Source: Tubulanus polymorphus
Taxonomy: Eukaryota > Nemertea > Palaeonemertea > Tubulaniformes > Tubulanidae
Direction: 5' to 3'
NCBI RefSeq assembly: GCF_964204645.1
Contig: NC_134028.1
Location: 24,094,153-24,154,152 of the forward strand
DNA: 60,000 nucleotides
The notes under the pieces are model-generated. The model was not told the DNA's origin and made no database searches. It saw only the letters and a list, made by a program, of their open reading frames with translations. Made by a program: the position numbers and the translations under genes. Positions 1-60,000 of the stretch are shown here, piece by piece (position 1 is the stretch's first letter; every line of letters starts with the position of its first letter).

Positions 1-584
1 TAATGCGGGCTTCGCGGGAACAATCATCGTAACCTACTACGAATTGGGTTCCGATTGAATATCACTCCGATATTCAGGACACATGCGCCAAAATTGATCG
101 ATCGAATACATTTCCTTCCTTTCGATTAAAAAACTCAAGAGTGAATATTAAGTAAAAAGAGCGAGAACGAAAGCCAGTTCCATGCAGTGCCACACTAGGG
201 TCACTTAACCATTTCTCGACCAAACGTTGTTTATGACATCAGTATTGGAATGGGGAACCGCCATCTTGGTATTCCGCTTTTTTTGATGAAAGCTGTGCCA
301 ATCATTGAGTAGAAAGTGAATGTATTGTATATTTGGCGGGTTCTGCGATGATTTATGAATTCGGGAGCCTAGAAATTCAGTTCAAAGTCGATTGATGATG
401 AGATGTTAGCGCTTGCCACGCCATCTGGCGGTAAAGCTGGTATCCCGGTTCCCCATCGGTCGTTGGTCATGGCGAGAAAAGGCTAAGGACAAACTGAAGC
501 GATAGTGCTACAGTAAGGTGATATATACGAGTCTAAACTACGGGATGCGGAGACATATAAACTGAAACAAACCCTGTTACTTAC
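1..584 (-). other. Start of intron downstream of the common exon, with a TGCATG site
   Basis: This is intronic in the minus-strand gene: the GTAAGT donor reads from 584 downward. No coding segment is visible to the window edge. At 181-186 the plus strand reads CATGCA, so the transcript would carry TGCATG about 400 nt past the donor. TGCATG is the high-affinity site of Fox-1/RBFOX proteins, which are known to regulate their own pre-mRNAs. One hexamer in 584 nt can occur by chance, so its role here is only suggestive. Confidence 0.45.
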
Positions 585-872
585 TGTCTGTTGTTCTACC
601 CCATTAGGCGTTACCGATTGACATGGTTGAGTTGTAAATGGTTGTTGTTGTGCTGGTTGTTGCTGAGAATCCGTTTTGACGACGGCGAACGGAGGCGGCG
701 CTTGTTGCTGTTGCTGCGGTTGTTGCGGCTCGGCGACGACCGACTGCGGTGGCGCCACCGACGCGGCGGCCACGGCTGCCGCGGCCGCTTGTGTCTGTTG
801 TTGGAACGCTTCTTCGAGTCCCGGCGTCGGGAACTGTTGATACGTTGGCGGCATCTGATTTTGCACCATGTG
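585..872 (-). CDS. Common coding exon, Gln/Ala/Pro-rich; possible RBFOX-like N-terminal region
   Basis: An internal coding exon of 288 nt (96 codons), phase 0 at both ends. The acceptor is a T-rich tract ending TTTCAG directly before CAC-ATG-GTG; the donor is ACA|GTAAGT. The peptide reads H-M-V-Q-N-Q-M-P-P-T-Y, then an Ala run (residues ~28-37), Gln runs (~49-56, ~69-77), and ends N-G-V-E-Q-Q-T. There is no folded domain; this looks like a disordered low-complexity N-terminus. The M-V-Q start, the F-P-T-P-G stretch and a phase-0 end at Q-T resemble the N-terminal exon of vertebrate RBFOX1/2, which precedes the RRM. RBFOX proteins are nuclear/cytoplasmic RNA-binding regulators of alternative splicing that bind (U)GCAUG. 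The RRM would be encoded beyond the window edge. Another Gln-rich RNA-binding or transcription protein is possible. The exon itself is near certain; the family assignment is about 50%. Confidence 0.72.
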
Positions 873-3739
873 CTGAAACGAAAAAAAAATTAACGAAATT
901 CAATATAGGATGATAGATCACTGATTAGGAACTATCAATACGCCCTATACGACGTACGAGTGTCCGTCGTAATAAACTGAATTACTCGTAATAAGATAAA
1001 GCCAAGATAGAATTATCGTCCCGTTTATAGTTTGCGAGATCGTTTCGCGCAAAAATCGATATCGTTAAAAATGACCACGAACCATCAGTCCGGAATGAGG
1101 GTCGATCTTCGAGAAATCCATCATTCTGTTTTTTAGCGGTATCGTTTATAGCTCGCGTGAACTTCCGATCAGGCGCGCGTCACACGAGATACGAAATAAC
1201 TTCCTCAATCGACGAAATAACAACCAACGGTAAATAAATTTAAAAAAATGACACGTCCGCAAAGTCGGAAAGCTTTGACGGCGACCGAATTCACGATCGG
1301 ATTCTTCGTACGATCAGCTTCTAATCAAGAGACGGGAATGCCGATACTGGGACAGTTTCAGCGCTCCGGTTTTTACACATAACTGATGACAATAACGGGT
1401 AACATAATCCTATTGGCTGGTGCCACATGAGGGATGTAATTACACGGCTAATACTACTGCAATTAGGCAATGTTAAGTGATTGCAGAATGGCCTGCATTA
1501 ATAATTTGATGGCTTCGTTCGTCACGGGGTCATAAGGGACCCACATCTGCCAACCGGATGGATACATGTATATACATCTATATACAGAGATACAGTGTAT
1601 TAAAAACTATCAGGAGATGATCTTAATCCGGGGCTGCTGCAAAAAAGACTAATTTATTACATAAATGCGACCCACGTCAGGAAGCAAAGTCCCCGCCGAG
1701 GTTAATTAGGCATGTACTCGAAATCGTCGCGGAATTAAAACATATTTTTGATTAGACTAATTGCGCATCTTTTCATCGGCATTTAGCGATATATATATAT
1801 TCATATTCATCGTTATAAGACAGTTAATGACAACGACGACGTCCCGCATCCACTTGAAAAGATTATACTAGTAGATAACAATCGACCCCTATCTCTCGAC
1901 TGAAGTTTCTAGCACAATCGTGTCAGAAAACGATGAGGATGTAAATCAACTAGAAATAATTGATACCGAGTATCATAAGTATATTCAGTATTACCGATAA
2001 AATGTTTCGCCCGATACAAACTCAAAACCAGTCATCAGTAACCACAGGGTTCTTACGGGTTCCCAATTTCATTTTTTCCATTACTTCTCCATATCCAGAG
2101 TACCGGTATGAATTTTCCATACCTCCCTAGTTACATACTTCCGACCTAGAACAGGTCCATTCAAAGTAAAAAGGTGTGAATGTCATCGACAAAGTGTTTT
2201 TGTGAATTAGTTTTATCAAATGTATAGTTAGACATTTATGGCCTAATTTTCAAAATGGAAGAACTTTATTTTGAGACTATTTTCCGTACCTATTCCACAG
2301 CCAGAAAACAAAAATTCCTGGTTTTCCAGGTGCAGGAAAAAATTTCCTATCCAAAATTTTCAAAGACTTTCTAAAACCAGTAAGAACCTTGTAACAACTT
2401 TGTATCAATTTATAAATGATTTTTTGACGAGTTAATAGTCCATTGTTTTGCGTAAATAGTTCTTTTAAGGATGCACGATTTTACGCATGTATTTTTGTAT
2501 ACACCAAACATAGCAGTTTATCACCGCGCATGTCCAGGCACTGGAAATTATACGGTAACATGATATATTATTTGTTGCGTATAAATACATCTTACCGCGG
2601 ACAAAGGACAAAGAGGGAAAAGATAGATCTAATAGGGCATTCTCAGAAACGTTTTACCTGCCGCGAAGTATATTTAGCTTAAATGCAACGATAAAATCGA
2701 TAGACGCCACTAAACTATTCAACTTATTATGAACCTGCGGGCGTCGTGCGTTTTTGAATATACCAGGTTCTCAGATATACCCGGGGTTAGATATAAATAT
2801 AGAAATACTATCACGTCGCTTTACGTCGTCGACGCTTTCTGAAAAATTCCAGTCTAAACACAGGGCGTGTTTTCATTTCTGGCGCTTTAAGGCTTTTAAG
2901 GCTTTAAGGAAGAACATCTGACGATTGACGCTCGATGTTTTATGGAACTCTTCCAGTTTTTTCGAAAAATAAAACGCTATCCGCGTTCGACTAAAAAAAA
3001 AAAAGGCAAACAATATAATCCCCGAAAACTAAGCGTTAAAACATCTCATAAATTGTGTAAAACATAAGAAGTTAAGACGATCTTAAAGCTGACTAAGTAA
3101 GCAAGCGGTCTTAAAATCTGCTACTACCTAGCATTACGAATAGAAGAACAGCCTGTAAACAACTGTGACGTGGAGAATAGATAATAAATAAGTTCAAAAC
3201 GCGCTATATACAAAATTTAAAAGATTGAAAATGAAGGCGATGATCTCTAGTGCGAGTTCAAAATGTCGTGTTTCAAATTTGCAATTCCACATTAGCTTAT
3301 CCCAAAAATTCTACATTTTTTCGCAGGCGTTGAATAATTCATCAAAATTAATTTTTGTCGTTTACATTATTTTTGGTAAAAAAATTCGCTTTTAATCTCT
3401 AAAATTTTGTATATAGTGGGTTTTAAGCCGATTAGCACGACGACATTCTAATTACGGGACACCGAAATTACGAGTGAACATTAAAGAGCGGAATAGCCGC
3501 GGTAATGATTTGTTCGTCTCTTTCACGATCTGTCAATGTTCGCGATGTTTTCACGTCGCGACTTACACGGAAGATTAGATGTCTCCTCGATGCCGTACGA
3601 CAAGAGCCACCGAAGGAGTCGGGATGCTAATTACATCAGACGAAACTCAAACGACAGAAGGTCGAAACTTGATCCGTATAATACACGAGCAAAATGATGT
3701 GAAACGCAATGAAACCGGAGCAGTGATTACCTGCCGACG

Positions 3740-3812
3740 ATTCAGGCCGTGACCAAATGGGCACGAATCAGTCCCAGAGTCAAATTCGGCCCGTGCCAAA
3801 TTAGGTTTTGGA
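3740..3812 (+). repeat. Fragment of repeat family A
   Basis: The segment contains diverged versions of the GGGCACGAATCAG and GGCCCGTGCCAAATTAG motifs found at the left end of complete family A copies such as 18218-18499. The right half and both terminal inverted repeats are missing. It is old and truncated. Confidence 0.45.
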
Positions 3813-6800
3813 CAAAAATTCTGCTAGGGTTCCTGCACTAAATAATCTACTTAATTCCACGGACTACTTTCCAAATCTTCCCCAACTCGAAATGTCTACA
3901 ACTTGCCAGATTTCTAGGGAATTTCAACGCGCGTGATAAGATCGTTAGAGGCCAAGAAATAAACAAAGACCAGAAAACATGAAAATATCATTACACCAAA
4001 AAGTTCCATGACTTTCACTGACTTACGCAGTAAGGAGCTGAAATTCCCTTCAAAGACCAAGTCCGAGTTCCACGGTCTTGAGTTAAGAGTTGTATCTGTT
4101 CATTTTCTACGAGTTAGCTCAAATCTCGACTCGGAAATATAGAACTAGGTCCTGGACAAACTACTTTAGAATTACCCGATATTCTGAGATAAATGCGAGA
4201 ACCATCTTAAATACGCCGCCAGTTAGCGCAAAGAATAAAATCCCAGCTCAATAATTCAATAACAAGAACTACAGACCTCTACAGTCTCCGAGAGATTTCC
4301 ATCTACCGGAATAATGAGGATTTTTTTATCCGTCGTAGTCGTAGTTATCAGAGCCTGTTCTTTATCCATCTTAGTTCGGCGCGCGTGATTGTAACTACAC
4401 AACTTTCCTTTTTCATCGAAGTCGTATATACACGAAAAACACACAAACACACGCATCAAATTATAACCACATCGATGACCTTGTCACGCTATAAATTTCG
4501 GATAATTTTCATGACAAAAAACGCTTCGGAATAATTCGAGCGTCGACCGTTTCACGAAAATAATCGTCGCAGCGACACCGACTCCTGACGTCTATACGAA
4601 CGCATAGAACAATAGATATATATATATATCAAGCTGAAGCCTATTTAATAATAAGTGAGATCGCGGTGGAAACACCATCATTAAACATTCATAGAAAATG
4701 TCTTGATTTTATAGCCATACGTCGTATATGATAGCCCTGCAGCCCCGGTCGGTCGTCATAACCCTGCGTCAATTTCGAACACGTGAAACTATTTATTTTT
4801 ATTATCTACTTTTATAATTATCTCAGCGTTCGGATTAAGCACACATGTATGTATGTATGTATAAAAGATCGGCAAAAACCTCCTAATGCATAATTTCTGA
4901 TTCCGTGTTTATTAAGCCGAAAATGATCTAATAACGCGTTCGTCCCAAAGGAAATCATCGTACGACGGAAACCGAGCGTATATGCGTGCGGCGAAAATCA
5001 GGGCGAATCCTTCACCGATGAGTTTTGAGAAAGTAGGTTTAAACTGATTTAGAAGGTTCGAGTTTGGACCAGCAGGCACGCGTGGCGTGTATGTACTAAC
5101 ACCGTATACCAGTTTATACAACATAGATTATACACAATACAGCAAATACCTTGAGCCAAAATCTATTTGGTATAAGTAGCATTTTCCCTGTAAACTCCCG
5201 ATTATTCAGTCACTGGTTAAAATGACACAATTCCCGTCGAGCGTGTACGTCCTCGTTCATCGGAGCGACGACATTTTCATCATCTCTCTGAAAGTCTTAA
5301 CTGCTACAGCTGCTTCTTCGCCGTTTATAGAGGGCTGGTCTATTGATTGGAGTGAGGGGAGAGACGACAGATGCAGCAGCAGCAGCGGCGGCGGTGGCGA
5401 CGGAGCTAGAGAGAGAGAAATCTCAGCAGCACCGCGAGTAAGCGACACTGCTGCACAGCTTGTATAACAGTGACACCTGAGTCGTAATCATCGTCAGCCC
5501 GCTACTCAAATTCAGATTCACATTTTACTTAGATATCAATACTACCTCATCTCCTACTAACTCTTCATATTACACCTTATCGTCAAACGGATGATGACTT
5601 TCTCGAGTTGTTGATCCGATTTCAAAGAGATTAAAAGCCAGCCCGCCCGATGGTGTAATCAAGCGACAAGATTCTTCCGGTTACGTATTTAGCTTATTTT
5701 AGCAATAATCCCAGAGACAGATAGATATAGGATAGTTTTTAGCAGAACGAAAGGCTCCATTATCCACAAAAGGATACATATTCAGCTTATTAGAGAAAGA
5801 ACCCCAGAACAGAAAGAAAATCCTTCACTAAAATAACCGATTCATATAGTATCATTATAGTATAGTAGCATTTAGTTTCTAGTAGTAGGTGAAGCTCTAT
5901 TATCCCTGAACGGCAAGAAAGACTTTAACAACGATATATCAATTTATTGTGGAAAGTTCTCGTTAGTTGGTAGCAGTAGAATACCAGATAGTTTGTTACG
6001 TATAACTTCGATAAATTCAATGAAGAATAAATCGAGATAAGACGGCATCGATGAACAACACCCCTTAAACCGGTCAATGGATGTGTCCACTCGAGTTTAC
6101 TCGTATTATAATCATCGGAGATCGTATCGTTTTCGGGGCCTAAACCTTCAAATACCGAACAATCGAACGGACGAAGTTCGACTTATTCTGGCTTTTACCC
6201 GAGAACATATGTAGAAATTTGTTCAAAAGCGAAATAATGGGATTGAAGCAAATCGGTGGAAACAGTACAACACGGCGCAGCTCGCATCATCCGAGTCAGT
6301 CTCCGCATGTGTGTGTGTGTGTGACACTGTAATAAAACCATTGCTATGGCAACCAACTCAAATTTACCATCAACATGATGATCGGTGGCTTCGACGGATA
6401 TTGTAACAGTTTTGTTGTACGTGTACTTAACATTAATGACAACATCGATGACAGCGATAATAACTGAACTAAAACTAACCATTTACGTTATTATTATTAT
6501 GAGCGCACGCGCACGCCACGGGATTTGCTGACTTATCTTAACAGTTTCAGAATATTGATTACGCTTCTGGTAGAAATTTAATTTAGTCCCAGGTTTTTTA
6601 GCTTTAGCTTCACTCATTACTGCCCAAATCAGTGATTTTTAGGCTTTTTCTGTATTAAGAGTATGGTCCTCGTGATAGGTGGGGCGATAGTAGCCAAATA
6701 TCCGGGGTCGTCTACCGATAGATTCTTGATAGATTGAAATGTTACGCGTCAAACTCTTAAACATAAAATAATTGAAAAATTTATACTAGATTGCTTAGAG

Positions 6801-7314
6801 CTAATTGTTGGATTCTATTAGAAAGAAAATCTCGATTCATAGTATATTCACTCTCAAATAGTAGTCGTAGTCAGTTCTGGAAACTCAATAAAACTTGATA
6901 AAAGTGAATGTAAACCAATGATCAACACAATAATAATTCCCGATTTTCTGCGGCCGAGGCTGTACAGAATGTCATTCCATAAATTGGATCATCAGTGACA
7001 GTTGTCATGGCAACTGAACATATTACACGTCTGCAGGGAATTCTCAGATTCTATCGATAGAAGCAGACGCGCGAATCACACGCACCATCTATCCACATTA
7101 TCAGAAACTAATACCGAACTGATGGAAAGAATGGAATTTCTTTTCTGTTTATTGTTTTTCGAGTGATTCTATGCGAGTATCTAGGCCAGGTGGTATCCAC
7201 TATAAACATATAAACCCTGAAAGTACATTTCCATCTATCGCATAAGATTATAGCAGGCCATATACCAATGTATTATGACAAAACGATAGCTGAATTATAG
7301 AAATGAAAATATTT

Positions 7315-7760
7315 TCAAAACATCTGCAAACTATCGACATGTTTGCTAAATTACTTAAAAACCATCACTGATAAACCATAATCAATGAAAAATAAACAGG
7401 GTACCACAGAATCACCAATTATGTACTTCGATTTAAACAAGAAATTATGTAAACTTGACCGCCGATCACACATTATCTGTACTTCGCTTTCCGATTTCAA
7501 AATTAAACCCCCTGTTTCATCTGTGGCAGGTGAGTAAGGGACACTTAATCAAAACAAGTCAAATAAAATCTTCCAACCAAGATAACCACCTAAGTTAATG
7601 TATCTATGACTACAATTGTTCAGTACAGATTTTTTGGAAACAGCTGCGACCAATCGACATGTTTGCCATGAATTACTGATCAATCATAATTAACAAAATA
7701 AGCAAGTTACCTTTTCATTAATTGTACCTTTAAGTAAATGTTAGAATCTGATACAAATAG
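7315..7760. repeat. Diverged direct duplication, two copies about 320 bp apart
   Basis: Segments 7315-7440 and 7640-7760 share an ordered series of words: ATCGACATGTTTGC, then AATTACT, CATAATCAA/CATAATTAA, ATAAACAGGGTACC/ATAAGCAAGTTACC and an ATTATGTAC/ATTGTACCT region. They look like two diverged copies of one unit of about 120 bp. No terminal inverted repeats or ORF are visible, and the origin is unknown. Confidence 0.45.
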
Positions 7761-9365
7761 CTTCCTATTAATCGATAATTACGTCGAATAATTCTAGCGA
7801 GGCATCTCTAAATATGACAAGCGTCAATCATCTGATGAGTGTAGATATTATTTTAGCTAACATTACCTGAAGAGTGAACTGCATCGCGGAGATCTTCGGA
7901 GATCTTTTCTATTCGTTAAGAAAACAGTCAGCCGTTCGACGACGCGTTACTGGGGCAGTTATAGCAACTGAATGTCAGAGGATGCAAGGAGGGTAAATAT
8001 TACTACGTGCGCATCCTAAAATGTTTTTGATATAAATCTATCGGAGGTATTGAAACTGTACACCGCGCTATCTTCACGAAGCATATGTCTAAACACCTCT
8101 CGTAGGACAGAGGTGAGATTATTTATAACCTCTCCCCGAGATAGAGTCAGTTAGTGCACACCCCTTTATCATCTCTTCTTCAGGAACAGTTTTACGCTCA
8201 CCGTGTGTATATATATATATATATATCAATCGCGAGAAATAAATCATCGCAGCAGCAAAAAATGATATGCGCACTTTTAACTATTTTCGTGGCTGCCACA
8301 AGAAATAAAAACACAAACAGCAGGAAACACTGTCCGTATTACCTGATTCTAAGTTAATTTTTCCCTTAGTTTGTATCACTTCTGATAACTTGATTAGTCC
8401 CTATATATAAAACTTGTCTCTTTGTTCTGGATTCTATATATATTTCATTATTTCCGTTGTAACTCTCTCTCAGTATTGCTGAAGAACGTTGAATGAACTA
8501 AACTACTAGCTCAAGGAAACATTTTCAGACTACATCTAATTTTTTCTTTAGTTAGTTCAATGGTTTCAGCTATATTCTAAATGTCATCTACATATATAGG
8601 AATACTGGATATGGTATGAAGATGACTATCAGGATTTAGGTCAGACGTCAAATGAACTTTTACTACCACAAAAAACATTTTGGACATTTTCATGTAGGAT
8701 TTTCTATATAATAAACCCGCAGATTTCATCTGAAATAACTGTTGAAAGTTTCTATAGAAATCCACAATTTCGGAATCACCGGATTATCTTAAGACTGAAT
8801 CCTAAAATTCTACGATCACAATACACGCGGATATATCCATCAAGGTTGAAATATAGATATTATTCGCGATTCATTTTACGTTGTAAACATGACCAGACAC
8901 AAGTCAATTTGATTACGATTTCACCCCAGTACATCAGATAAACAATTTACTCAAATCAGTGAATTTGTTTTCATTTCTTATTTTACAACCGACTGCATTA
9001 TCTATACACAACACCCAGCACAGGTTCAGATATACTGAAGATGTCCAGGTGCAAGCCAAACCGCGCAGACTGAACGCGCGATTTCATAAATCCACGCAGA
9101 ACTGAACAGCCAACGATGCATAAATATTCTGGTATCCCATAGGATGTAAACTACCGCGGCGGCTATATATAAAACTAAAAGATTTATATTCGACAAGAGC
9201 CGTGGAACATCTCAACTTGGATCAAGGGTCAGATTATTGAAATACCACCCCTCACTATCTACCAGCAGTAAATGGCTACCTACTGATAGGTAAAGGAGAT
9301 GACTGTAGCAGATAGGATACATTTCTAGCTGGGAAAATCATTTTTATTTGAATGGTAGATTACTA

Positions 9366-9550
9366 AGGGGCGGATCTAAGGGGATGTGCAATCCCCCCCT
9401 GAAATATTTCTAAAAACCGATTCCTAAAAATTTGAAAATCTTATCTGAAAATGAGTTGATGTTTTCCCGATGATGAGTTTTCTTACATAAGGGGCTGCTG
9501 GTGCCCTTTTAATTCTAACAATGGGTCGACCCCCTCCCTGAATTTGATCC
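9366..9550 (+). repeat. Probable degenerate copy of repeat family D
   Basis: It begins AGGGGCGGATCTAAG, the same terminal sequence as the better copies at 13718 and 45412. A GACCCCCTCCCTGAATTTG-like block near 9530-9550 resembles the family's right end. The interior does not align well, so it may be deleted or a different subfamily. Confidence 0.35.
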
Positions 9551-9674
9551 AAGCTAGCTCCACTGAGAGCATAAAAAATAATCACCAAGCCTAAACCAGA
9601 CTTTAAGGAATTTCCAGATCTAAAAATCAATTCGATTAAAACAGCCACCATTAATTTGAGAAAAAGTATTTTCA

Positions 9675-9771
9675 GGACCCAGTTCAACAGTTATGAGTTA
9701 AATCGTTACCGAAAATGAACTGAAATTAACTCACAAATGAGTTAACCATAATTCACAACTGCGGAACCGGA
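9675..9771 (-). repeat. Repeat family B, short near-palindromic element next to a splice donor
   Basis: The left end is GGACCCAGTTCAACAGTTAT and the right end mirrors it (CACAACTGCGGAACCGG). Internally it carries ATGAGTTAA/TTAACTCA repeats as in the copies at 29053, 29164 and 49827. It is about 97 bp, slightly shorter than the ~110 bp of the other copies. It ends 19 bp from the donor of the 9791-9934 exon, on the intron side, so the insertion sits close to a functional site. There is no coding capacity. Confidence 0.6.
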
Positions 9772-9790
9772 TACCACCGTGTATATTTAC

Positions 9791-9934
9791 CAGGGGAATT
9801 TGTCCGTTAATCTGCTGTTGATGATGATGATGATGATGATGAGGCTGAGGTATGCGAATAAAAGATAAATGCGGAGATTGTCCGGGCGCTGGATGCGAGG
9901 TGAATATCTTCATACCTCCTCCAGGATTCATCAT
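9791..9934 (-). CDS. Candidate alternative first coding exon, His/Gln-rich
   Basis: An ATG at 9934 (tandem ATG-ATG) opens 48 codons up to CTG|GTAAAT, leaving phase 0, exactly what the common exon at 585-872 accepts. The peptide begins M-M-N-P-G-G-G-M-K-I, has Pro/Gly/Ser-rich sequence, then seven His (CAT/ATG-type triplet repeat on the plus strand) and Q-Q-Q-I-N-G-Q-I-P-L at the end. There is no signal peptide or domain. If spliced it would give an isoform with a different N-terminus, a pattern typical of RBFOX genes. The His run shows triplet-repeat slippage. The donor is fair rather than perfect (GTAAAT). An untranslated-leader or chance ORF cannot be excluded. Confidence 0.5.
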
Positions 9935-12900
9935 TCCGATATGTATATATATAACTATATTACTCCATATACGCGCCTAGTCTACTATAGAATAGATGAT
10001 ACCACTCCTGTAGCTTCTGTTCAATGTATTAATTTGCCAAATGAAAACTGCAGGTTTTTAGTATATTATGCTGGAAACAGATTTGCATGACAATCAATCG
10101 CGTATTTAGAACGCTAGCGAGCGAGCGGAGTGAACAGCTTGTCTGGAATGGTTGCGTTTTATGATGAATATTACTGACAACATAGATTATTACATTACAA
10201 ACCCTCGACCACAATAGACCCCAACAGCTGTTCATCGACGCAAGGACTCGTAGAGAAACATCATCGATATCAGTTCAAATCCAACTCTATGAACCCATCA
10301 TTTTCGTTTAATCACCGGCATATTTTCAACAACGACACCGAAGCTTTTTTTACCTCAAATAATTCGAAGTATGAAGTAAAATGATTTACTATCAAAATCA
10401 TATCAAAAGATTAGTAAAATTCTGATTTAAATTCATATTTATCACATTTTAAATCATATACGCATTATGTTGTATATGCAGTAATAAATACACAAGCTGG
10501 AGTTCAAGTTCAAGTATATCTTGATTAGAAATATGTCCAAGGACTAACTACGAATTCACAAAAAGTTTTCAAATTTTGCAGCTAATGGGAATAAGTTTTA
10601 TTAACATCTCGAGTTTCGATTTCTAGGAAAATAATTATTCAGCGCATTGATGGAGGAGTGATGAGTGGATTCATCATCATCCTCACATGCCTACAGTAAC
10701 CCACCACGTATCAACCATCCATCCTGATCCAGCCAGACAAAAAAAAAACTTTTCAAACTTCCCTAAAACTTCTTCCGATCGCCCGATTCGGTCGAAAATA
10801 CATCCTACAAGCCGGCCTGTTCAACTTGAAAATATATTCGGCAAATTTTTCCCAAAGAAACCCGGCGAAAACTTACCAAACCCTTGAACATCGCAGGAGC
10901 CCACATCGCGAAGAAAATATACTTTCTACTGCTGCATACAAAATGGCGTCTTAGACCGGAAACTTAGGAAAGTTGATATGGGGTTCTAATTCTGTGGCCT
11001 AGCTAAGCTACTATTGGTTGAAACTAGTAAATAGCCTCACAACGTACTTGATTGGATCCAGATGTTTTGTCAAGATACTATACGAGTGCTAGTTTTAACA
11101 AATCTATTAGGAGACTCAACATGCCAGAGGACAATGAGTTTTTGTTGCAGATGCTTATACAGCCCCCACATGTAGTCAAAACATTTCATACACAGGAAAT
11201 CCCTGTTGATTCAGATTTCATTGCGTCATTCAAGGAGGCGGGAACTATAAACACATCTAGTACACTGTAAACAAGCTCTTTCATGAGTAGTTATGTAACT
11301 GGACTAGAAAATGTTTTTCTCAATGATAAAAGCTGGATCAAGCATCAGTTTTGAATTCCACTGTTCTTGACTTACCCACAGAGACTGATTAATATCTTCC
11401 CAATCGTCGCCGTTACTATTTTCTTCGCTAAATATTAGTTGTCTAGGATCAAATATGGGATACATTCTACAATTTTTTCAGCCTTAATCATCAAAAAATG
11501 AAGAAAAACTTTCTTCTTCAAGGAAGCATATAAATAGCGTATAGCAATAATTATCAACAATAGCAGACGAATCAATGATCTCAGATGACCTCATTTTCAG
11601 AAAACTCACTGTTGCTGTTTGCTGTTTTTATTTCAGTATACTGATACATGTGTACTGATATCATCAACTTGCGATTACTTGCATATATGAATTCCTAACT
11701 ATTCAAATATGCAATTATTTAAGTCATTTAAATAAATCAAGATATTTGTTGTTCACCACTATCTTGATAAAAAAATCCTTTCATTTTCAAAAAGCTAATA
11801 ACTTGATTCAAATACAAGCTATCCTAGTGAATCTGTCACTACCAATCTATGCTCAAGATGGCCCTGTTTTTACAACATCTAATTGCTCAAAAATGTCAAA
11901 CTCCTTAACCTGTAAAATATCTATTAATATTTTTGATAAAACTTGGAAACTTCAAATTCACTTAAAATAAGCTGTGTCTTCTTCCAGTAATTATTTGGAC
12001 ATAAATACACATTGTATAATATACTATTTTCACTATCATATAGAATTTCACCTTTTTCATGGACTCATTATTCTCATGAACCTATACCAAAATCGCTATT
12101 AAGTTACTTTCATCAATAGGAGTCATTTATCACCATATTCGTTGAAATACATCATCAAAATGAATACATACCTTTGAGTATTTGAGAGAATGCAATAAAT
12201 GTGGTAAAAGAGCTACTTTCATCATGATTCTTAAATAGGTTTTACGTCCAGCGTTGAATAATGACTAGAAGAAAGGAACACGGAAGGAGTTTCCGTAAAA
12301 GTCTGTGCTGCAAATGACTAGAACGAGGAGACTATATTGATTGTTAAATCACTGTATCACAGAGTACTGTCATCCTCTAATAAGTTGCAGTTAGATGAGC
12401 ACCGATGACTAATCCCGAGTAAAGTCAACGAATCCAGCAGATTCAAGCATACGCACTGGCACTATTAGTAATCCAGGTCATCGATAAGATGATGCTATTC
12501 TCACTTCTCGCAGTGGCAGTAGTTGAACTGTCACAGGGAAAAAGTGTTAATCGCAGTTATTAGCCAGCTCCGCCTGTACTGCTATGCTGGTTGGTTGACA
12601 AAGTCCGTCAGACCTTTGTGTACAACAGACAATAGCTCAACACACCTTCCTCCAGTGGGTATGGCCTTTTACGACTAGCCTCATATCGTAGTACAAAAGC
12701 TGGATGGGAACAGATGTACCGGGCAGATTTATGGATTCACTGTCTTCTGGCTGGCACACGCCCTACACGTGAAGGAATGGTGGTCGTGTGCCATCTAACA
12801 ATAAAATCTATTGTCGCTAATAACTTAGCAAATTCCCACTTCTTCAGAATCGCGACTTACGTAATTCAACAAGACGCGTTTATTCATTCTAAAAATACAC

Positions 12901-13717
12901 ATTTGACATTCAATCTGTGTCGGCTATTGCTTTGAGATTAAGCAATTTAAAAATGAATTTCAATCTCAAGATTTTACCCCGGTTGTGCTCCCCCATCAAT
13001 TATTGATACGAGTCATAGGGGTCAATGTTTCTCGTTGGTTAGGCATGAAAATTGTCATTAAAAATAAATTTAAATCTTAATAATAAGACTTGACACTGGT
13101 TGAGCTGCTACTATCAATTATTAATTCAAGTCATAGGGTCAATGTTTACCATTAAATATTCATCAATATTATAGGATGAATTATGGAATGGAATCCAAGC
13201 CACAATACCCAATCAATACCCGGTACCTATATGAGCATGTGGCTCAGGTCATTAATTATTCTCTTGACAAAGCCACAAATCAATGTTGTCACAAATATAT
13301 CATAAGCATTTTGTCGATTATACAACATGTGTCAATAACAGAGATTTTTCCATTCAATTGAAAACTGTGTTAATTGCCCTTCATTTCAACAAGGTTGAGA
13401 GTGCTTGTATAACATGATGATGTAAAGTCTAAATGTTTTGAGTCACATTGAGAAATACTAGCACTCCAAATAGAAATAGCTCAACGCATAGTATTAAATA
13501 CAGGATCATATTCTAAATTCTATAAAACTGATTTATTCTTGGAAATTAGAAATTTACAGCGGGGTTGATTAACTGATTATGGTCATCTCTCAAGATTGTA
13601 TAATTCTGGTGTTGACGGTTGCTAGTAGGTGGCAGCACCTCCTTATCGCCAGTCAAATCGAGAACAATATCAACTAAGATTCAAACCGATAACCACAAAC
13701 CTCCTGAGAGGGAACGC
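9935..13717 (-). other. Intron between two candidate first exons, no clear gene
   Basis: AT-rich sequence with scattered short frames. A 72-codon plus-strand frame at 11052-11270 has fairly protein-like composition (M-D-P-D-V-L-S-R-Y-Y start) but no recognisable motif and no partner exons. It could be a decayed gene or transposon fragment. Two adjoining related segments (about 12935-13045 and 13060-13155), each with ATCAATTATT and GTCATAGGG-GTCAATGTTT words, form a diverged tandem duplication. Confidence 0.4.
12935..13155 (+). repeat. Diverged two-copy tandem duplication
   Basis: Both halves carry, in the same order, an AATTTAAA/TTTAAATCTTAA block, a GGTTGTGCTCC/GGTTGAGCTGC block, ATCAATTATTGAT/ATCAATTATTAAT, AGTCATAGGG and GTCAATGTTT. 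The period is about 120 bp. There is no coding potential. Confidence 0.5.
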
Positions 13718-13984
13718 TAGGGGCGGATCTAAGAAATTTGGTAGGCCAGTGACCAGAAGAAAAGGCATTTTTCAAATAAAGCAGCCATTTCATAGACTTT
13801 TAAGGAGAAGCCCCACCAAAGTTATTAGATATTCTTTAAGAAATACGTTTGAAATAACAAAATTTCTGAAAGGATAAGTGATAAAGTAGCAGGTTTTAAT
13901 GATCTTTGACTTGACAAAAAGGTCAACCTCAATAGGAAGGCAGGGGTGCGGACCCCAGAGACCACCCCTTTAATCCGTCCCTGA
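13718..13984 (+). repeat. Repeat family D, full-length non-autonomous element
   Basis: The left end AGGGGCGGATCTAAGAAATTT and right end TTTAATCCGTCCCTG form short imperfect terminal inverted repeats. The interior matches the copies at 45412 and 51050: AAAGGCATTTTTCAAATAAA, TTAGATATTCTTTAAG, TTTCTGAAAGGATAAG, GATCTTTGACTTG and CAGGGGTGCGGACCCC. At about 267 bp with no ORF it fits a MITE. Ends of the CAGNGGCGGAT type are seen in some hAT-like families, but I could not find a clean 8-bp target duplication. Confidence 0.7.
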
Positions 13985-15597
13985 CACACTTTAATATCGC
14001 TAGACGTGAACAAATTTGTACGGATCCTCGTAGAATAAAGCTACAAAGAATAAAGGTCTTAAAACAATTATCCCTAGCATTATTTTTTGGATAAGTTTAA
14101 CTGATTATCTGAAGATGACTATTAGGATAAAGTCGAAACGTCGAAATAATAAATCATTAGCTTGAAGAAAACTTTTCGACTTCCGTCTTTCTCGTTTCAT
14201 TAGTGTGGGGTTCTCAGGTATACAGAAAAATGTCACTGGAAGAAATGCCACTGGCAAAAAATGCCGCCGAATAGGAAAAAATGTCTCTTTTTGTATAGTG
14301 GGTGGCATTTTTTCCTACAACCAGATTCTCAATAGATCCACGACTTAAACTTCATTTTGCCAATCAATTAGAACATGAACTATTCATCCATCAATTATAA
14401 CAACAAATGGTTGTTTTAGGTGTTTGGATGCACAAGGCGTCCAATTCATCATCAAATCCTTTCAATCCGACTAAAAAGGTCTATCTCTCCACAGTGGATA
14501 TAAATCAATTGATCTGCTTAATAAATGTCATCTTTGTGAACAGGAGACCAAAATTGATGGCTAATTGATCACCGTGTTTTTGACTGCAATAGCCTACTAC
14601 AGATGATTTTAGCATATATGCAAGCGCTATGTAAATCAACCAGTACAGATTCCAGTACAGATTCTATCACCTAACTGTGTCTCGAAAATCGGTTACCCAT
14701 TCATGATTAATTATTCATCAACTATGATTGTAATTAAAGGTGGGGATCTGGATGTTTGCTCCAGGATGGAACAATTTAAATGCAATGATGAGCCAAGCAT
14801 GTGTTTTTGAAAAACGAAGACAATACAGCCTCCGTAACATATTTTTGGAGAAAGCCTGTGGATTATTCAGATTTTCTTGATACCAAGAGAAAGGCTTTAA
14901 TCCCAGAAACTAGCGCAGATTTTCAAGTACATTTCATTTAACAGGGAAGAATCCAAAAGTGCATGTTCTGCAGTTATAGCCTCATGATTTCCCTTTGCGA
15001 GAATAATCGTTTCCCATGAACCTACTACAATTAGATTTATCAGTTTCATAGACTGATTAGATTTCAATCTTAGACAGTGATAAGGATGAGGCTCTAAATG
15101 AAAGCGTTACTAACACGGTTAACTTCGAATAAAGTCAATTATTTTCCTCAAGAACGATGATTTTGAGAAATTATGAACAAAATTGCTCTTCATCAAATCA
15201 GGGAATTATCAATCACGACTGGTGAAACCTTGGTAATGTTCTGTTGATGATAGAGCGCAGAGAGTAATTAATCATGATGGCATGTGCTGATTGAAAGCCA
15301 CAAGTATTACATACATATACACATTAATCACAGATATTGCAAATTTCTTTGGAGCGTCTTATATCCCTGCGAATTCATCTAGTATTGAAAAGTGTCAGAG
15401 AATAAATCAAAATGGGGCCTTATCACGATCTCGTCACCCTTGCATACTGAACACCATAAAACATTTATGCACAAAAATGATGAAACGTACACATACAGAC
15501 AGATAGTACTTTATAGGTTATATGAAAACGAGCTTCATCGGGTAAAGGTTATTCGAAAGGTTATTCACCAGATGAACCTACCAAGCGCCAGCAGAGA

Positions 15598-15669
15598 AAG
15601 CTCATTTTCTCAAACAAACAATTCATTTTCAACACAAAGCTCATTTTCTCAAACAAACAATTCAACAAT
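15598..15669 (+). repeat. Short direct duplication
   Basis: The phrase AGCTCATTTTCTCAAACAAA followed by CAATTCA occurs twice, about 42 bp apart. Because the spacing is a multiple of three, it creates a repeated Ser/Thr/Asn stretch in an open frame at 15392-15733, which I do not regard as a gene. Confidence 0.7.
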
Positions 15670-15715
15670 TATTGATCAGTATGATCACAATTTCTGTGAT
15701 GAAACAATAAATCTC

Positions 15716-15872
15716 AAATCCCAAAAATGTTGAAAGACTAAAAAGTTAATCTGAGATACTTGAAATATCTTACCACCTTCTTAAGTCTAAAAATGAATCT
15801 TGACTAAGGGTGGTAAATAAATTTCTAGTAATTTAAGATTAACTTTTTAGCCTCTCAACAATTGTGGGATTT
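15716..15872. mobile_element. Foldback (near-full palindrome) element, 157 bp
   Basis: The left arm begins AAATCCCAAAAATGTTGAAA and continues ACTAAAAAGTTAATCTGAGA; the right arm is its reverse complement (ending AACAATTGTGGGATTT) with scattered mismatches. The complementarity extends inward through TCTTACCACCTTCTTAAG versus CTAAGGGTGGTAAATAA. The whole unit can fold into one hairpin. A shorter relative of the right arm occurs near 32495-32525 (TTAGTCATTCAACAATTGTG). This fits a MITE/foldback transposon without coding capacity. Confidence 0.7.
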
Positions 15873-16112
15873 AACAGCTATAAAGAGCGATCTGTCTTAA
15901 CGTTTCAATGATTCAACACCAGGATCTTCTATACGAATTGTACAAAAATAATCTAATGGATTCACCGAATATAGCAAGTATGAAATGAAATTTGGTTGAA
16001 TACCCCCGGAAAATGTTATGTACTCTGAGAAAACTTGAAACTGTCAAAATCGTCACAAACTCTTAAGATTCAAAAATTAAGAATAATCGAAAAGAGACTT
16101 CGTTGAACTTAC

Positions 16113-16286
16113 GTGCAACTCCTCTTCGAGAGGGTCGACAACGAGAAAATACATTCCTCCCAAACTCGGGTAGCAAACATCGACTTTAACCGGATGATAA
16201 AGAGCATCGGGCTGCATGAGGGGATAAGATGACCACTCGATACCAGCACCACTCGCGCCACTCACAGCACTCGTTAGATCGAGCAT
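16113..16286 (-). CDS. Candidate alternative first coding exon
   Basis: An ATG at 16286 opens 58 codons to CAC|GTAAGT, a near-consensus donor, leaving phase 0, which again fits the common exon at 585. An in-frame TGA lies two codons upstream of the ATG, so this is the true start of the frame. The peptide begins M-L-D-L-T-S-A-V-S-G, contains Y-H-P-V-K-V-D-V-C-Y and a hydrophobic G-M-Y-F-L-V-V, and ends D-P-L-E-E-E-L-H. I do not recognise a domain. Upstream sequence (16290-16900) is CpG-dense compared with its surroundings, as expected near an internal promoter. The combination of strong donor, matching phase and protein-like sequence makes this the best-supported alternative start. Confidence 0.6.
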
Positions 16287-16900
16287 CAATCCTCACTTAT
16301 CGAAACCGTCTTGTCTCGGTTAACAATGCGACTGATTATCGCGACGTGAATTCCGACCCGAAACGAAATCGAAACCCTGACTCGGATATATCCAATTTTC
16401 CCGTTCCCGTCGAAATGCGACGATCACGCACGGCGCGTTGAGAGCGTAATCTCAATTAGCGAAATCGTGATTTCGTTCCGAGGCTACGATCATCGACGCG
16501 TGCCAAGTTTTCGCAGCGATCCGCAACAACGGCGACAGACGAAATATCTCGACTATCTTCTATCCAATCTGTTGACATCGTCGAATAAACACTCGCCAAT
16601 TAGCATTCATCGCAGCCGGAAATTAGTCGCACTCGACGATGATAGATTTTTTCGGGCGGTGTTCAACATCGGACGGGCGAGAAGTTTGAGAGATGCGCAC
16701 GTTCGAAACGAGTATTGACAAGTGTCATATTCTAACGCACGCCGCCCGCTCCCTCGCGCAGAATACGACCGTGATTTATGCTGATTGGAAAACTACGAGA
16801 TCAATGCCGTGCATCTTCTTTATTGCATCGTTTCATTTCGAACGCGATTTACATAAAAACGCGATTTAGTTCACGAGACGCGGTTTCAGGACCGAGCCAC
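16287..16900 (-). promoter_or_regulatory. CpG-dense segment, possible alternative promoter and 5' UTR
   Basis: This segment is rich in CG dinucleotides (TCGCGACG, GGCGCGTTG, CCGCCCGCTCCCTCGCG and similar), unlike the AT-rich flanks. It lies immediately upstream, in gene sense, of the candidate first exon at 16113-16286. Several overlapping frames are open on both strands, which is common in CpG-rich sequence. No TATA box is obvious. The promoter call is an inference from position and composition. Confidence 0.35.
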
Positions 16901-18217
16901 AGCGCCGCCCCCTGATACACGCGTTAAGTGGTCGCGAATTCGAAAAATACGACGCCTCGAAAACCAAAACCAATAAATTATTCGTAAATTTCTCGTTTTT
17001 CCAATAAAGTATATATCAACTGAACTTATGACAGTTTGACAGAACTTGGTCAACAGATTCACAAAGATTTCTATCACTGGGAAGACAGTGATATCAACGT
17101 CGTTCGCGATATATATTGCGAGATTTGAATTTCGTTATCGATTATTTTTCTCGCGAGAGTCATCTGATTAAAACTGTCTGCAGTCATCTCGATAACAGGT
17201 GATGCATTACATAGCTCCGTTAATTACACATAGCGTTAGTTTCACCGCTAAAAGTGCTCCATTTAGACGAGGAGAAAGCCTCGTAGATGACTGAAGTACT
17301 TTCAAATAAATTGAACTAGCTTCATTTACGAACACTCCATCAGATCAGCGAAGTATTTACAGTAGATACGTTCTAATTTCGGGACTAGCAAACCGTCAGC
17401 ACAACCTCAATTCCATCCATTTCCCTACTGATTCGAGAAAAAGACCGAACCAGAACTATCTGATAAAAAGAACGCCGCGTATGATCGGAATTGGTTTTTA
17501 CGGAATCTCTCCTGGGACTCGGCGAGTTCCCGGGACTTATGTATTAGAAGTTGTATATTTGAGAATATGCGATAACCGATAGAAACCTTCCTTCATGAAT
17601 CATACACACGAGTATACAGCCTTTTGGGAACGTATTCATTTTCTACATAAAATGCCTGAAGTTGACAGACTGGCGAGATTGGTGCCGGTATTGAAAATAT
17701 CATTACAAAAAGCAAATTAATAGGACTTCGATCTCTAGGTGAAAATAGATATTCCCGGTTACTTTATAGAATCCTCTCGTGAATATATTCATTTTCAACT
17801 CTGCTAGAATAGACGCATTATTCCCAAGGGTGTTGGTAGTTTCAAAGGTTATGGTGTTCATTTGAGGTAAAATTACCTTGCAATCAAAGAAAAATCTTGA
17901 CTTTTTAACCGAAATGCTAGCAGCCATGTTCAACAACTCAAAAAAGAAAAAAATTTATGAAAATGGCTTATAAAATTTGAGTTGAGCTTTTAAGTTTTTC
18001 ATTGATTGTGGGTTTTATCCTTCGACTGAATTAGGCAGTCACATGCCTATGAAAACTAATGAATTACGATGACCATTTTCGTAATATTACAATAATTATG
18101 ATTTTAGGGTCTCCACAGTTTAAAAAGGTTGGGTGGTCACTTTTGTAGGTTAAATCGATTATGAAAAAGTTGAATTATTTGAGCTTCGATCTTGCCAGTT
18201 AGAAATAAATGGACAGT
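16901..18217 (-). other. Intronic sequence, nothing recognised
   Basis: Continues CpG-moderate to about 17100 and then becomes AT-rich. No splice-bounded coding segment or repeat end could be identified. Confidence 0.4.
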
Positions 18218-18499
18218 AAAAGCTGCAATCACACAGAGATGATTTGGCCCGGGCCAAATTGGCACGGATCAGGCCCCAGTCTAATTGGCCGGTGCCTAAT
18301 TAGAGAGCGTGTTCACTTGTAAACCACTCACTCTACTAAAGAATGCTTAAACAATGCAAAGTTGCAATTCAAACGCCATCATTTGATGCATGTTAGAATT
18401 TGGCTTGGGCCTGGTCCGACGATTTTGGCACATGTGAGAACAGTGTTGATGTGGGCCAAATATGGCACAGGCCATAAGTGCTTGTGTGGTCGCGGCTTT
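18218..18499 (+). mobile_element. Repeat family A, complete copy
   Basis: The ends are AAAGCTGCAATCACAC and GTGTGGTCGCGGCTTT, imperfect inverted repeats of about 16 bp. The interior has TTTGGCCCGGGCCAAA (a perfect 16-bp palindrome), GGCACGGATCAGGCC, TAATTAGAGAGCGTG, CCACTCACTCTACTAAAGAA and GCCTGGTCCGACG. About 282 bp and no ORF: a MITE-like non-autonomous DNA element. It is one of the reference copies for the family in this window. Confidence 0.75.
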
Positions 18500-18913
18500 C
18501 ATCTGGATAGTTAAAATAGGATGGTATAACATAACTTCATAGAGTTGTTTGAAAATGAAGCAGCTATAGTAAATACTATTGACGAATGCAGGAAATATTT
18601 ACAAGTGACTGATGGAGCTGATCTGATGAAAACAAATACGAGACACTGGCTGGTCTATGGCAACACGGGGTCCCGCATTAAATGTGCGTATTTACCCAAT
18701 CTAAAAAGCCATTTAGAAAATTACTGTTTGAAAAATGCTTCACGAACCCGTCAGAGTCGGGGTACTCGTCGCAGTAAAGCTCGCGTATTACGCAGTTTGT
18801 TTGTCTACATTATATTGAATAAACAGCGCGGGTAACGGTCGTAAATGTGCAATATAGAAAGAAACATCATTAGGTAAATTGTACGATAAAAAACAATAAC
18901 ACGTGCTGATCCG

Positions 18914-19075
18914 GGGCAGATTTAGGGGGTCCGGACTCCTCTCTTCCCATGATTGGCCCTGCAAATTTGACACTCATATTTTCCGATGTATTTAGAAAAT
19001 CTCTAATACTTGGTCGGGACCCGGCGAGTAGCTTATGACATGGCTGCTTTTATCTGAAAACTGCCTTTTCTTTTC
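18914..19075 (+). repeat. Possible degenerate family D copy
   Basis: CGGGGCAGATTTAGGGGGTC near 18913 resembles the family D start, and GGACCCCGACC near 19080 on a reverse-orientation fragment (CTGCTTTTATCTGAAAACTG) resembles the interior. The two pieces are not collinear, so this is fragmentary. Confidence 0.3.
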
Positions 19076-19099
19076 TTCCGGACCCCGACCTCGCGACAT

Positions 19100-20330
19100 T
19101 CCTGATCGTCTCCTAAAGATCAATCATAATTCATACAGAATTCTTCGGCGAAGTGACAAATACCAGTGACCGAAATCTCGGAAACGGCCGAGAAAGCGCG
19201 ACGGATTTGATACCGCGATTATGCAACTTCATACGCAAAAATGTCGAGAACCGTCGATTAAGTAGTTTGTCATCGTCACCGTTAATCCGGCGTTCATGAG
19301 CAGAAAATACTTTCGGCTCAACGGATCAGCTTAAAAACCCATCATCTATACGTGTGTGAGTACATACGCAGCGCGAGCATGAATGCCCATCAACCACGAC
19401 TCGACGGAAAATACTATCGGAATATTTGGCTCGAGGAGGACGGACTTCAAAACTGCACTGTGTACGGATCATCCACTTCTCCCGATGAACGAGAAGCAAT
19501 ATCCATTACGAAGAAAAGACGAGATTACGACTCGCGATTTCAGAACGAAACCGGGTACCACTAGGGGTGGAAAAGGCTGAATAAGAACGTCGCGATATTT
19601 CCCTAGAGAACCGAGCCGCGCACGCGATACAGATGCCGAGGCTCGAGGAGCCAGAATTAAAGACGGGGAATGAGAAACAAGTACAATATCGACAAGTTTA
19701 TGGCGACGATATCGGATCAGATCACGCGAGAACCGACCGTCGAAAATTGGTGCGCGTAATGAAATACAACCGAAGACGTTCGTATGAGAGAGAATCGTAT
19801 AAATCAACGACGGACGACGCTGTTTTTATGTCAACCGATGACATCGCATTCTCATTTCATGCATCGCGTAACCGATAGTTCAATAGCACGATCTTATCAG
19901 TTGCGAAACGATCGCTAAAGCCTCGTCCTAAACCGCGCCGGCTAAATAACTATCTTCTCAACCGGTCGACAGGACAGTTGTGGAAGGTGCCGTTCAGTCT
20001 TGTCGAATTGATATTTGTTTTTTTTTCGTCGCGTAAAATGATAAATGGACGAATGAACGGCACGGATCGCGAGGGCGGACAACCGGACGTTGGGTGCGTA
20101 GGTTGTAACTATGATCGATGTCTCGTACGCGACGGACAATCGCGCCGAAACTCGCACCGAAAACACGAAGCTGATTTCGCGTCTGATATCTGCCCGTTTT
20201 TCGATCGAAGCCGCGATCTCGGGTCGTCGTAGCCCGAAGGAATTCGAATGCATCTTCTTTAAACGTCGTCACACGTTACGAAAATGGCATTAACAAATCG
20301 CGTATTATGCAAAATCAGTCGACGATGCGG
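19100..20330. other. CpG-dense segment without an identified gene
   Basis: Dense CG dinucleotides and overlapping open frames on both strands (for example 19352-19564 and 19633-19878 plus, 19469-19807 minus). None shows a recognisable motif, and the plus- and minus-strand frames overlap, so they are probably a result of composition. It could be an unmethylated regulatory region or an untranslated exon of the minus-strand gene. Confidence 0.3.
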
Positions 20331-20433
20331 CAAAAAGATTAGATTCTACGCCGAACTATTTCAGCGAACGTCCTAAGGGTGAATTATTCTAAGAAGCTTG
20401 TTCTGGTAGAATACACGGAGAAAAGAATTACAA

Positions 20434-20813
20434 GCCCCGCTCATACGGAGACGATTTGGACCATGAAACTGGCCCGGACCAAAGCCAGAATCAAATTTGA
20501 ACTGTACCTAATTAGAGAGCGGGTTCACATGAAACCTCACTCACTCACTACTACTAAAATACTATCAAAATGATGCTGTTGCAAGTGAGTCACTTCCAGG
20601 ACTGCTAAGCATTTACACCCAAAAAATTTGATCCCAGCTAAAATTTGACATGGGCCGCTTCTCATGGTGGTCGGGCCCGATGAGGACCCATTTGTCACCA
20701 GCGTGAACAGTCGGCCCAAAAGCACGGGCCCATTTGACACCCATGTCAACAGTTGTTCCGGGCCTTAGTTGGCACAACAGGCCAAAAATACCCATGTGGT
20801 AGTTGTGGCTATT
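20434..20813 (+). mobile_element. Repeat family A, long diverged copy
   Basis: It starts near AAGCCCCGCTCATACGGAG and ends near TGTGGTAGTTGTGGCT. It retains TAATTAGAGAGCGGGTTCAC, CTCACTCACTACTACTAAAA, AAGTGAGTCACTTCCAGGA and CAGCGTGAACAGTCGGCCC. It is longer than the other copies because the right-end motif (GGGCCCATTTGACACCCATG) is partly repeated. Confidence 0.65.
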
Positions 20814-20840
20814 ACCTGAATGGTAAAAAAAACTACATGA

Positions 20841-20925
20841 TTTCACTGAAAATACCAAACAAATTATTGGTAATAAGCAATGATGAAAATACCAAACAAA
20901 TTAATGGCGATAAGCAATGAAAAAA
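20841..20925 (+). repeat. Two-copy tandem repeat, ~40 bp unit
   Basis: TGAAAATACCAAACAAATTA followed by T/A-TGG-T/C-ATAAGCAATGA occurs twice in tandem. It directly abuts the right end of a family A copy. Confidence 0.75.
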
Positions 20926-21301
20926 TTGCTGAACGGTGGAAGTTCTTCACCACGGTACACATTGAACAATGGCTGCTGCTGCTGTTGTGTTGTTTGTAAG
21001 TTACTGATCTTCTCGGATTCTCGGTGAATTCTCTTCCCGGAAGAAAATGAAGATAAATACGGCGTTGAACTTCGAGTCATTGATTTATTGACGACGTCCC
21101 GTGACAGAATCGGACTCGCACAAATCTGATCAATCAACTAACGACACGATGACGCACTAGACAGAAAAACCTGCACAGATGATCCACCTCACAATACGAG
21201 CTCTATCGCTGAAATCCAGAATCTAAGAATGTCAATCAATCATTGAAGTCTTAGGTCAAAATACCGTCAGTCTGGAGTATCAGTGAGGTGCGAGGTGTTA
21301 C

Positions 21302-21650
21302 TAAAGCCGTGAGGCGATTTTGGCCCGGTTCAAACTGGCCCGGATCAGGAGTCAAATGTGCAAGGAGTGTGCTGTAGTCAAAGAGTGCGTTTACACGTAA
21401 TCCACTCACTCAATACTAAAACCATTCACTCAGTCACTAAAATGCTATCAAAACGATGCTGCCACAAGCGAAGTGAGTCACTTCAAGAACCAGTTAGCAT
21501 TCACACGAAATAAGTGGACCTGTGCTAAAATTTGGCACGGGCCTGGTGCGACGTTTTGGGTCGTACCAAATTTGGCTTGCGTCGAACAGGCACAAACCTT
21601 GGCACCAATGTAAACGGTTTGAAGCCTCGTTAGATATGCCCCTGTTATCT
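21302..21650 (+). mobile_element. Repeat family A copy
   Basis: It starts AAAGCCGTGAGGCGATTTTG with GGCCCGGTTCAAACTGGCCC. It carries the duplicated CACTCACTCA...ACTAAAA block, AAGCGAAGTGAGTCACTTCA, GGCCTGGTGCGACG and GGCACCAATGTAAACGG. The right terminal repeat is poorly preserved. Confidence 0.65.
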
Positions 21651-23820
21651 AAAACACTTGAATAGAAAAACCTATTGCATCCAATCACTGGGTATCATAC
21701 CTAATTTCATAAACATTCGAAAAACCAATACTGCAGAATCATTTGAAATTACCTGCCATAACATCATAACAGTTTCACATCAAATCTACATTTTAGGAAT
21801 CAACATACCTTTTTCGCGGGCATAGTTAATATCTGATCATCAAATATTTGCCGACAACAAAAACGCGCGACCACAAAACGAACGGCCAGCCATTGTCAAT
21901 TAATGGACCGTCACCATGGTGACCTTAATTGAAGCGAAAACAGTGGACGTGTGGGGCAAGTTAAAATCGTTGTTCGTCCCCCTTCGAGAATTCGTTAACC
22001 GATAATACAACATCGATCAGTTCATTCATCAAACCTCCCGTCGTCCGATGCAACAGTTCTTCTACTTAATCTAATCAGCGTTTACTATACCAGACGGAAC
22101 TCTGTCCGCAGGGACCCAGCCGGACCGGGCCTGAAAAAATATGTTCATTATCTAAAAGCCCACAGACTTTTCCGAGTTAGGATTTTTACTGATGATAGAA
22201 TGTATATCCAGAGAGTTCTGGAGCCGGTGCCTCGTCCAATAGCAAGTTCAGAAACAGCACTGGAAATTATCTCTACAACTGTGTTCACACTATTATCGGT
22301 TATTCTAATATCGAGAGAATCCTGCAATCATAATGAAAATATATGAACTTCGAAAAAGTTCAGGGAGGTTTATTCCAATTTCATCGGTATCTGAAACAAA
22401 CTTATTTAGAACGGGTCAAATCAAAGTCCGTTTCAGAATGGACTAATTATAGACCAAATAAAAAGACTTATCAAGCTCCGTTCTGAATTTTAGAAACTTT
22501 TGCGCGACTCCGTTCTCAGTATTTCAATGAGGAATTCTCCGCTACTTCATTCTATAATCCTGAAATAAGATCGGTCATTTCTTCATCATCGCGAATTATC
22601 TAATAATATTCCTATCCATTCGTGTTCAACACAGTTTGAATTGAGTCCATTCTCTCCCCCCCCCCAATCTTTGATACAGTGCAATGTCGATGAATTTGAT
22701 TATTTGGATTGATTGAACTACTGGTCCGAGTTATAATTTAATCACTATTTCTAAATCGTGCGTTAGTATTAATGACACAGGAACAGGTGCTTAAACTAGC
22801 ACTATAGAGATACATTGGACTTATTGACAACTGGTCAATTACGAACCAATTTGCAAGTATAATACTTCAATTGGCTAATGATGGCCACTTTGCATTTATA
22901 ATTCTATTTTGTTGGAGGAAACACGATAACGAAGGGCTTCATTTGGTTCTCTTGTGTATAAGTTGCAATTAGTCGACAACGCTTAGGATTCAAGGAGATT
23001 GCCGTAATGAATGAGATTAGATTAGAGCCATTCGGTCTTAGAATGCTTCATTTTCATTGCTTCTAAGTATCGGAAGAAATCCGGAACGTTGACAGACGGC
23101 ATGAACTTTTAGCAGACGGAGAGTCACTTTTCATTACAGAGGTTCCTTTCTAACATGTCAAAGCTTGAAATAACCAAAAACTCTTTCAGCTAGAACGACT
23201 AATTCAATACCTACCTGATTTGCTAGTTGAGGTTAATTTACAGATATTTGATTTCTACAATTTCTAAAAGTTATGAAGTTAATTTTTACCTGTTAAAAGC
23301 ACGTCGAGCTAAATTACTATCTATCCATGATACGATAATTTTTATCATAGCAGTTATGCTTTTTAATATTGAATCTATATGAATTGTTCGCATTGTTAGT
23401 AATGGACAGTCCTATCATCTAGACACGTATATTTGAAGGAGGTGAAATTCGGAAAACATCGGAACAAACGAAGGCTGTTAGTGCAATGAAATGTTTAACG
23501 AGAATTAAAAGTAATTAATGCCAAAACGAAACAAACACCGAAATAATGAATATATTCAACCATGGCAGCATTCATGATCTTTATACCTAAACACTGGCAG
23601 TGAAAGAAAGATACCTAGCAAATTAATGAAATAAATCAGTAACTCCATGCAGCAATCCGTCCATATAGTGGGGGGGTCATTCTACAACCAGTACAGTTTT
23701 GGGGGGCGAAAAAACGACGTGCGAATTATTTGTTGTATACATCATGCACAGCTCGGTGGTGAGAGATATTCATGCAAAAAACAGCCACAAGGCGGCAGCA
23801 TTCCCGGTGCATCAAATATG
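21651..23820 (-). other. Intronic sequence, no gene recognised
   Basis: AT-rich with a CpG patch near 21880-22130. Around 22080-22330 there are GTCCGCAGGGACCC and AACTGTGTTCACACTATTAT words like those near 30667-31330 and 41110-41282, suggesting another degraded inverted-repeat family whose ends I cannot define. There is a C-run at 22657-22666. Confidence 0.35.
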
Positions 23821-23824
23821 CATC

Positions 23825-23912
<88 letters not shown>
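23825..23912. repeat. (AT)n microsatellite, 88 bp
   Basis: An uninterrupted TA/AT dinucleotide run of about 44 units. It generates artificial Ile-Tyr frames on both strands. It is self-complementary and able to form cruciform DNA; such tracts are also length-unstable. Confidence 0.95.
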
Positions 23913-23918
<6 letters not shown>

Positions 23919-24611
23919 CAAAATGTGTTAAAATAGGTTTAATCCACATTGCACCCCTACAACAACGAAGTCTAAAATGTTCAATTGATTTCCACTCCGT
24001 AGAGATTATTAAGGGTAACATGCGATGATCGTGATAAAACGTTGGGACTGAACTCCGATGGTAGTGGTAGAAGTAGTTGTACTAGTAGCTGAAAAGAGCT
24101 GTTTTTCGTTTTTTTTTTGTTAATAATGTTTCGAACATGCAACATATACAATACAAGAACATGCGCGAATCCATTCCAGGCCGATGAACTCGAAAGTCCA
24201 CGGCGTTCCCGAATGGATCAATTCTAAAGCGAAGAACAACGCATCCGCCATCTATCAGATATCATCAGAACTAGATCATCGATTTAGCCCTTTTTTATTT
24301 TGCAAATCGGATAAACTTCAATAACAGTCCCACTATGAACATATCTGTATACATTCTATTGAATTAAGCAGGAATATGAAACTTATTTTTTATATGAAGG
24401 GATATATAGTGCTTAAGCTTATCATTTAGAAGCACTGAAAAATGACAGAATCTGGTGTTTGTCATGTGATCTTAGCTTTTATATGTATATTATCAAAACC
24501 TTATTGGTTGACATTATGTTTCTATGGATAAGCTACGCAGATCAAATTCAAAATCGGAAAAAAGTTTTTGCAGCTGGACTTTGGACAGTGAATCATGGAA
24601 CACTCCTGATA

Positions 24612-24700
24612 TATCCTAACTGTACAGCATCAGTTCACTGGGGTTTGAACCCACCAACCACCTCGCGGTGGTGAGTCAAACGAGCTATCCTGCCGAGAAG
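24612..24700 (-). repeat. tRNA-like SINE head
   Basis: Read on the minus strand, the segment has TAGCTCGTTTG as an A-box-like element and, about 30 nt later, GGTTCAAACCC, a good B-box, flanked by a short T-stem (GGG...CCC). The pol III promoter layout is that of a tRNA, but no full cloverleaf with a matched acceptor stem closes. A tRNA-derived SINE head is therefore more likely than a working tRNA gene. The SINE body would extend toward lower coordinates. Confidence 0.4.
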
Positions 24701-27437
24701 GCGCATTGGTAGTTCACAGCAAGGAAACGTCAGTAGCAGCTGCGATAGATAAAAATAAATCAATAATCCATAGAAATAAACAAAGTTGGAACAAAATGTA
24801 GTCACAACTTTACGCGTCGGTCATAGTTAACACAAAATTATTGAAAGATCCTATCAATGGATTATTCGTAATACTGACAGGCCATTCAAATCAAACCAAA
24901 GATCAGCGTGATTGAAAGATCGATTTACTGCGATACGGCTGTACGGAAATACTGATAGATGGCGCCGCGGTTTCGTTTTGAAAGATACTTTGAACAGCGG
25001 CTACTTACTTACATGACGACTGAACGGTACATCTTAACACCTGTGCAACAACCAAAATGACAACTTATTCATCCAATAAACAAAACAGTTACAAACGCAC
25101 AAATACGAATACGAATACGTATATTCAATTGAGGATATAAAAAGTAAAGTAAACACCTAGAAACCCCCTGAAGCGACAACAAAGTATCACGATTTTCACG
25201 ATCGTAATAAAAGATGCGCATGCAAAAATCACAAAATGCCAAACGATATTCGTGAACAAACAAATTAGCCACATTTGATAAGAAACCTCGATGAAAATTT
25301 TGATTCCCATTTTCTTAAAGTCATCCATAACCAAGTATATATGTCTTTTTAGACTTTCACACCTTACTAATCACGTAGCAGATACTATGATCACGTGTCT
25401 GATGAAGAGTAATTAATGAGAGTAATGAAAAACTTTTCATAACTTCGTCATTTATTACGATTCTCATTTTCATCACCTGGGAATCGTTAACGTATCGTAA
25501 AAACGCTGCGCGCGCCGCCGTATTTCGGATATCCCCGACTGATCGCGTCGAGAGCCTATTTATAACCGATATAGCACTTTTTGATGGGCTAGTCGCGGTT
25601 TCATTTACGAGTTCCCTCAATTCCCTCGGCCCCCGAAATTACAACGGCGTTGATATCCCCGGATAGGCCGGGATCAGCTGGCGTGAAATGATTTTTGATG
25701 CGGCGAACGTAGCACGTATGGTATCACGTTGTTCTTCCAGTTGGTCGCGTACTCGTTTATTATCACATCCAATCAAACGTCTGCTAATAGCGCGGTATTC
25801 ACTCCTCAAGAATTTCTTTCGAACAGCATTTCTTTACCGCGAGTTTACATTCATGATACATCGCATCAGAGACAGCAGTTAAAAAGGTGATTTAATAACA
25901 TTTTCCTCCCACCCCCCACAATACTCTCCCCCTCCCCTGGAAGCCATGGACCACATATCTGCATTAATTTTAAAATAATGCAACACTGCAGTCAATGGCA
26001 TCATTATCATCATTCCTGCCATATCAGTTTTGTTGCAGGGAGTAGAATCATGCGAACTTGAAACTTTGCCAAGCGATGTATCATTGCACTGGCTTTATAT
26101 CTGCAACAACACATCTCGATTAAAATATCTGTTCTTGTTGGATAAGTTGATCCAAAATCATCGTCCATGTATTCAGCACCCCCTGGTGGTGGCCAAATCA
26201 AATCATGCGCCCTCGAAAAATTTGCGCGTTAAAATGATGAAGATTGTCGAGAAACGCTGCGATATTAACCCCTGCTCTTCATTCCGCTCGGACGGGATAA
26301 TGTATGACCTCGGGTGGATTGCATATCATATCATAGCGTAATCATTTTTCAGGCATGATCGTCGTTGTTTGAGAGGTTTGATCGTAAAAGGATCCACACG
26401 GATGGCTAGAGCAAACACTGTCTATGAATCGATGTTCGATGCAGCAGTACTCTCTCCATCTCTCTCCATCTCGATTGTGTCACCATCTACAAAACCATCT
26501 TTGATGCGCTCGTGTACGTTTCTTTTTGATGTCTGATGTAGCGGAGGAATTCTTATACTCCCCGATACGTACAAGGATTGCGCACAATTACAGATCATTT
26601 GACACAGGACGGGAGATACGCATAGTTTTCCGATGACACGACCGACCGATGAAATTCGCCAGACGGATTTCGATCTTTTTTTTTCGACACCGAAATGCGC
26701 TAAAGATGATTCAGAGACGAGAACATCCTCGTCGTTATTTATCACAAGGTGTAATTCTAAACCGTCTTCAGTTGTGAGTCAGATCATCGTCGGTCGTTTC
26801 GCGAATGAAACGATTGAATTGTATAAATCTTTCAGCTATTTCCATTTGGATAATTGTTTTTGCATAATTCATGGTTAGAATTCAAGAGAAAAGACCTATT
26901 ACAATATAGCGGTCTTTCCGCCCATTTACATACAATGTAGGCCTATATGCGATGAATCTAATTGTTGTTATATAAACAGTTAAAAAGCATATTAAATATG
27001 TCACCATATGAAAACTCTTCACAGCTGCAATATTCTTAGATATCATATAATATATACCTAATCGATAAATTCCCCCATTCAAAATAAAAAATAACGGCAA
27101 ATCTGCTAGCTCGAAAACAATATCAAAGAGAAAATAATTCAACTTAAACAATATAGCCCGAAGATGACTTCATCAATTCGTTATACATATATCGGCTTTT
27201 AATGAAATTTTCCGATAATCATCAATGGTTGTTTGTGCGCATCATAAAAATATTACCGACAGCGATAAGTATTTTTTTCAAGAATAGGGTGGGGACCCTT
27301 TATTTCATCCCGAAAAATGAATTATGGAAGAGACGCTTCGAATGTATGAATGTGTAGATATGTTCAGTAAGAAAGGCATCAGTGCTGAAGACAGTGGGTT
27401 GGATGATTGACGCAGCATTGTTCTGATAGACACTTAC
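24701..27437 (-). other. Intronic sequence, no gene recognised
   Basis: Two CpG-richer stretches (25500-25900 and 26380-26800) hold overlapping open frames on both strands with no recognisable motif. A GTAAGTAAG donor-like site near 25010 is preceded by a CACAG acceptor-like site, but the enclosed segment does not keep phase 0. Confidence 0.35.
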
Positions 27438-27473
27438 CCGCAACACGTGCATCCTACTTCGGGTATCAATCAT
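27438..27473 (-). CDS. Candidate short alternative first coding exon
   Basis: An ATG at 27473 opens 12 codons, M-I-D-T-R-S-R-M-H-V-L-R, ending CGG|GTAAGTG, a strong donor, in phase 0. An in-frame TAG lies eight codons upstream. A very short N-terminus ending L-R before the common exon is reminiscent of the vertebrate RBFOX1 start M-N-C-E-R-E-Q-L-R. Because so few codons are involved, the open frame itself carries little weight; the support is the donor and the matching phase. Confidence 0.35.
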
Positions 27474-28982
27474 AACAAAATGAGTAAAAACCTAATCCCA
27501 ATGATGTCATTCGAGTAAATATGCCGTATTTTTGAACGTCGTATGTCCGTGTCGCGTATTCCCTCAGTTTACAATGATCTGTTCCATTGATCACTCCGTC
27601 ACTCTGTCCTATGCGTACCATGTGCGCACATGTGGTCGAGGCGTTCGCGGATATTCGTATGATTCGATCGATTTTACGATGATGTCCCGAGCGTTAAAAT
27701 AACTGAAACAGCTGAACTCAATCGGTATCGCCGGTGCAGTGAGCATCTGTTATACCTGCCTCGAAAGATTTCAAATCCTTCTTCGGATAATCTACAAAGT
27801 AACGTTGTTTGCTAGTATTTTCTGTGGTTGGAGGGAAGTACATTTTAGTGAGTTCATTTTTGTGAAAGCGGAACTGCCACTCATTGCGGAGATTCTAGAA
27901 GGCATTTTGGGGGCCCAATATAATGGTTCTCCAAATTTCTCTTTCTTGGGGGGAGAGTTCACGTGAACCATGCTACATCCCACATAGTTTTAGGGCTGTA
28001 TGACTTGTGGTTGCACGAAATGGTTCTATATAATGGCCTCAAAAGGTGTAATAATTAAGAAGCCAAAACCAATACTGCAATAGAACTAATCCACTTGTGA
28101 CACAGGTTGAGGTTGCATTTGCCTGAAATAGGCTCTTGGAGAAAATTTCTGAAAATTTCAAGAATTGTTGCTAATCAAATAATACCTGGTGACTCGAACG
28201 TCGTTAGACTTGTTTTTAAACAGCAAAAACATGTAAACATCAAGCGCTTCAGCGACTTATTGCGCGAGTTTAAATTTCAAATTAGCGATTTCGGATTCTC
28301 GACGTTTTCGCATCAAAGCGCGCAGCTAGAACGACGACGGCTAAAATGAGACAAGCCGCCTAATTTTTTCACTTCATTAGACCCCGCGAGACAGACTCGA
28401 GGGAGAGACTGCGGAAAAACATCAATCCACATGGAAAACAAAGTCGGAACAATTTCTAGGTCATCATTGATCGACGACCCGTTATATCCCAGATTTTGGA
28501 CAGGTGCGATGACGAGAACAGATTCAGTTTGGGGATGCCTATCTGGGTTAAAAATGATTCCTACTGAATCTAGATCCTAGTATATGACATAAGACGGCTA
28601 TTTGAATCGCATTACGACCCCCGTACTGCTTGATTCCCCAGCGGTTGTTAATAAAATATTCCTATGAAACTTTATTGAATTGTTGGAACAGATGTCGTCA
28701 GTGGTAGTCCCGCAATAGCATTTGATCCGAGCTAGCAAATAGATTCAATTTGTGCAGCTAGATATATAGAATTCAATTAAGGTGGTGCTCGCGATATACA
28801 TTACAGACTATATGATTAAACTGGCAGAGACTCGGCGCACAATAACACAGTTTCCTTTTGAACATCCACAATCACCACCGCAGTGGTTCACCGGGGAGGG
28901 ATTCAGCCTCATTTTCTGAATACTGCTCAGTCCAATAACATAGCAACACATTTCAACATTTTACTGGCCCCATTTACAATCT
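27474..28982 (-). other. Intronic sequence, nothing recognised
   Basis: No repeat ends or splice-bounded coding segment. A plus-strand frame at 28107-28349 is open but has no motif and no splice partners. Confidence 0.4.
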
Positions 28983-29052
28983 AGGGCCAGTTACTCAAAA
29001 TTAAGTTTAAGTTAACCAGTGGATAGTTGACATCGTGACAATTTAAAGTTCA

Positions 29053-29162
29053 GGACCCAGTTCCACAGTTGTGAGTTAAGATTTGACCCTGAGTTAAAAC
29101 ATTGAAAATGAACTAATTTTAACTCAGAGTTAACTCTAACTCACAACTGTGGAACTGGATCC
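29053..29162 (+). mobile_element. Repeat family B, copy 1 of a head-to-head pair
   Basis: It begins GGACCCAGTTCCACAGTTGT and ends TGTGGAACTGGATCC, with internal TTGACCCTGAGTTAAAACAT and TTAACTCAGAGTTAACTCTA. It is nearly self-complementary along its whole length, and of the same orientation as the copy at 49827. Confidence 0.8.
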
Positions 29163-29163
29163 A

Positions 29164-29273
29164 GGACCCAGTTCCACAGTTGTGAGTTAGAGTTAACTCT
29201 GAGTTAAGATGAGTTCATTTTCAATGAGTTAACTCAGGGTCAAATTTCAACTCTGAACTGTGGAACTGGACCC
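29164..29273 (-). mobile_element. Repeat family B, copy 2, inverted
   Basis: It begins GGACCCAGTTCCACAGTTGT and ends TGTGGAACTGGACCC. The interior is the reverse complement of copy 1 (GAGTTAACTCTGAGTTAAGA then AACTCAGGGTCAAATTTCAA). One base separates it from copy 1. Confidence 0.8.
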
Positions 29274-29539
29274 AGTGCTATTATGGTATTTATCCGCTGG
29301 TTATCTTTAACCAACTATTGAACAACTGGCCCCAGAACATTTGTGGCGACATCATATCTAATTCTCCACGCATCTAAAATAAGGGGATCTTTTTATAATT
29401 GAGTTTTTTTCACCAATGAGTATTGCTCAAGTAGTAATGATGATAGGTTGGATCTGTTTTAGAAATGAGTAGAAAAATACTTAGACTGTTAATACACCCA
29501 CACATCAACAGATCTATAAAGACTTACTAGCAGCAAGTA

Positions 29540-29841
29540 TAAGGCTGGTTTTCCACGAGACGTGGAGGCGGGGACGGGCGTTGCGTTTCCACAAAACGGG
29601 CAGACGGCGGAAATTATTGCGCGGTGTTTCGAGTCTTCGCTGCAGCGGGGCCGGTTTCCGATTTCATCACATTTCGAGAAATGTCTGCGCTCTCCGTGTT
29701 ACATCGAGGTATTCTTGACATCCGGGGTTTAAACGATACCACGCGGGCAGCAAGCAGGTGCAGGCAGAGCGATTGGGAAAAAACCGTCCGCGCTTTCCAC
29801 CCGTTCCACAGCCACACCCACAGAGTGGAAACACAGCTTAG
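29540..29841. mobile_element. Probable non-autonomous inverted-repeat element
   Basis: The left end TAAGGCTGGTTTTCCACGAG and the right end CAGAGTGGAAACACAGCTTA form imperfect inverted repeats of about 16 bp. The interior is more G+C-rich than the flanks and contains a second TTTCCAC/GTGGAAA-type pair (CGTTTCCACAAAACGG, CTTTCCACCCGTTCC). No transposase frame is present. Confidence 0.5.
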
Positions 29842-30666
29842 GGGAAATATGTGGGATCGATTTTTGTTTTTTTAATGGAAAACCAGTCTTACGAGTGTTT
29901 GAAATTATGGGTTCGAAGAAAACATCTAAGGGATCAATTCTTTAAAAAAAAAAAAAAAAAATATTCAAATATTGGCTGGAAAAGCTTTCGAAGCGATGAT
30001 TATGTAACTGCTTCTGTTGATTATCGTTTCTGTCGATCGTTTCTAATAAGCTTATCTCGAAAAAACACCGTCTGCTCGCGACGACGGATTGAACATCTCC
30101 GACGCTTCTTAAGACCGATCTAAGTAGACATCTTATTCCATCACCGGATTCATACCCAGTTTAGCATTTATCTAATAAGGCGTGAACGCTTAGCGAGATC
30201 GCATACACGTTCACAGTACAACCGAGTGTTCGCTTGAATGACTCGTACAGTAAGTGCAAAGTTTTCATCGTCGTCGTCGTCCGCGCTGAAATCGATGTGC
30301 TACGTCAAGATGGAGTTATGAAGCAGCAGCAACGAAAAAAAAAAGAAAACAATATCGGACGACGATAATGATATCAATTGCGATGGCCATGTGTGGTATC
30401 AGCCGTATCGTGGTCAATATTTCGAAAGATTGATTCTCGGTGATGTGGATTGCGATCGTTTTGGCCGAGCGGTCGCGCGCGGGTGATGATCGCTGTCACG
30501 CTATGATCTTATTTCCATTTCCGGATATTGACCGGTGATGAGCAAAAAAACAAAGAACCGGTCGAATGTAAGATGAATGTCCCGACGCAGGCGGTGGAAA
30601 TCTGTCCATCAGTATTCTATGAAAGGAAATGATTTCCGGTTTTGTTACTCGATAAGACTTAAAGTC

Positions 30667-30835
30667 CGACAGTATCAAGCGGCGATCACGCTTCATAATC
30701 TAGAACGTTCTAAATCTAAGCCGTTCCAATTTAGTACGGACCAAACATATCGCATTAGCAAAATTAGTCCGTTCTCAATCAGCCCGTTCCATTTCAAATT
30801 TTTCAGGCCTCTCTAAATTATAGAATGGACCATTT
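30667..30835. repeat. Degraded repeat with GTTCC/GGACC motifs
   Basis: It contains AGAACGTTCTAAATC, CCGTTCCAATTTAGTACGGACC, TTAGTCCGTTCTCAA, CCCGTTCCATTTC and TAGAATGGACC, in a pattern like 41110-41282 (GAACGGACC, GGTCCGTCCAAATTGG, GATCCATTCTATACCGG). It is probably an old inverted-repeat element family with unclear ends. Confidence 0.4.
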
Positions 30836-30849
30836 CTGTGCGCAAATAT

Positions 30850-31164
30850 AAGCCGCGATCACACGAGCATTTTTGGCCCGGGACAACTGTTCACACGGGT
30901 GCCAAATGGGCCCGAACCTGTTTGGCCCGACAAAAAACGTCGGACCAGGCCCGAGTTTAATTTTAGCACCAGACAAATGATTGCGTTTGAATTGCGACTG
31001 GCACCGGAAATGATCCACTTTGCTTTGTTTGAGCATTGTTGAGTATCAAGTGAATGGTTTGCGTGTGAACGCGCTTTCTAATTAGGCATGGGCCAAATTT
31101 GGCCCAAGTCTGATCCGTGCCAATTTGGCCCGAGCCAAATCTTCTCCGTGTGATCGCAGCTTTA
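30850..31164 (-). mobile_element. Repeat family A, complete copy, reverse orientation
   Basis: The ends are AAGCCGCGATCACACGAGCA and CCGTGTGATCGCAGCTTT, clear inverted repeats. The reverse complement shows the family motifs: TTTGGCCCGAGCC, GCACGGATCAGAC, TAATTAGAAAGCGCG, CAAACCATTCACTTGATACT, TTGTTGAAACAAAG-type and GGCCTGGTCCGACG. About 315 bp. Confidence 0.8.
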
Positions 31165-32707
31165 AACTTACAATCAATCAATATATTGCTGCCTCCAGCT
31201 GGACCAGCAATAACACCTGATTTAAAAACGCGCGTCAACGCACTGCATTAATTTGGTCCCTTCTAAATCGGTCCATTCCGGGTATGAGCCAAATTAGGAA
31301 GGACTAACCGGTGATAGTGTGAACCCCAGGCAGTGTCAGCCGGTCCTACAACAGCAATCTTAAGAAATTCAAATAACATATTCTGCGAAGGTTCGTGACA
31401 GCTCAGATCAAAGCGTATTCAATCATACCTCGGGACAGAATTCAGAAGAAGCAAGGCTTTAGCATGTCCCAATATATACATTAAGTCTGTCGAGGATATC
31501 GTCAAACATATCATTAATTTGATTCATTACCGGAGATTAGTTCTACTAGTTTTCAAGCGTCGTGTTCTCGAAACTAATGTTTTTCGCGTCAGAGCCTCGG
31601 GACACGATCCGACCTTCACTGCCTCAGGAAGATGCGACGAGCTTAAAATGCTTTTTATGATCGCCGAAGAATAAATCGAAATTTGTAAACCGTTACACCG
31701 AGATATTTCGAGTGCTCGTGACTCTAAATAATGGCGCGTACGGCTTTCTAGCTCTAGACGATAGGGTTCATTAGGTTTAGATTTAATAGGGGAAGGACAC
31801 AAAGTCGTCACCAAAAGCGAGTCGAGCTAATGATTCAACCGAGGGTTATTAATCCGACATGTTTCAGATCGATCGAACTCACAGTAATAAACGTCATCGA
31901 GTTCGAAGTTATCTTCTCGATCCGGTGAAAATGGACGACGCGCTAGTCACCCCCGTTATATTGTCCCATTGGTTCGTATAACTTATTTAGCCAAATTGTA
32001 TAAATGGCTTCACAACGAATTCGGCGTCGCTGAAAATAAGATTACAATCCGCGGCCTCTGATCGAAGTGAATGGGCTAAACGCAATCAAAGACTCCGAGA
32101 ATTGAATTAAACAACGACTCTCGCGCGCGCCTGTCGCTGGTTTTTATATCGATCAGTCGACTTCACCCCGATACCAATCACGTTATCACGAGTCCAAATA
32201 CGACAAAAACAAGAGACCGCTGCTTTTGAAGGATGACAAGAAAGAAAGAACCAACGGAATCTTAAAGATCTTAATCCTCAAACTACTAATACATTGGTTT
32301 ATAAACGTAGATATCAGACGGAGAGAGAACACTACAATAAACTAAGTTGGCCTAACAGTAAAGATAGGATTGTGCATTCGTAAAGTGCCTTGTAAAAATT
32401 AGAAATGTTTCAAGATGTCCATCAAATAAATGTAATTCCAATTCCAGAATTGTCGAAAAGCTAAAGATATATTTCTAGTATTTTTGGAATCAACCGTTTT
32501 AGTCATTCAACAATTGTGGAATTTTACATTCGTTGTCATCACGGATATTGTGATATTACTGATTCCTGTCGGGAGAGTCAGTATAGAGGAAGGAGTAGTG
32601 AACACCACACAATGGTTGCAGCTGGGGCTTAGATATAATCGTATAAATCTCGATTAAATGTTTACTTTTTTACATTGATTATCTAATAACAAAATCTGAA
32701 TATCTAC

Positions 32708-32740
32708 CTTGGTATCGTTTACATCCGGGGAGCCGCGAAC
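32708..32740 (-). CDS. Candidate 33-nt coding microexon
   Basis: On the minus strand a long pyrimidine tract (TTTTTTTTCATTTCTATTTT) ends GCAG, then 33 nt, then AAG|GTAGAT. The 33 nt read in phase 0 as V-R-G-S-P-D-V-N-D-T-K with no stop, so the microexon could be included or skipped without frame change before the common exon H-M-V-Q. In vertebrate RBFOX1/2 the segment just before M-A/V-Q reads like R-G-N-Q-E...P-D-T/A, so R-G-S-P-D-V-N-D-T-K is a plausible counterpart. It has no initiator ATG in frame and needs an upstream exon. Microexons are characteristic of neuronal splicing. The splice sites are good; the homology is an inference. Confidence 0.5.
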
Positions 32741-33314
32741 CTGCAAAAATAGAAATGAAAAAAAAGATGAGACAATGAATGGAGATATTAAGCGCGAGAA
32801 ACCTCACGATGAGGGTAGGTCAAAATTATACATAGTTTCTGAGCAGGATGAATAAGTAGAAGATCCTATAATAAGAACATTTCATCCTTTTTTCTGGACT
32901 TATTGCAGAACTTTCCCCGTGACAATGATGGCTGCGGGTGAAAAATCGAGCGTCGGTCATATTGAACCAGATCACATTATCATTGCAACAGGATTCGGCT
33001 TTTTAAACATTAAGCCCGCGGATCTAAGATGGATGCGCTCGGTGATCGGCGATCAATCATATTCCGTTCATTTGTGACAGTGCCACGAAATTAACGGTAA
33101 GGAGGCCTTTTCCGGGGCTTACGTCGGCCAATTTATCATTCGGGGCATCGAGCAATATAGTTATGGATGGTGCGGTTGTTAGTCAACAATGCCGCAACGT
33201 CAAATGGCAAAAGGGCTGCACCGAAACCAGTAAGCAGATGGAACAGGATTAGTTATACGCTGTAACTGATTATAACAGCAATGTCGCAATAAGGAAGATG
33301 TCAACAATATTCTT

Positions 33315-33495
33315 CACTCAATGCATATTAATGAACTCGGCGATATAACAGAACAGAACATTTCTTTAACCAAAAATATCAGTATGAATTTAATGCGGGA
33401 GGAAGATGGTAACAAAATTGTATGCTCAATGCATATTGATGAACTTGGTGATATAAAAAGAACTGAACATTTTCCATTTCAAAAACATCAGTAAA
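33315..33495 (+). repeat. Diverged tandem duplication, ~125 bp unit
   Basis: Both units contain ATGCATATT-A/G-ATGAACT-C/T-G-G-C/T-GATATAA, an AACAGAACATTT/AACTGAACATTT block and AAAAATATCAGTA/AAAACATCAGTA. It has no ORF of note. Confidence 0.6.
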
Positions 33496-34051
33496 AATGT
33501 TCACACAATGCAATTGTCAAACTTTGAATGTGGAAGAAGCTTTTTCAACAGAGAATTTTTAGAATTTCATAAAGCTAAAAGCCCATCTAATACGATAAGA
33601 GGACATATGAAACGCCCCATAGGAACCGTACAGCTCGTTATAAAATGCCCCTCAGGAACCGTACAGCCTGTTATACGGCGTAAACAACTGTCAACTGAGG
33701 ATAAGAATCCATTAAAAAGGTAACCGTGATTAGCGTGTAGTTTACCGAGGTGTCACCGCAATCATTCACAGACTTTCAGCCTTTTTTGCCGAGTTTCATC
33801 AGCTAATATTTTCTGGCAAACGAAACCGACACGCGACCAAACACGGCGCGATGTCACTCGGGTGGATTTACGCAAATAGAACTCAATCACGCATTGTTTA
33901 CAATGATGAACAGGATCATTGAAGATAAACAGTCCTGTCAGAAAGAAGCACACACCAGCCTCCATCAGTCTTGTCTTTCCGCTTCGCATTTCTCTGTTTA
34001 GTTATAAATAAGATCATTATCCTGAGCCCTAAAATGACGAATGATAAACTA

Positions 34052-34135
34052 TAGCCGCGGTCACACAAGCATTTTTGGTCAACTGGTTCTGGAAGTGACT
34101 CACTTCGCTTTGTCACAGCATTGTTTAGTATTGAG
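34052..34135 (-). repeat. Repeat family A, internally deleted copy
   Basis: It starts AGCCGCGGTCACACAAGCAT, then jumps to TGGTTCTGGAAGTGACTCAC and TTCGCTTTGTCACAGCATTG. The central GGCCC palindromes and the other terminus are missing. Confidence 0.6.
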
Positions 34136-35144
34136 ATTTACATGTTTCAAAAAGTTGTCTTGACAAAATTTAGCTATTGGCCCTAGATACAACATATCTA
34201 AAATGCAATGGGAGTTCAAGTTCAAGCCTGAGCCCGAGATCCTTTATCGCCTATGGCTTGTTTAGAAGTTTTTATATGTGATATCTTTTCTAAATCATCC
34301 CCAGATCGCCTTCAATTTCTTCTATTCTTTTCGATAAAAATGAGTTTAAAAGATACAGAATTATCTGAAAATTGTGTTAACAGACTCTGAAATACTGGAG
34401 GTATACCAACTGAAAAAGATACATCAACCACAAGCGGAAGATGCCTGTCAGATCCGAGACCGAAGTTTAGAATGAAGGTACTCCGATCAATAACAAACAA
34501 TGTGTTACTGAGCTTATCAGTCACTTGGCTGATCCTAGCACAACCCCAATCACAGCAATAAGCTGACAACACGAGAAAATAATGACTAACATTTATCACT
34601 GTCATTCATAATGAAGCCCGAAGCTTTAACCGCCAGTAACTTCACAGCGAACCGACGTAGAAAACGGAAATCAGCGAAATTTTCTGAAATTACCGATAGC
34701 AGATACTGCGAACAGGTGAGATCGCAGTCGTCTGTCTATAAATCATTCAACGGAAGAAACAGACGTCACGAGGGATCGGTCGGAATTAATCTACAATAGG
34801 AAACGGCTTTCGAAAAACTATTCCCGAGACAACGAGTTGTCAATATTCTACACGTATACAACAAGAGGACAGGTAGATAGATAAATCATTAACGCCGAAG
34901 ACATTGATACGAAACCTTGGGTCGTCAGTAGTTCCAAGACAATCGCTACAAGACCAAGAGTTCGTCAATAGCTATAATACGCATCACTCAAAAATTAACT
35001 AAGCCAATGGCACCAGATGCCGGTTGTTTTTACTCCTTGACCCTTTCAGTACTGACTTATTTATTAATACCCGAAAGTGCTGGAGATAATTTGAAAAAAT
35101 AGAAAAATAATTCCATCCCAGTGCGTTGAATAAAGGGCACACTG

Positions 35145-35333
35145 CTTTAGTGTGTCTACACCACGGTGCGGTGTATAACTAATTACTGTTATTTAACTAT
35201 GTTTGACAGGTGCTGCCATGTTTCAATAGAGATAAAAACTAATCACTAATAACATCAATACACCATGATGCGGTGTACTAGCAAAGTCCGTTGCTGATTT
35301 AAATGAAGCACTGTGGTGTAGACACACTGAAAG
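35145..35333. mobile_element. Short inverted-repeat element (189 bp)
   Basis: The left end CTTTAGTGTGTCTACACCAC is mirrored by GTGGTGTAGACACACTGAAAG at the right, with about 24 matching positions. GGTGCGGTGTA recurs internally at 35165 and near 35262 (GATGCGGTGTA). No ORF. It fits a MITE; no other copy was noticed in this window. Confidence 0.75.
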
Positions 35334-35343
35334 AGTTAAAGAC

Positions 35344-35456
35344 TTCCCTTAAACCCTTTGAACCCTTAAGACCACAAACCCTTTGGCTCTTAACCCTCTG
35401 GGCCCTTAACCCTTATTCTTTAAACCCAATCCTATAGACCCTAAACCCTAATTTCT
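35344..35456 (+). repeat. Degenerate telomere-like AACCCT block
   Basis: About a dozen spaced units of the type TTAAACCC, TTAACCC, TAGACCC and CTAAACCCTAA occur in 110 bp, drifting but in register with a 7-9 bp spacing. This resembles an old interstitial telomeric or CCCTAA-type minisatellite. It starts shortly after the inverted-repeat element at 35145-35333. Confidence 0.6.
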
Positions 35457-35787
35457 GCAGTTGAAAAAAATCACCTTTGTGCTTCTTGATGTATATTGGC
35501 GAACTCGTCTTGGAACTAATGATCATCAAATCTTGGTATGTCCATGTTTTTCAGCTCGATAAAATGTTGGTACAAAAACAACCAATCAGCTGGGACTTTG
35601 AAGCACAATTCAAAAGTTTCCAGACAGGAACTTGAAAGTGGTTTCTACTCGTTGAAACTGCAAGTGATTAACTATTTTTCACAGATAGGAAATGGGTTTC
35701 CCTTCGAAAATATGACGCGAATTTTTGTTGTTGATTAATTTCTCTCCAAACGCTATCACAAACAGGAAAGGTGTCTCATCCCGAGTC

Positions 35788-35808
35788 GAGAGAGAGAGAG
35801 AGAGAGAG
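35788..35808 (+). repeat. (GA)n microsatellite
   Basis: A short uninterrupted GA run of about 10 units. Confidence 0.9.
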
Positions 35809-36139
35809 CTTGTTCGTAAATAGAATAATTTACGATAATGCGCGGCTTTGAAGCTTTGATGTTATTTATTCTCGGCTCGACGGACGCACTCCTCGCACAC
35901 GGATAAAATTAATGAATTTATAGTCATCTCATATTCTACAATGACATAAATTCATTTCGGGAAAACATCTACAGAATCACTTATTACGAATTGTTTGAAA
36001 CGACTACACAGTTACAGTTAGAATTCACCCTCGCACCAATGACAGTAAGCGACTCGCTCTTAATCGCCTTATACGGTCTTTATTCCAGAATTTACACGTT
36101 CTTTTCGTCGTAAGGAGCTTACGAAAGGGCAGTTAGATT

Positions 36140-36470
36140 AAAGCCAGAATCCCACGAGCCTTTTTTATCTGTCCCATAAAAAGGCCCGGGCCCAAGGTCG
36201 ATTCTGGTGCCGAATGGTTAGGCACCTGTTTGACACAAGCTTAATTTGGCCCAACCAAAAAACGTCAGCACTGTTATGGCCCGTGCAAAATGTCATCGGG
36301 TATCAAATCATTCGAATGCTGGAAGTGACTCACCTCACTTGCTACAGCATCGTTTTGATAGCATTTTAGTAACAAGTTTTCGATTTCTTTATGAACGCGC
36401 TCTCTTATTCCGGAGTCTGGTCCGGGTCAGTCCGACCCGAGCCAAAACATCTTCATATGACCTGGGCTTT
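36140..36470 (-). mobile_element. Repeat family A copy, reverse orientation
   Basis: It starts AAAGCCAGAATCCCACGAGC and ends ATATGACCTGGGCTTT. It contains GAAGTGACTCACCTCACTTG, AGCATCGTTTTGATAGCATT, GAACGCGCTCTCTTATTCCG and CCGACCCGAGCC, matching the reverse complement of the plus-oriented copies. Confidence 0.7.
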
Positions 36471-37556
36471 ATCCACTTTGTATCTGCATCAGTCAAAGAT
36501 GGAGACCCTACTACAGTACAACATGAGTTCATCTAAAATCTATTAATAGCTCATTCTTTCTACGCGGAATGCTAACATCGATTGAACGCGATGTAATCAT
36601 TAGGGCATCTATGAATGCCGCCAGCTTTTCTAGAAGGGTACTATTTTGTAGCACAAACAAAGACTATTTTCGACGGTAAATGAATACTAAACCGGTTTCG
36701 CAGTTTTATCGAGCCTGCGCCTGTGAACAATCTGAAGGTGTGTCGTATTTGAAAGCGATATCGAGCACTAGTAGAAATTACAAAGAGCAAACGTTTCTCT
36801 GTTGTAGGTAATCCTGCTTCTTCAGCTTCACACAGCAGGAAAAGTATTAATCTTTCGACGATAGAAATATCACTCGAAAAGGAAGTGCCGGATTTATTTC
36901 GAAAAATGAGACAGCAAACGCAATTCACGAGACCGTCTTCGCGTATGTGATCATCAATCACTTGATAGTCCTCATAGAATTCATATTTCAATTTGCTGCT
37001 GATCTTTCAAAGTACAAATGGTTACTTATTATCCAACAGTTTGTTGTCTTCATCAAGAATGGTGCTCATTACCATTGACTCTTCGTTTAAGAGTTCATGT
37101 CATATCACTAAGAACCTGACAAAATGTGTAGGAAACATATGATAAAATGCGCATTCGTCCATCGAAACATTCAAATCTTCAAGCTAAAATCGTGAGGGCG
37201 TTGTTATACTGAAATGTTACATTGATTCAATTTCATCATTCATTCAGTTTATATCAAGTTGATTTAAGAGTTAATCCTTTTTCTGAAACTCAGCCTGGAG
37301 CACGATGTGAATAATTCTTTCACAATTCTAGTGAAATTCAAATCAGCCGTGTTGGAAGGAATTTATGATTGCTAACGCGAATTGCCAATATTTTACAGGT
37401 TCTAAGATTAGTAACCTTGGCGAATTTACTTAAATTTTGTAAAAATATGGTATTCAAAGAAAAAACCATCATTCAATTAATTATTGCTGCCGGTTTCCTG
37501 TTACAGTCGCTGCACCAATGCCGCTGCAAATTGTCAGTAAGTTGTTGGTCAAACAG
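36471..37556 (-). other. Intronic or intergenic sequence, nothing recognised
   Basis: A 116-codon minus-strand frame (36641-36991) is open but lacks motifs, clear splice boundaries and repeat similarity. I treat it as chance. Confidence 0.35.
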
Positions 37557-37690
37557 AAGCCGCTATCACAGGGAGGTGATTTTTGGCCCAGGCCAAATGG
37601 GCACAGACCCATTTGGTACCTGTGCGAACAGTTGGCTAGGGCCAAGAAACCTTCCATGACCCGAGTGTAATTACAGTCACGACCACAACT
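37557..37690 (+). repeat. Repeat family A, partial copy
   Basis: AAGCCGCTATCACAGGGAGG, TTGGCCCAGGCCAAATGGGC, GACCCATTTGGTACCTGTGC and GAACAGTTGGC match the two ends of the family, but the centre (CACTCACT...GCGAAG) is absent: an internal deletion derivative. Confidence 0.65.
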
Positions 37691-38598
37691 GATGTTTAGA
37701 AATAGTATCATTAACCGTCATTGCGGAGACAGGAATTCATCTATACCGAACAAACTACGTGAACTGACCATCAACATCTCAACCAATATCATTATCATCT
37801 CTCTTATATGCAGCCAGTACCGAGCACAAATTATCATCGCTGCCGGAATAAATGAACAGTCAAAACAGCACGAGGTAACAACATCGGTTTTATTAACAAG
37901 ACACGACAGCTATTAAACAAGGCATGAAACCAATAAACTCGACCATCATCCAGTGTTTCGTATTCAACGAGTGTGACAAAGTTCGTTTATGCCGTACTTA
38001 ACTAGACGAACCAATCAGTAGGGAGACATAGAGCGCGACCATTAGTGACTGAAATGATGCGATGACGTAGAGTGGTTGTCGGGACATTTATCTGCAGACT
38101 TCACGAAAAAATATACCGGCTACCAATTCACAGTCATATGAATAAAGTGGACTGGATCATATTCCGAGCGGACCGGGGCTTAAGCCCCAAATGGGATCGA
38201 AATGTTTTCTATGACTTTCCGGCAATATTTTCATGAATAGTAATTGTAGGTTTTTGGACAATAGCGCAGTTTATCACACCTCGGTGTAACCTAGCGCCAT
38301 AATGAACAACGAGTCGTTATTTATCACAGATATACGATACACAGTTTTATGTATTGATAAGGTTGCAAAATACTTTTAACGAAGTACGCAGTCAATATAG
38401 GAATAGAAATTGCTATATGCAACCATCTAGAACATTTGTTGTTATCCACCAGCAAATGAAGACATTCATTCTATAAATAGCATCAATGTGCAGTTTGAAT
38501 TGTTTGACACCCGAAAATCATTACTAAAACTCTTTTCATATATTGATAACTGACTATGTGTTAATTTAGTAGTTAAGAGTTACTGCGTGAGTCGATGT

Positions 38599-38790
38599 GC
38601 ACTATGTCATCAATATCCGGGCTAGACTGGTCAATTCAGATCAATTCAATTCAATTGTCGATACATTCAAATTTACTTGAAGGCTTAGTATGATATCATC
38701 CACATTATGATATTCATCGTCAACAATATTAAGCAATAGATCCGATATATTGTTTTTTCAAGATGTCAATTAACTTTCAAGTTAGTTTAA
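38599..38790 (+). repeat. Dispersed repeat H, copy 1
   Basis: It contains GCACTATGTCATCAATATCC, GGGCTAGACTGG, a TCAATTCAATTCAATT run, TATGATATCATC and AACTTTCAAGTTAGTTT, in the same order as the copy at 53941. No terminal inverted repeats are seen. It could be a retroelement 3' end or a SINE tail. Confidence 0.6.
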
Positions 38791-39229
38791 TACCAGTAAT
38801 GCAATGTCTATTGTACTTTTCAGTAAAATGACAAACTAACAAGCAAAACATCTCTGTAAATACGAGATACAGTTCACAGCATCTGTCGTTGATGTCTTAT
38901 TACGAGATTTATTTGCGTTTTTATTACAGATGCTCGTATTTCATGCTTGTCATTTACACTGGACATCAAGCCGAGGTTATGAGTAACTGCTCTCAACCGA
39001 TGATAAACACTGCACCATCATTATACGGCACTATCTATCTATAATGACCTCCGAACATAACCATTACCGACTTAACGAGAGCAGTCATTAATTACTGATT
39101 AATTGATATAACGATGGATTAATTGATTGATATTTATCGATCAGTTTCATTCCGTCCCGTAAGTCTAGTATCATTACGCGACTGGATGAGGTAAACGTCA
39201 AGAGCTATTGAAACGTACGCGAAGAGATT

Positions 39230-39261
<32 letters not shown>

Positions 39262-40380
39262 TATCGCGCTCTTCTTAACCACCGCATTTGATCCGTTATT
39301 ACGTCGCTGGACAATATAATGACCGGACTAGCAACGAATATCGGCGAGCCGCGGGAAATCTGTATTATTTAATGTCACATCTACGGTGACACAGTGTTCG
39401 CCCGGAGGTAATGACAAGTCAGCCACATGCAGACAAGATAATTTGGCTCGGCGGGCTACGGTAGCAATCACTACAGGCTGTGGGGAATCTATTACAATTT
39501 GCGCGCAAAAATTGTCTACGTTGTCGACGTAAAGGCAAATTTCAGACTCTCGTTTCAATATCGCGTAGCGTGCTTTCTAATCGGTGATAGACGTTCAGTT
39601 GAGGTAACGCAGCAGCGGTTTCCAGTTCGGAAAGGGATGACGTTAACTCAATAAATCACCACAATTTATCCAGTGCTGAAGCACGACGTCAATGAATAAT
39701 GAACGAGCTCAATATAGATTGATATCCATTGCTCACTTCACTCTCTCCAGCTCTTCCCTCTCTAACACCCTATTTCCCATCGTCTCTTCTGTCTCAATTC
39801 TCTCTCCCTTCCAAATTTCATTAGAAATTGACCTGAAGTCTAGACCATGGATCAGTTGTGGTCCCTCCTAAGGTTGGATCCGGCCTTTGGAATGGGAATG
39901 GGGGGGGCACACATGGAATATTGGGTCACCACTTATAGGTGTTTGTGGCCTGTAATGACAGCTCGATTGAAAAAATTAAATTTTTGAAAAATTAGATGCA
40001 TTTATTAGGCGAATTCTGATTAAAGTTAGGAATGAAATATACTCGCAATTTCACCATATTTTAAACAAATCTTGGGTTGAAGATTCCAAGGTCATTTGGC
40101 TGAAACCCCCTGGATCCCTCCTTCTCTCCTTCCCTCTCCCCTCCTGCTTCCTCTGAATCATGTATCCCATCATCCAATCATTCCTTTCAGATTCACGCAT
40201 GTTTAACTGCGTCCTTGTCGCCATCGTAGCGCGGTACTTAGCAGCCAACCCAAAAATCGAATATTGCATGCAAAAACTATTAACCCCTGCCAAACACAAT
40301 CAGCTACCACGTAAACATAAAGCCACTTTCATAGCTCTATTCTCGCCGAGTAGGCACGATAATTTTGCCAACAAAACGAG
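38791..40380. other. No gene recognised; includes a (GA)n tract
   Basis: There is a (GA)12 microsatellite at 39237-39261, with CpG-richer sequence around 39280-39620. The frames here are short and unmatched by splice sites. Confidence 0.35.
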
Positions 40381-40387
40381 ACACGTA

Positions 40388-40626
40388 CGAACGAGAGAGA
40401 GAGAGAGAGCGGGAGAGAGAAAGAGAGCGGGAGAGGGAGAGGGGGAGAAAAGGGGGGGAGAGAGGGAGAGAGGGAGAGAGGGGGAGAGAGGGAGGGAGAG
40501 AGGGAGGGAGAGAGGGAGGGGGAGGGGGAGAGGGAGAGGGAGGGAGAGAGGGAGGGAGAGAGGGAGGGAGGGAGAGGGAAAGGGAGAGGGAAAGGGAGAG
40601 GGAAAGGGAGAGGGAGGGAGAGAGAT
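40388..40626 (+). repeat. Purine-rich GA/GGGA tract, ~240 bp
   Basis: Almost pure A/G on the plus strand, starting as (GA)n and passing into GGGAGA, GGGAGG and GGGAAA subrepeats with local mirror symmetry. It creates artificial Arg/Glu/Gly frames on the plus strand and Pro/Ser/Leu frames on the minus. Mirror-repeat polypurine tracts can form intramolecular triplexes (H-DNA), which is family-level knowledge and not shown here. Confidence 0.95.
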
Positions 40627-41109
40627 GCCGGTTAGGACAACATAATAGCAGCGACATAATTCAATAGCAATCATGTAGTACGACAGGAAAAATACACTTT
40701 CTCACGAACCGCGTGAGTGATGAATATAGCTACTACTTCCTCATCGACGACACAAAAAAAACCCCTGACAAATACAAACAATCGATAATAAATCTTTCAG
40801 TAGCGTATTCTACGAACAACGACGATGTCGTCTGCTGCACCAGTGGTTTGACGTCGGCGGAATTTTCCCGACGTCGATGAAAAAGGAACCCGAGTCACGT
40901 AATCATTTATTAATGGCTGAACGACAGCAGCAAAATAGCCTTACCTGAAACAACGCTAGATAAATAGCTATTTCCTTCAGGGGGTCCCGAATTAATAGTC
41001 AATAATCCGATCAATTTCCATTTGAAACGCAATATCGGATACTGTTTCATGTAAGGCACGAATACAGCTATAAACAGTTTATGACCCCAAACATATTCTG
41101 TTCATGATA

Positions 41110-41282
41110 CAAAATTCAGAACGGACCCGGGTTGTTCTTTTAGGTCCGTCCAAATTGGAATGGTTTAAAATGAAACTGTACAATTTGGAACAGTCGTTTA
41201 GCTAGTGTGAAACCATTGATCCATTCTATACCGGAATTGACCAAATTCAGACTGTTCGAAATAAAACAGTGCGAACGCGGCT
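41110..41282. repeat. Degraded repeat related to 30667-30835
   Basis: It holds AGAACGGACCCGGG, GGTCCGTCCAAATTGGAATG, GCTAGTGTGAAACC, GATCCATTCTATACCGG and CAGTGCGAACGCGGCT. The last word resembles an element terminus (the reverse complement reads AGCCGCGTTCGCACTG), comparable to but distinct from family A ends. Confidence 0.4.
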
Positions 41283-41867
41283 AAATGGTATTTTCACATA
41301 TTTTTTTTCTCATGAAAAAATAATAACGCGTTTGAATGAGTCGACTCCGCGAGAAGACGAAGTTGTTATCGTACGAGTTGTTGTAATTTACTTGACGAAA
41401 AACCTGATCTCATTACGACGACGACGACGAACGCATCATCCAAAAACTGTCACGTTATTCGTGTCGCCGAGTTATACAAATCGCGGTCGCGAGCTTTACG
41501 AGAGAAGAGAGCTCTTACTCCGACAGCTAATAGCTAGTGTCAGCCGGCGCCCCGCGCGATATGTAACCAGCTGCAAATGATCCCATTGAATATCGGGGAT
41601 CTTAAAAGACCCGCCGCCGACGTGGCACTTCAGAGAATCTATGAAAATTGAAGTCGAGCTAATGAGGCATCGTGGTTTTTTATCCGGGATATATCGAGTC
41701 ATAATCCGTGTACGACGCACTAATAGGTCTATGATGATGATAAGGACGCTTTTTCGCGATATGATTTCATTTTCGAGGAATTTTTCGCAAAAGACAGACA
41801 GTTCCTCAGGTGCAACGAGGCTTTTTACGACGAATGTTGATCATGGTTACTGGGATGATGAGATATC
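41283..41867. other. CpG-richer sequence without identified gene
   Basis: Overlapping open frames on both strands (41269-41580 plus, 41496-41720 minus, 41641-41880 plus) include an Arg run from a CGA triplet repeat near 41416-41430. No motif or splice structure supports a gene. Confidence 0.35.
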
Positions 41868-42144
41868 AAGCCGCGATTAAGACGATTTGGCCTGGGCCAA
41901 ATTAGAGAGCGCGTTCACACGCAAACCATTCACTCGATATTAAACAATGCTCAAACAAAGCAAAGTGGATCATTTCCGGTGCTAGTTGCAATTCAAACTC
42001 AATCATTTGTCTGGTGTTAAAATTAGGCTCGGGCCTGGTCCGACTTTTTTTGTCGGGGCCAAATTTGGCCCGGGCCAAACAGGCTCAGGCCCATTTGGCA
42101 CCCGTGTGAACAGTTGCCAAATTTGCATGTGTGATCGCGGCTTT
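41868..42144 (+). mobile_element. Repeat family A, best-preserved copy
   Basis: The ends are AAGCCGCGATTAAGACG and CATGTGTGATCGCGGCTTT. The interior includes TTTGGCCTGGGCCAAA, TTAGAGAGCGCGTTCACACG, CAAACCATTCACTCGATATT, AAACAATGCTCAAACAAAGC, GGGCCTGGTCCGAC, TTTGGCCCGGGCCAAA and GGCACCCGTGTGAACAGTTG. At 277 bp with clean ends it serves as the reference. It has no meaningful ORF. Confidence 0.85.
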
Positions 42145-42884
42145 AGTGTCTGTTTCAATACAAGATGTCCATGTGTGCGATTTCTAGATGACATTAAAGA
42201 CATCATAAAGCTTCGGGTATTAATAGACTGAACGACAGGAAGAAATGGAAAACGACTAGAGAGAGGAAGAAAAAGAAAGACAAGAAAGAGGAGAAAAGCC
42301 GAGAAGCCCCAGTAACAAATTACTTACATCAGCTTTTACTAATTACATCAAGACTGACGTTATATTTTGTAACGCCGTTCGAGAAAAGATGTCAAAATAT
42401 AACACAGCATCAAACACGCAGGTCTTCGTCTTCAATGAGAAAAACCTGAAGAACTGTGGTTCACCTGACGCGAATTCTATTCGTTTGACGACGCAGGTAA
42501 CCTTGGTGTCTCGTAGCGCGATACAACAACTCTCAGGATCGGATTGAGAAGAAATTAATGATCGCATCAAGGCAACGAGACTGAAACACAGAGATTTCAC
42601 GCGGGATATTTTTCTGATTTCTCGTGTCCTTGATTTCGCTTCGCGCTTTAATTTCATTATTTGCGACAACATCAATGTAATTATTTTCTTGTGGATGTTC
42701 TTGACATTTTTTCATCACCGCACTGAACCTGAATATAATTTGCTGACTCACAAGACACATGAGCTCATATCAAACATCCGCTGATTATCAAATGTCCACT
42801 TCAATCTAAGATGACCTCTTTCCACCCAACTCTCAAAGGGTTTCAACTAAGAAGCCTAACTAGGAAGCACTGCCCCTTTTGCCA

Positions 42885-42941
42885 CAGTTGTACCCTGTCT
42901 TATTTGGCACAGGCCAAACACGCGTGTGATCAGGGCTATTA
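42885..42941 (+). repeat. Repeat family A, right-end fragment
   Basis: TATTTGGCACAGGCCAAACA and CGCGTGTGATCAGGGCTATT match the terminal region of the family; the rest is missing. Confidence 0.5.
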
Positions 42942-44501
42942 TTTACACACGACTTTCAGGGACTTCAGAACATCGATGATGCAAATGATAATGTAGATGA
43001 ATGCAGCAATCAAGAGGCAGCAGAGACACAAACAATTAAGAACAATCAATCAACGATGCAGTAATTTACATGTTATTCATCATTATCATCAATATCAATC
43101 AGAAATGATAACACCTCATCTAGGCAGACGCCAACAGGGAGCGGATTTTTCATCTAATTCGATCATCTAAAATATCTTGAATCCCGAGACTACGCACGTT
43201 CCGCCGGTAAAGCCGGACGTAAACGCATTGTCAGCCGCGATAAACTTCAAAGCTACGAGGAACAAACTTATCGCCGGTGGCGGCTACAGGTACATTAAAC
43301 GTCGTCAGATGTTACAAACCAATCGCACGATCGCCACCGCTTCACGAGGTGACACGACGCCCGCCGCGCTAGGCAAACCAGATACATATCTGAATAGATC
43401 AAAATGACACGAGATCATATCAAGTCACTTCTTTAATCATACGCGGTTGCTGGTTATAAAAAACGAAATTAGGGCCTCACGGGCAGACGACTTCTGAGGC
43501 TGCTGATTATTAGATTAATGTCCAGGTAATAGAAAACCAACGAATCATCTCTTTGGTTTGATACGTATGCTCAGGTGTAGAGGTATCTGTAGGAGCCATT
43601 TTTGGGAACTGAATGACAAGTCATTCATTTTGTACAGTAAAATATATGAGCAGTGAAAGGCCATTAGAAAACATTGATTTATTTATTCATTTTCATAAAA
43701 CTACATATAATATAAATAAAACTTAAAACATTTTTATATGCGCATTACAAGAGATGAAACAAAAAAGAAAAAATTGCCCTTGGGCAAAATGGTTTACCTT
43801 GAAAACTTCAACACTCTTATTACAAAAAAAGAAAAAATAATAAAATAATAGTCAATGATGGACAGCCCAAGAGAGAGGACTGCAAATTTGAAAAAAAACT
43901 GTTTTGACTGTTTTTCAGAAGTCACTGTTGATCAGTTCTTCGTGAGTAACTTTTTCAGCTGAATAAATACGGAGTCGATTGCACCACCTACTTCATTAAA
44001 CCGAGACTTTTTAAAAGTCGACGCACGTCATCAGTTCTGATGCGAGGGGTAAAGTTTGGTTAATAGTTAATGTTACGAAGTCACGCGACGTTCTCGTCGT
44101 CAGGTGCAGTTTTATCATCGCTCGTCATAAACGTTACAACCGCGCGGTGAAGATCTCAACAACCCGAACGAAGACAATTACCCGAGTAATTATTCAATAC
44201 CGACGACCGACTTCTCTTAGAAGTCTATTAACGCGGTAGTTAATTTATCGCATTCGAAACGTTACCCGAGTCGTCGCCCCCCCCCGGCGCAAACGAACCA
44301 AGCCTATATACGCTAAAAGAAATCGTAGTTCATTGATAAAGTATGCAGAAGTGTGGATCTCTGGAGACATTTTACGTCGTAAACTGAAGAAATTAGAATT
44401 TCGCTTGTTGTTAAAACAGAGAATTGATGACTTGTTACTCAGACTCGACGTCCAATTCAAAGAGGGAATAAGCATTAACCTGTCAGGCTCGAATTCATTA
44501 A
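42942..44501. other. No gene recognised
   Basis: 43200-43400 is CpG-rich with an open plus frame (43177-43407) without motif. 43640-43870 is very AT-rich with the palindrome GCCCTTGGGC and A-rich tracts, resembling the tail of a retroelement but not identifiable. A C-run is present at 44277-44286. Confidence 0.35.
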
Positions 44502-44780
44502 CCGTGATCACGCGAACGTTTTTGGCCCCGGCTTACCTGTCAAATGGGCCCGTTACCATTTGGCCCTCAACAAAAACACCAACCCGGGCCCGAACCAGAT
44601 TTTAGCACAGGTCAAATGAATTGCAAGTGTTAATTGCAACTGGTTCCAGAAATGACTCACTTCGCTTTGACCTAGCTATTGAGTGAGTGGCAGGTTCTAA
44701 TTACGAACCGGCCAAATTCGACTCTGTTCTGATCGGTGCCAATTTGGCCCGGGCCAAATCAACTGCGAGTGATCACGGCT
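44502..44780 (-). mobile_element. Repeat family A copy, reverse orientation
   Basis: The ends are CCGTGATCACGCGAACG and CGAGTGATCACGG. The interior, read in reverse, has the family motifs TTTGGCCCGGGCCAAA, GGCACCGATCAGAAC, AAGCGAAGTGAGTCATTTC and GGGCCCGGGTTGG. Both termini are well preserved apart from the last few bases. Confidence 0.75.
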
Positions 44781-45411
44781 ATTGCTTCTTCCGAGCGAAA
44801 TTCTCCATAGATGACGCAAACCCCGGATTGCGTTCCATAATAGAAGGTTGATGTGAAAGTGGATGCGGGATACGGTTTGCGGCACGGAAAATCATCTGAA
44901 ACAGCTCGAATTCAATCGAGCCAGCAAAATGAAAAACACAACCAACACATACAAGTACCATAGCTGCGAGGTTTGAGTTGATAATTCCTTCTCAGATTGA
45001 ATTCCACACGTGTCGCAAACAGCTAAAAACTGAATATCTCGCCAAAATGTGCAATCAGCTTCAGCAAATTGTTACGAAACCGCGACTACAGCGCACCTCT
45101 GAACCGACACTGCCGTAAGCCGTAAACAGAATGTTGTATTCTTATCACCTTTCGTTAATATGATACATGACCGCGCATAGATATTATTACTCGGTTTGAC
45201 AGATACTGAATAATTAACAAGCGACGGCTCAGGATTCGAAGCACACATAGAAATCACCGTCATAAAATACGACTGGCGGTCGTTTCTTACATATCGAATT
45301 GCTCGGATTGCTCGTGCAAACTAATTGGGATTGTATAACTAGGTTTGAGGGAAGATTAATCCCGCACTGTCAAGTCATCCAACTGAAGTGCTTACCGGAA
45401 CTGTCGAGATA

Positions 45412-45684
45412 CAGGGGTGGATCTAGGAAAATTGGAAGGCCGGGGTCCAGAAGAAAAGGGCATTTCTCAGATGAAGCGGCCATATTGAAGATCTCTATTG
45501 GGGTTCTGCTTGATTCAGCCATCGGTTTTGGATATATTTGAAGAAATACATATCAGAAAGGTTGCAATTTCCGAGAGGATGTGTCAATTTAACAGGTGTT
45601 AATGATCTCTGTCTTGTCGAAAAGGGCAACCTCAACTGGAAGACAGGGGCCCCGACCCCCCAGTCACCCCCTGAATCCACCCCT
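45412..45684 (+). mobile_element. Repeat family D, complete copy
   Basis: The ends CAGGGGTGGATCTAGGAAAA and CTGAATCCACCCCTAAG are inverted repeats. The interior shares GGTCCAGAAGAAAAGGGCAT, TTCTCAGATGAAGCGGCCAT, TTTGGATATATTTGAAGAAA, CAGAAAGGTTGCAATTTC, AGGTGTTAATGATCTCTGTC and GGGGCCCCGACCCCCC with the other copies. About 273 bp. Confidence 0.75.
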
Positions 45685-46979
45685 AAGATATATAGGGGGA
45701 ATTCAGATTCGAATGGGGAGATATTTGCTTCCTACAGGTTGGTATCGGTAGGTGCTTCAGATGTTTCTGGTACAAAGCAAAAGGTTTCGACTGATTGAAA
45801 CACTGCCCTATCTTTGAGGGAAGTTGTTCAAACAGGATCATTTGCTTCTGAGGTTGAGATCAGATAACACGGAAACCTGGCAGATGAAATGGCCACCACG
45901 TAGATGAAACCAACTCTTTCTCAGCGTTCTCCGCATAGGGTTTTAAAGGGGTGGCCAAAACTTTCATTTTTACATCCATCCCTCTGAAAATCAGTGATCC
46001 CTGTTAAAAAGTCTGCTGCCCCTAAATGTATGACGTTGATGTCACTTGGTTTTTGCTTTGTAAAATAGTGAGCTTCGTGCTAGAATTGCAGATTGCACAA
46101 AAATGATCTTTGTACGGTTTAAAGGATCAATTTTCAATATTTTTGGGGACACCAGTCGCTTTGCGCTAAACAAAGAATGAATGAATGTAGTGATAACTCC
46201 CTTAAATTCCTAATTCCTTTGATTTTCGAAAAAATCCAACGCGTTCATGTACAAGAATGCCAAGAAAAAAGATGGCGGATTTCGCCGGTGGCTAAATGCA
46301 ATACCGCAGGGCCGGGTCGTATAGAAAAACCATTGGCGATCAATCCAAATTTAGAAAATATTGGCAAAAACTATAGGAAAGGGTACTCGACGGAAATATC
46401 TCAGCGTATGGAGAGAACACTTGTTTCTCAAAACGGAACGCACACACGCACCTTGGAGTACTCCAAGCATGCACACATACCCGCGTATCTAAACACACTA
46501 AATCCCGCGCAGGTGATTTCTATGCATTATTTATCAACTCATATCCAATTGTCATCGCTCCGCGTTCTCGAGAGAGATCGAGACTCATATTGAAATTCTC
46601 GCCGGTGAACAATTCCGACAATTCATTTCCTGAAACGGCTCGGTAAACGCTGCAGCAGCCGCGGTAATACCTGCCTCAAGACGGTCGATTCAATAAGAAT
46701 TTTATTAGATTATTAACACCGCGCACAAATAGACCGATACTTCTGTGCGTAATATTTATCAAACTAGTCAAAAGATTGTACGTATGTACGTTTAAAGGAA
46801 TGAGGAAAACGAAGAGGGCCGAGACGACGAGGAGCAGGTTTCATCGCGTAATGAACTTCTCAAAGTGATTCCTCGTCAGGTATCAGCGAAATACTTGAAC
46901 GCAGTCGACAGGAATTTAATCTGAGAAATGAATTTCCGATCGGAGAATGATTCAACGAATTGGTTCGCAATTCGCGACA

Positions 46980-47042
46980 AGCATCATCATCATCATCATC
47001 ATCATCATCGTTAACATCATCTTCATCGTCATCGTCATCACC
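46980..47042 (+). repeat. (ATC)n / (TCG) triplet microsatellite
   Basis: An ATC run of about ten units followed by imperfect TCATCG/TCATCT triplets. It encodes an apparent Asp run in a minus-strand frame (46860-47123), which I take to be a by-product. Confidence 0.85.
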
Positions 47043-47589
47043 TGCCTTTGATAACGAATGCGAACTTAATAAACTGCACATATATAACCTCGATATTACG
47101 TTTCGCAGATGGAAATCTGTCACTTAATCATGTTCACATCTCTGTTTCCTTTTAGTCCGGTAATACGTGCAATTACCGCGTGTAAATTAATCTACAACTT
47201 CAACCTACGTTCGGCAAATAATAATTGCTCCGTAATGTAAGAGTTTAAAATGCGAATTTGAATTCAATTCCCGGCTATTCGAGCGTATCTGTAGTAATTC
47301 TAGAAACGCATCTAATGGATAACCGAGGCCCTACGGATCAGTCACCGTTCCCGGTTATAAGGAGTTTTCAAGGAGTTTTTAAAAGGAGAAAATTTCAAAT
47401 TTCGAGGAAGCGTCTGCATCACTTTTCATATCCCAATCACTGACTCCTAAATAGGTAATGTTTATCTCGGGTAAACCATTGATTCAGTGATTATGTAAGC
47501 AAATTTTCATCTCATACACCACTAAACTCTGTTTCTAATTCGGCAATTTCCTAATTACGTAAAGGAAATCCAGATCCCAACTTTATTGA

Positions 47590-47997
47590 TCGAGGGGTAG
47601 TCTACAGAACAGTTACAAACAAGACAAATTTCCATTCTCAACAAAAAAGAATTTTGAAGGAGTTTGGGGTATTTTATTCAATTTAAAGGCGTTTAACGCT
47701 TCATTACAAGAATTTTTTTCAGTTTTGAAGGAGTTTTTAAGTAATGAAGGACCTGAATTAACTACGCAATCATCGTTTATATCCAACGACGTTTTGTTCA
47801 TTTTCTCACCGCCTGCCGCGAACGCGTCAGATTCAGTAGAAACCGCAGACGTGAATTTATCAAAACCGCTGCGAACGAAGCCGTCAAAAACACCGAACTC
47901 AAGCCGTTCGACTAATTTCATTTCAGACACGACTTCTCCGCCTCGAACAACCAAACGTATATTTTCAGAGAATTACTCGTCGTACAGCCGCGAGTGA
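47590..47997 (+). CDS. Unidentified open frame with coding-like codon use
   Basis: The plus frame is open for about 135 codons between a TGA at 47587 and the TGA ending at 47997. It includes an amphipathic-looking K-N-F-E-G-V-W-G-I-L-F-N-L-K-A-F stretch and a Ser/Thr/Pro-rich tail ending Y-S-S-Y-S-R-E. A pyrimidine tract plus CAG at 47722 could be an acceptor, making it a last exon. The second half uses codons with many G/C third positions, unlike the flanks. The minus strand is also open over 47613-47954. I see no domain and no partner exon. It could be a decayed gene or chance, and I do not propose a function. Confidence 0.25.
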   Translation, partial: SRGSLQNSYKQDKFPFSTKKNFEGVWGILFNLKAFNASLQEFFSVLKEFLSNEGPELTTQSSFISNDVLFIFSPPAANASDSVETADVNLSKPLRTKPSKTPNSSRSTNFISDTTSPPRTTKRIFSENYSSYSRE

Positions 47998-48413
47998 CAA
48001 GTAACACATCAGTCCCCGAGGTCTGATCAACAGTACCATTTGATGGTGTCATCCACCTTGAAGGCAATTCCTAAAATCAACTACAGTCAATATTGTCTCC
48101 TAAACGGGATCAGGTTCGCGGTTGGCGCCTCCATTCATAAATATTCATATTTTCTGATGAGAACAAAAACCGACTGTTCTAATTTCACGGCCACGAGTTT
48201 CTTTTTCACCGGGGAATTTCAGGTAATATCGAAACAAAATTGGATTCTACTATTCGTGAACCCGGTGGCTCGGTACCTTCATAACTGGCAATTTTCTGGT
48301 CGCTGGCGGTCGATAGATGTGCTCAGCAAGGTGGCGCCACTTTCCACCCATTTACACTGATCCCTGGGTTGTCCATTACATTCTCTGAATGAATCAGAGA
48401 AATTTCCCGGGTT

Positions 48414-48590
48414 TAAAATGTTAGAATTCAGAATTGTCCAGGTTTTTGATGAAATTTGTGAAATTCCCTGAATTTTTACTAGGCTTTTCTAGATTTTTAA
48501 ATGTTAGAATTCAGAATTTTCCCAGTTTTTGATGAAATTTGTCAAATTCCCTGAATTTTTTACTAGGCTTTTCTAGATTTCCTCGATTTT
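48414..48590 (+). repeat. Two-copy tandem repeat, ~84-bp unit
   Basis: The series AAATGTTAGAATTCAGAATT, TTTTTGATGAAATTTGT, AAATTCCCTGAATTTTT and ACTAGGCTTTTCTAGATTT occurs twice in order. A third, shorter remnant (CTAGATTTCCTCGATTTTTC) follows to about 48620. Confidence 0.85.
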
Positions 48591-48599
48591 TCTGATTTT

Positions 48600-49713
48600 C
48601 TAGATTTTTCAGGTCAGAGGCCACCCTGCTCAGGTCATTGTGACTGGTGCCACTGTGAAAATCGCAATTGCTTTGGGTTCCATCATGTTATAAGGGGGGG
48701 GGGTGACCTGAGAGGGGCTTTGGGTGAACAAAATACCGTAGAGACTTTACTCATTGGGATAACATCACAATAAGTTGACCGTCGAATATCAAGCAAGTTT
48801 TAACAAAATCATTTTTAGGACGAGTCCACTATCTATTATGAATGGTGTGAAAACCCACAATTAAAAAAGTTAAGATAGACTTCATTATTCTCGGTGTTCT
48901 AGCGCAGTATTCTCGATGGAGTTCCTACGGTCGGTAGTCGCACCGTTTCTGGCTGAGCGAATACAGTTTTTATTTTCACATCAATTTCACTTTCGATTAG
49001 TTAAAAAGAAAACTCGTCGTAATTTCGGCAGCAGTTCGCGATAACATCGAAACCCGGTTATTTTCATCACGCAAAACGACTACGAACTACTACGCAATCG
49101 ATGCTTTTTAATTAAGAGATAAATTCATAGAATTTAAGCGATTTTGGCCCGTCCTACGCTTGCTTCCTACGCCGTTTATCTAAGATGAACGAAGATTGTA
49201 TTTTATTAGACGGAGATATCGTGTTTACGTTTGAAATTAGAAACTAAAGACGCAGTAAGCGAAGATTGCCCTAATTATTTCAATGACTCAGGATGAAATG
49301 CTCGGCGACTGTCGCTGTAACTTAAACTATTTTCTCCCCAAAGGAGACATCGTTATTCAAGTCTATCCTCTATTCCGGCGAAAACGAGAAATTGCATTTT
49401 TTTTTTCGTGGAGAATTTCTTTTTTCGTTTTGAATCGGAAGCCGGCGCATCTTCACGAAACACTCGACTCAGTAACGCGCTAGCTTATATGTCATGTCGA
49501 AGTCAATTCGGATGAGATTTCATGTGAACGTTCTAAGATTACGGAAAGTCAGGTCTCCGTATAGGATCTGTCGTGTTCACAGCTTCAAATAGCTTTCAAA
49601 CATAAATTTCAGGGACAAAATCCCATGGCCAAGAATGTTCATTTGCAGATACATTTGCATAGACTAAAAAAGTCTATGTTCTTGAATAGATAACGGCTAA
49701 TTCCTAGACGTTA
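48600..49713. other. No gene recognised
   Basis: It contains a G-run at 48694-48702 and CpG-richer sequence at 48900-49500 with an open plus frame (49283-49483). Neither motif nor splice support was found. Confidence 0.35.
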
Positions 49714-50129
49714 GACGCCATCACGCGGGACGATTTGACTAGGGTCAATTGGCACGGATCAGGCTTGTACCTAATTAGAGCGTGTTCATACGCAAACACT
49801 CACTCGATACTAAACAATGCTACAGGGTCCAGTTCCACAGTTGTGAGTTAAGATTTGACCCTGGGTTAAAACATTGAAAATGAACTAACTTTAACTCTGA
49901 GTTAACTCTAACTCACAACTGTGGAACTGGGTCCGGGCCGATACTAAACAATGCTACAGGCCAATCATTTGGCCATGCTCAAAATTGGGCACACGCAAGG
50001 TCTGACGTATTTGGCCGGGCCAAACTTGGTCTGGCTCAAACACAGGCTTAAGCCCATTATTTGACATATGTGTGAATGGTTGGTCTGCGCCTAATCTGTT
50101 ACGGCAAAATACTTGTGGATCTCGGCTAT
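49714..50129 (+). mobile_element. Repeat family A copy interrupted by a family B element
   Basis: The left part (CCATCACGCGGGACGATTTG, GGCACGGATCAGGC, TAATTAGAGCGTGTTCATAC, CACTCACTCGATACTAAACA) and right part (GGCCAATCATTTGGCC, GGTCTGACGTATTTGGCCGG, TGTGTGAATGGTTGG, CTTGTGGATCTCGGCT) are one family A element split by a 112-bp insertion. Removing the insertion and one copy of the flanking 22-bp repeat gives the normal family layout. Confidence 0.75.
49827..49938 (+). mobile_element. Family B element nested in family A
   Basis: Begins GTCCAGTTCCACAGTTGTGA and ends TGTGGAACTGGGTCCGGGC, near-palindromic like the 29053 copy. It is bracketed by identical 22-bp sequences at 49805-49826 and 49939-49960 that belong to the family A host (CGATACTAAACAATGC followed by TACAGG). 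This is direct evidence that B inserted after A. Confidence 0.85.
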
Positions 50130-50561
50130 CAACAACATGTCCTTAGCTGACAACATGAATTAATGATTTGAATCGTATGTTTAAACTGTTTATGCGTTTC
50201 TCGTGTCCAACTTCAGGTCAATCGCGATTACGAAAATGTAATCCGCTAATCAAATTTTCCACAGAGTGGAACGGAAAATCCATCGGAGAATTCCGACGAA
50301 AAACTGTCGTCACATATTTGCATATCGTGGAGAGATTATCCAAACAACGCCGGATTCTTATCAACGCCGGATACGGCTGCCTGCGCGAAAAATATTCTAC
50401 TCAGCGTTTTGGATATTTTCTACCGAGATGCCTAGGATCATTATCAGCCAGCTGTACGGTCTGTCAATAACACACAACCCAATGATTGGTCGACACTGTA
50501 TCCGGACGTGAGTTGAATAAAACGGAAAAAACGCAACCTATATACATATATATATATGTAT

Positions 50562-50723
<162 letters not shown>

Positions 50724-50852
50724 GAAATCAGCTCTCAGTGTTCATCTTGCACTGGTTCACATATCGAAAATAGAAACGAACCTTTTTATCATGTTTCACC
50801 CATCAACAATTTCAACATAAACCACGTGCTTGCGCAACCGTTTTCGAGCTGG

Positions 50853-51043
50853 TACCAAAATCAGCCCGCGCCAGATTACGCCCGGACCAAAGTTCACACT
50901 GGACCCAAATGGCTTCCTGGTTCGGGAGGTGACTGACCTCGCTTGTCACATCATCAATTTGATAGCGTTTTAGTATCAGTGAATGATCGCGCATGCTTTC
51001 TAATCAGGCACTGTTCAGATTAGACAAGTTGATCCGGGCTAGT
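50853..51043 (-). repeat. Repeat family A, partial reverse copy
   Basis: It contains CCAAAATCAGCCCGCGCC, GGAGGTGACTGACCTCGCTT, ATCATCAATTTGATAGCGTT, GAATGATCGCGCATGCTTTC and TAATCAGGCACTGTTCAG. The terminus at high coordinates runs directly into a family D copy. Confidence 0.55.
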
Positions 51044-51049
51044 TTTAGA

Positions 51050-51300
51050 AGGCCCGGGCCCACAAGATAATAAGTATGGCATTTCTCGAATAAAGCTGCC
51101 ATTTCATATTAGACTTCTAGCGCAGGTTCCCATCCTCGTTATTAGATATTTTTGAAGAACTACGTGTGGAAATAAGCAATTTCTGAAAGGATGAGTTTCA
51201 GACTAGCAGGTTTTGACGATCTTTGACTCGGCGAAAAGGGTAACTTCAATGGGAAGGCAAGGGTCGGGACCCCGGAAACCACCCCCTAAGTCCGCCCCTG
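51050..51300 (+). mobile_element. Repeat family D copy with altered left end
   Basis: The interior GGCATTTCTCGAATAAAGCT, GCCATTTCATATTAGACTTC, TTATTAGATATTTTTGAAGA, AATTTCTGAAAGGATGAG, CAGGTTTTGACGATCTTTGA and right end CTAAGTCCGCCCCTG match the copies at 13718 and 45412. The left end is replaced by GGCCCGGGCCCACAAG, where it abuts a family A fragment. Confidence 0.7.
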
Positions 51301-52727
51301 GCGTGACTGAAGACAACGCGAGCAAACGAACGATTCGTCATCTGGAATCAACCGCACGGCGTATAACGCAACAAAAACATGTAAGATTACGACAGGCAGC
51401 GACGGCGCATATTATTCACCTTCGGACGAGAGATGTTGATTATGGGCAAAGTTTGCGGATAAATGCGCACAGGGATCAGCCTCGCGTAATGAGCTTTACA
51501 TCTCTCGGGAGACCTATGAAAATGGGAAAGATTACACGGCTCGTGAATGAGAAAATCCACCGATGACAAAATCAAGACCCCGGATAACGAGAGACGTTGT
51601 CGCCGAAAGCTATAAAACTTTAGCGCGCGAATCACTTGCTGTATCTCTCTCTCTCTCTGTGCTGCGTATAAAATGTCGCTGTATATCTCCTTCAAACTCG
51701 GTGTTATCGCATTCGAAGGCTGCTGTCAAATTCGCGTCTGCTCAAAAACGACCGGAGAATGACATCAGATAAGCTGACGACATTGTGAACGACGCAGTAG
51801 TCAGTGAGCCATTATACAGAAAAGAGGGACCAGAAATTGGAAAAAATATCTCAAAGTTTTATGTGAAGATTAAGCTCGAATTGAGATGAAAGCGGATGAG
51901 TTACTGAATTTTTTAATCTTAGCTTAAACGCAATTCGTGACCGACTTAATGACAATGCTTTAATTGGGTATTTCAAGGGCCAATAAGCGCAGGGACTCGT
52001 ATTCTTATCATTAGTCCGACCAATATATCTTAACTGTGTATCAATCATTTTTCTCCCTGCGGAGAATTGATAACTGAGCTACCCTTAGAAGTCATCGATC
52101 AAGCCAGGTATGCCCTATTGCTTCGGGGTTGAGAGACAATCAAGGATAACACTTGCGCCCAGGGACACGGACGGCGTTAGCGCGCCGCGGAGCTCGAGGC
52201 ACGCTCAACATATCGACATTTTAAATCATCCTCGATGCGACTCGAAAAGTGGAAACCTGCTCTATTCCACCGCTGACTACCAACAACAGTGCCTCGACAT
52301 TTGAAGGGTATCTTAACATGTTCAGGTGCGACGTAGGAGAAATCTCTTAACCTTTTGGAAGACGGGATGAATTTTTATCCATCATTCTCAAACACGACGA
52401 ACATGAAATGATAAAAGCCTGCAGGCGACGATAGACTGCGTTCTTACTGCGAAATGAACTGGTGATATTCGGAAGTAAATTATCTTTCCTGACAAAGATT
52501 GGACTTGAAACGTAATAGATTTCAGAAGAGCATTTTTCAAGGTTTGTCGACGGGTTTCTTACAGAAGATCATTTATATCTCTCATCATTTGACGTCATAT
52601 TCTAAGGTTACGAGCTTAGAAAGTTCAAGTTTCATTTTGTATTAACCGTGACGTTAGGAAGGAGAAATTCTTACCAAAACATCAGGAAAATAGAATTCAA
52701 GAGTAATTGTTTCATTACTATATACCA

Positions 52728-52970
52728 GGTCCATGGCTTAGACTAAGGAACAGTTGAAGACCATGGTTCTAAAAAATTAAGACCAAGACCAACTAATAAC
52801 TCAAGACCAAGTCTTAAGATTTAAGATCACTTTTAAGGGGCCAGTTGAAGTCATAGCTTAGTTTAAAGACCAGCCCGGACCATATTGGTTCTACAACCAA
52901 TGTAACACCTTTATACAAGTCACAACTGTGCAACTGGGCCAAGAGTTCTCGACTATGGAACCAGCCCCCA
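52728..52970. repeat. Repeat P: CCAGTT-bounded element related to families B and C
   Basis: It contains CCATGGCTTAGACTAAGGAA, AAGACCAAGTCTTAAGATTT, AAGATCACTTTTAAGGGGCC and CAACTGTGCAACTGGGCC, ending GGAACCAGCCCC. The same words occur in the truncated copy at the window end (59881-60000). The shared CCAGTT...CAACTGG ends link it to families B and C. Confidence 0.55.
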
Positions 52971-53940
52971 ATTTTTTAACACTAGTTTAATTTTCTCTTA
53001 TTTGTTCATCAATCAGACTGCAACTATTATAAACTAATTTTGATCATCAAGTTTCCGAAAAAATTCAACATTCAAGTCAACATGTTTTTAACAGAAGACG
53101 GTTTAAATCTCTGATCATTTGATGTACCAGTCTAGAACGTTCAAATTTGATTCCTCGTTTGAATTTGAACTTAAAAAACCTCGTCTCATTTACAGCAGTC
53201 GCGATAGATTTATTCGGCATTTGCAGTTGTCAAAGGGCAGTTATATCTCATCAACAAAGATTTAGATTTATAAACACTTTCCTACCGGAAAATCACTTAA
53301 ATCCCCGATGATTCTATGGCATTTTTATAACCGCGACTCTCGTCGGTTGCGGCATTACAGAAGCTTTCAACAGATCGATAAAAGAAATAAAACAAAATCA
53401 TAAATTTCAAGCGCTAATATTTCACGGCGAAGCAGCCATTGCCGACGTAACGTACAGTTTGCCAATTCTACCCGAGATGGTTCTATATCCGGGCAATTGG
53501 CAATTCATCATTTTACTTAATACCGACTTATACTCGGCAATCGCAATTCGCCGTGAACGCGGCGCGGGTGAAGCACTGAGTAATCTGCTCGGTGAGCTTG
53601 ATCAACAAATATACACGCGAAATCTACTTAAGCACGAAACCAACCGATACACGAACATATACGCATGCATCGCTCCCCGCGACGACGTATCAAACTCAAT
53701 CAAATGAAAAACATCCGAGATTATTTCGCCTTTTCGATGCCGTAAAAACCATTACAAAAACGTTTTCATACGATGATGACACTACGTGTTTTAATATCTC
53801 ATGGGTGAGTCGATATGTCATCAAAATTGGCGTTTATCTTGTAATTGAATATATTTAATAGCTCTTATCGGTCGGATATGAAATTCTGTATTATTTCAAT
53901 GAAGAACTTTAAAGGCAATGAGAATATTGCATGAAAGGAC

Positions 53941-54125
53941 GCGCACTACGTCATCAATACCGGGCTTAGACTGGTTGCCAGTCAATTCAATTCAATTCAA
54001 TTTTCATTATATCAAAAAAAAACTTTATTGAGCCTTTATGATATACAATTCATTTTTAACAATATAAGGCAATGTAGATGTTATATAATTACAAGGCATC
54101 AATAAACTTTCAAGGTAGCTTTCTT
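53941..54125 (+). repeat. Dispersed repeat H, copy 2
   Basis: GCGCACTACGTCATCAATAC, CGGGCTTAGACTGG, (TCAAT)n, AAAAAAAACTTTATTGAGCC, TTTATGATATACAATTC and AACTTTCAAGGTAGCTTT match the copy at 38599. The pentanucleotide run differs in length, as in a simple-repeat tail of a retroelement. Confidence 0.6.
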
Positions 54126-54447
54126 GTTGCGAAGGTGAAAAAAAGTGTTTTGCCAACTAGGTGGCGTATTCATGAAGAGAGGACAATAGTTTATAACCCC
54201 CTGAACAGATAAACAAATAATGATAAGAATGATGGCTTCTAAATAGAAATAACACGAATGATTAATTCAGGGCAATTCATTTCTCTTATCAATCACCAAA
54301 TATTTTGACATATTTCAATCAATCAGTTTTGCCGGAGATCATGTGCCACAGCACAGGGTTTTGTCATCCACGCAATATCTTCCGACTACATCTACCCCAA
54401 AACCTCACGCGCGAAATACAAGGCTCAATTCAGGTCGCTTAAGCCTA

Positions 54448-54718
54448 GCGCACATCGACACTGCGATTGGAGACAACTAGTTGCTACCGAACGATTACCC
54501 CGCGCACATCGAATTCTTGTTACAACCGGTCAGTTGCAGCAACTGCATGACGCGTGTCGATCGTCGAAATCCAGAGCGCGCACATCGACGGATACGACTG
54601 CGATTGAGTACAACCAGTTGCTCAAAAGTAGAACATGAGCAACTGGCTGGAACTGGAGATAGATCGACGCTTACCAATCGTAAGCTCGCTCACATCGACA
54701 CATTCGAGCAATTGATCA
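54448..54718 (+). repeat. Irregular repeats of GCGCACATCGAC and CAACTGGTTGC words
   Basis: GCGCACATCGA occurs at about 54449, 54499 and 54574 and CTCACATCGAC at 54690. Two units share ACTGCGATTG-G/A-G-T/A-ACAAC-T/C-AGTTGCT about 127 bp apart. It is probably one multi-part repeat; a family A fragment follows immediately. Confidence 0.5.
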
Positions 54719-54842
54719 ATAATTTGCCCATGCTAAAATTTGGCTCGGGCCCGGTCTGACGTTTTTGGCACGGGCCCATTTAACGCGCGGGTGAACAGTT
54801 GTTATATCACGGGACAAAAACACTCGCGCGATCGCCGATATT
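54719..54842 (+). repeat. Repeat family A, right-half fragment
   Basis: CTAAAATTTGGCTCGGGCCC, GGTCTGACGTTTTTGGCACG, GGGCCCATTTAACGCGCGGG and GTGAACAGTTG, ending near ACTCGCGCGATCGCC, match the right half of the family. Confidence 0.65.
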
Positions 54843-57160
54843 TCCTAACTTCAGAAATTTCACACAAAAATAAACTTTCTCGATTTATATTTGAACGGAA
54901 TCTTCCGGTAATAGCTATTTCATAAACTCGACAATAGGCGGTGTAAATAAACCAAACCACCGAACAGTAACGTCGTCTTCGTCGTCGTTATCACTTAACA
55001 AACCGATCGATCTTATGACATTCTATTCGTCTTACGAACGAACGTCATCAATTATAATTTCACCAATTACACGCTTAAACGACTGTTATTAATTCTTTTC
55101 TGGCGACCGATCACTCGCTCGTTCGCGTCGGTCTCCGTAGACGACGAATAAATCTCCTTACCCGTCAAAATTTGGCACGCGTCTACCCGGCGACGGGACG
55201 AGTCGGAAATTGTCACGTTCGCGAACGGTGAATATATCCGTCATTCGATCGCGTTCGGGTTTAGTTACGCGGCGAAACCTCCTTAACTCGAGCTTAACTT
55301 AAGAGTTGATAATTTTTCCGGGGGTTGATTAAAACGTCGGGGAAAATATTGACAGCATCGCCCGAAAACCAATTACATATCTGTAATGATGTTATGACAC
55401 TAACTGTCAGATAGTCATCAACATCTAAGCCGCATCTGCTGTGATTGCATCGGTCAAACGGGTCAGCTTCTTATTATGAAATAATAACTGAACTAATGAC
55501 CTCTTAAAACAACCGATAGCAGTTTTTATAGTACATGTTCATTCATGAAAATAATCATTATAATTATTATTATCGATATAATTATTATTATCGATATAAT
55601 AATTATTTATACTATTGTTACATTTTTGTAATTTACTGTAATTTTTGTGTTTATTTTGTGCTCTGTGTAATGTCATCATAATTTGTGGATAAACTAAACT
55701 GAAACTGGATATAGATTATGTCATTCAAACGAGATTTGTTTCATGATTATCATCTACTTCACTTAACGATCGGGAACATTGTCTAAAGCAGCGATGGATT
55801 TCGTCAAATCACAAAAGGGCACTTTCATGTCCAAAAAGCAAAATTCTGGTAGCAATCCTGCACTGAAACGTGCCAATCATCTTTATTGACAAAACGAAAA
55901 AGGGCGCTCAAAATTTGATGAACTCGGTGCACAAGTCTCACCGGATGCACGGGATGCTTTGCACGGAAAATCTCTTCGAAGAACTTGTCACATCCCAAAT
56001 GGCACTTCGATAACCGTAATGACAATTCGAAATACGCTGAAATACATCGAATAAGGCACTCAAAACAAAATTTGATGGACTTAAGTCTCACCAGTCCCCC
56101 TGGATCGGCACCTGATTTCCTGGGAAAATCTGACGGACAAACGATGAAGTGATGCCGTATCTATCGAGACGTTTTTACATCCACTAAAAGGAAAGGTTAC
56201 TTCTTCAGCGCCGGTATCGAACGCAACCCGAGAACGAACAATAAAACAGTCCCAGGTATCAGCAGTAGAAACACAGAGATCTGATCGATGTCACGGTCGA
56301 CTGGGTGAGATTTTCCGACTCACCGATCTGTCCGCTACGATAAGTCAATTCACCGGACATCGACGAAAATGGCTAGACACATATTAAAAGAACATCCCCT
56401 CGAGACCAAACCTCACTCGCTATCAGACCATATTCTATATCATGAAAAATACTACATATCTTTATTAACAGGAATATGCCGTATATAGATATGCTATTGA
56501 TATTCTATGTTACAAAGTAAAAGGCTAACTTAGAGAGAATGCCTTTATATCTCTCTTAAACCTTTTTGACAATTCCAATGGGAAAGAGATCTTAAAGGGG
56601 AACATGGACATCCCCAGGATTTTTGAGGGGGTTCGAATTACCCAAATCTGCTAGATTCTTTCACACAATGCATTCAGGTTTTTTTAGACGAAAATCCTAG
56701 GGTCTTCACATTTTGGAGCACAAAGTTTCGAGTGGACTTCCTATAACTCAGCAATGATCATATGGCCAAAAAGAAAGGTGTATTTGCAGCCTGTCCCAGG
56801 GGGCACCCGTGGTAAACCAAAATAATTGGATTTTTTTTTCAAGTCTACACCATCATTAAAGGACACACGAACCTCGTAGTTAATCATTGAATGAACTAAC
56901 GATAGATTGAACGCCGATGATTCAAGGCGCTGATGATGAAAAGTCCATTGATGAAAACGATAGGGATTTTGATTATTGGATGTCGATGATCTGTCAAATC
57001 ATAATCTAAAACGGTTCACCATTCAGTCAACGTTCATCAAGGCCAAATTACTACAACTTATCAGTTATCACATCACGTCCCTGTTTTGGAGTCACATCTC
57101 CATTTCTAATTCAATCTTCTAAGTAAAAGTCCTTGTCAGATAAGTCATCAAATTGCTAAT
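54843..57160. other. No gene recognised; CpG-dense near 54950-55330
   Basis: CG dinucleotides are dense at 54950-55330. A GG|GTAAGG donor-like site at about 55160 (minus) is preceded by 28 open codons from an ATG, but it leaves phase 2 and does not fit the common exon. At 55558-55605 a TTATTATTATCGATATAA unit is directly repeated. The rest is AT-rich without support for genes. Confidence 0.35.
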
Positions 57161-57184
57161 GTTGTGTATATATATATATATATA

Positions 57185-57307
57185 GGGATGGGAGGGAGGG
57201 AGGGAGGGAGGGAGGGAGGGAGGGAGGGAGGGAGGGAGGGAGGGAGGGAGGGAGGGAGGGATGGGAGGGAGGGAGGGAGGGATGGGAGGGAGGGAGGGAG
57301 GGAGGGA
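57185..57307 (+). repeat. (GGGA)n tract, ~120 bp
   Basis: About 29 GGGA tetranucleotides with a few GGGATGGGA interruptions, preceded by a short (TA)n run. Runs of G3 separated by one base fit the consensus for G-quadruplexes. Confidence 0.95.
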
Positions 57308-58381
57308 TTCATTGCTGGGCCTAATGACTTACAACTCATAATCAACCAAACATATATCACTAATTAGTACGACTATTCAGTTACGTGATTATGAGTATTG
57401 ATAAATCACTGTGTTGTAATTATTGATGTACGAACACAGCGGGCGCGCGGCGGGCGCGGGTGTCGACTAGAGCTTTTCAGCAGATAAGAGAGCAAAAATC
57501 ATATTTCTTCACTTGTTTATGGATTTTCCGTATAGAAATCATTGACTACGGCTTTCCATTACAAGAAATCATTAAGAATGCTCAGCGTAAAGCTTGCTCG
57601 GAAAACAAATTTATCATGCAAGGGTTGTTAGAATAGCCATATTGCATAATACACTGAATGAATTCCGAATCAGTGGAACACCATAATTCTTGCTTTATTC
57701 AAAATATGAAATTCTTGCTTTAAGATGAACTACACGAATCCACAGCTTACTGACTAACTGATAATACAGCTAGTGATCTTTGTGGTGACGACTTATCCAA
57801 ATGACGACTTACGAATTGAATAGATTGGATTAGAAATACTAATCGGGACTTAAAACAGTAATTAGACGACTTCAGCGCATTCGGCTACAGTTTCTTAAAG
57901 CTTAAATCTTTGATCAAAGACAAGCCGATCTCCATCTTCCTAGACACAGATTGAGGACAAGGTTTCGCTCGGCGCAGTTAACTGTGACAAAGTGAAGTAG
58001 AACTGACCCTTGACGATCGAACAAACACGACTAGCATATCAATGGGTTGTATTAGAAATGAGCAAATGTGTGATATTGCAATTTACTTAATAAACAAAAC
58101 AAACCGACAAACTGCACAATAACTAATGTAGCTTTTGCATATTAGCAGAACAAACTTCGATTTAGTTTACACAAGATTCCCGACAAATAACCCTCATATA
58201 TAGAGACACTATATACTAAACACTGCCAGTACAATGACACGGGTTTACTGTTAGTTAACGGGGCTATCCGCGCGCGCGAGAAAAACCTGCTTCGTTCAAA
58301 TCGATTTCCAGTCGGCGAATTCCGCAATTTATTACTACGAACTTTTGATTTAAATCTAGCAATCATTTTCGAATAACTCAC
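57308..58381 (-). other. No coding sequence recognised
   Basis: AT-rich apart from a GC-rich spot at 57440-57470 (GGGCGCGCGGCGGGCGCGGG). If the segment at 58382-58635 is an exon, this is the start of its downstream intron. Confidence 0.35.
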
Positions 58382-58635
58382 CGCGGCGATCGTTCTCTAG
58401 TCTTTTATGAGACGTAAAGAGAAAACGGGCGAGTGTTTCGAGCGCGATCCCACGGTAAAATCAAACGACTATGAAAAGAGAAGTAAACGGATGAAAGTCG
58501 CAATAAGTGGCTGAAATGTTTTCGCGAAAGGAAATACATTTCGATTTTAATTCGAACAAAGCTATTTCTTCGTACACGGAATGAATATTTTATCGTACAA
58601 AACTCGCGCAATGCTTTCGCGAGGAAATTTCAACT
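58382..58635 (-). other. Candidate non-coding (5' UTR) exon of the minus-strand gene
   Basis: On the minus strand a pyrimidine-rich acceptor (TTTATTTCATTTTTTCAG) precedes 254 nt that end GCGCG-type sequence|GTGAGT, a consensus donor. The segment is CpG-richer than its flanks. All three forward frames contain stops, so it could only be untranslated. Its position upstream of all coding candidates fits a spliced 5' leader, but membership in the same transcript is not demonstrated. Confidence 0.3.
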
Positions 58636-58684
58636 CTGAAAAAATGAAATAAATCTGCGTTGAGGAATTACTCTTAGATACCCC

Positions 58685-59281
58685 CGGTCCGTAAAACCGG
58701 GCCCGGGTTCAGGATTCATACCCTATGGGTAACTTTGATACCCAGTCTGGTTAAGATTTACCCCTATATGGGTAACTTTGAAAGCACGTCTAAAACCAGG
58801 CCTAGATTAAGGCTTTACCCCTATAGAGGTAACTTTGATAGCCACTCTTTATAAAACCGGGCCCAGGTTAAGGCTCTACCCTTGTAGGGGTAACTTTGAT
58901 ATCCAGTCTAGAAAAACTGGGCCCAGGTTAAGGCTCTACCACTGTAGGGGTAACTTTGATATCCAGTCTAGAAAAACTGGGCCCAGGTTAAGGCTCTACC
59001 ACTGTAGGGGTAACTTTGATATCCAGTATAGAAAAACCGGGCTCAGATTAAGGCTTTACCCCTGTAGGGGTAACTTTGATATCCAGTCTAGAAAAACTGG
59101 GCCCAGGTTAAGGCTCTACCCTTGTAGGGGTAACTTTGATATCCAGTATAGAAAAACCGGGCTCAGATTAAGGCTTTACCCCTGTAGGGGTAACTTTGAT
59201 ATCCAGTATAGAAAAAGTTGGCCCAGGTTAAGGCTTTACCCCTCAAAGGGGTAACTTCGATACCCGGTCTATAAAAGCAGA
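58685..59281 (+). repeat. 60-bp satellite array, about ten units, each with a hairpin
   Basis: The unit is typified by GCCCAGGTTAAGGCTCTACC, CCTGTAGGGGTAACTTTGAT and ATCCAGTCTAGAAAAACTGG. Period is exactly 60 bp in the central six units (58861-59220) and diverges toward both edges. Every unit keeps an inverted repeat around TTACCCC-TGTA-GGGGTAA, even where the loop or arm bases change. Alternating CCCAGG/CTCAGA variants near 59041-59220 suggest a two-unit higher-order pattern. Because 60 is a multiple of three, one frame stays open for 139 codons; I treat that as a by-product. Confidence 0.95.
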
Positions 59282-59880
59282 CCCTCATATTCATGATTGA
59301 ATGTCTACCGGAAATGACATTCACAGATTCAACAGTGTTCGTGTTAAACTGTTATTACCTCATTTCCAACTACGACAACTCGCTAAAAATATCAATCGTA
59401 TAATTACGATGATCATTATATTTAATTCAGCGACTGTCAGCTATATTTTCGAGCGGCTATTCGAATCGGCAGATAATAATTACATATCGTTTTACTATCG
59501 ACAGATATCAATTTTCACGTAATTATCGTTTTCAAATTGCGTTATTCGAGACGAAGCGAATAGAAATTATACCTACGCGTAAAAAACACGGTGTAATTCA
59601 ATAATTCAATAGCACAACGAATACGAACATCTGGAAAATTATATTACGCTCAAAATAATGCAGATCGTGACTGGAAATAAATCAATTTTGTGTTTATAAT
59701 TCACTATTCATATTAAGCTATGTGATTCATATCTCTAAGATCTATATCGTTACTTATGCGGGGGGGGGGGTAACATGTGGGGCAGGGGGAAGGGAAGAAC
59801 ATGAAAGAAATGTCTCTGGAATATTCCACACGTCATGCAACAACAACACAGAAAAATATGTTTTGTCTCCAATACACACC
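59282..59880. other. No gene recognised
   Basis: AT-rich with one G-run at 59761-59770. Nothing else is supported. Confidence 0.4.
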
Positions 59881-60000
59881 GGGGCCAGTTGCATAGTCAT
59901 GGCTTAGACTTAAAGACCAGTCTAAGACCAACTTAGTTCTATAGCTAATCTAACAGCTTAAGACCAGTCTTAAGATTTAAGACCACTTTTGGACTTAAGT
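59881..60000 (+). repeat. Repeat P copy cut by the window end
   Basis: It begins GGGGCCAGTTGCATAGTCAT and continues GGCTTAGACTTAAAGACC, GACCAACTTAGTTCTATAGC and AGTCTTAAGATTTAAGACCA, matching 52728-52970. The right end lies outside the window. Confidence 0.6.

Follow-up and report, generated by a model that had tools for sequence, protein, structure and literature searches.

The window analysed here (60,000 nucleotides of Tubulanus polymorphus DNA) raises the question of how many first coding exons feed the shared 5' exon of an RBFOX gene, and where they lie. The original prediction recognised an RBFOX-like gene of an invertebrate on the minus strand, with the 5' part of the gene in the window and a common exon at 585-872, and it listed four distant upstream segments as alternative N-termini.

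The gene can be identified by comparison with P0001, a database protein model from T. polymorphus (RNA binding protein fox-1 homolog 2-like isoform X2, 412 aa). A leader at 1083-1124 and the common exon at 573-872 together encode its residues 1-114. Because shared exon and leader are both identical to P0001, the gene matches the T. polymorphus RBFOX, and the match bears out the proposed gene family, strand, invertebrate origin and 5' position. P0001 contains a single RRM of the fox-1 type (KRLHVSNIPFRFRE...NERGSKGFGFVTF in its sequence), assigned to PF00076 in precomputed annotation. For residues 115-412 the same comparison gave no significant match in the window, which places the RRM exons of the gene outside it. 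An MVQNQ-type start of the common exon is found in 115 of 120 relatives (the best 120 of 4125). We consider it highly probable that RBFOX has its 5' end in the window, on the minus strand, with a shared exon, a leader 210 bp upstream and, likely, other distant first exons. Features are collected in Table 1.

Table 1. Features of the RBFOX 5' region in the window, with the evidence for each.
Feature	Positions	Strand	Evidence and remarks
Common RBFOX exon, long form	573..872	-	Donor AGG|GTTTGT at 573; ends ...EQQTVSNR; 100/100 residues identical to P0001 15-114
Common RBFOX exon, putative short form	585..872	-	Donor ACA|GTAAGT at 585; ends ...EQQT; presumed tandem donor
Start codon within common exon (MVQNQM...)	867..869	-	Sequence; 7/120 relatives (best of 4125) begin here
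Intron, P0001 leader to common exon, 210 bp	873..1082	-	P0001 match and GT...AG ends
Coding part of first exon of P0001, MMDFSKIDPHSGLM	1083..1124	-	14/14 residues identical to P0001 1-14
CpG-rich block over P0001 leader and common exon	521..1410	.	9.4 CpG per 100 bp, o/e 1.76; presumed promoter region
Weaker candidate first coding exon, 48 codons, His/Gln run	9791..9934	-	Sequence and composition
Candidate alternative first coding exon, 58 codons	16113..16286	-	Donor CAC|GTAAGT; best of the four proposed
CpG-rich block, 870 bp, overlapping and directly upstream of 16113-16286	16171..17040	.	10.8 CpG per 100 bp, o/e 1.96; possible promoter
12-codon ATG segment, strong donor	27438..27473	-	Donor score 11.1; likely chance
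11-codon acceptor-to-donor segment without ATG	32708..32740	-	Likely chance

The common exon follows the acceptor tttcgtttcag|CAC, opens with His-Met-Val-Gln in phase 0, and reads open for 96 codons over 585-872. In this respect it is as originally described. Its proposed end at 585 does not hold for P0001, which leaves the exon through a second in-frame donor 12 bases further on, at 573, and so gains VSNR. The scores from the donor matrix are 6.9 for 585 and 3.2 for 573. Among the 120 best of 4125 relatives, an insert after EQQT is absent in 45 and an insert starting V[R/S] is present in 50, and both states occur within single species: Haliotis asinina (P0018 and P0057), Mytilus edulis (P0066 and P0086) and Ylistrum balloti (P0034 and P0040). 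Since the insert is variable among related proteins, 585 is likely to be a tandem alternative donor. No short form was found among T. polymorphus proteins. The exon also has its own ATG at 869-867, which allows first exons that are non-coding or out of frame to function as well. Agreement in phase 0 is for this reason weak evidence for any upstream segment.

At least one first exon is joined to the common exon, namely 1083-1124 to 872 in the protein model P0001. From the sequence matches, this is the only leader exon with independent support in the window. It is the nearest leader and the sole one in the database protein, and it was missed by the original prediction. Its donor (ATG|GTTCGT) scores 3.2 with the donor matrix, a weakness that puts the leader beyond the reach of a strong-donor search. 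Donor strength was dropped as a test, since the two donors that P0001 uses, at this leader and at 573, reach no more than 3.2. Database protein searches found a single T. polymorphus RBFOX cluster (6 members at 90% identity), with one leader, and gave no protein of this species with a different one.

Relatives show that several leaders can enter one exon in phase 0, and to this extent the idea behind the prediction is right in kind. In 108 of the 120 relatives a leader runs into the exon at this His-(Met/Val)-Val junction, with 65 distinct leaders; these are the best 120 of 4125, and many of them are isoform entries or almost identical sequences from a small number of genera, such as Mytilus, oysters and scallops. 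Mytilus edulis has five leaders plus a bare MVQ start (P0061, P0063, P0064, P0065, P0066 and P0091), and among bivalve relatives a gene has four to six starts. RBFOX proteins of Lineus longissimus and molluscs (P0002, P0003, P0010-P0120) resemble the window in that the leader joins H-M/V-V-Q/P-x-Q at the same place and that a variable insert follows EQQT, but their leaders have no match in the window above chance. The conserved leader classes MAE..ENKEN, MLLT.., MMWP.. and MMWIP.., sought in the window with the relatives' leaders, were not found. With P0001's own leader set aside, the top tblastn match in the window has E = 0.04 and a stop inside, and junction-anchored leader scores reach 28 on the plus strand and no more than 25 on the minus strand. 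An ORF at 1546 on the minus strand, with an MWVP start, was considered as a member of the MMWIP class and rejected, as 140 of 300 peptide shuffles reach its alignment score; the sole phase-0 donor before its stop that retains the motif is weak.

The four distant segments proposed as RBFOX N-termini were read back from the sequence. Those at 9791-9934, 16113-16286 and 27438-27473 start with ATG, stay open and have phase-0 ends at GTAAAT, GTAAGT and GTAAGT, respectively. The fourth, 32708-32740, is open and ends at GTAGAT; it has no ATG and begins after an acceptor, and hence is not a start. The openness and phase of the segments stand, and the proposal that all four are starts is not supported. 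That all four are nonetheless alternative N-termini of RBFOX is scarcely credible, even though every one is open, ends in phase 0 and lies on the right strand, and multi-leader RBFOX genes occur in the clade.

The number of such segments was compared with chance by counting ATG-led phase-0 segments that end at GT[AG][AG][AG]T on the minus strand upstream of the common exon, in the window and in 100 dinucleotide shuffles. There are 18 segments of at least 12 codons against a shuffle mean of 18.3 (58 of 100 shuffles reach 18), three of at least 48 codons against 2.0 (31 reach three), and one of at least 58 codons against 1.1 (60 reach one). Acceptor-to-donor segments like 32708-32740 number three, against a mean of 1.3, with 14 of 100 shuffles reaching three. 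As a set, the four segments are no more than chance would give. Database protein searches found no protein containing any of them, and none lies within P0001; these results, together with the missing ATG, tell against the claim that the four are RBFOX N-termini. They favour instead the explanation that the gene uses only the 1083-1124 leader in the window, possibly with unseen non-coding first exons, and that the four segments are accidental open stretches with donor-like sites at their ends. We regard this as about an even prospect. It agrees with the strand comparison at moderate donor scores, where donors scoring at least 6 after at least 11 codons number 17 on each strand. It fits less well with the seven donors scoring at least 8 on the minus strand against three on the plus strand, with the four to six starts per gene of bivalve relatives, and with the properties of one segment, 16113-16286.

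Three features come together in this segment: its donor is strong, a CpG-rich block adjoins it and its composition is protein-like. It is the one minus-strand segment with a donor score of at least 8 and at least 40 codons (there are none on the plus strand), and its donor is the only one on the minus strand scoring at least 6.5 in or just below the CpG-rich block. Its amino-acid composition is reached by 1.3% of 318 shuffled candidates. No match to it was found in protein searches, and 157 of 200 shuffles of its own peptide reach its score against known leaders. The window holds 18 CpG-rich blocks, four of them longer than 800 bp, and the longest of all (19051-20460) lacks a strong donor on the minus strand. 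The block and ORF might alternatively be part of a transcript other than that of RBFOX, from a nested gene or as a non-coding RNA. The lack of protein similarity to RBFOX leaders and the similar blocks elsewhere in the window would suit this, but strand and phase fit RBFOX, and no other gene was recognised by Pfam (10 of the 99 listed ORFs, or pieces near them, gave nothing above the cut-offs and two sub-threshold matches); we think it improbable. An Rfam search gave no match at gathering scores. Our tentative suggestion is that 16113-16286 is plausibly an alternative first exon with its own CpG-rich promoter.

The other three segments are weaker. The composition of 9791-9934 is reached by 3.8% of shuffled candidates with leader frequencies and by 15.7% with general frequencies, so that it is less clearly better than random ORFs than is 16113-16286; no match was found in the protein search, and its role as an RBFOX first exon is doubtful, being less plausible than that of 16113-16286. 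No protein match was found for 27438-27473 either. For 32708-32740, one among five peptides so examined, the score of its alignment to a long leader is equalled by only 7 of 200 shuffles; the likeness was rejected, as scores that high turn up three times on the plus strand and twice on the minus strand when all phase-0 donor segments are taken. Both are likely chance, and it is very improbable that either is a first exon.

It is proposed that each promoter would produce a first exon whose donor joins the acceptor at 872. A first exon with an in-frame ATG would add a leader peptide to the RBFOX N-terminus, and with one lacking it translation would begin at MVQNQM. Choice of donor 585 rather than 573 would leave out Val-Ser-Asn-Arg, in which Val-Ser is the translation of the upstream GTAAGT donor. 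A joint reading, which we hold slightly less firmly than the case for 16113-16286 itself, would make that segment a nemertean-specific Tubulanus leader, 15 kb upstream and with a CpG-rich promoter of its own, plugged into a lophotrochozoan RBFOX N-terminus. The shared exon would have a fixed phase-0 His-Met-Val-Gln port, a fallback start and a tandem donor GTRAGN read as Val-Ser/Arg, and may accept fast-changing leader exons from separate promoters. It is worth adding that TGCATG, looked at for autoregulation, occurs 13 times on the minus strand and 8 times on the plus strand; none is close to the leaders, and one is 0.4 kb downstream of the common exon.

A similar arrangement is described for mouse Rbfox1, where, in the available part of the source, alternative promoters with first exons E1A, E1B, E1C and E1D feed shared downstream exons, and E1A, together with exons 2 and 3, encodes an N-terminal addition of 92 aa (PMC7214753). 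The likeness is one of arrangement; according to the same part of that source, the mouse gene differs from the window in that most of its first exons were thought non-coding and span hundreds of kilobases (PMC7214753). The available part of a paper on Drosophila Rbfox1 (PMC8742874) has nothing on first exons, and literature listings contained nothing on RBFOX N-termini or isoforms in molluscs, nemerteans or bivalves.

The leader and common-exon architecture is known RBFOX biology, here in a little-studied phylum. The analysis places the RBFOX 5' anatomy in a nemertean and corrects the supported first exon to 1083-1124. It also illustrates a general trap, in that a 59-kb intron-rich stretch yields about 18 ATG-led phase-0 'first exons' of at least 12 codons by chance. 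If the distant leaders were confirmed, coding alternative RBFOX first exons, as described for mouse in the available part of PMC7214753, would be present also in ribbon worms, and the leaders would change quickly while the junction stays fixed.

The gene in the window is confirmed, on sequence identity, to be RBFOX, as the original prediction proposed. The segment at 16113-16286 (-) joined to the common exon was used as a query, X-padded so that full-length proteins could match, and of 4077 candidates only P0001 was returned. This is a 412-residue protein of the palaeonemertean T. polymorphus, annotated as RNA binding protein fox-1 homolog 2-like isoform X2, with PF00076. Searched back against the window, its residues 15-114 are identical (100/100) to 872-573 (-), and its residues 1-14 (MMDFSKIDPHSGLM) to 1124-1083 (-). 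The rest of P0001 has no significant match within the window (next E 0.83). The window therefore stems from T. polymorphus or a species very near to it, and the RRM exons lie beyond position 1. In the RRM of the RBFOX proteins P0001, P0002, P0018, P0047, P0058 and P0070, LLG and FG are separated by nothing, Q, VE, VEQQ, VSPNH or a long stretch of extra residues, a variation suggestive of alternative splicing at a single exon junction within the RRM.

The leader of P0001, which was absent from the original prediction, is encoded 210 bp upstream of the common exon and ends at a weak donor (ATG/GTTCGT). The common exon itself, predicted at 585-872, stands, but its exit at 585 (ACA/GTAAGT) differs from that of P0001, which uses 573 (AGG/GTTTGT) and hence has VSNR after EQQT. 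Both donors keep the frame. In the best 120 of 4125 RBFOX relatives, 45 pass directly from EQQT to the QTDL-type residues, 50 carry an insert beginning V[R/S], 14 carry some other insert, and 11 were not parsable. A phase-0 GTNAGN donor always reads Val, then Ser or Arg, and the window DNA at the upstream donor is GTA AGT. We infer a conserved tandem donor, of which the upstream member becomes coding when skipped. Both forms, with and without the insert, are found in Haliotis asinina (P0018, P0057), Mytilus edulis (P0066, P0086) and Ylistrum balloti (P0034, P0040); for T. polymorphus, the long form is the only one seen in database proteins.

It had also been proposed that four upstream minus-strand segments (9791-9934, 16113-16286, 27438-27473 and 32708-32740), all with phase-0 ends, are alternative N-termini. 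As a set they are unsupported, with counts at chance level and no protein matches. ATG-led, phase-0 segments ending in GT[AG][AG][AG]T were counted in 873-60000 (-) and compared with shuffled sequence: there are 18 of at least 12 codons (shuffled mean 18.3), 8 of at least 30 (6.1), 3 of at least 48 (2.0) and 1 of at least 58 (1.1), and acceptor-to-donor segments number 3 against 1.3. Donors with a matrix score of at least 6 number 17 on each strand, and those of at least 8 number 7 on the minus strand versus 3 on the plus. As queries, the four segments gave no protein match at E up to 10 (142 candidates), and none of the 4077 candidates for the joined query contained the 16113 segment. Because these searches resolve clusters at 90% identity, an isoform with another leader may hide within the six-member cluster of P0001. 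Since an ATG lies within the common exon (869-867), first exons could be non-coding or out of phase, and the phase agreement of upstream segments says little.

Taken singly, 16113-16286 is the best of the four and a plausible candidate first exon; 9791-9934 is possible, and the other two are likely chance. The composition of 16113-16286 was reached by 4 of 318 locally shuffled candidates (0.013) using general amino-acid frequencies and by 9 (0.028) using leader frequencies, and that of 9791-9934 by 50 (0.157) and 12 (0.038) of 318, respectively. At 27438-27473 the donor is the strongest (11.1), but the segment is only 12 codons long and nothing else supports it; 32708-32740 lacks an ATG, and the likeness of the latter to a long leader was equalled on the plus strand. 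The 870 bp at 16171-17040, which overlap 16113-16286 and extend directly upstream of it, form a CpG-rich block resembling the 890-bp one (521-1410) over the supported leader. Within this block or 250 bp below, no minus-strand donor other than 16113 scores at least 6.5. Against a real exon here, the window holds 18 such blocks, stops are fewer in GC-rich sequence, the ATG sits in a weak start context (T at -3), and the peptide resembled no known leader, its score being reached by 157/200 shuffles.

The longest CpG-rich block has no minus-strand donor scoring at least 6.5 within it or 250 bp below, and one strong plus-strand donor, at 20584; it may serve another transcript as its promoter, or be a first exon without coding sequence. 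The ORF close to the supported leader was considered as a leader of the MMWIP type, the similarity being at chance level.

Further features of the window
Feature	Position	Strand	Remarks
Longest CpG-rich block	19051-20460		1410 bp, o/e 1.87
CpG-rich block >1 kb	54341-55420		Strong minus-strand donor 55162 (CGG/GTAAGG, score 10.2); could hold a non-coding first exon
Tandem array	58759-59276		8.6 copies, 60-bp unit, 87% matches
ORF MWVPYDPVTNEAIKLLMQAILQSLNIA	1546-1463	minus	After acceptor-like AG, 0.4 kb above supported leader
Dispersed repeats	13812-13983, 45515-45686, 51129-51300		Probably mobile-element remnants
Inverted repeat arms	30921-31098 and 41885-42062		Probably mobile-element remnants

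Of the best 120 of 4125 RBFOX relatives, 108 carry a leader ahead of H-[MV]-V-[QP]-x-Q, 7 start at the Met of MVQ and 5 are otherwise built; the leaders include 65 distinct ones of 1 to 157 residues, in a redundant list in which Mytilus, oyster and scallop isoforms make up much of the rows. The organisms named among the 120 are, we take it, all lophotrochozoans. Mytilus edulis alone has five leaders and a bare start (P0061, P0063, P0064, P0065, P0066, P0091). In Liolophura sinensis, P0011 and P0012 differ on the N-terminal side of the H junction through an insert that includes MVWVPV, as if an MMWIP-type leader could also serve as an internal exon. The predicted multi-leader architecture is thus real in the clade, and for T. 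polymorphus RBFOX it is supported by these relatives but not proven. No paper on isoforms of RBFOX in molluscan, nemertean or bivalve species was found, most subscription journals lying outside the search. For mouse Rbfox1, one paper describes several alternative first exons, most thought to be non-coding, and a 92-residue N-terminal addition from E1A with exons 2 and 3, of low protein conservation (PMC7214753). The T. polymorphus RBFOX gene would be of the same kind as mouse Rbfox1.
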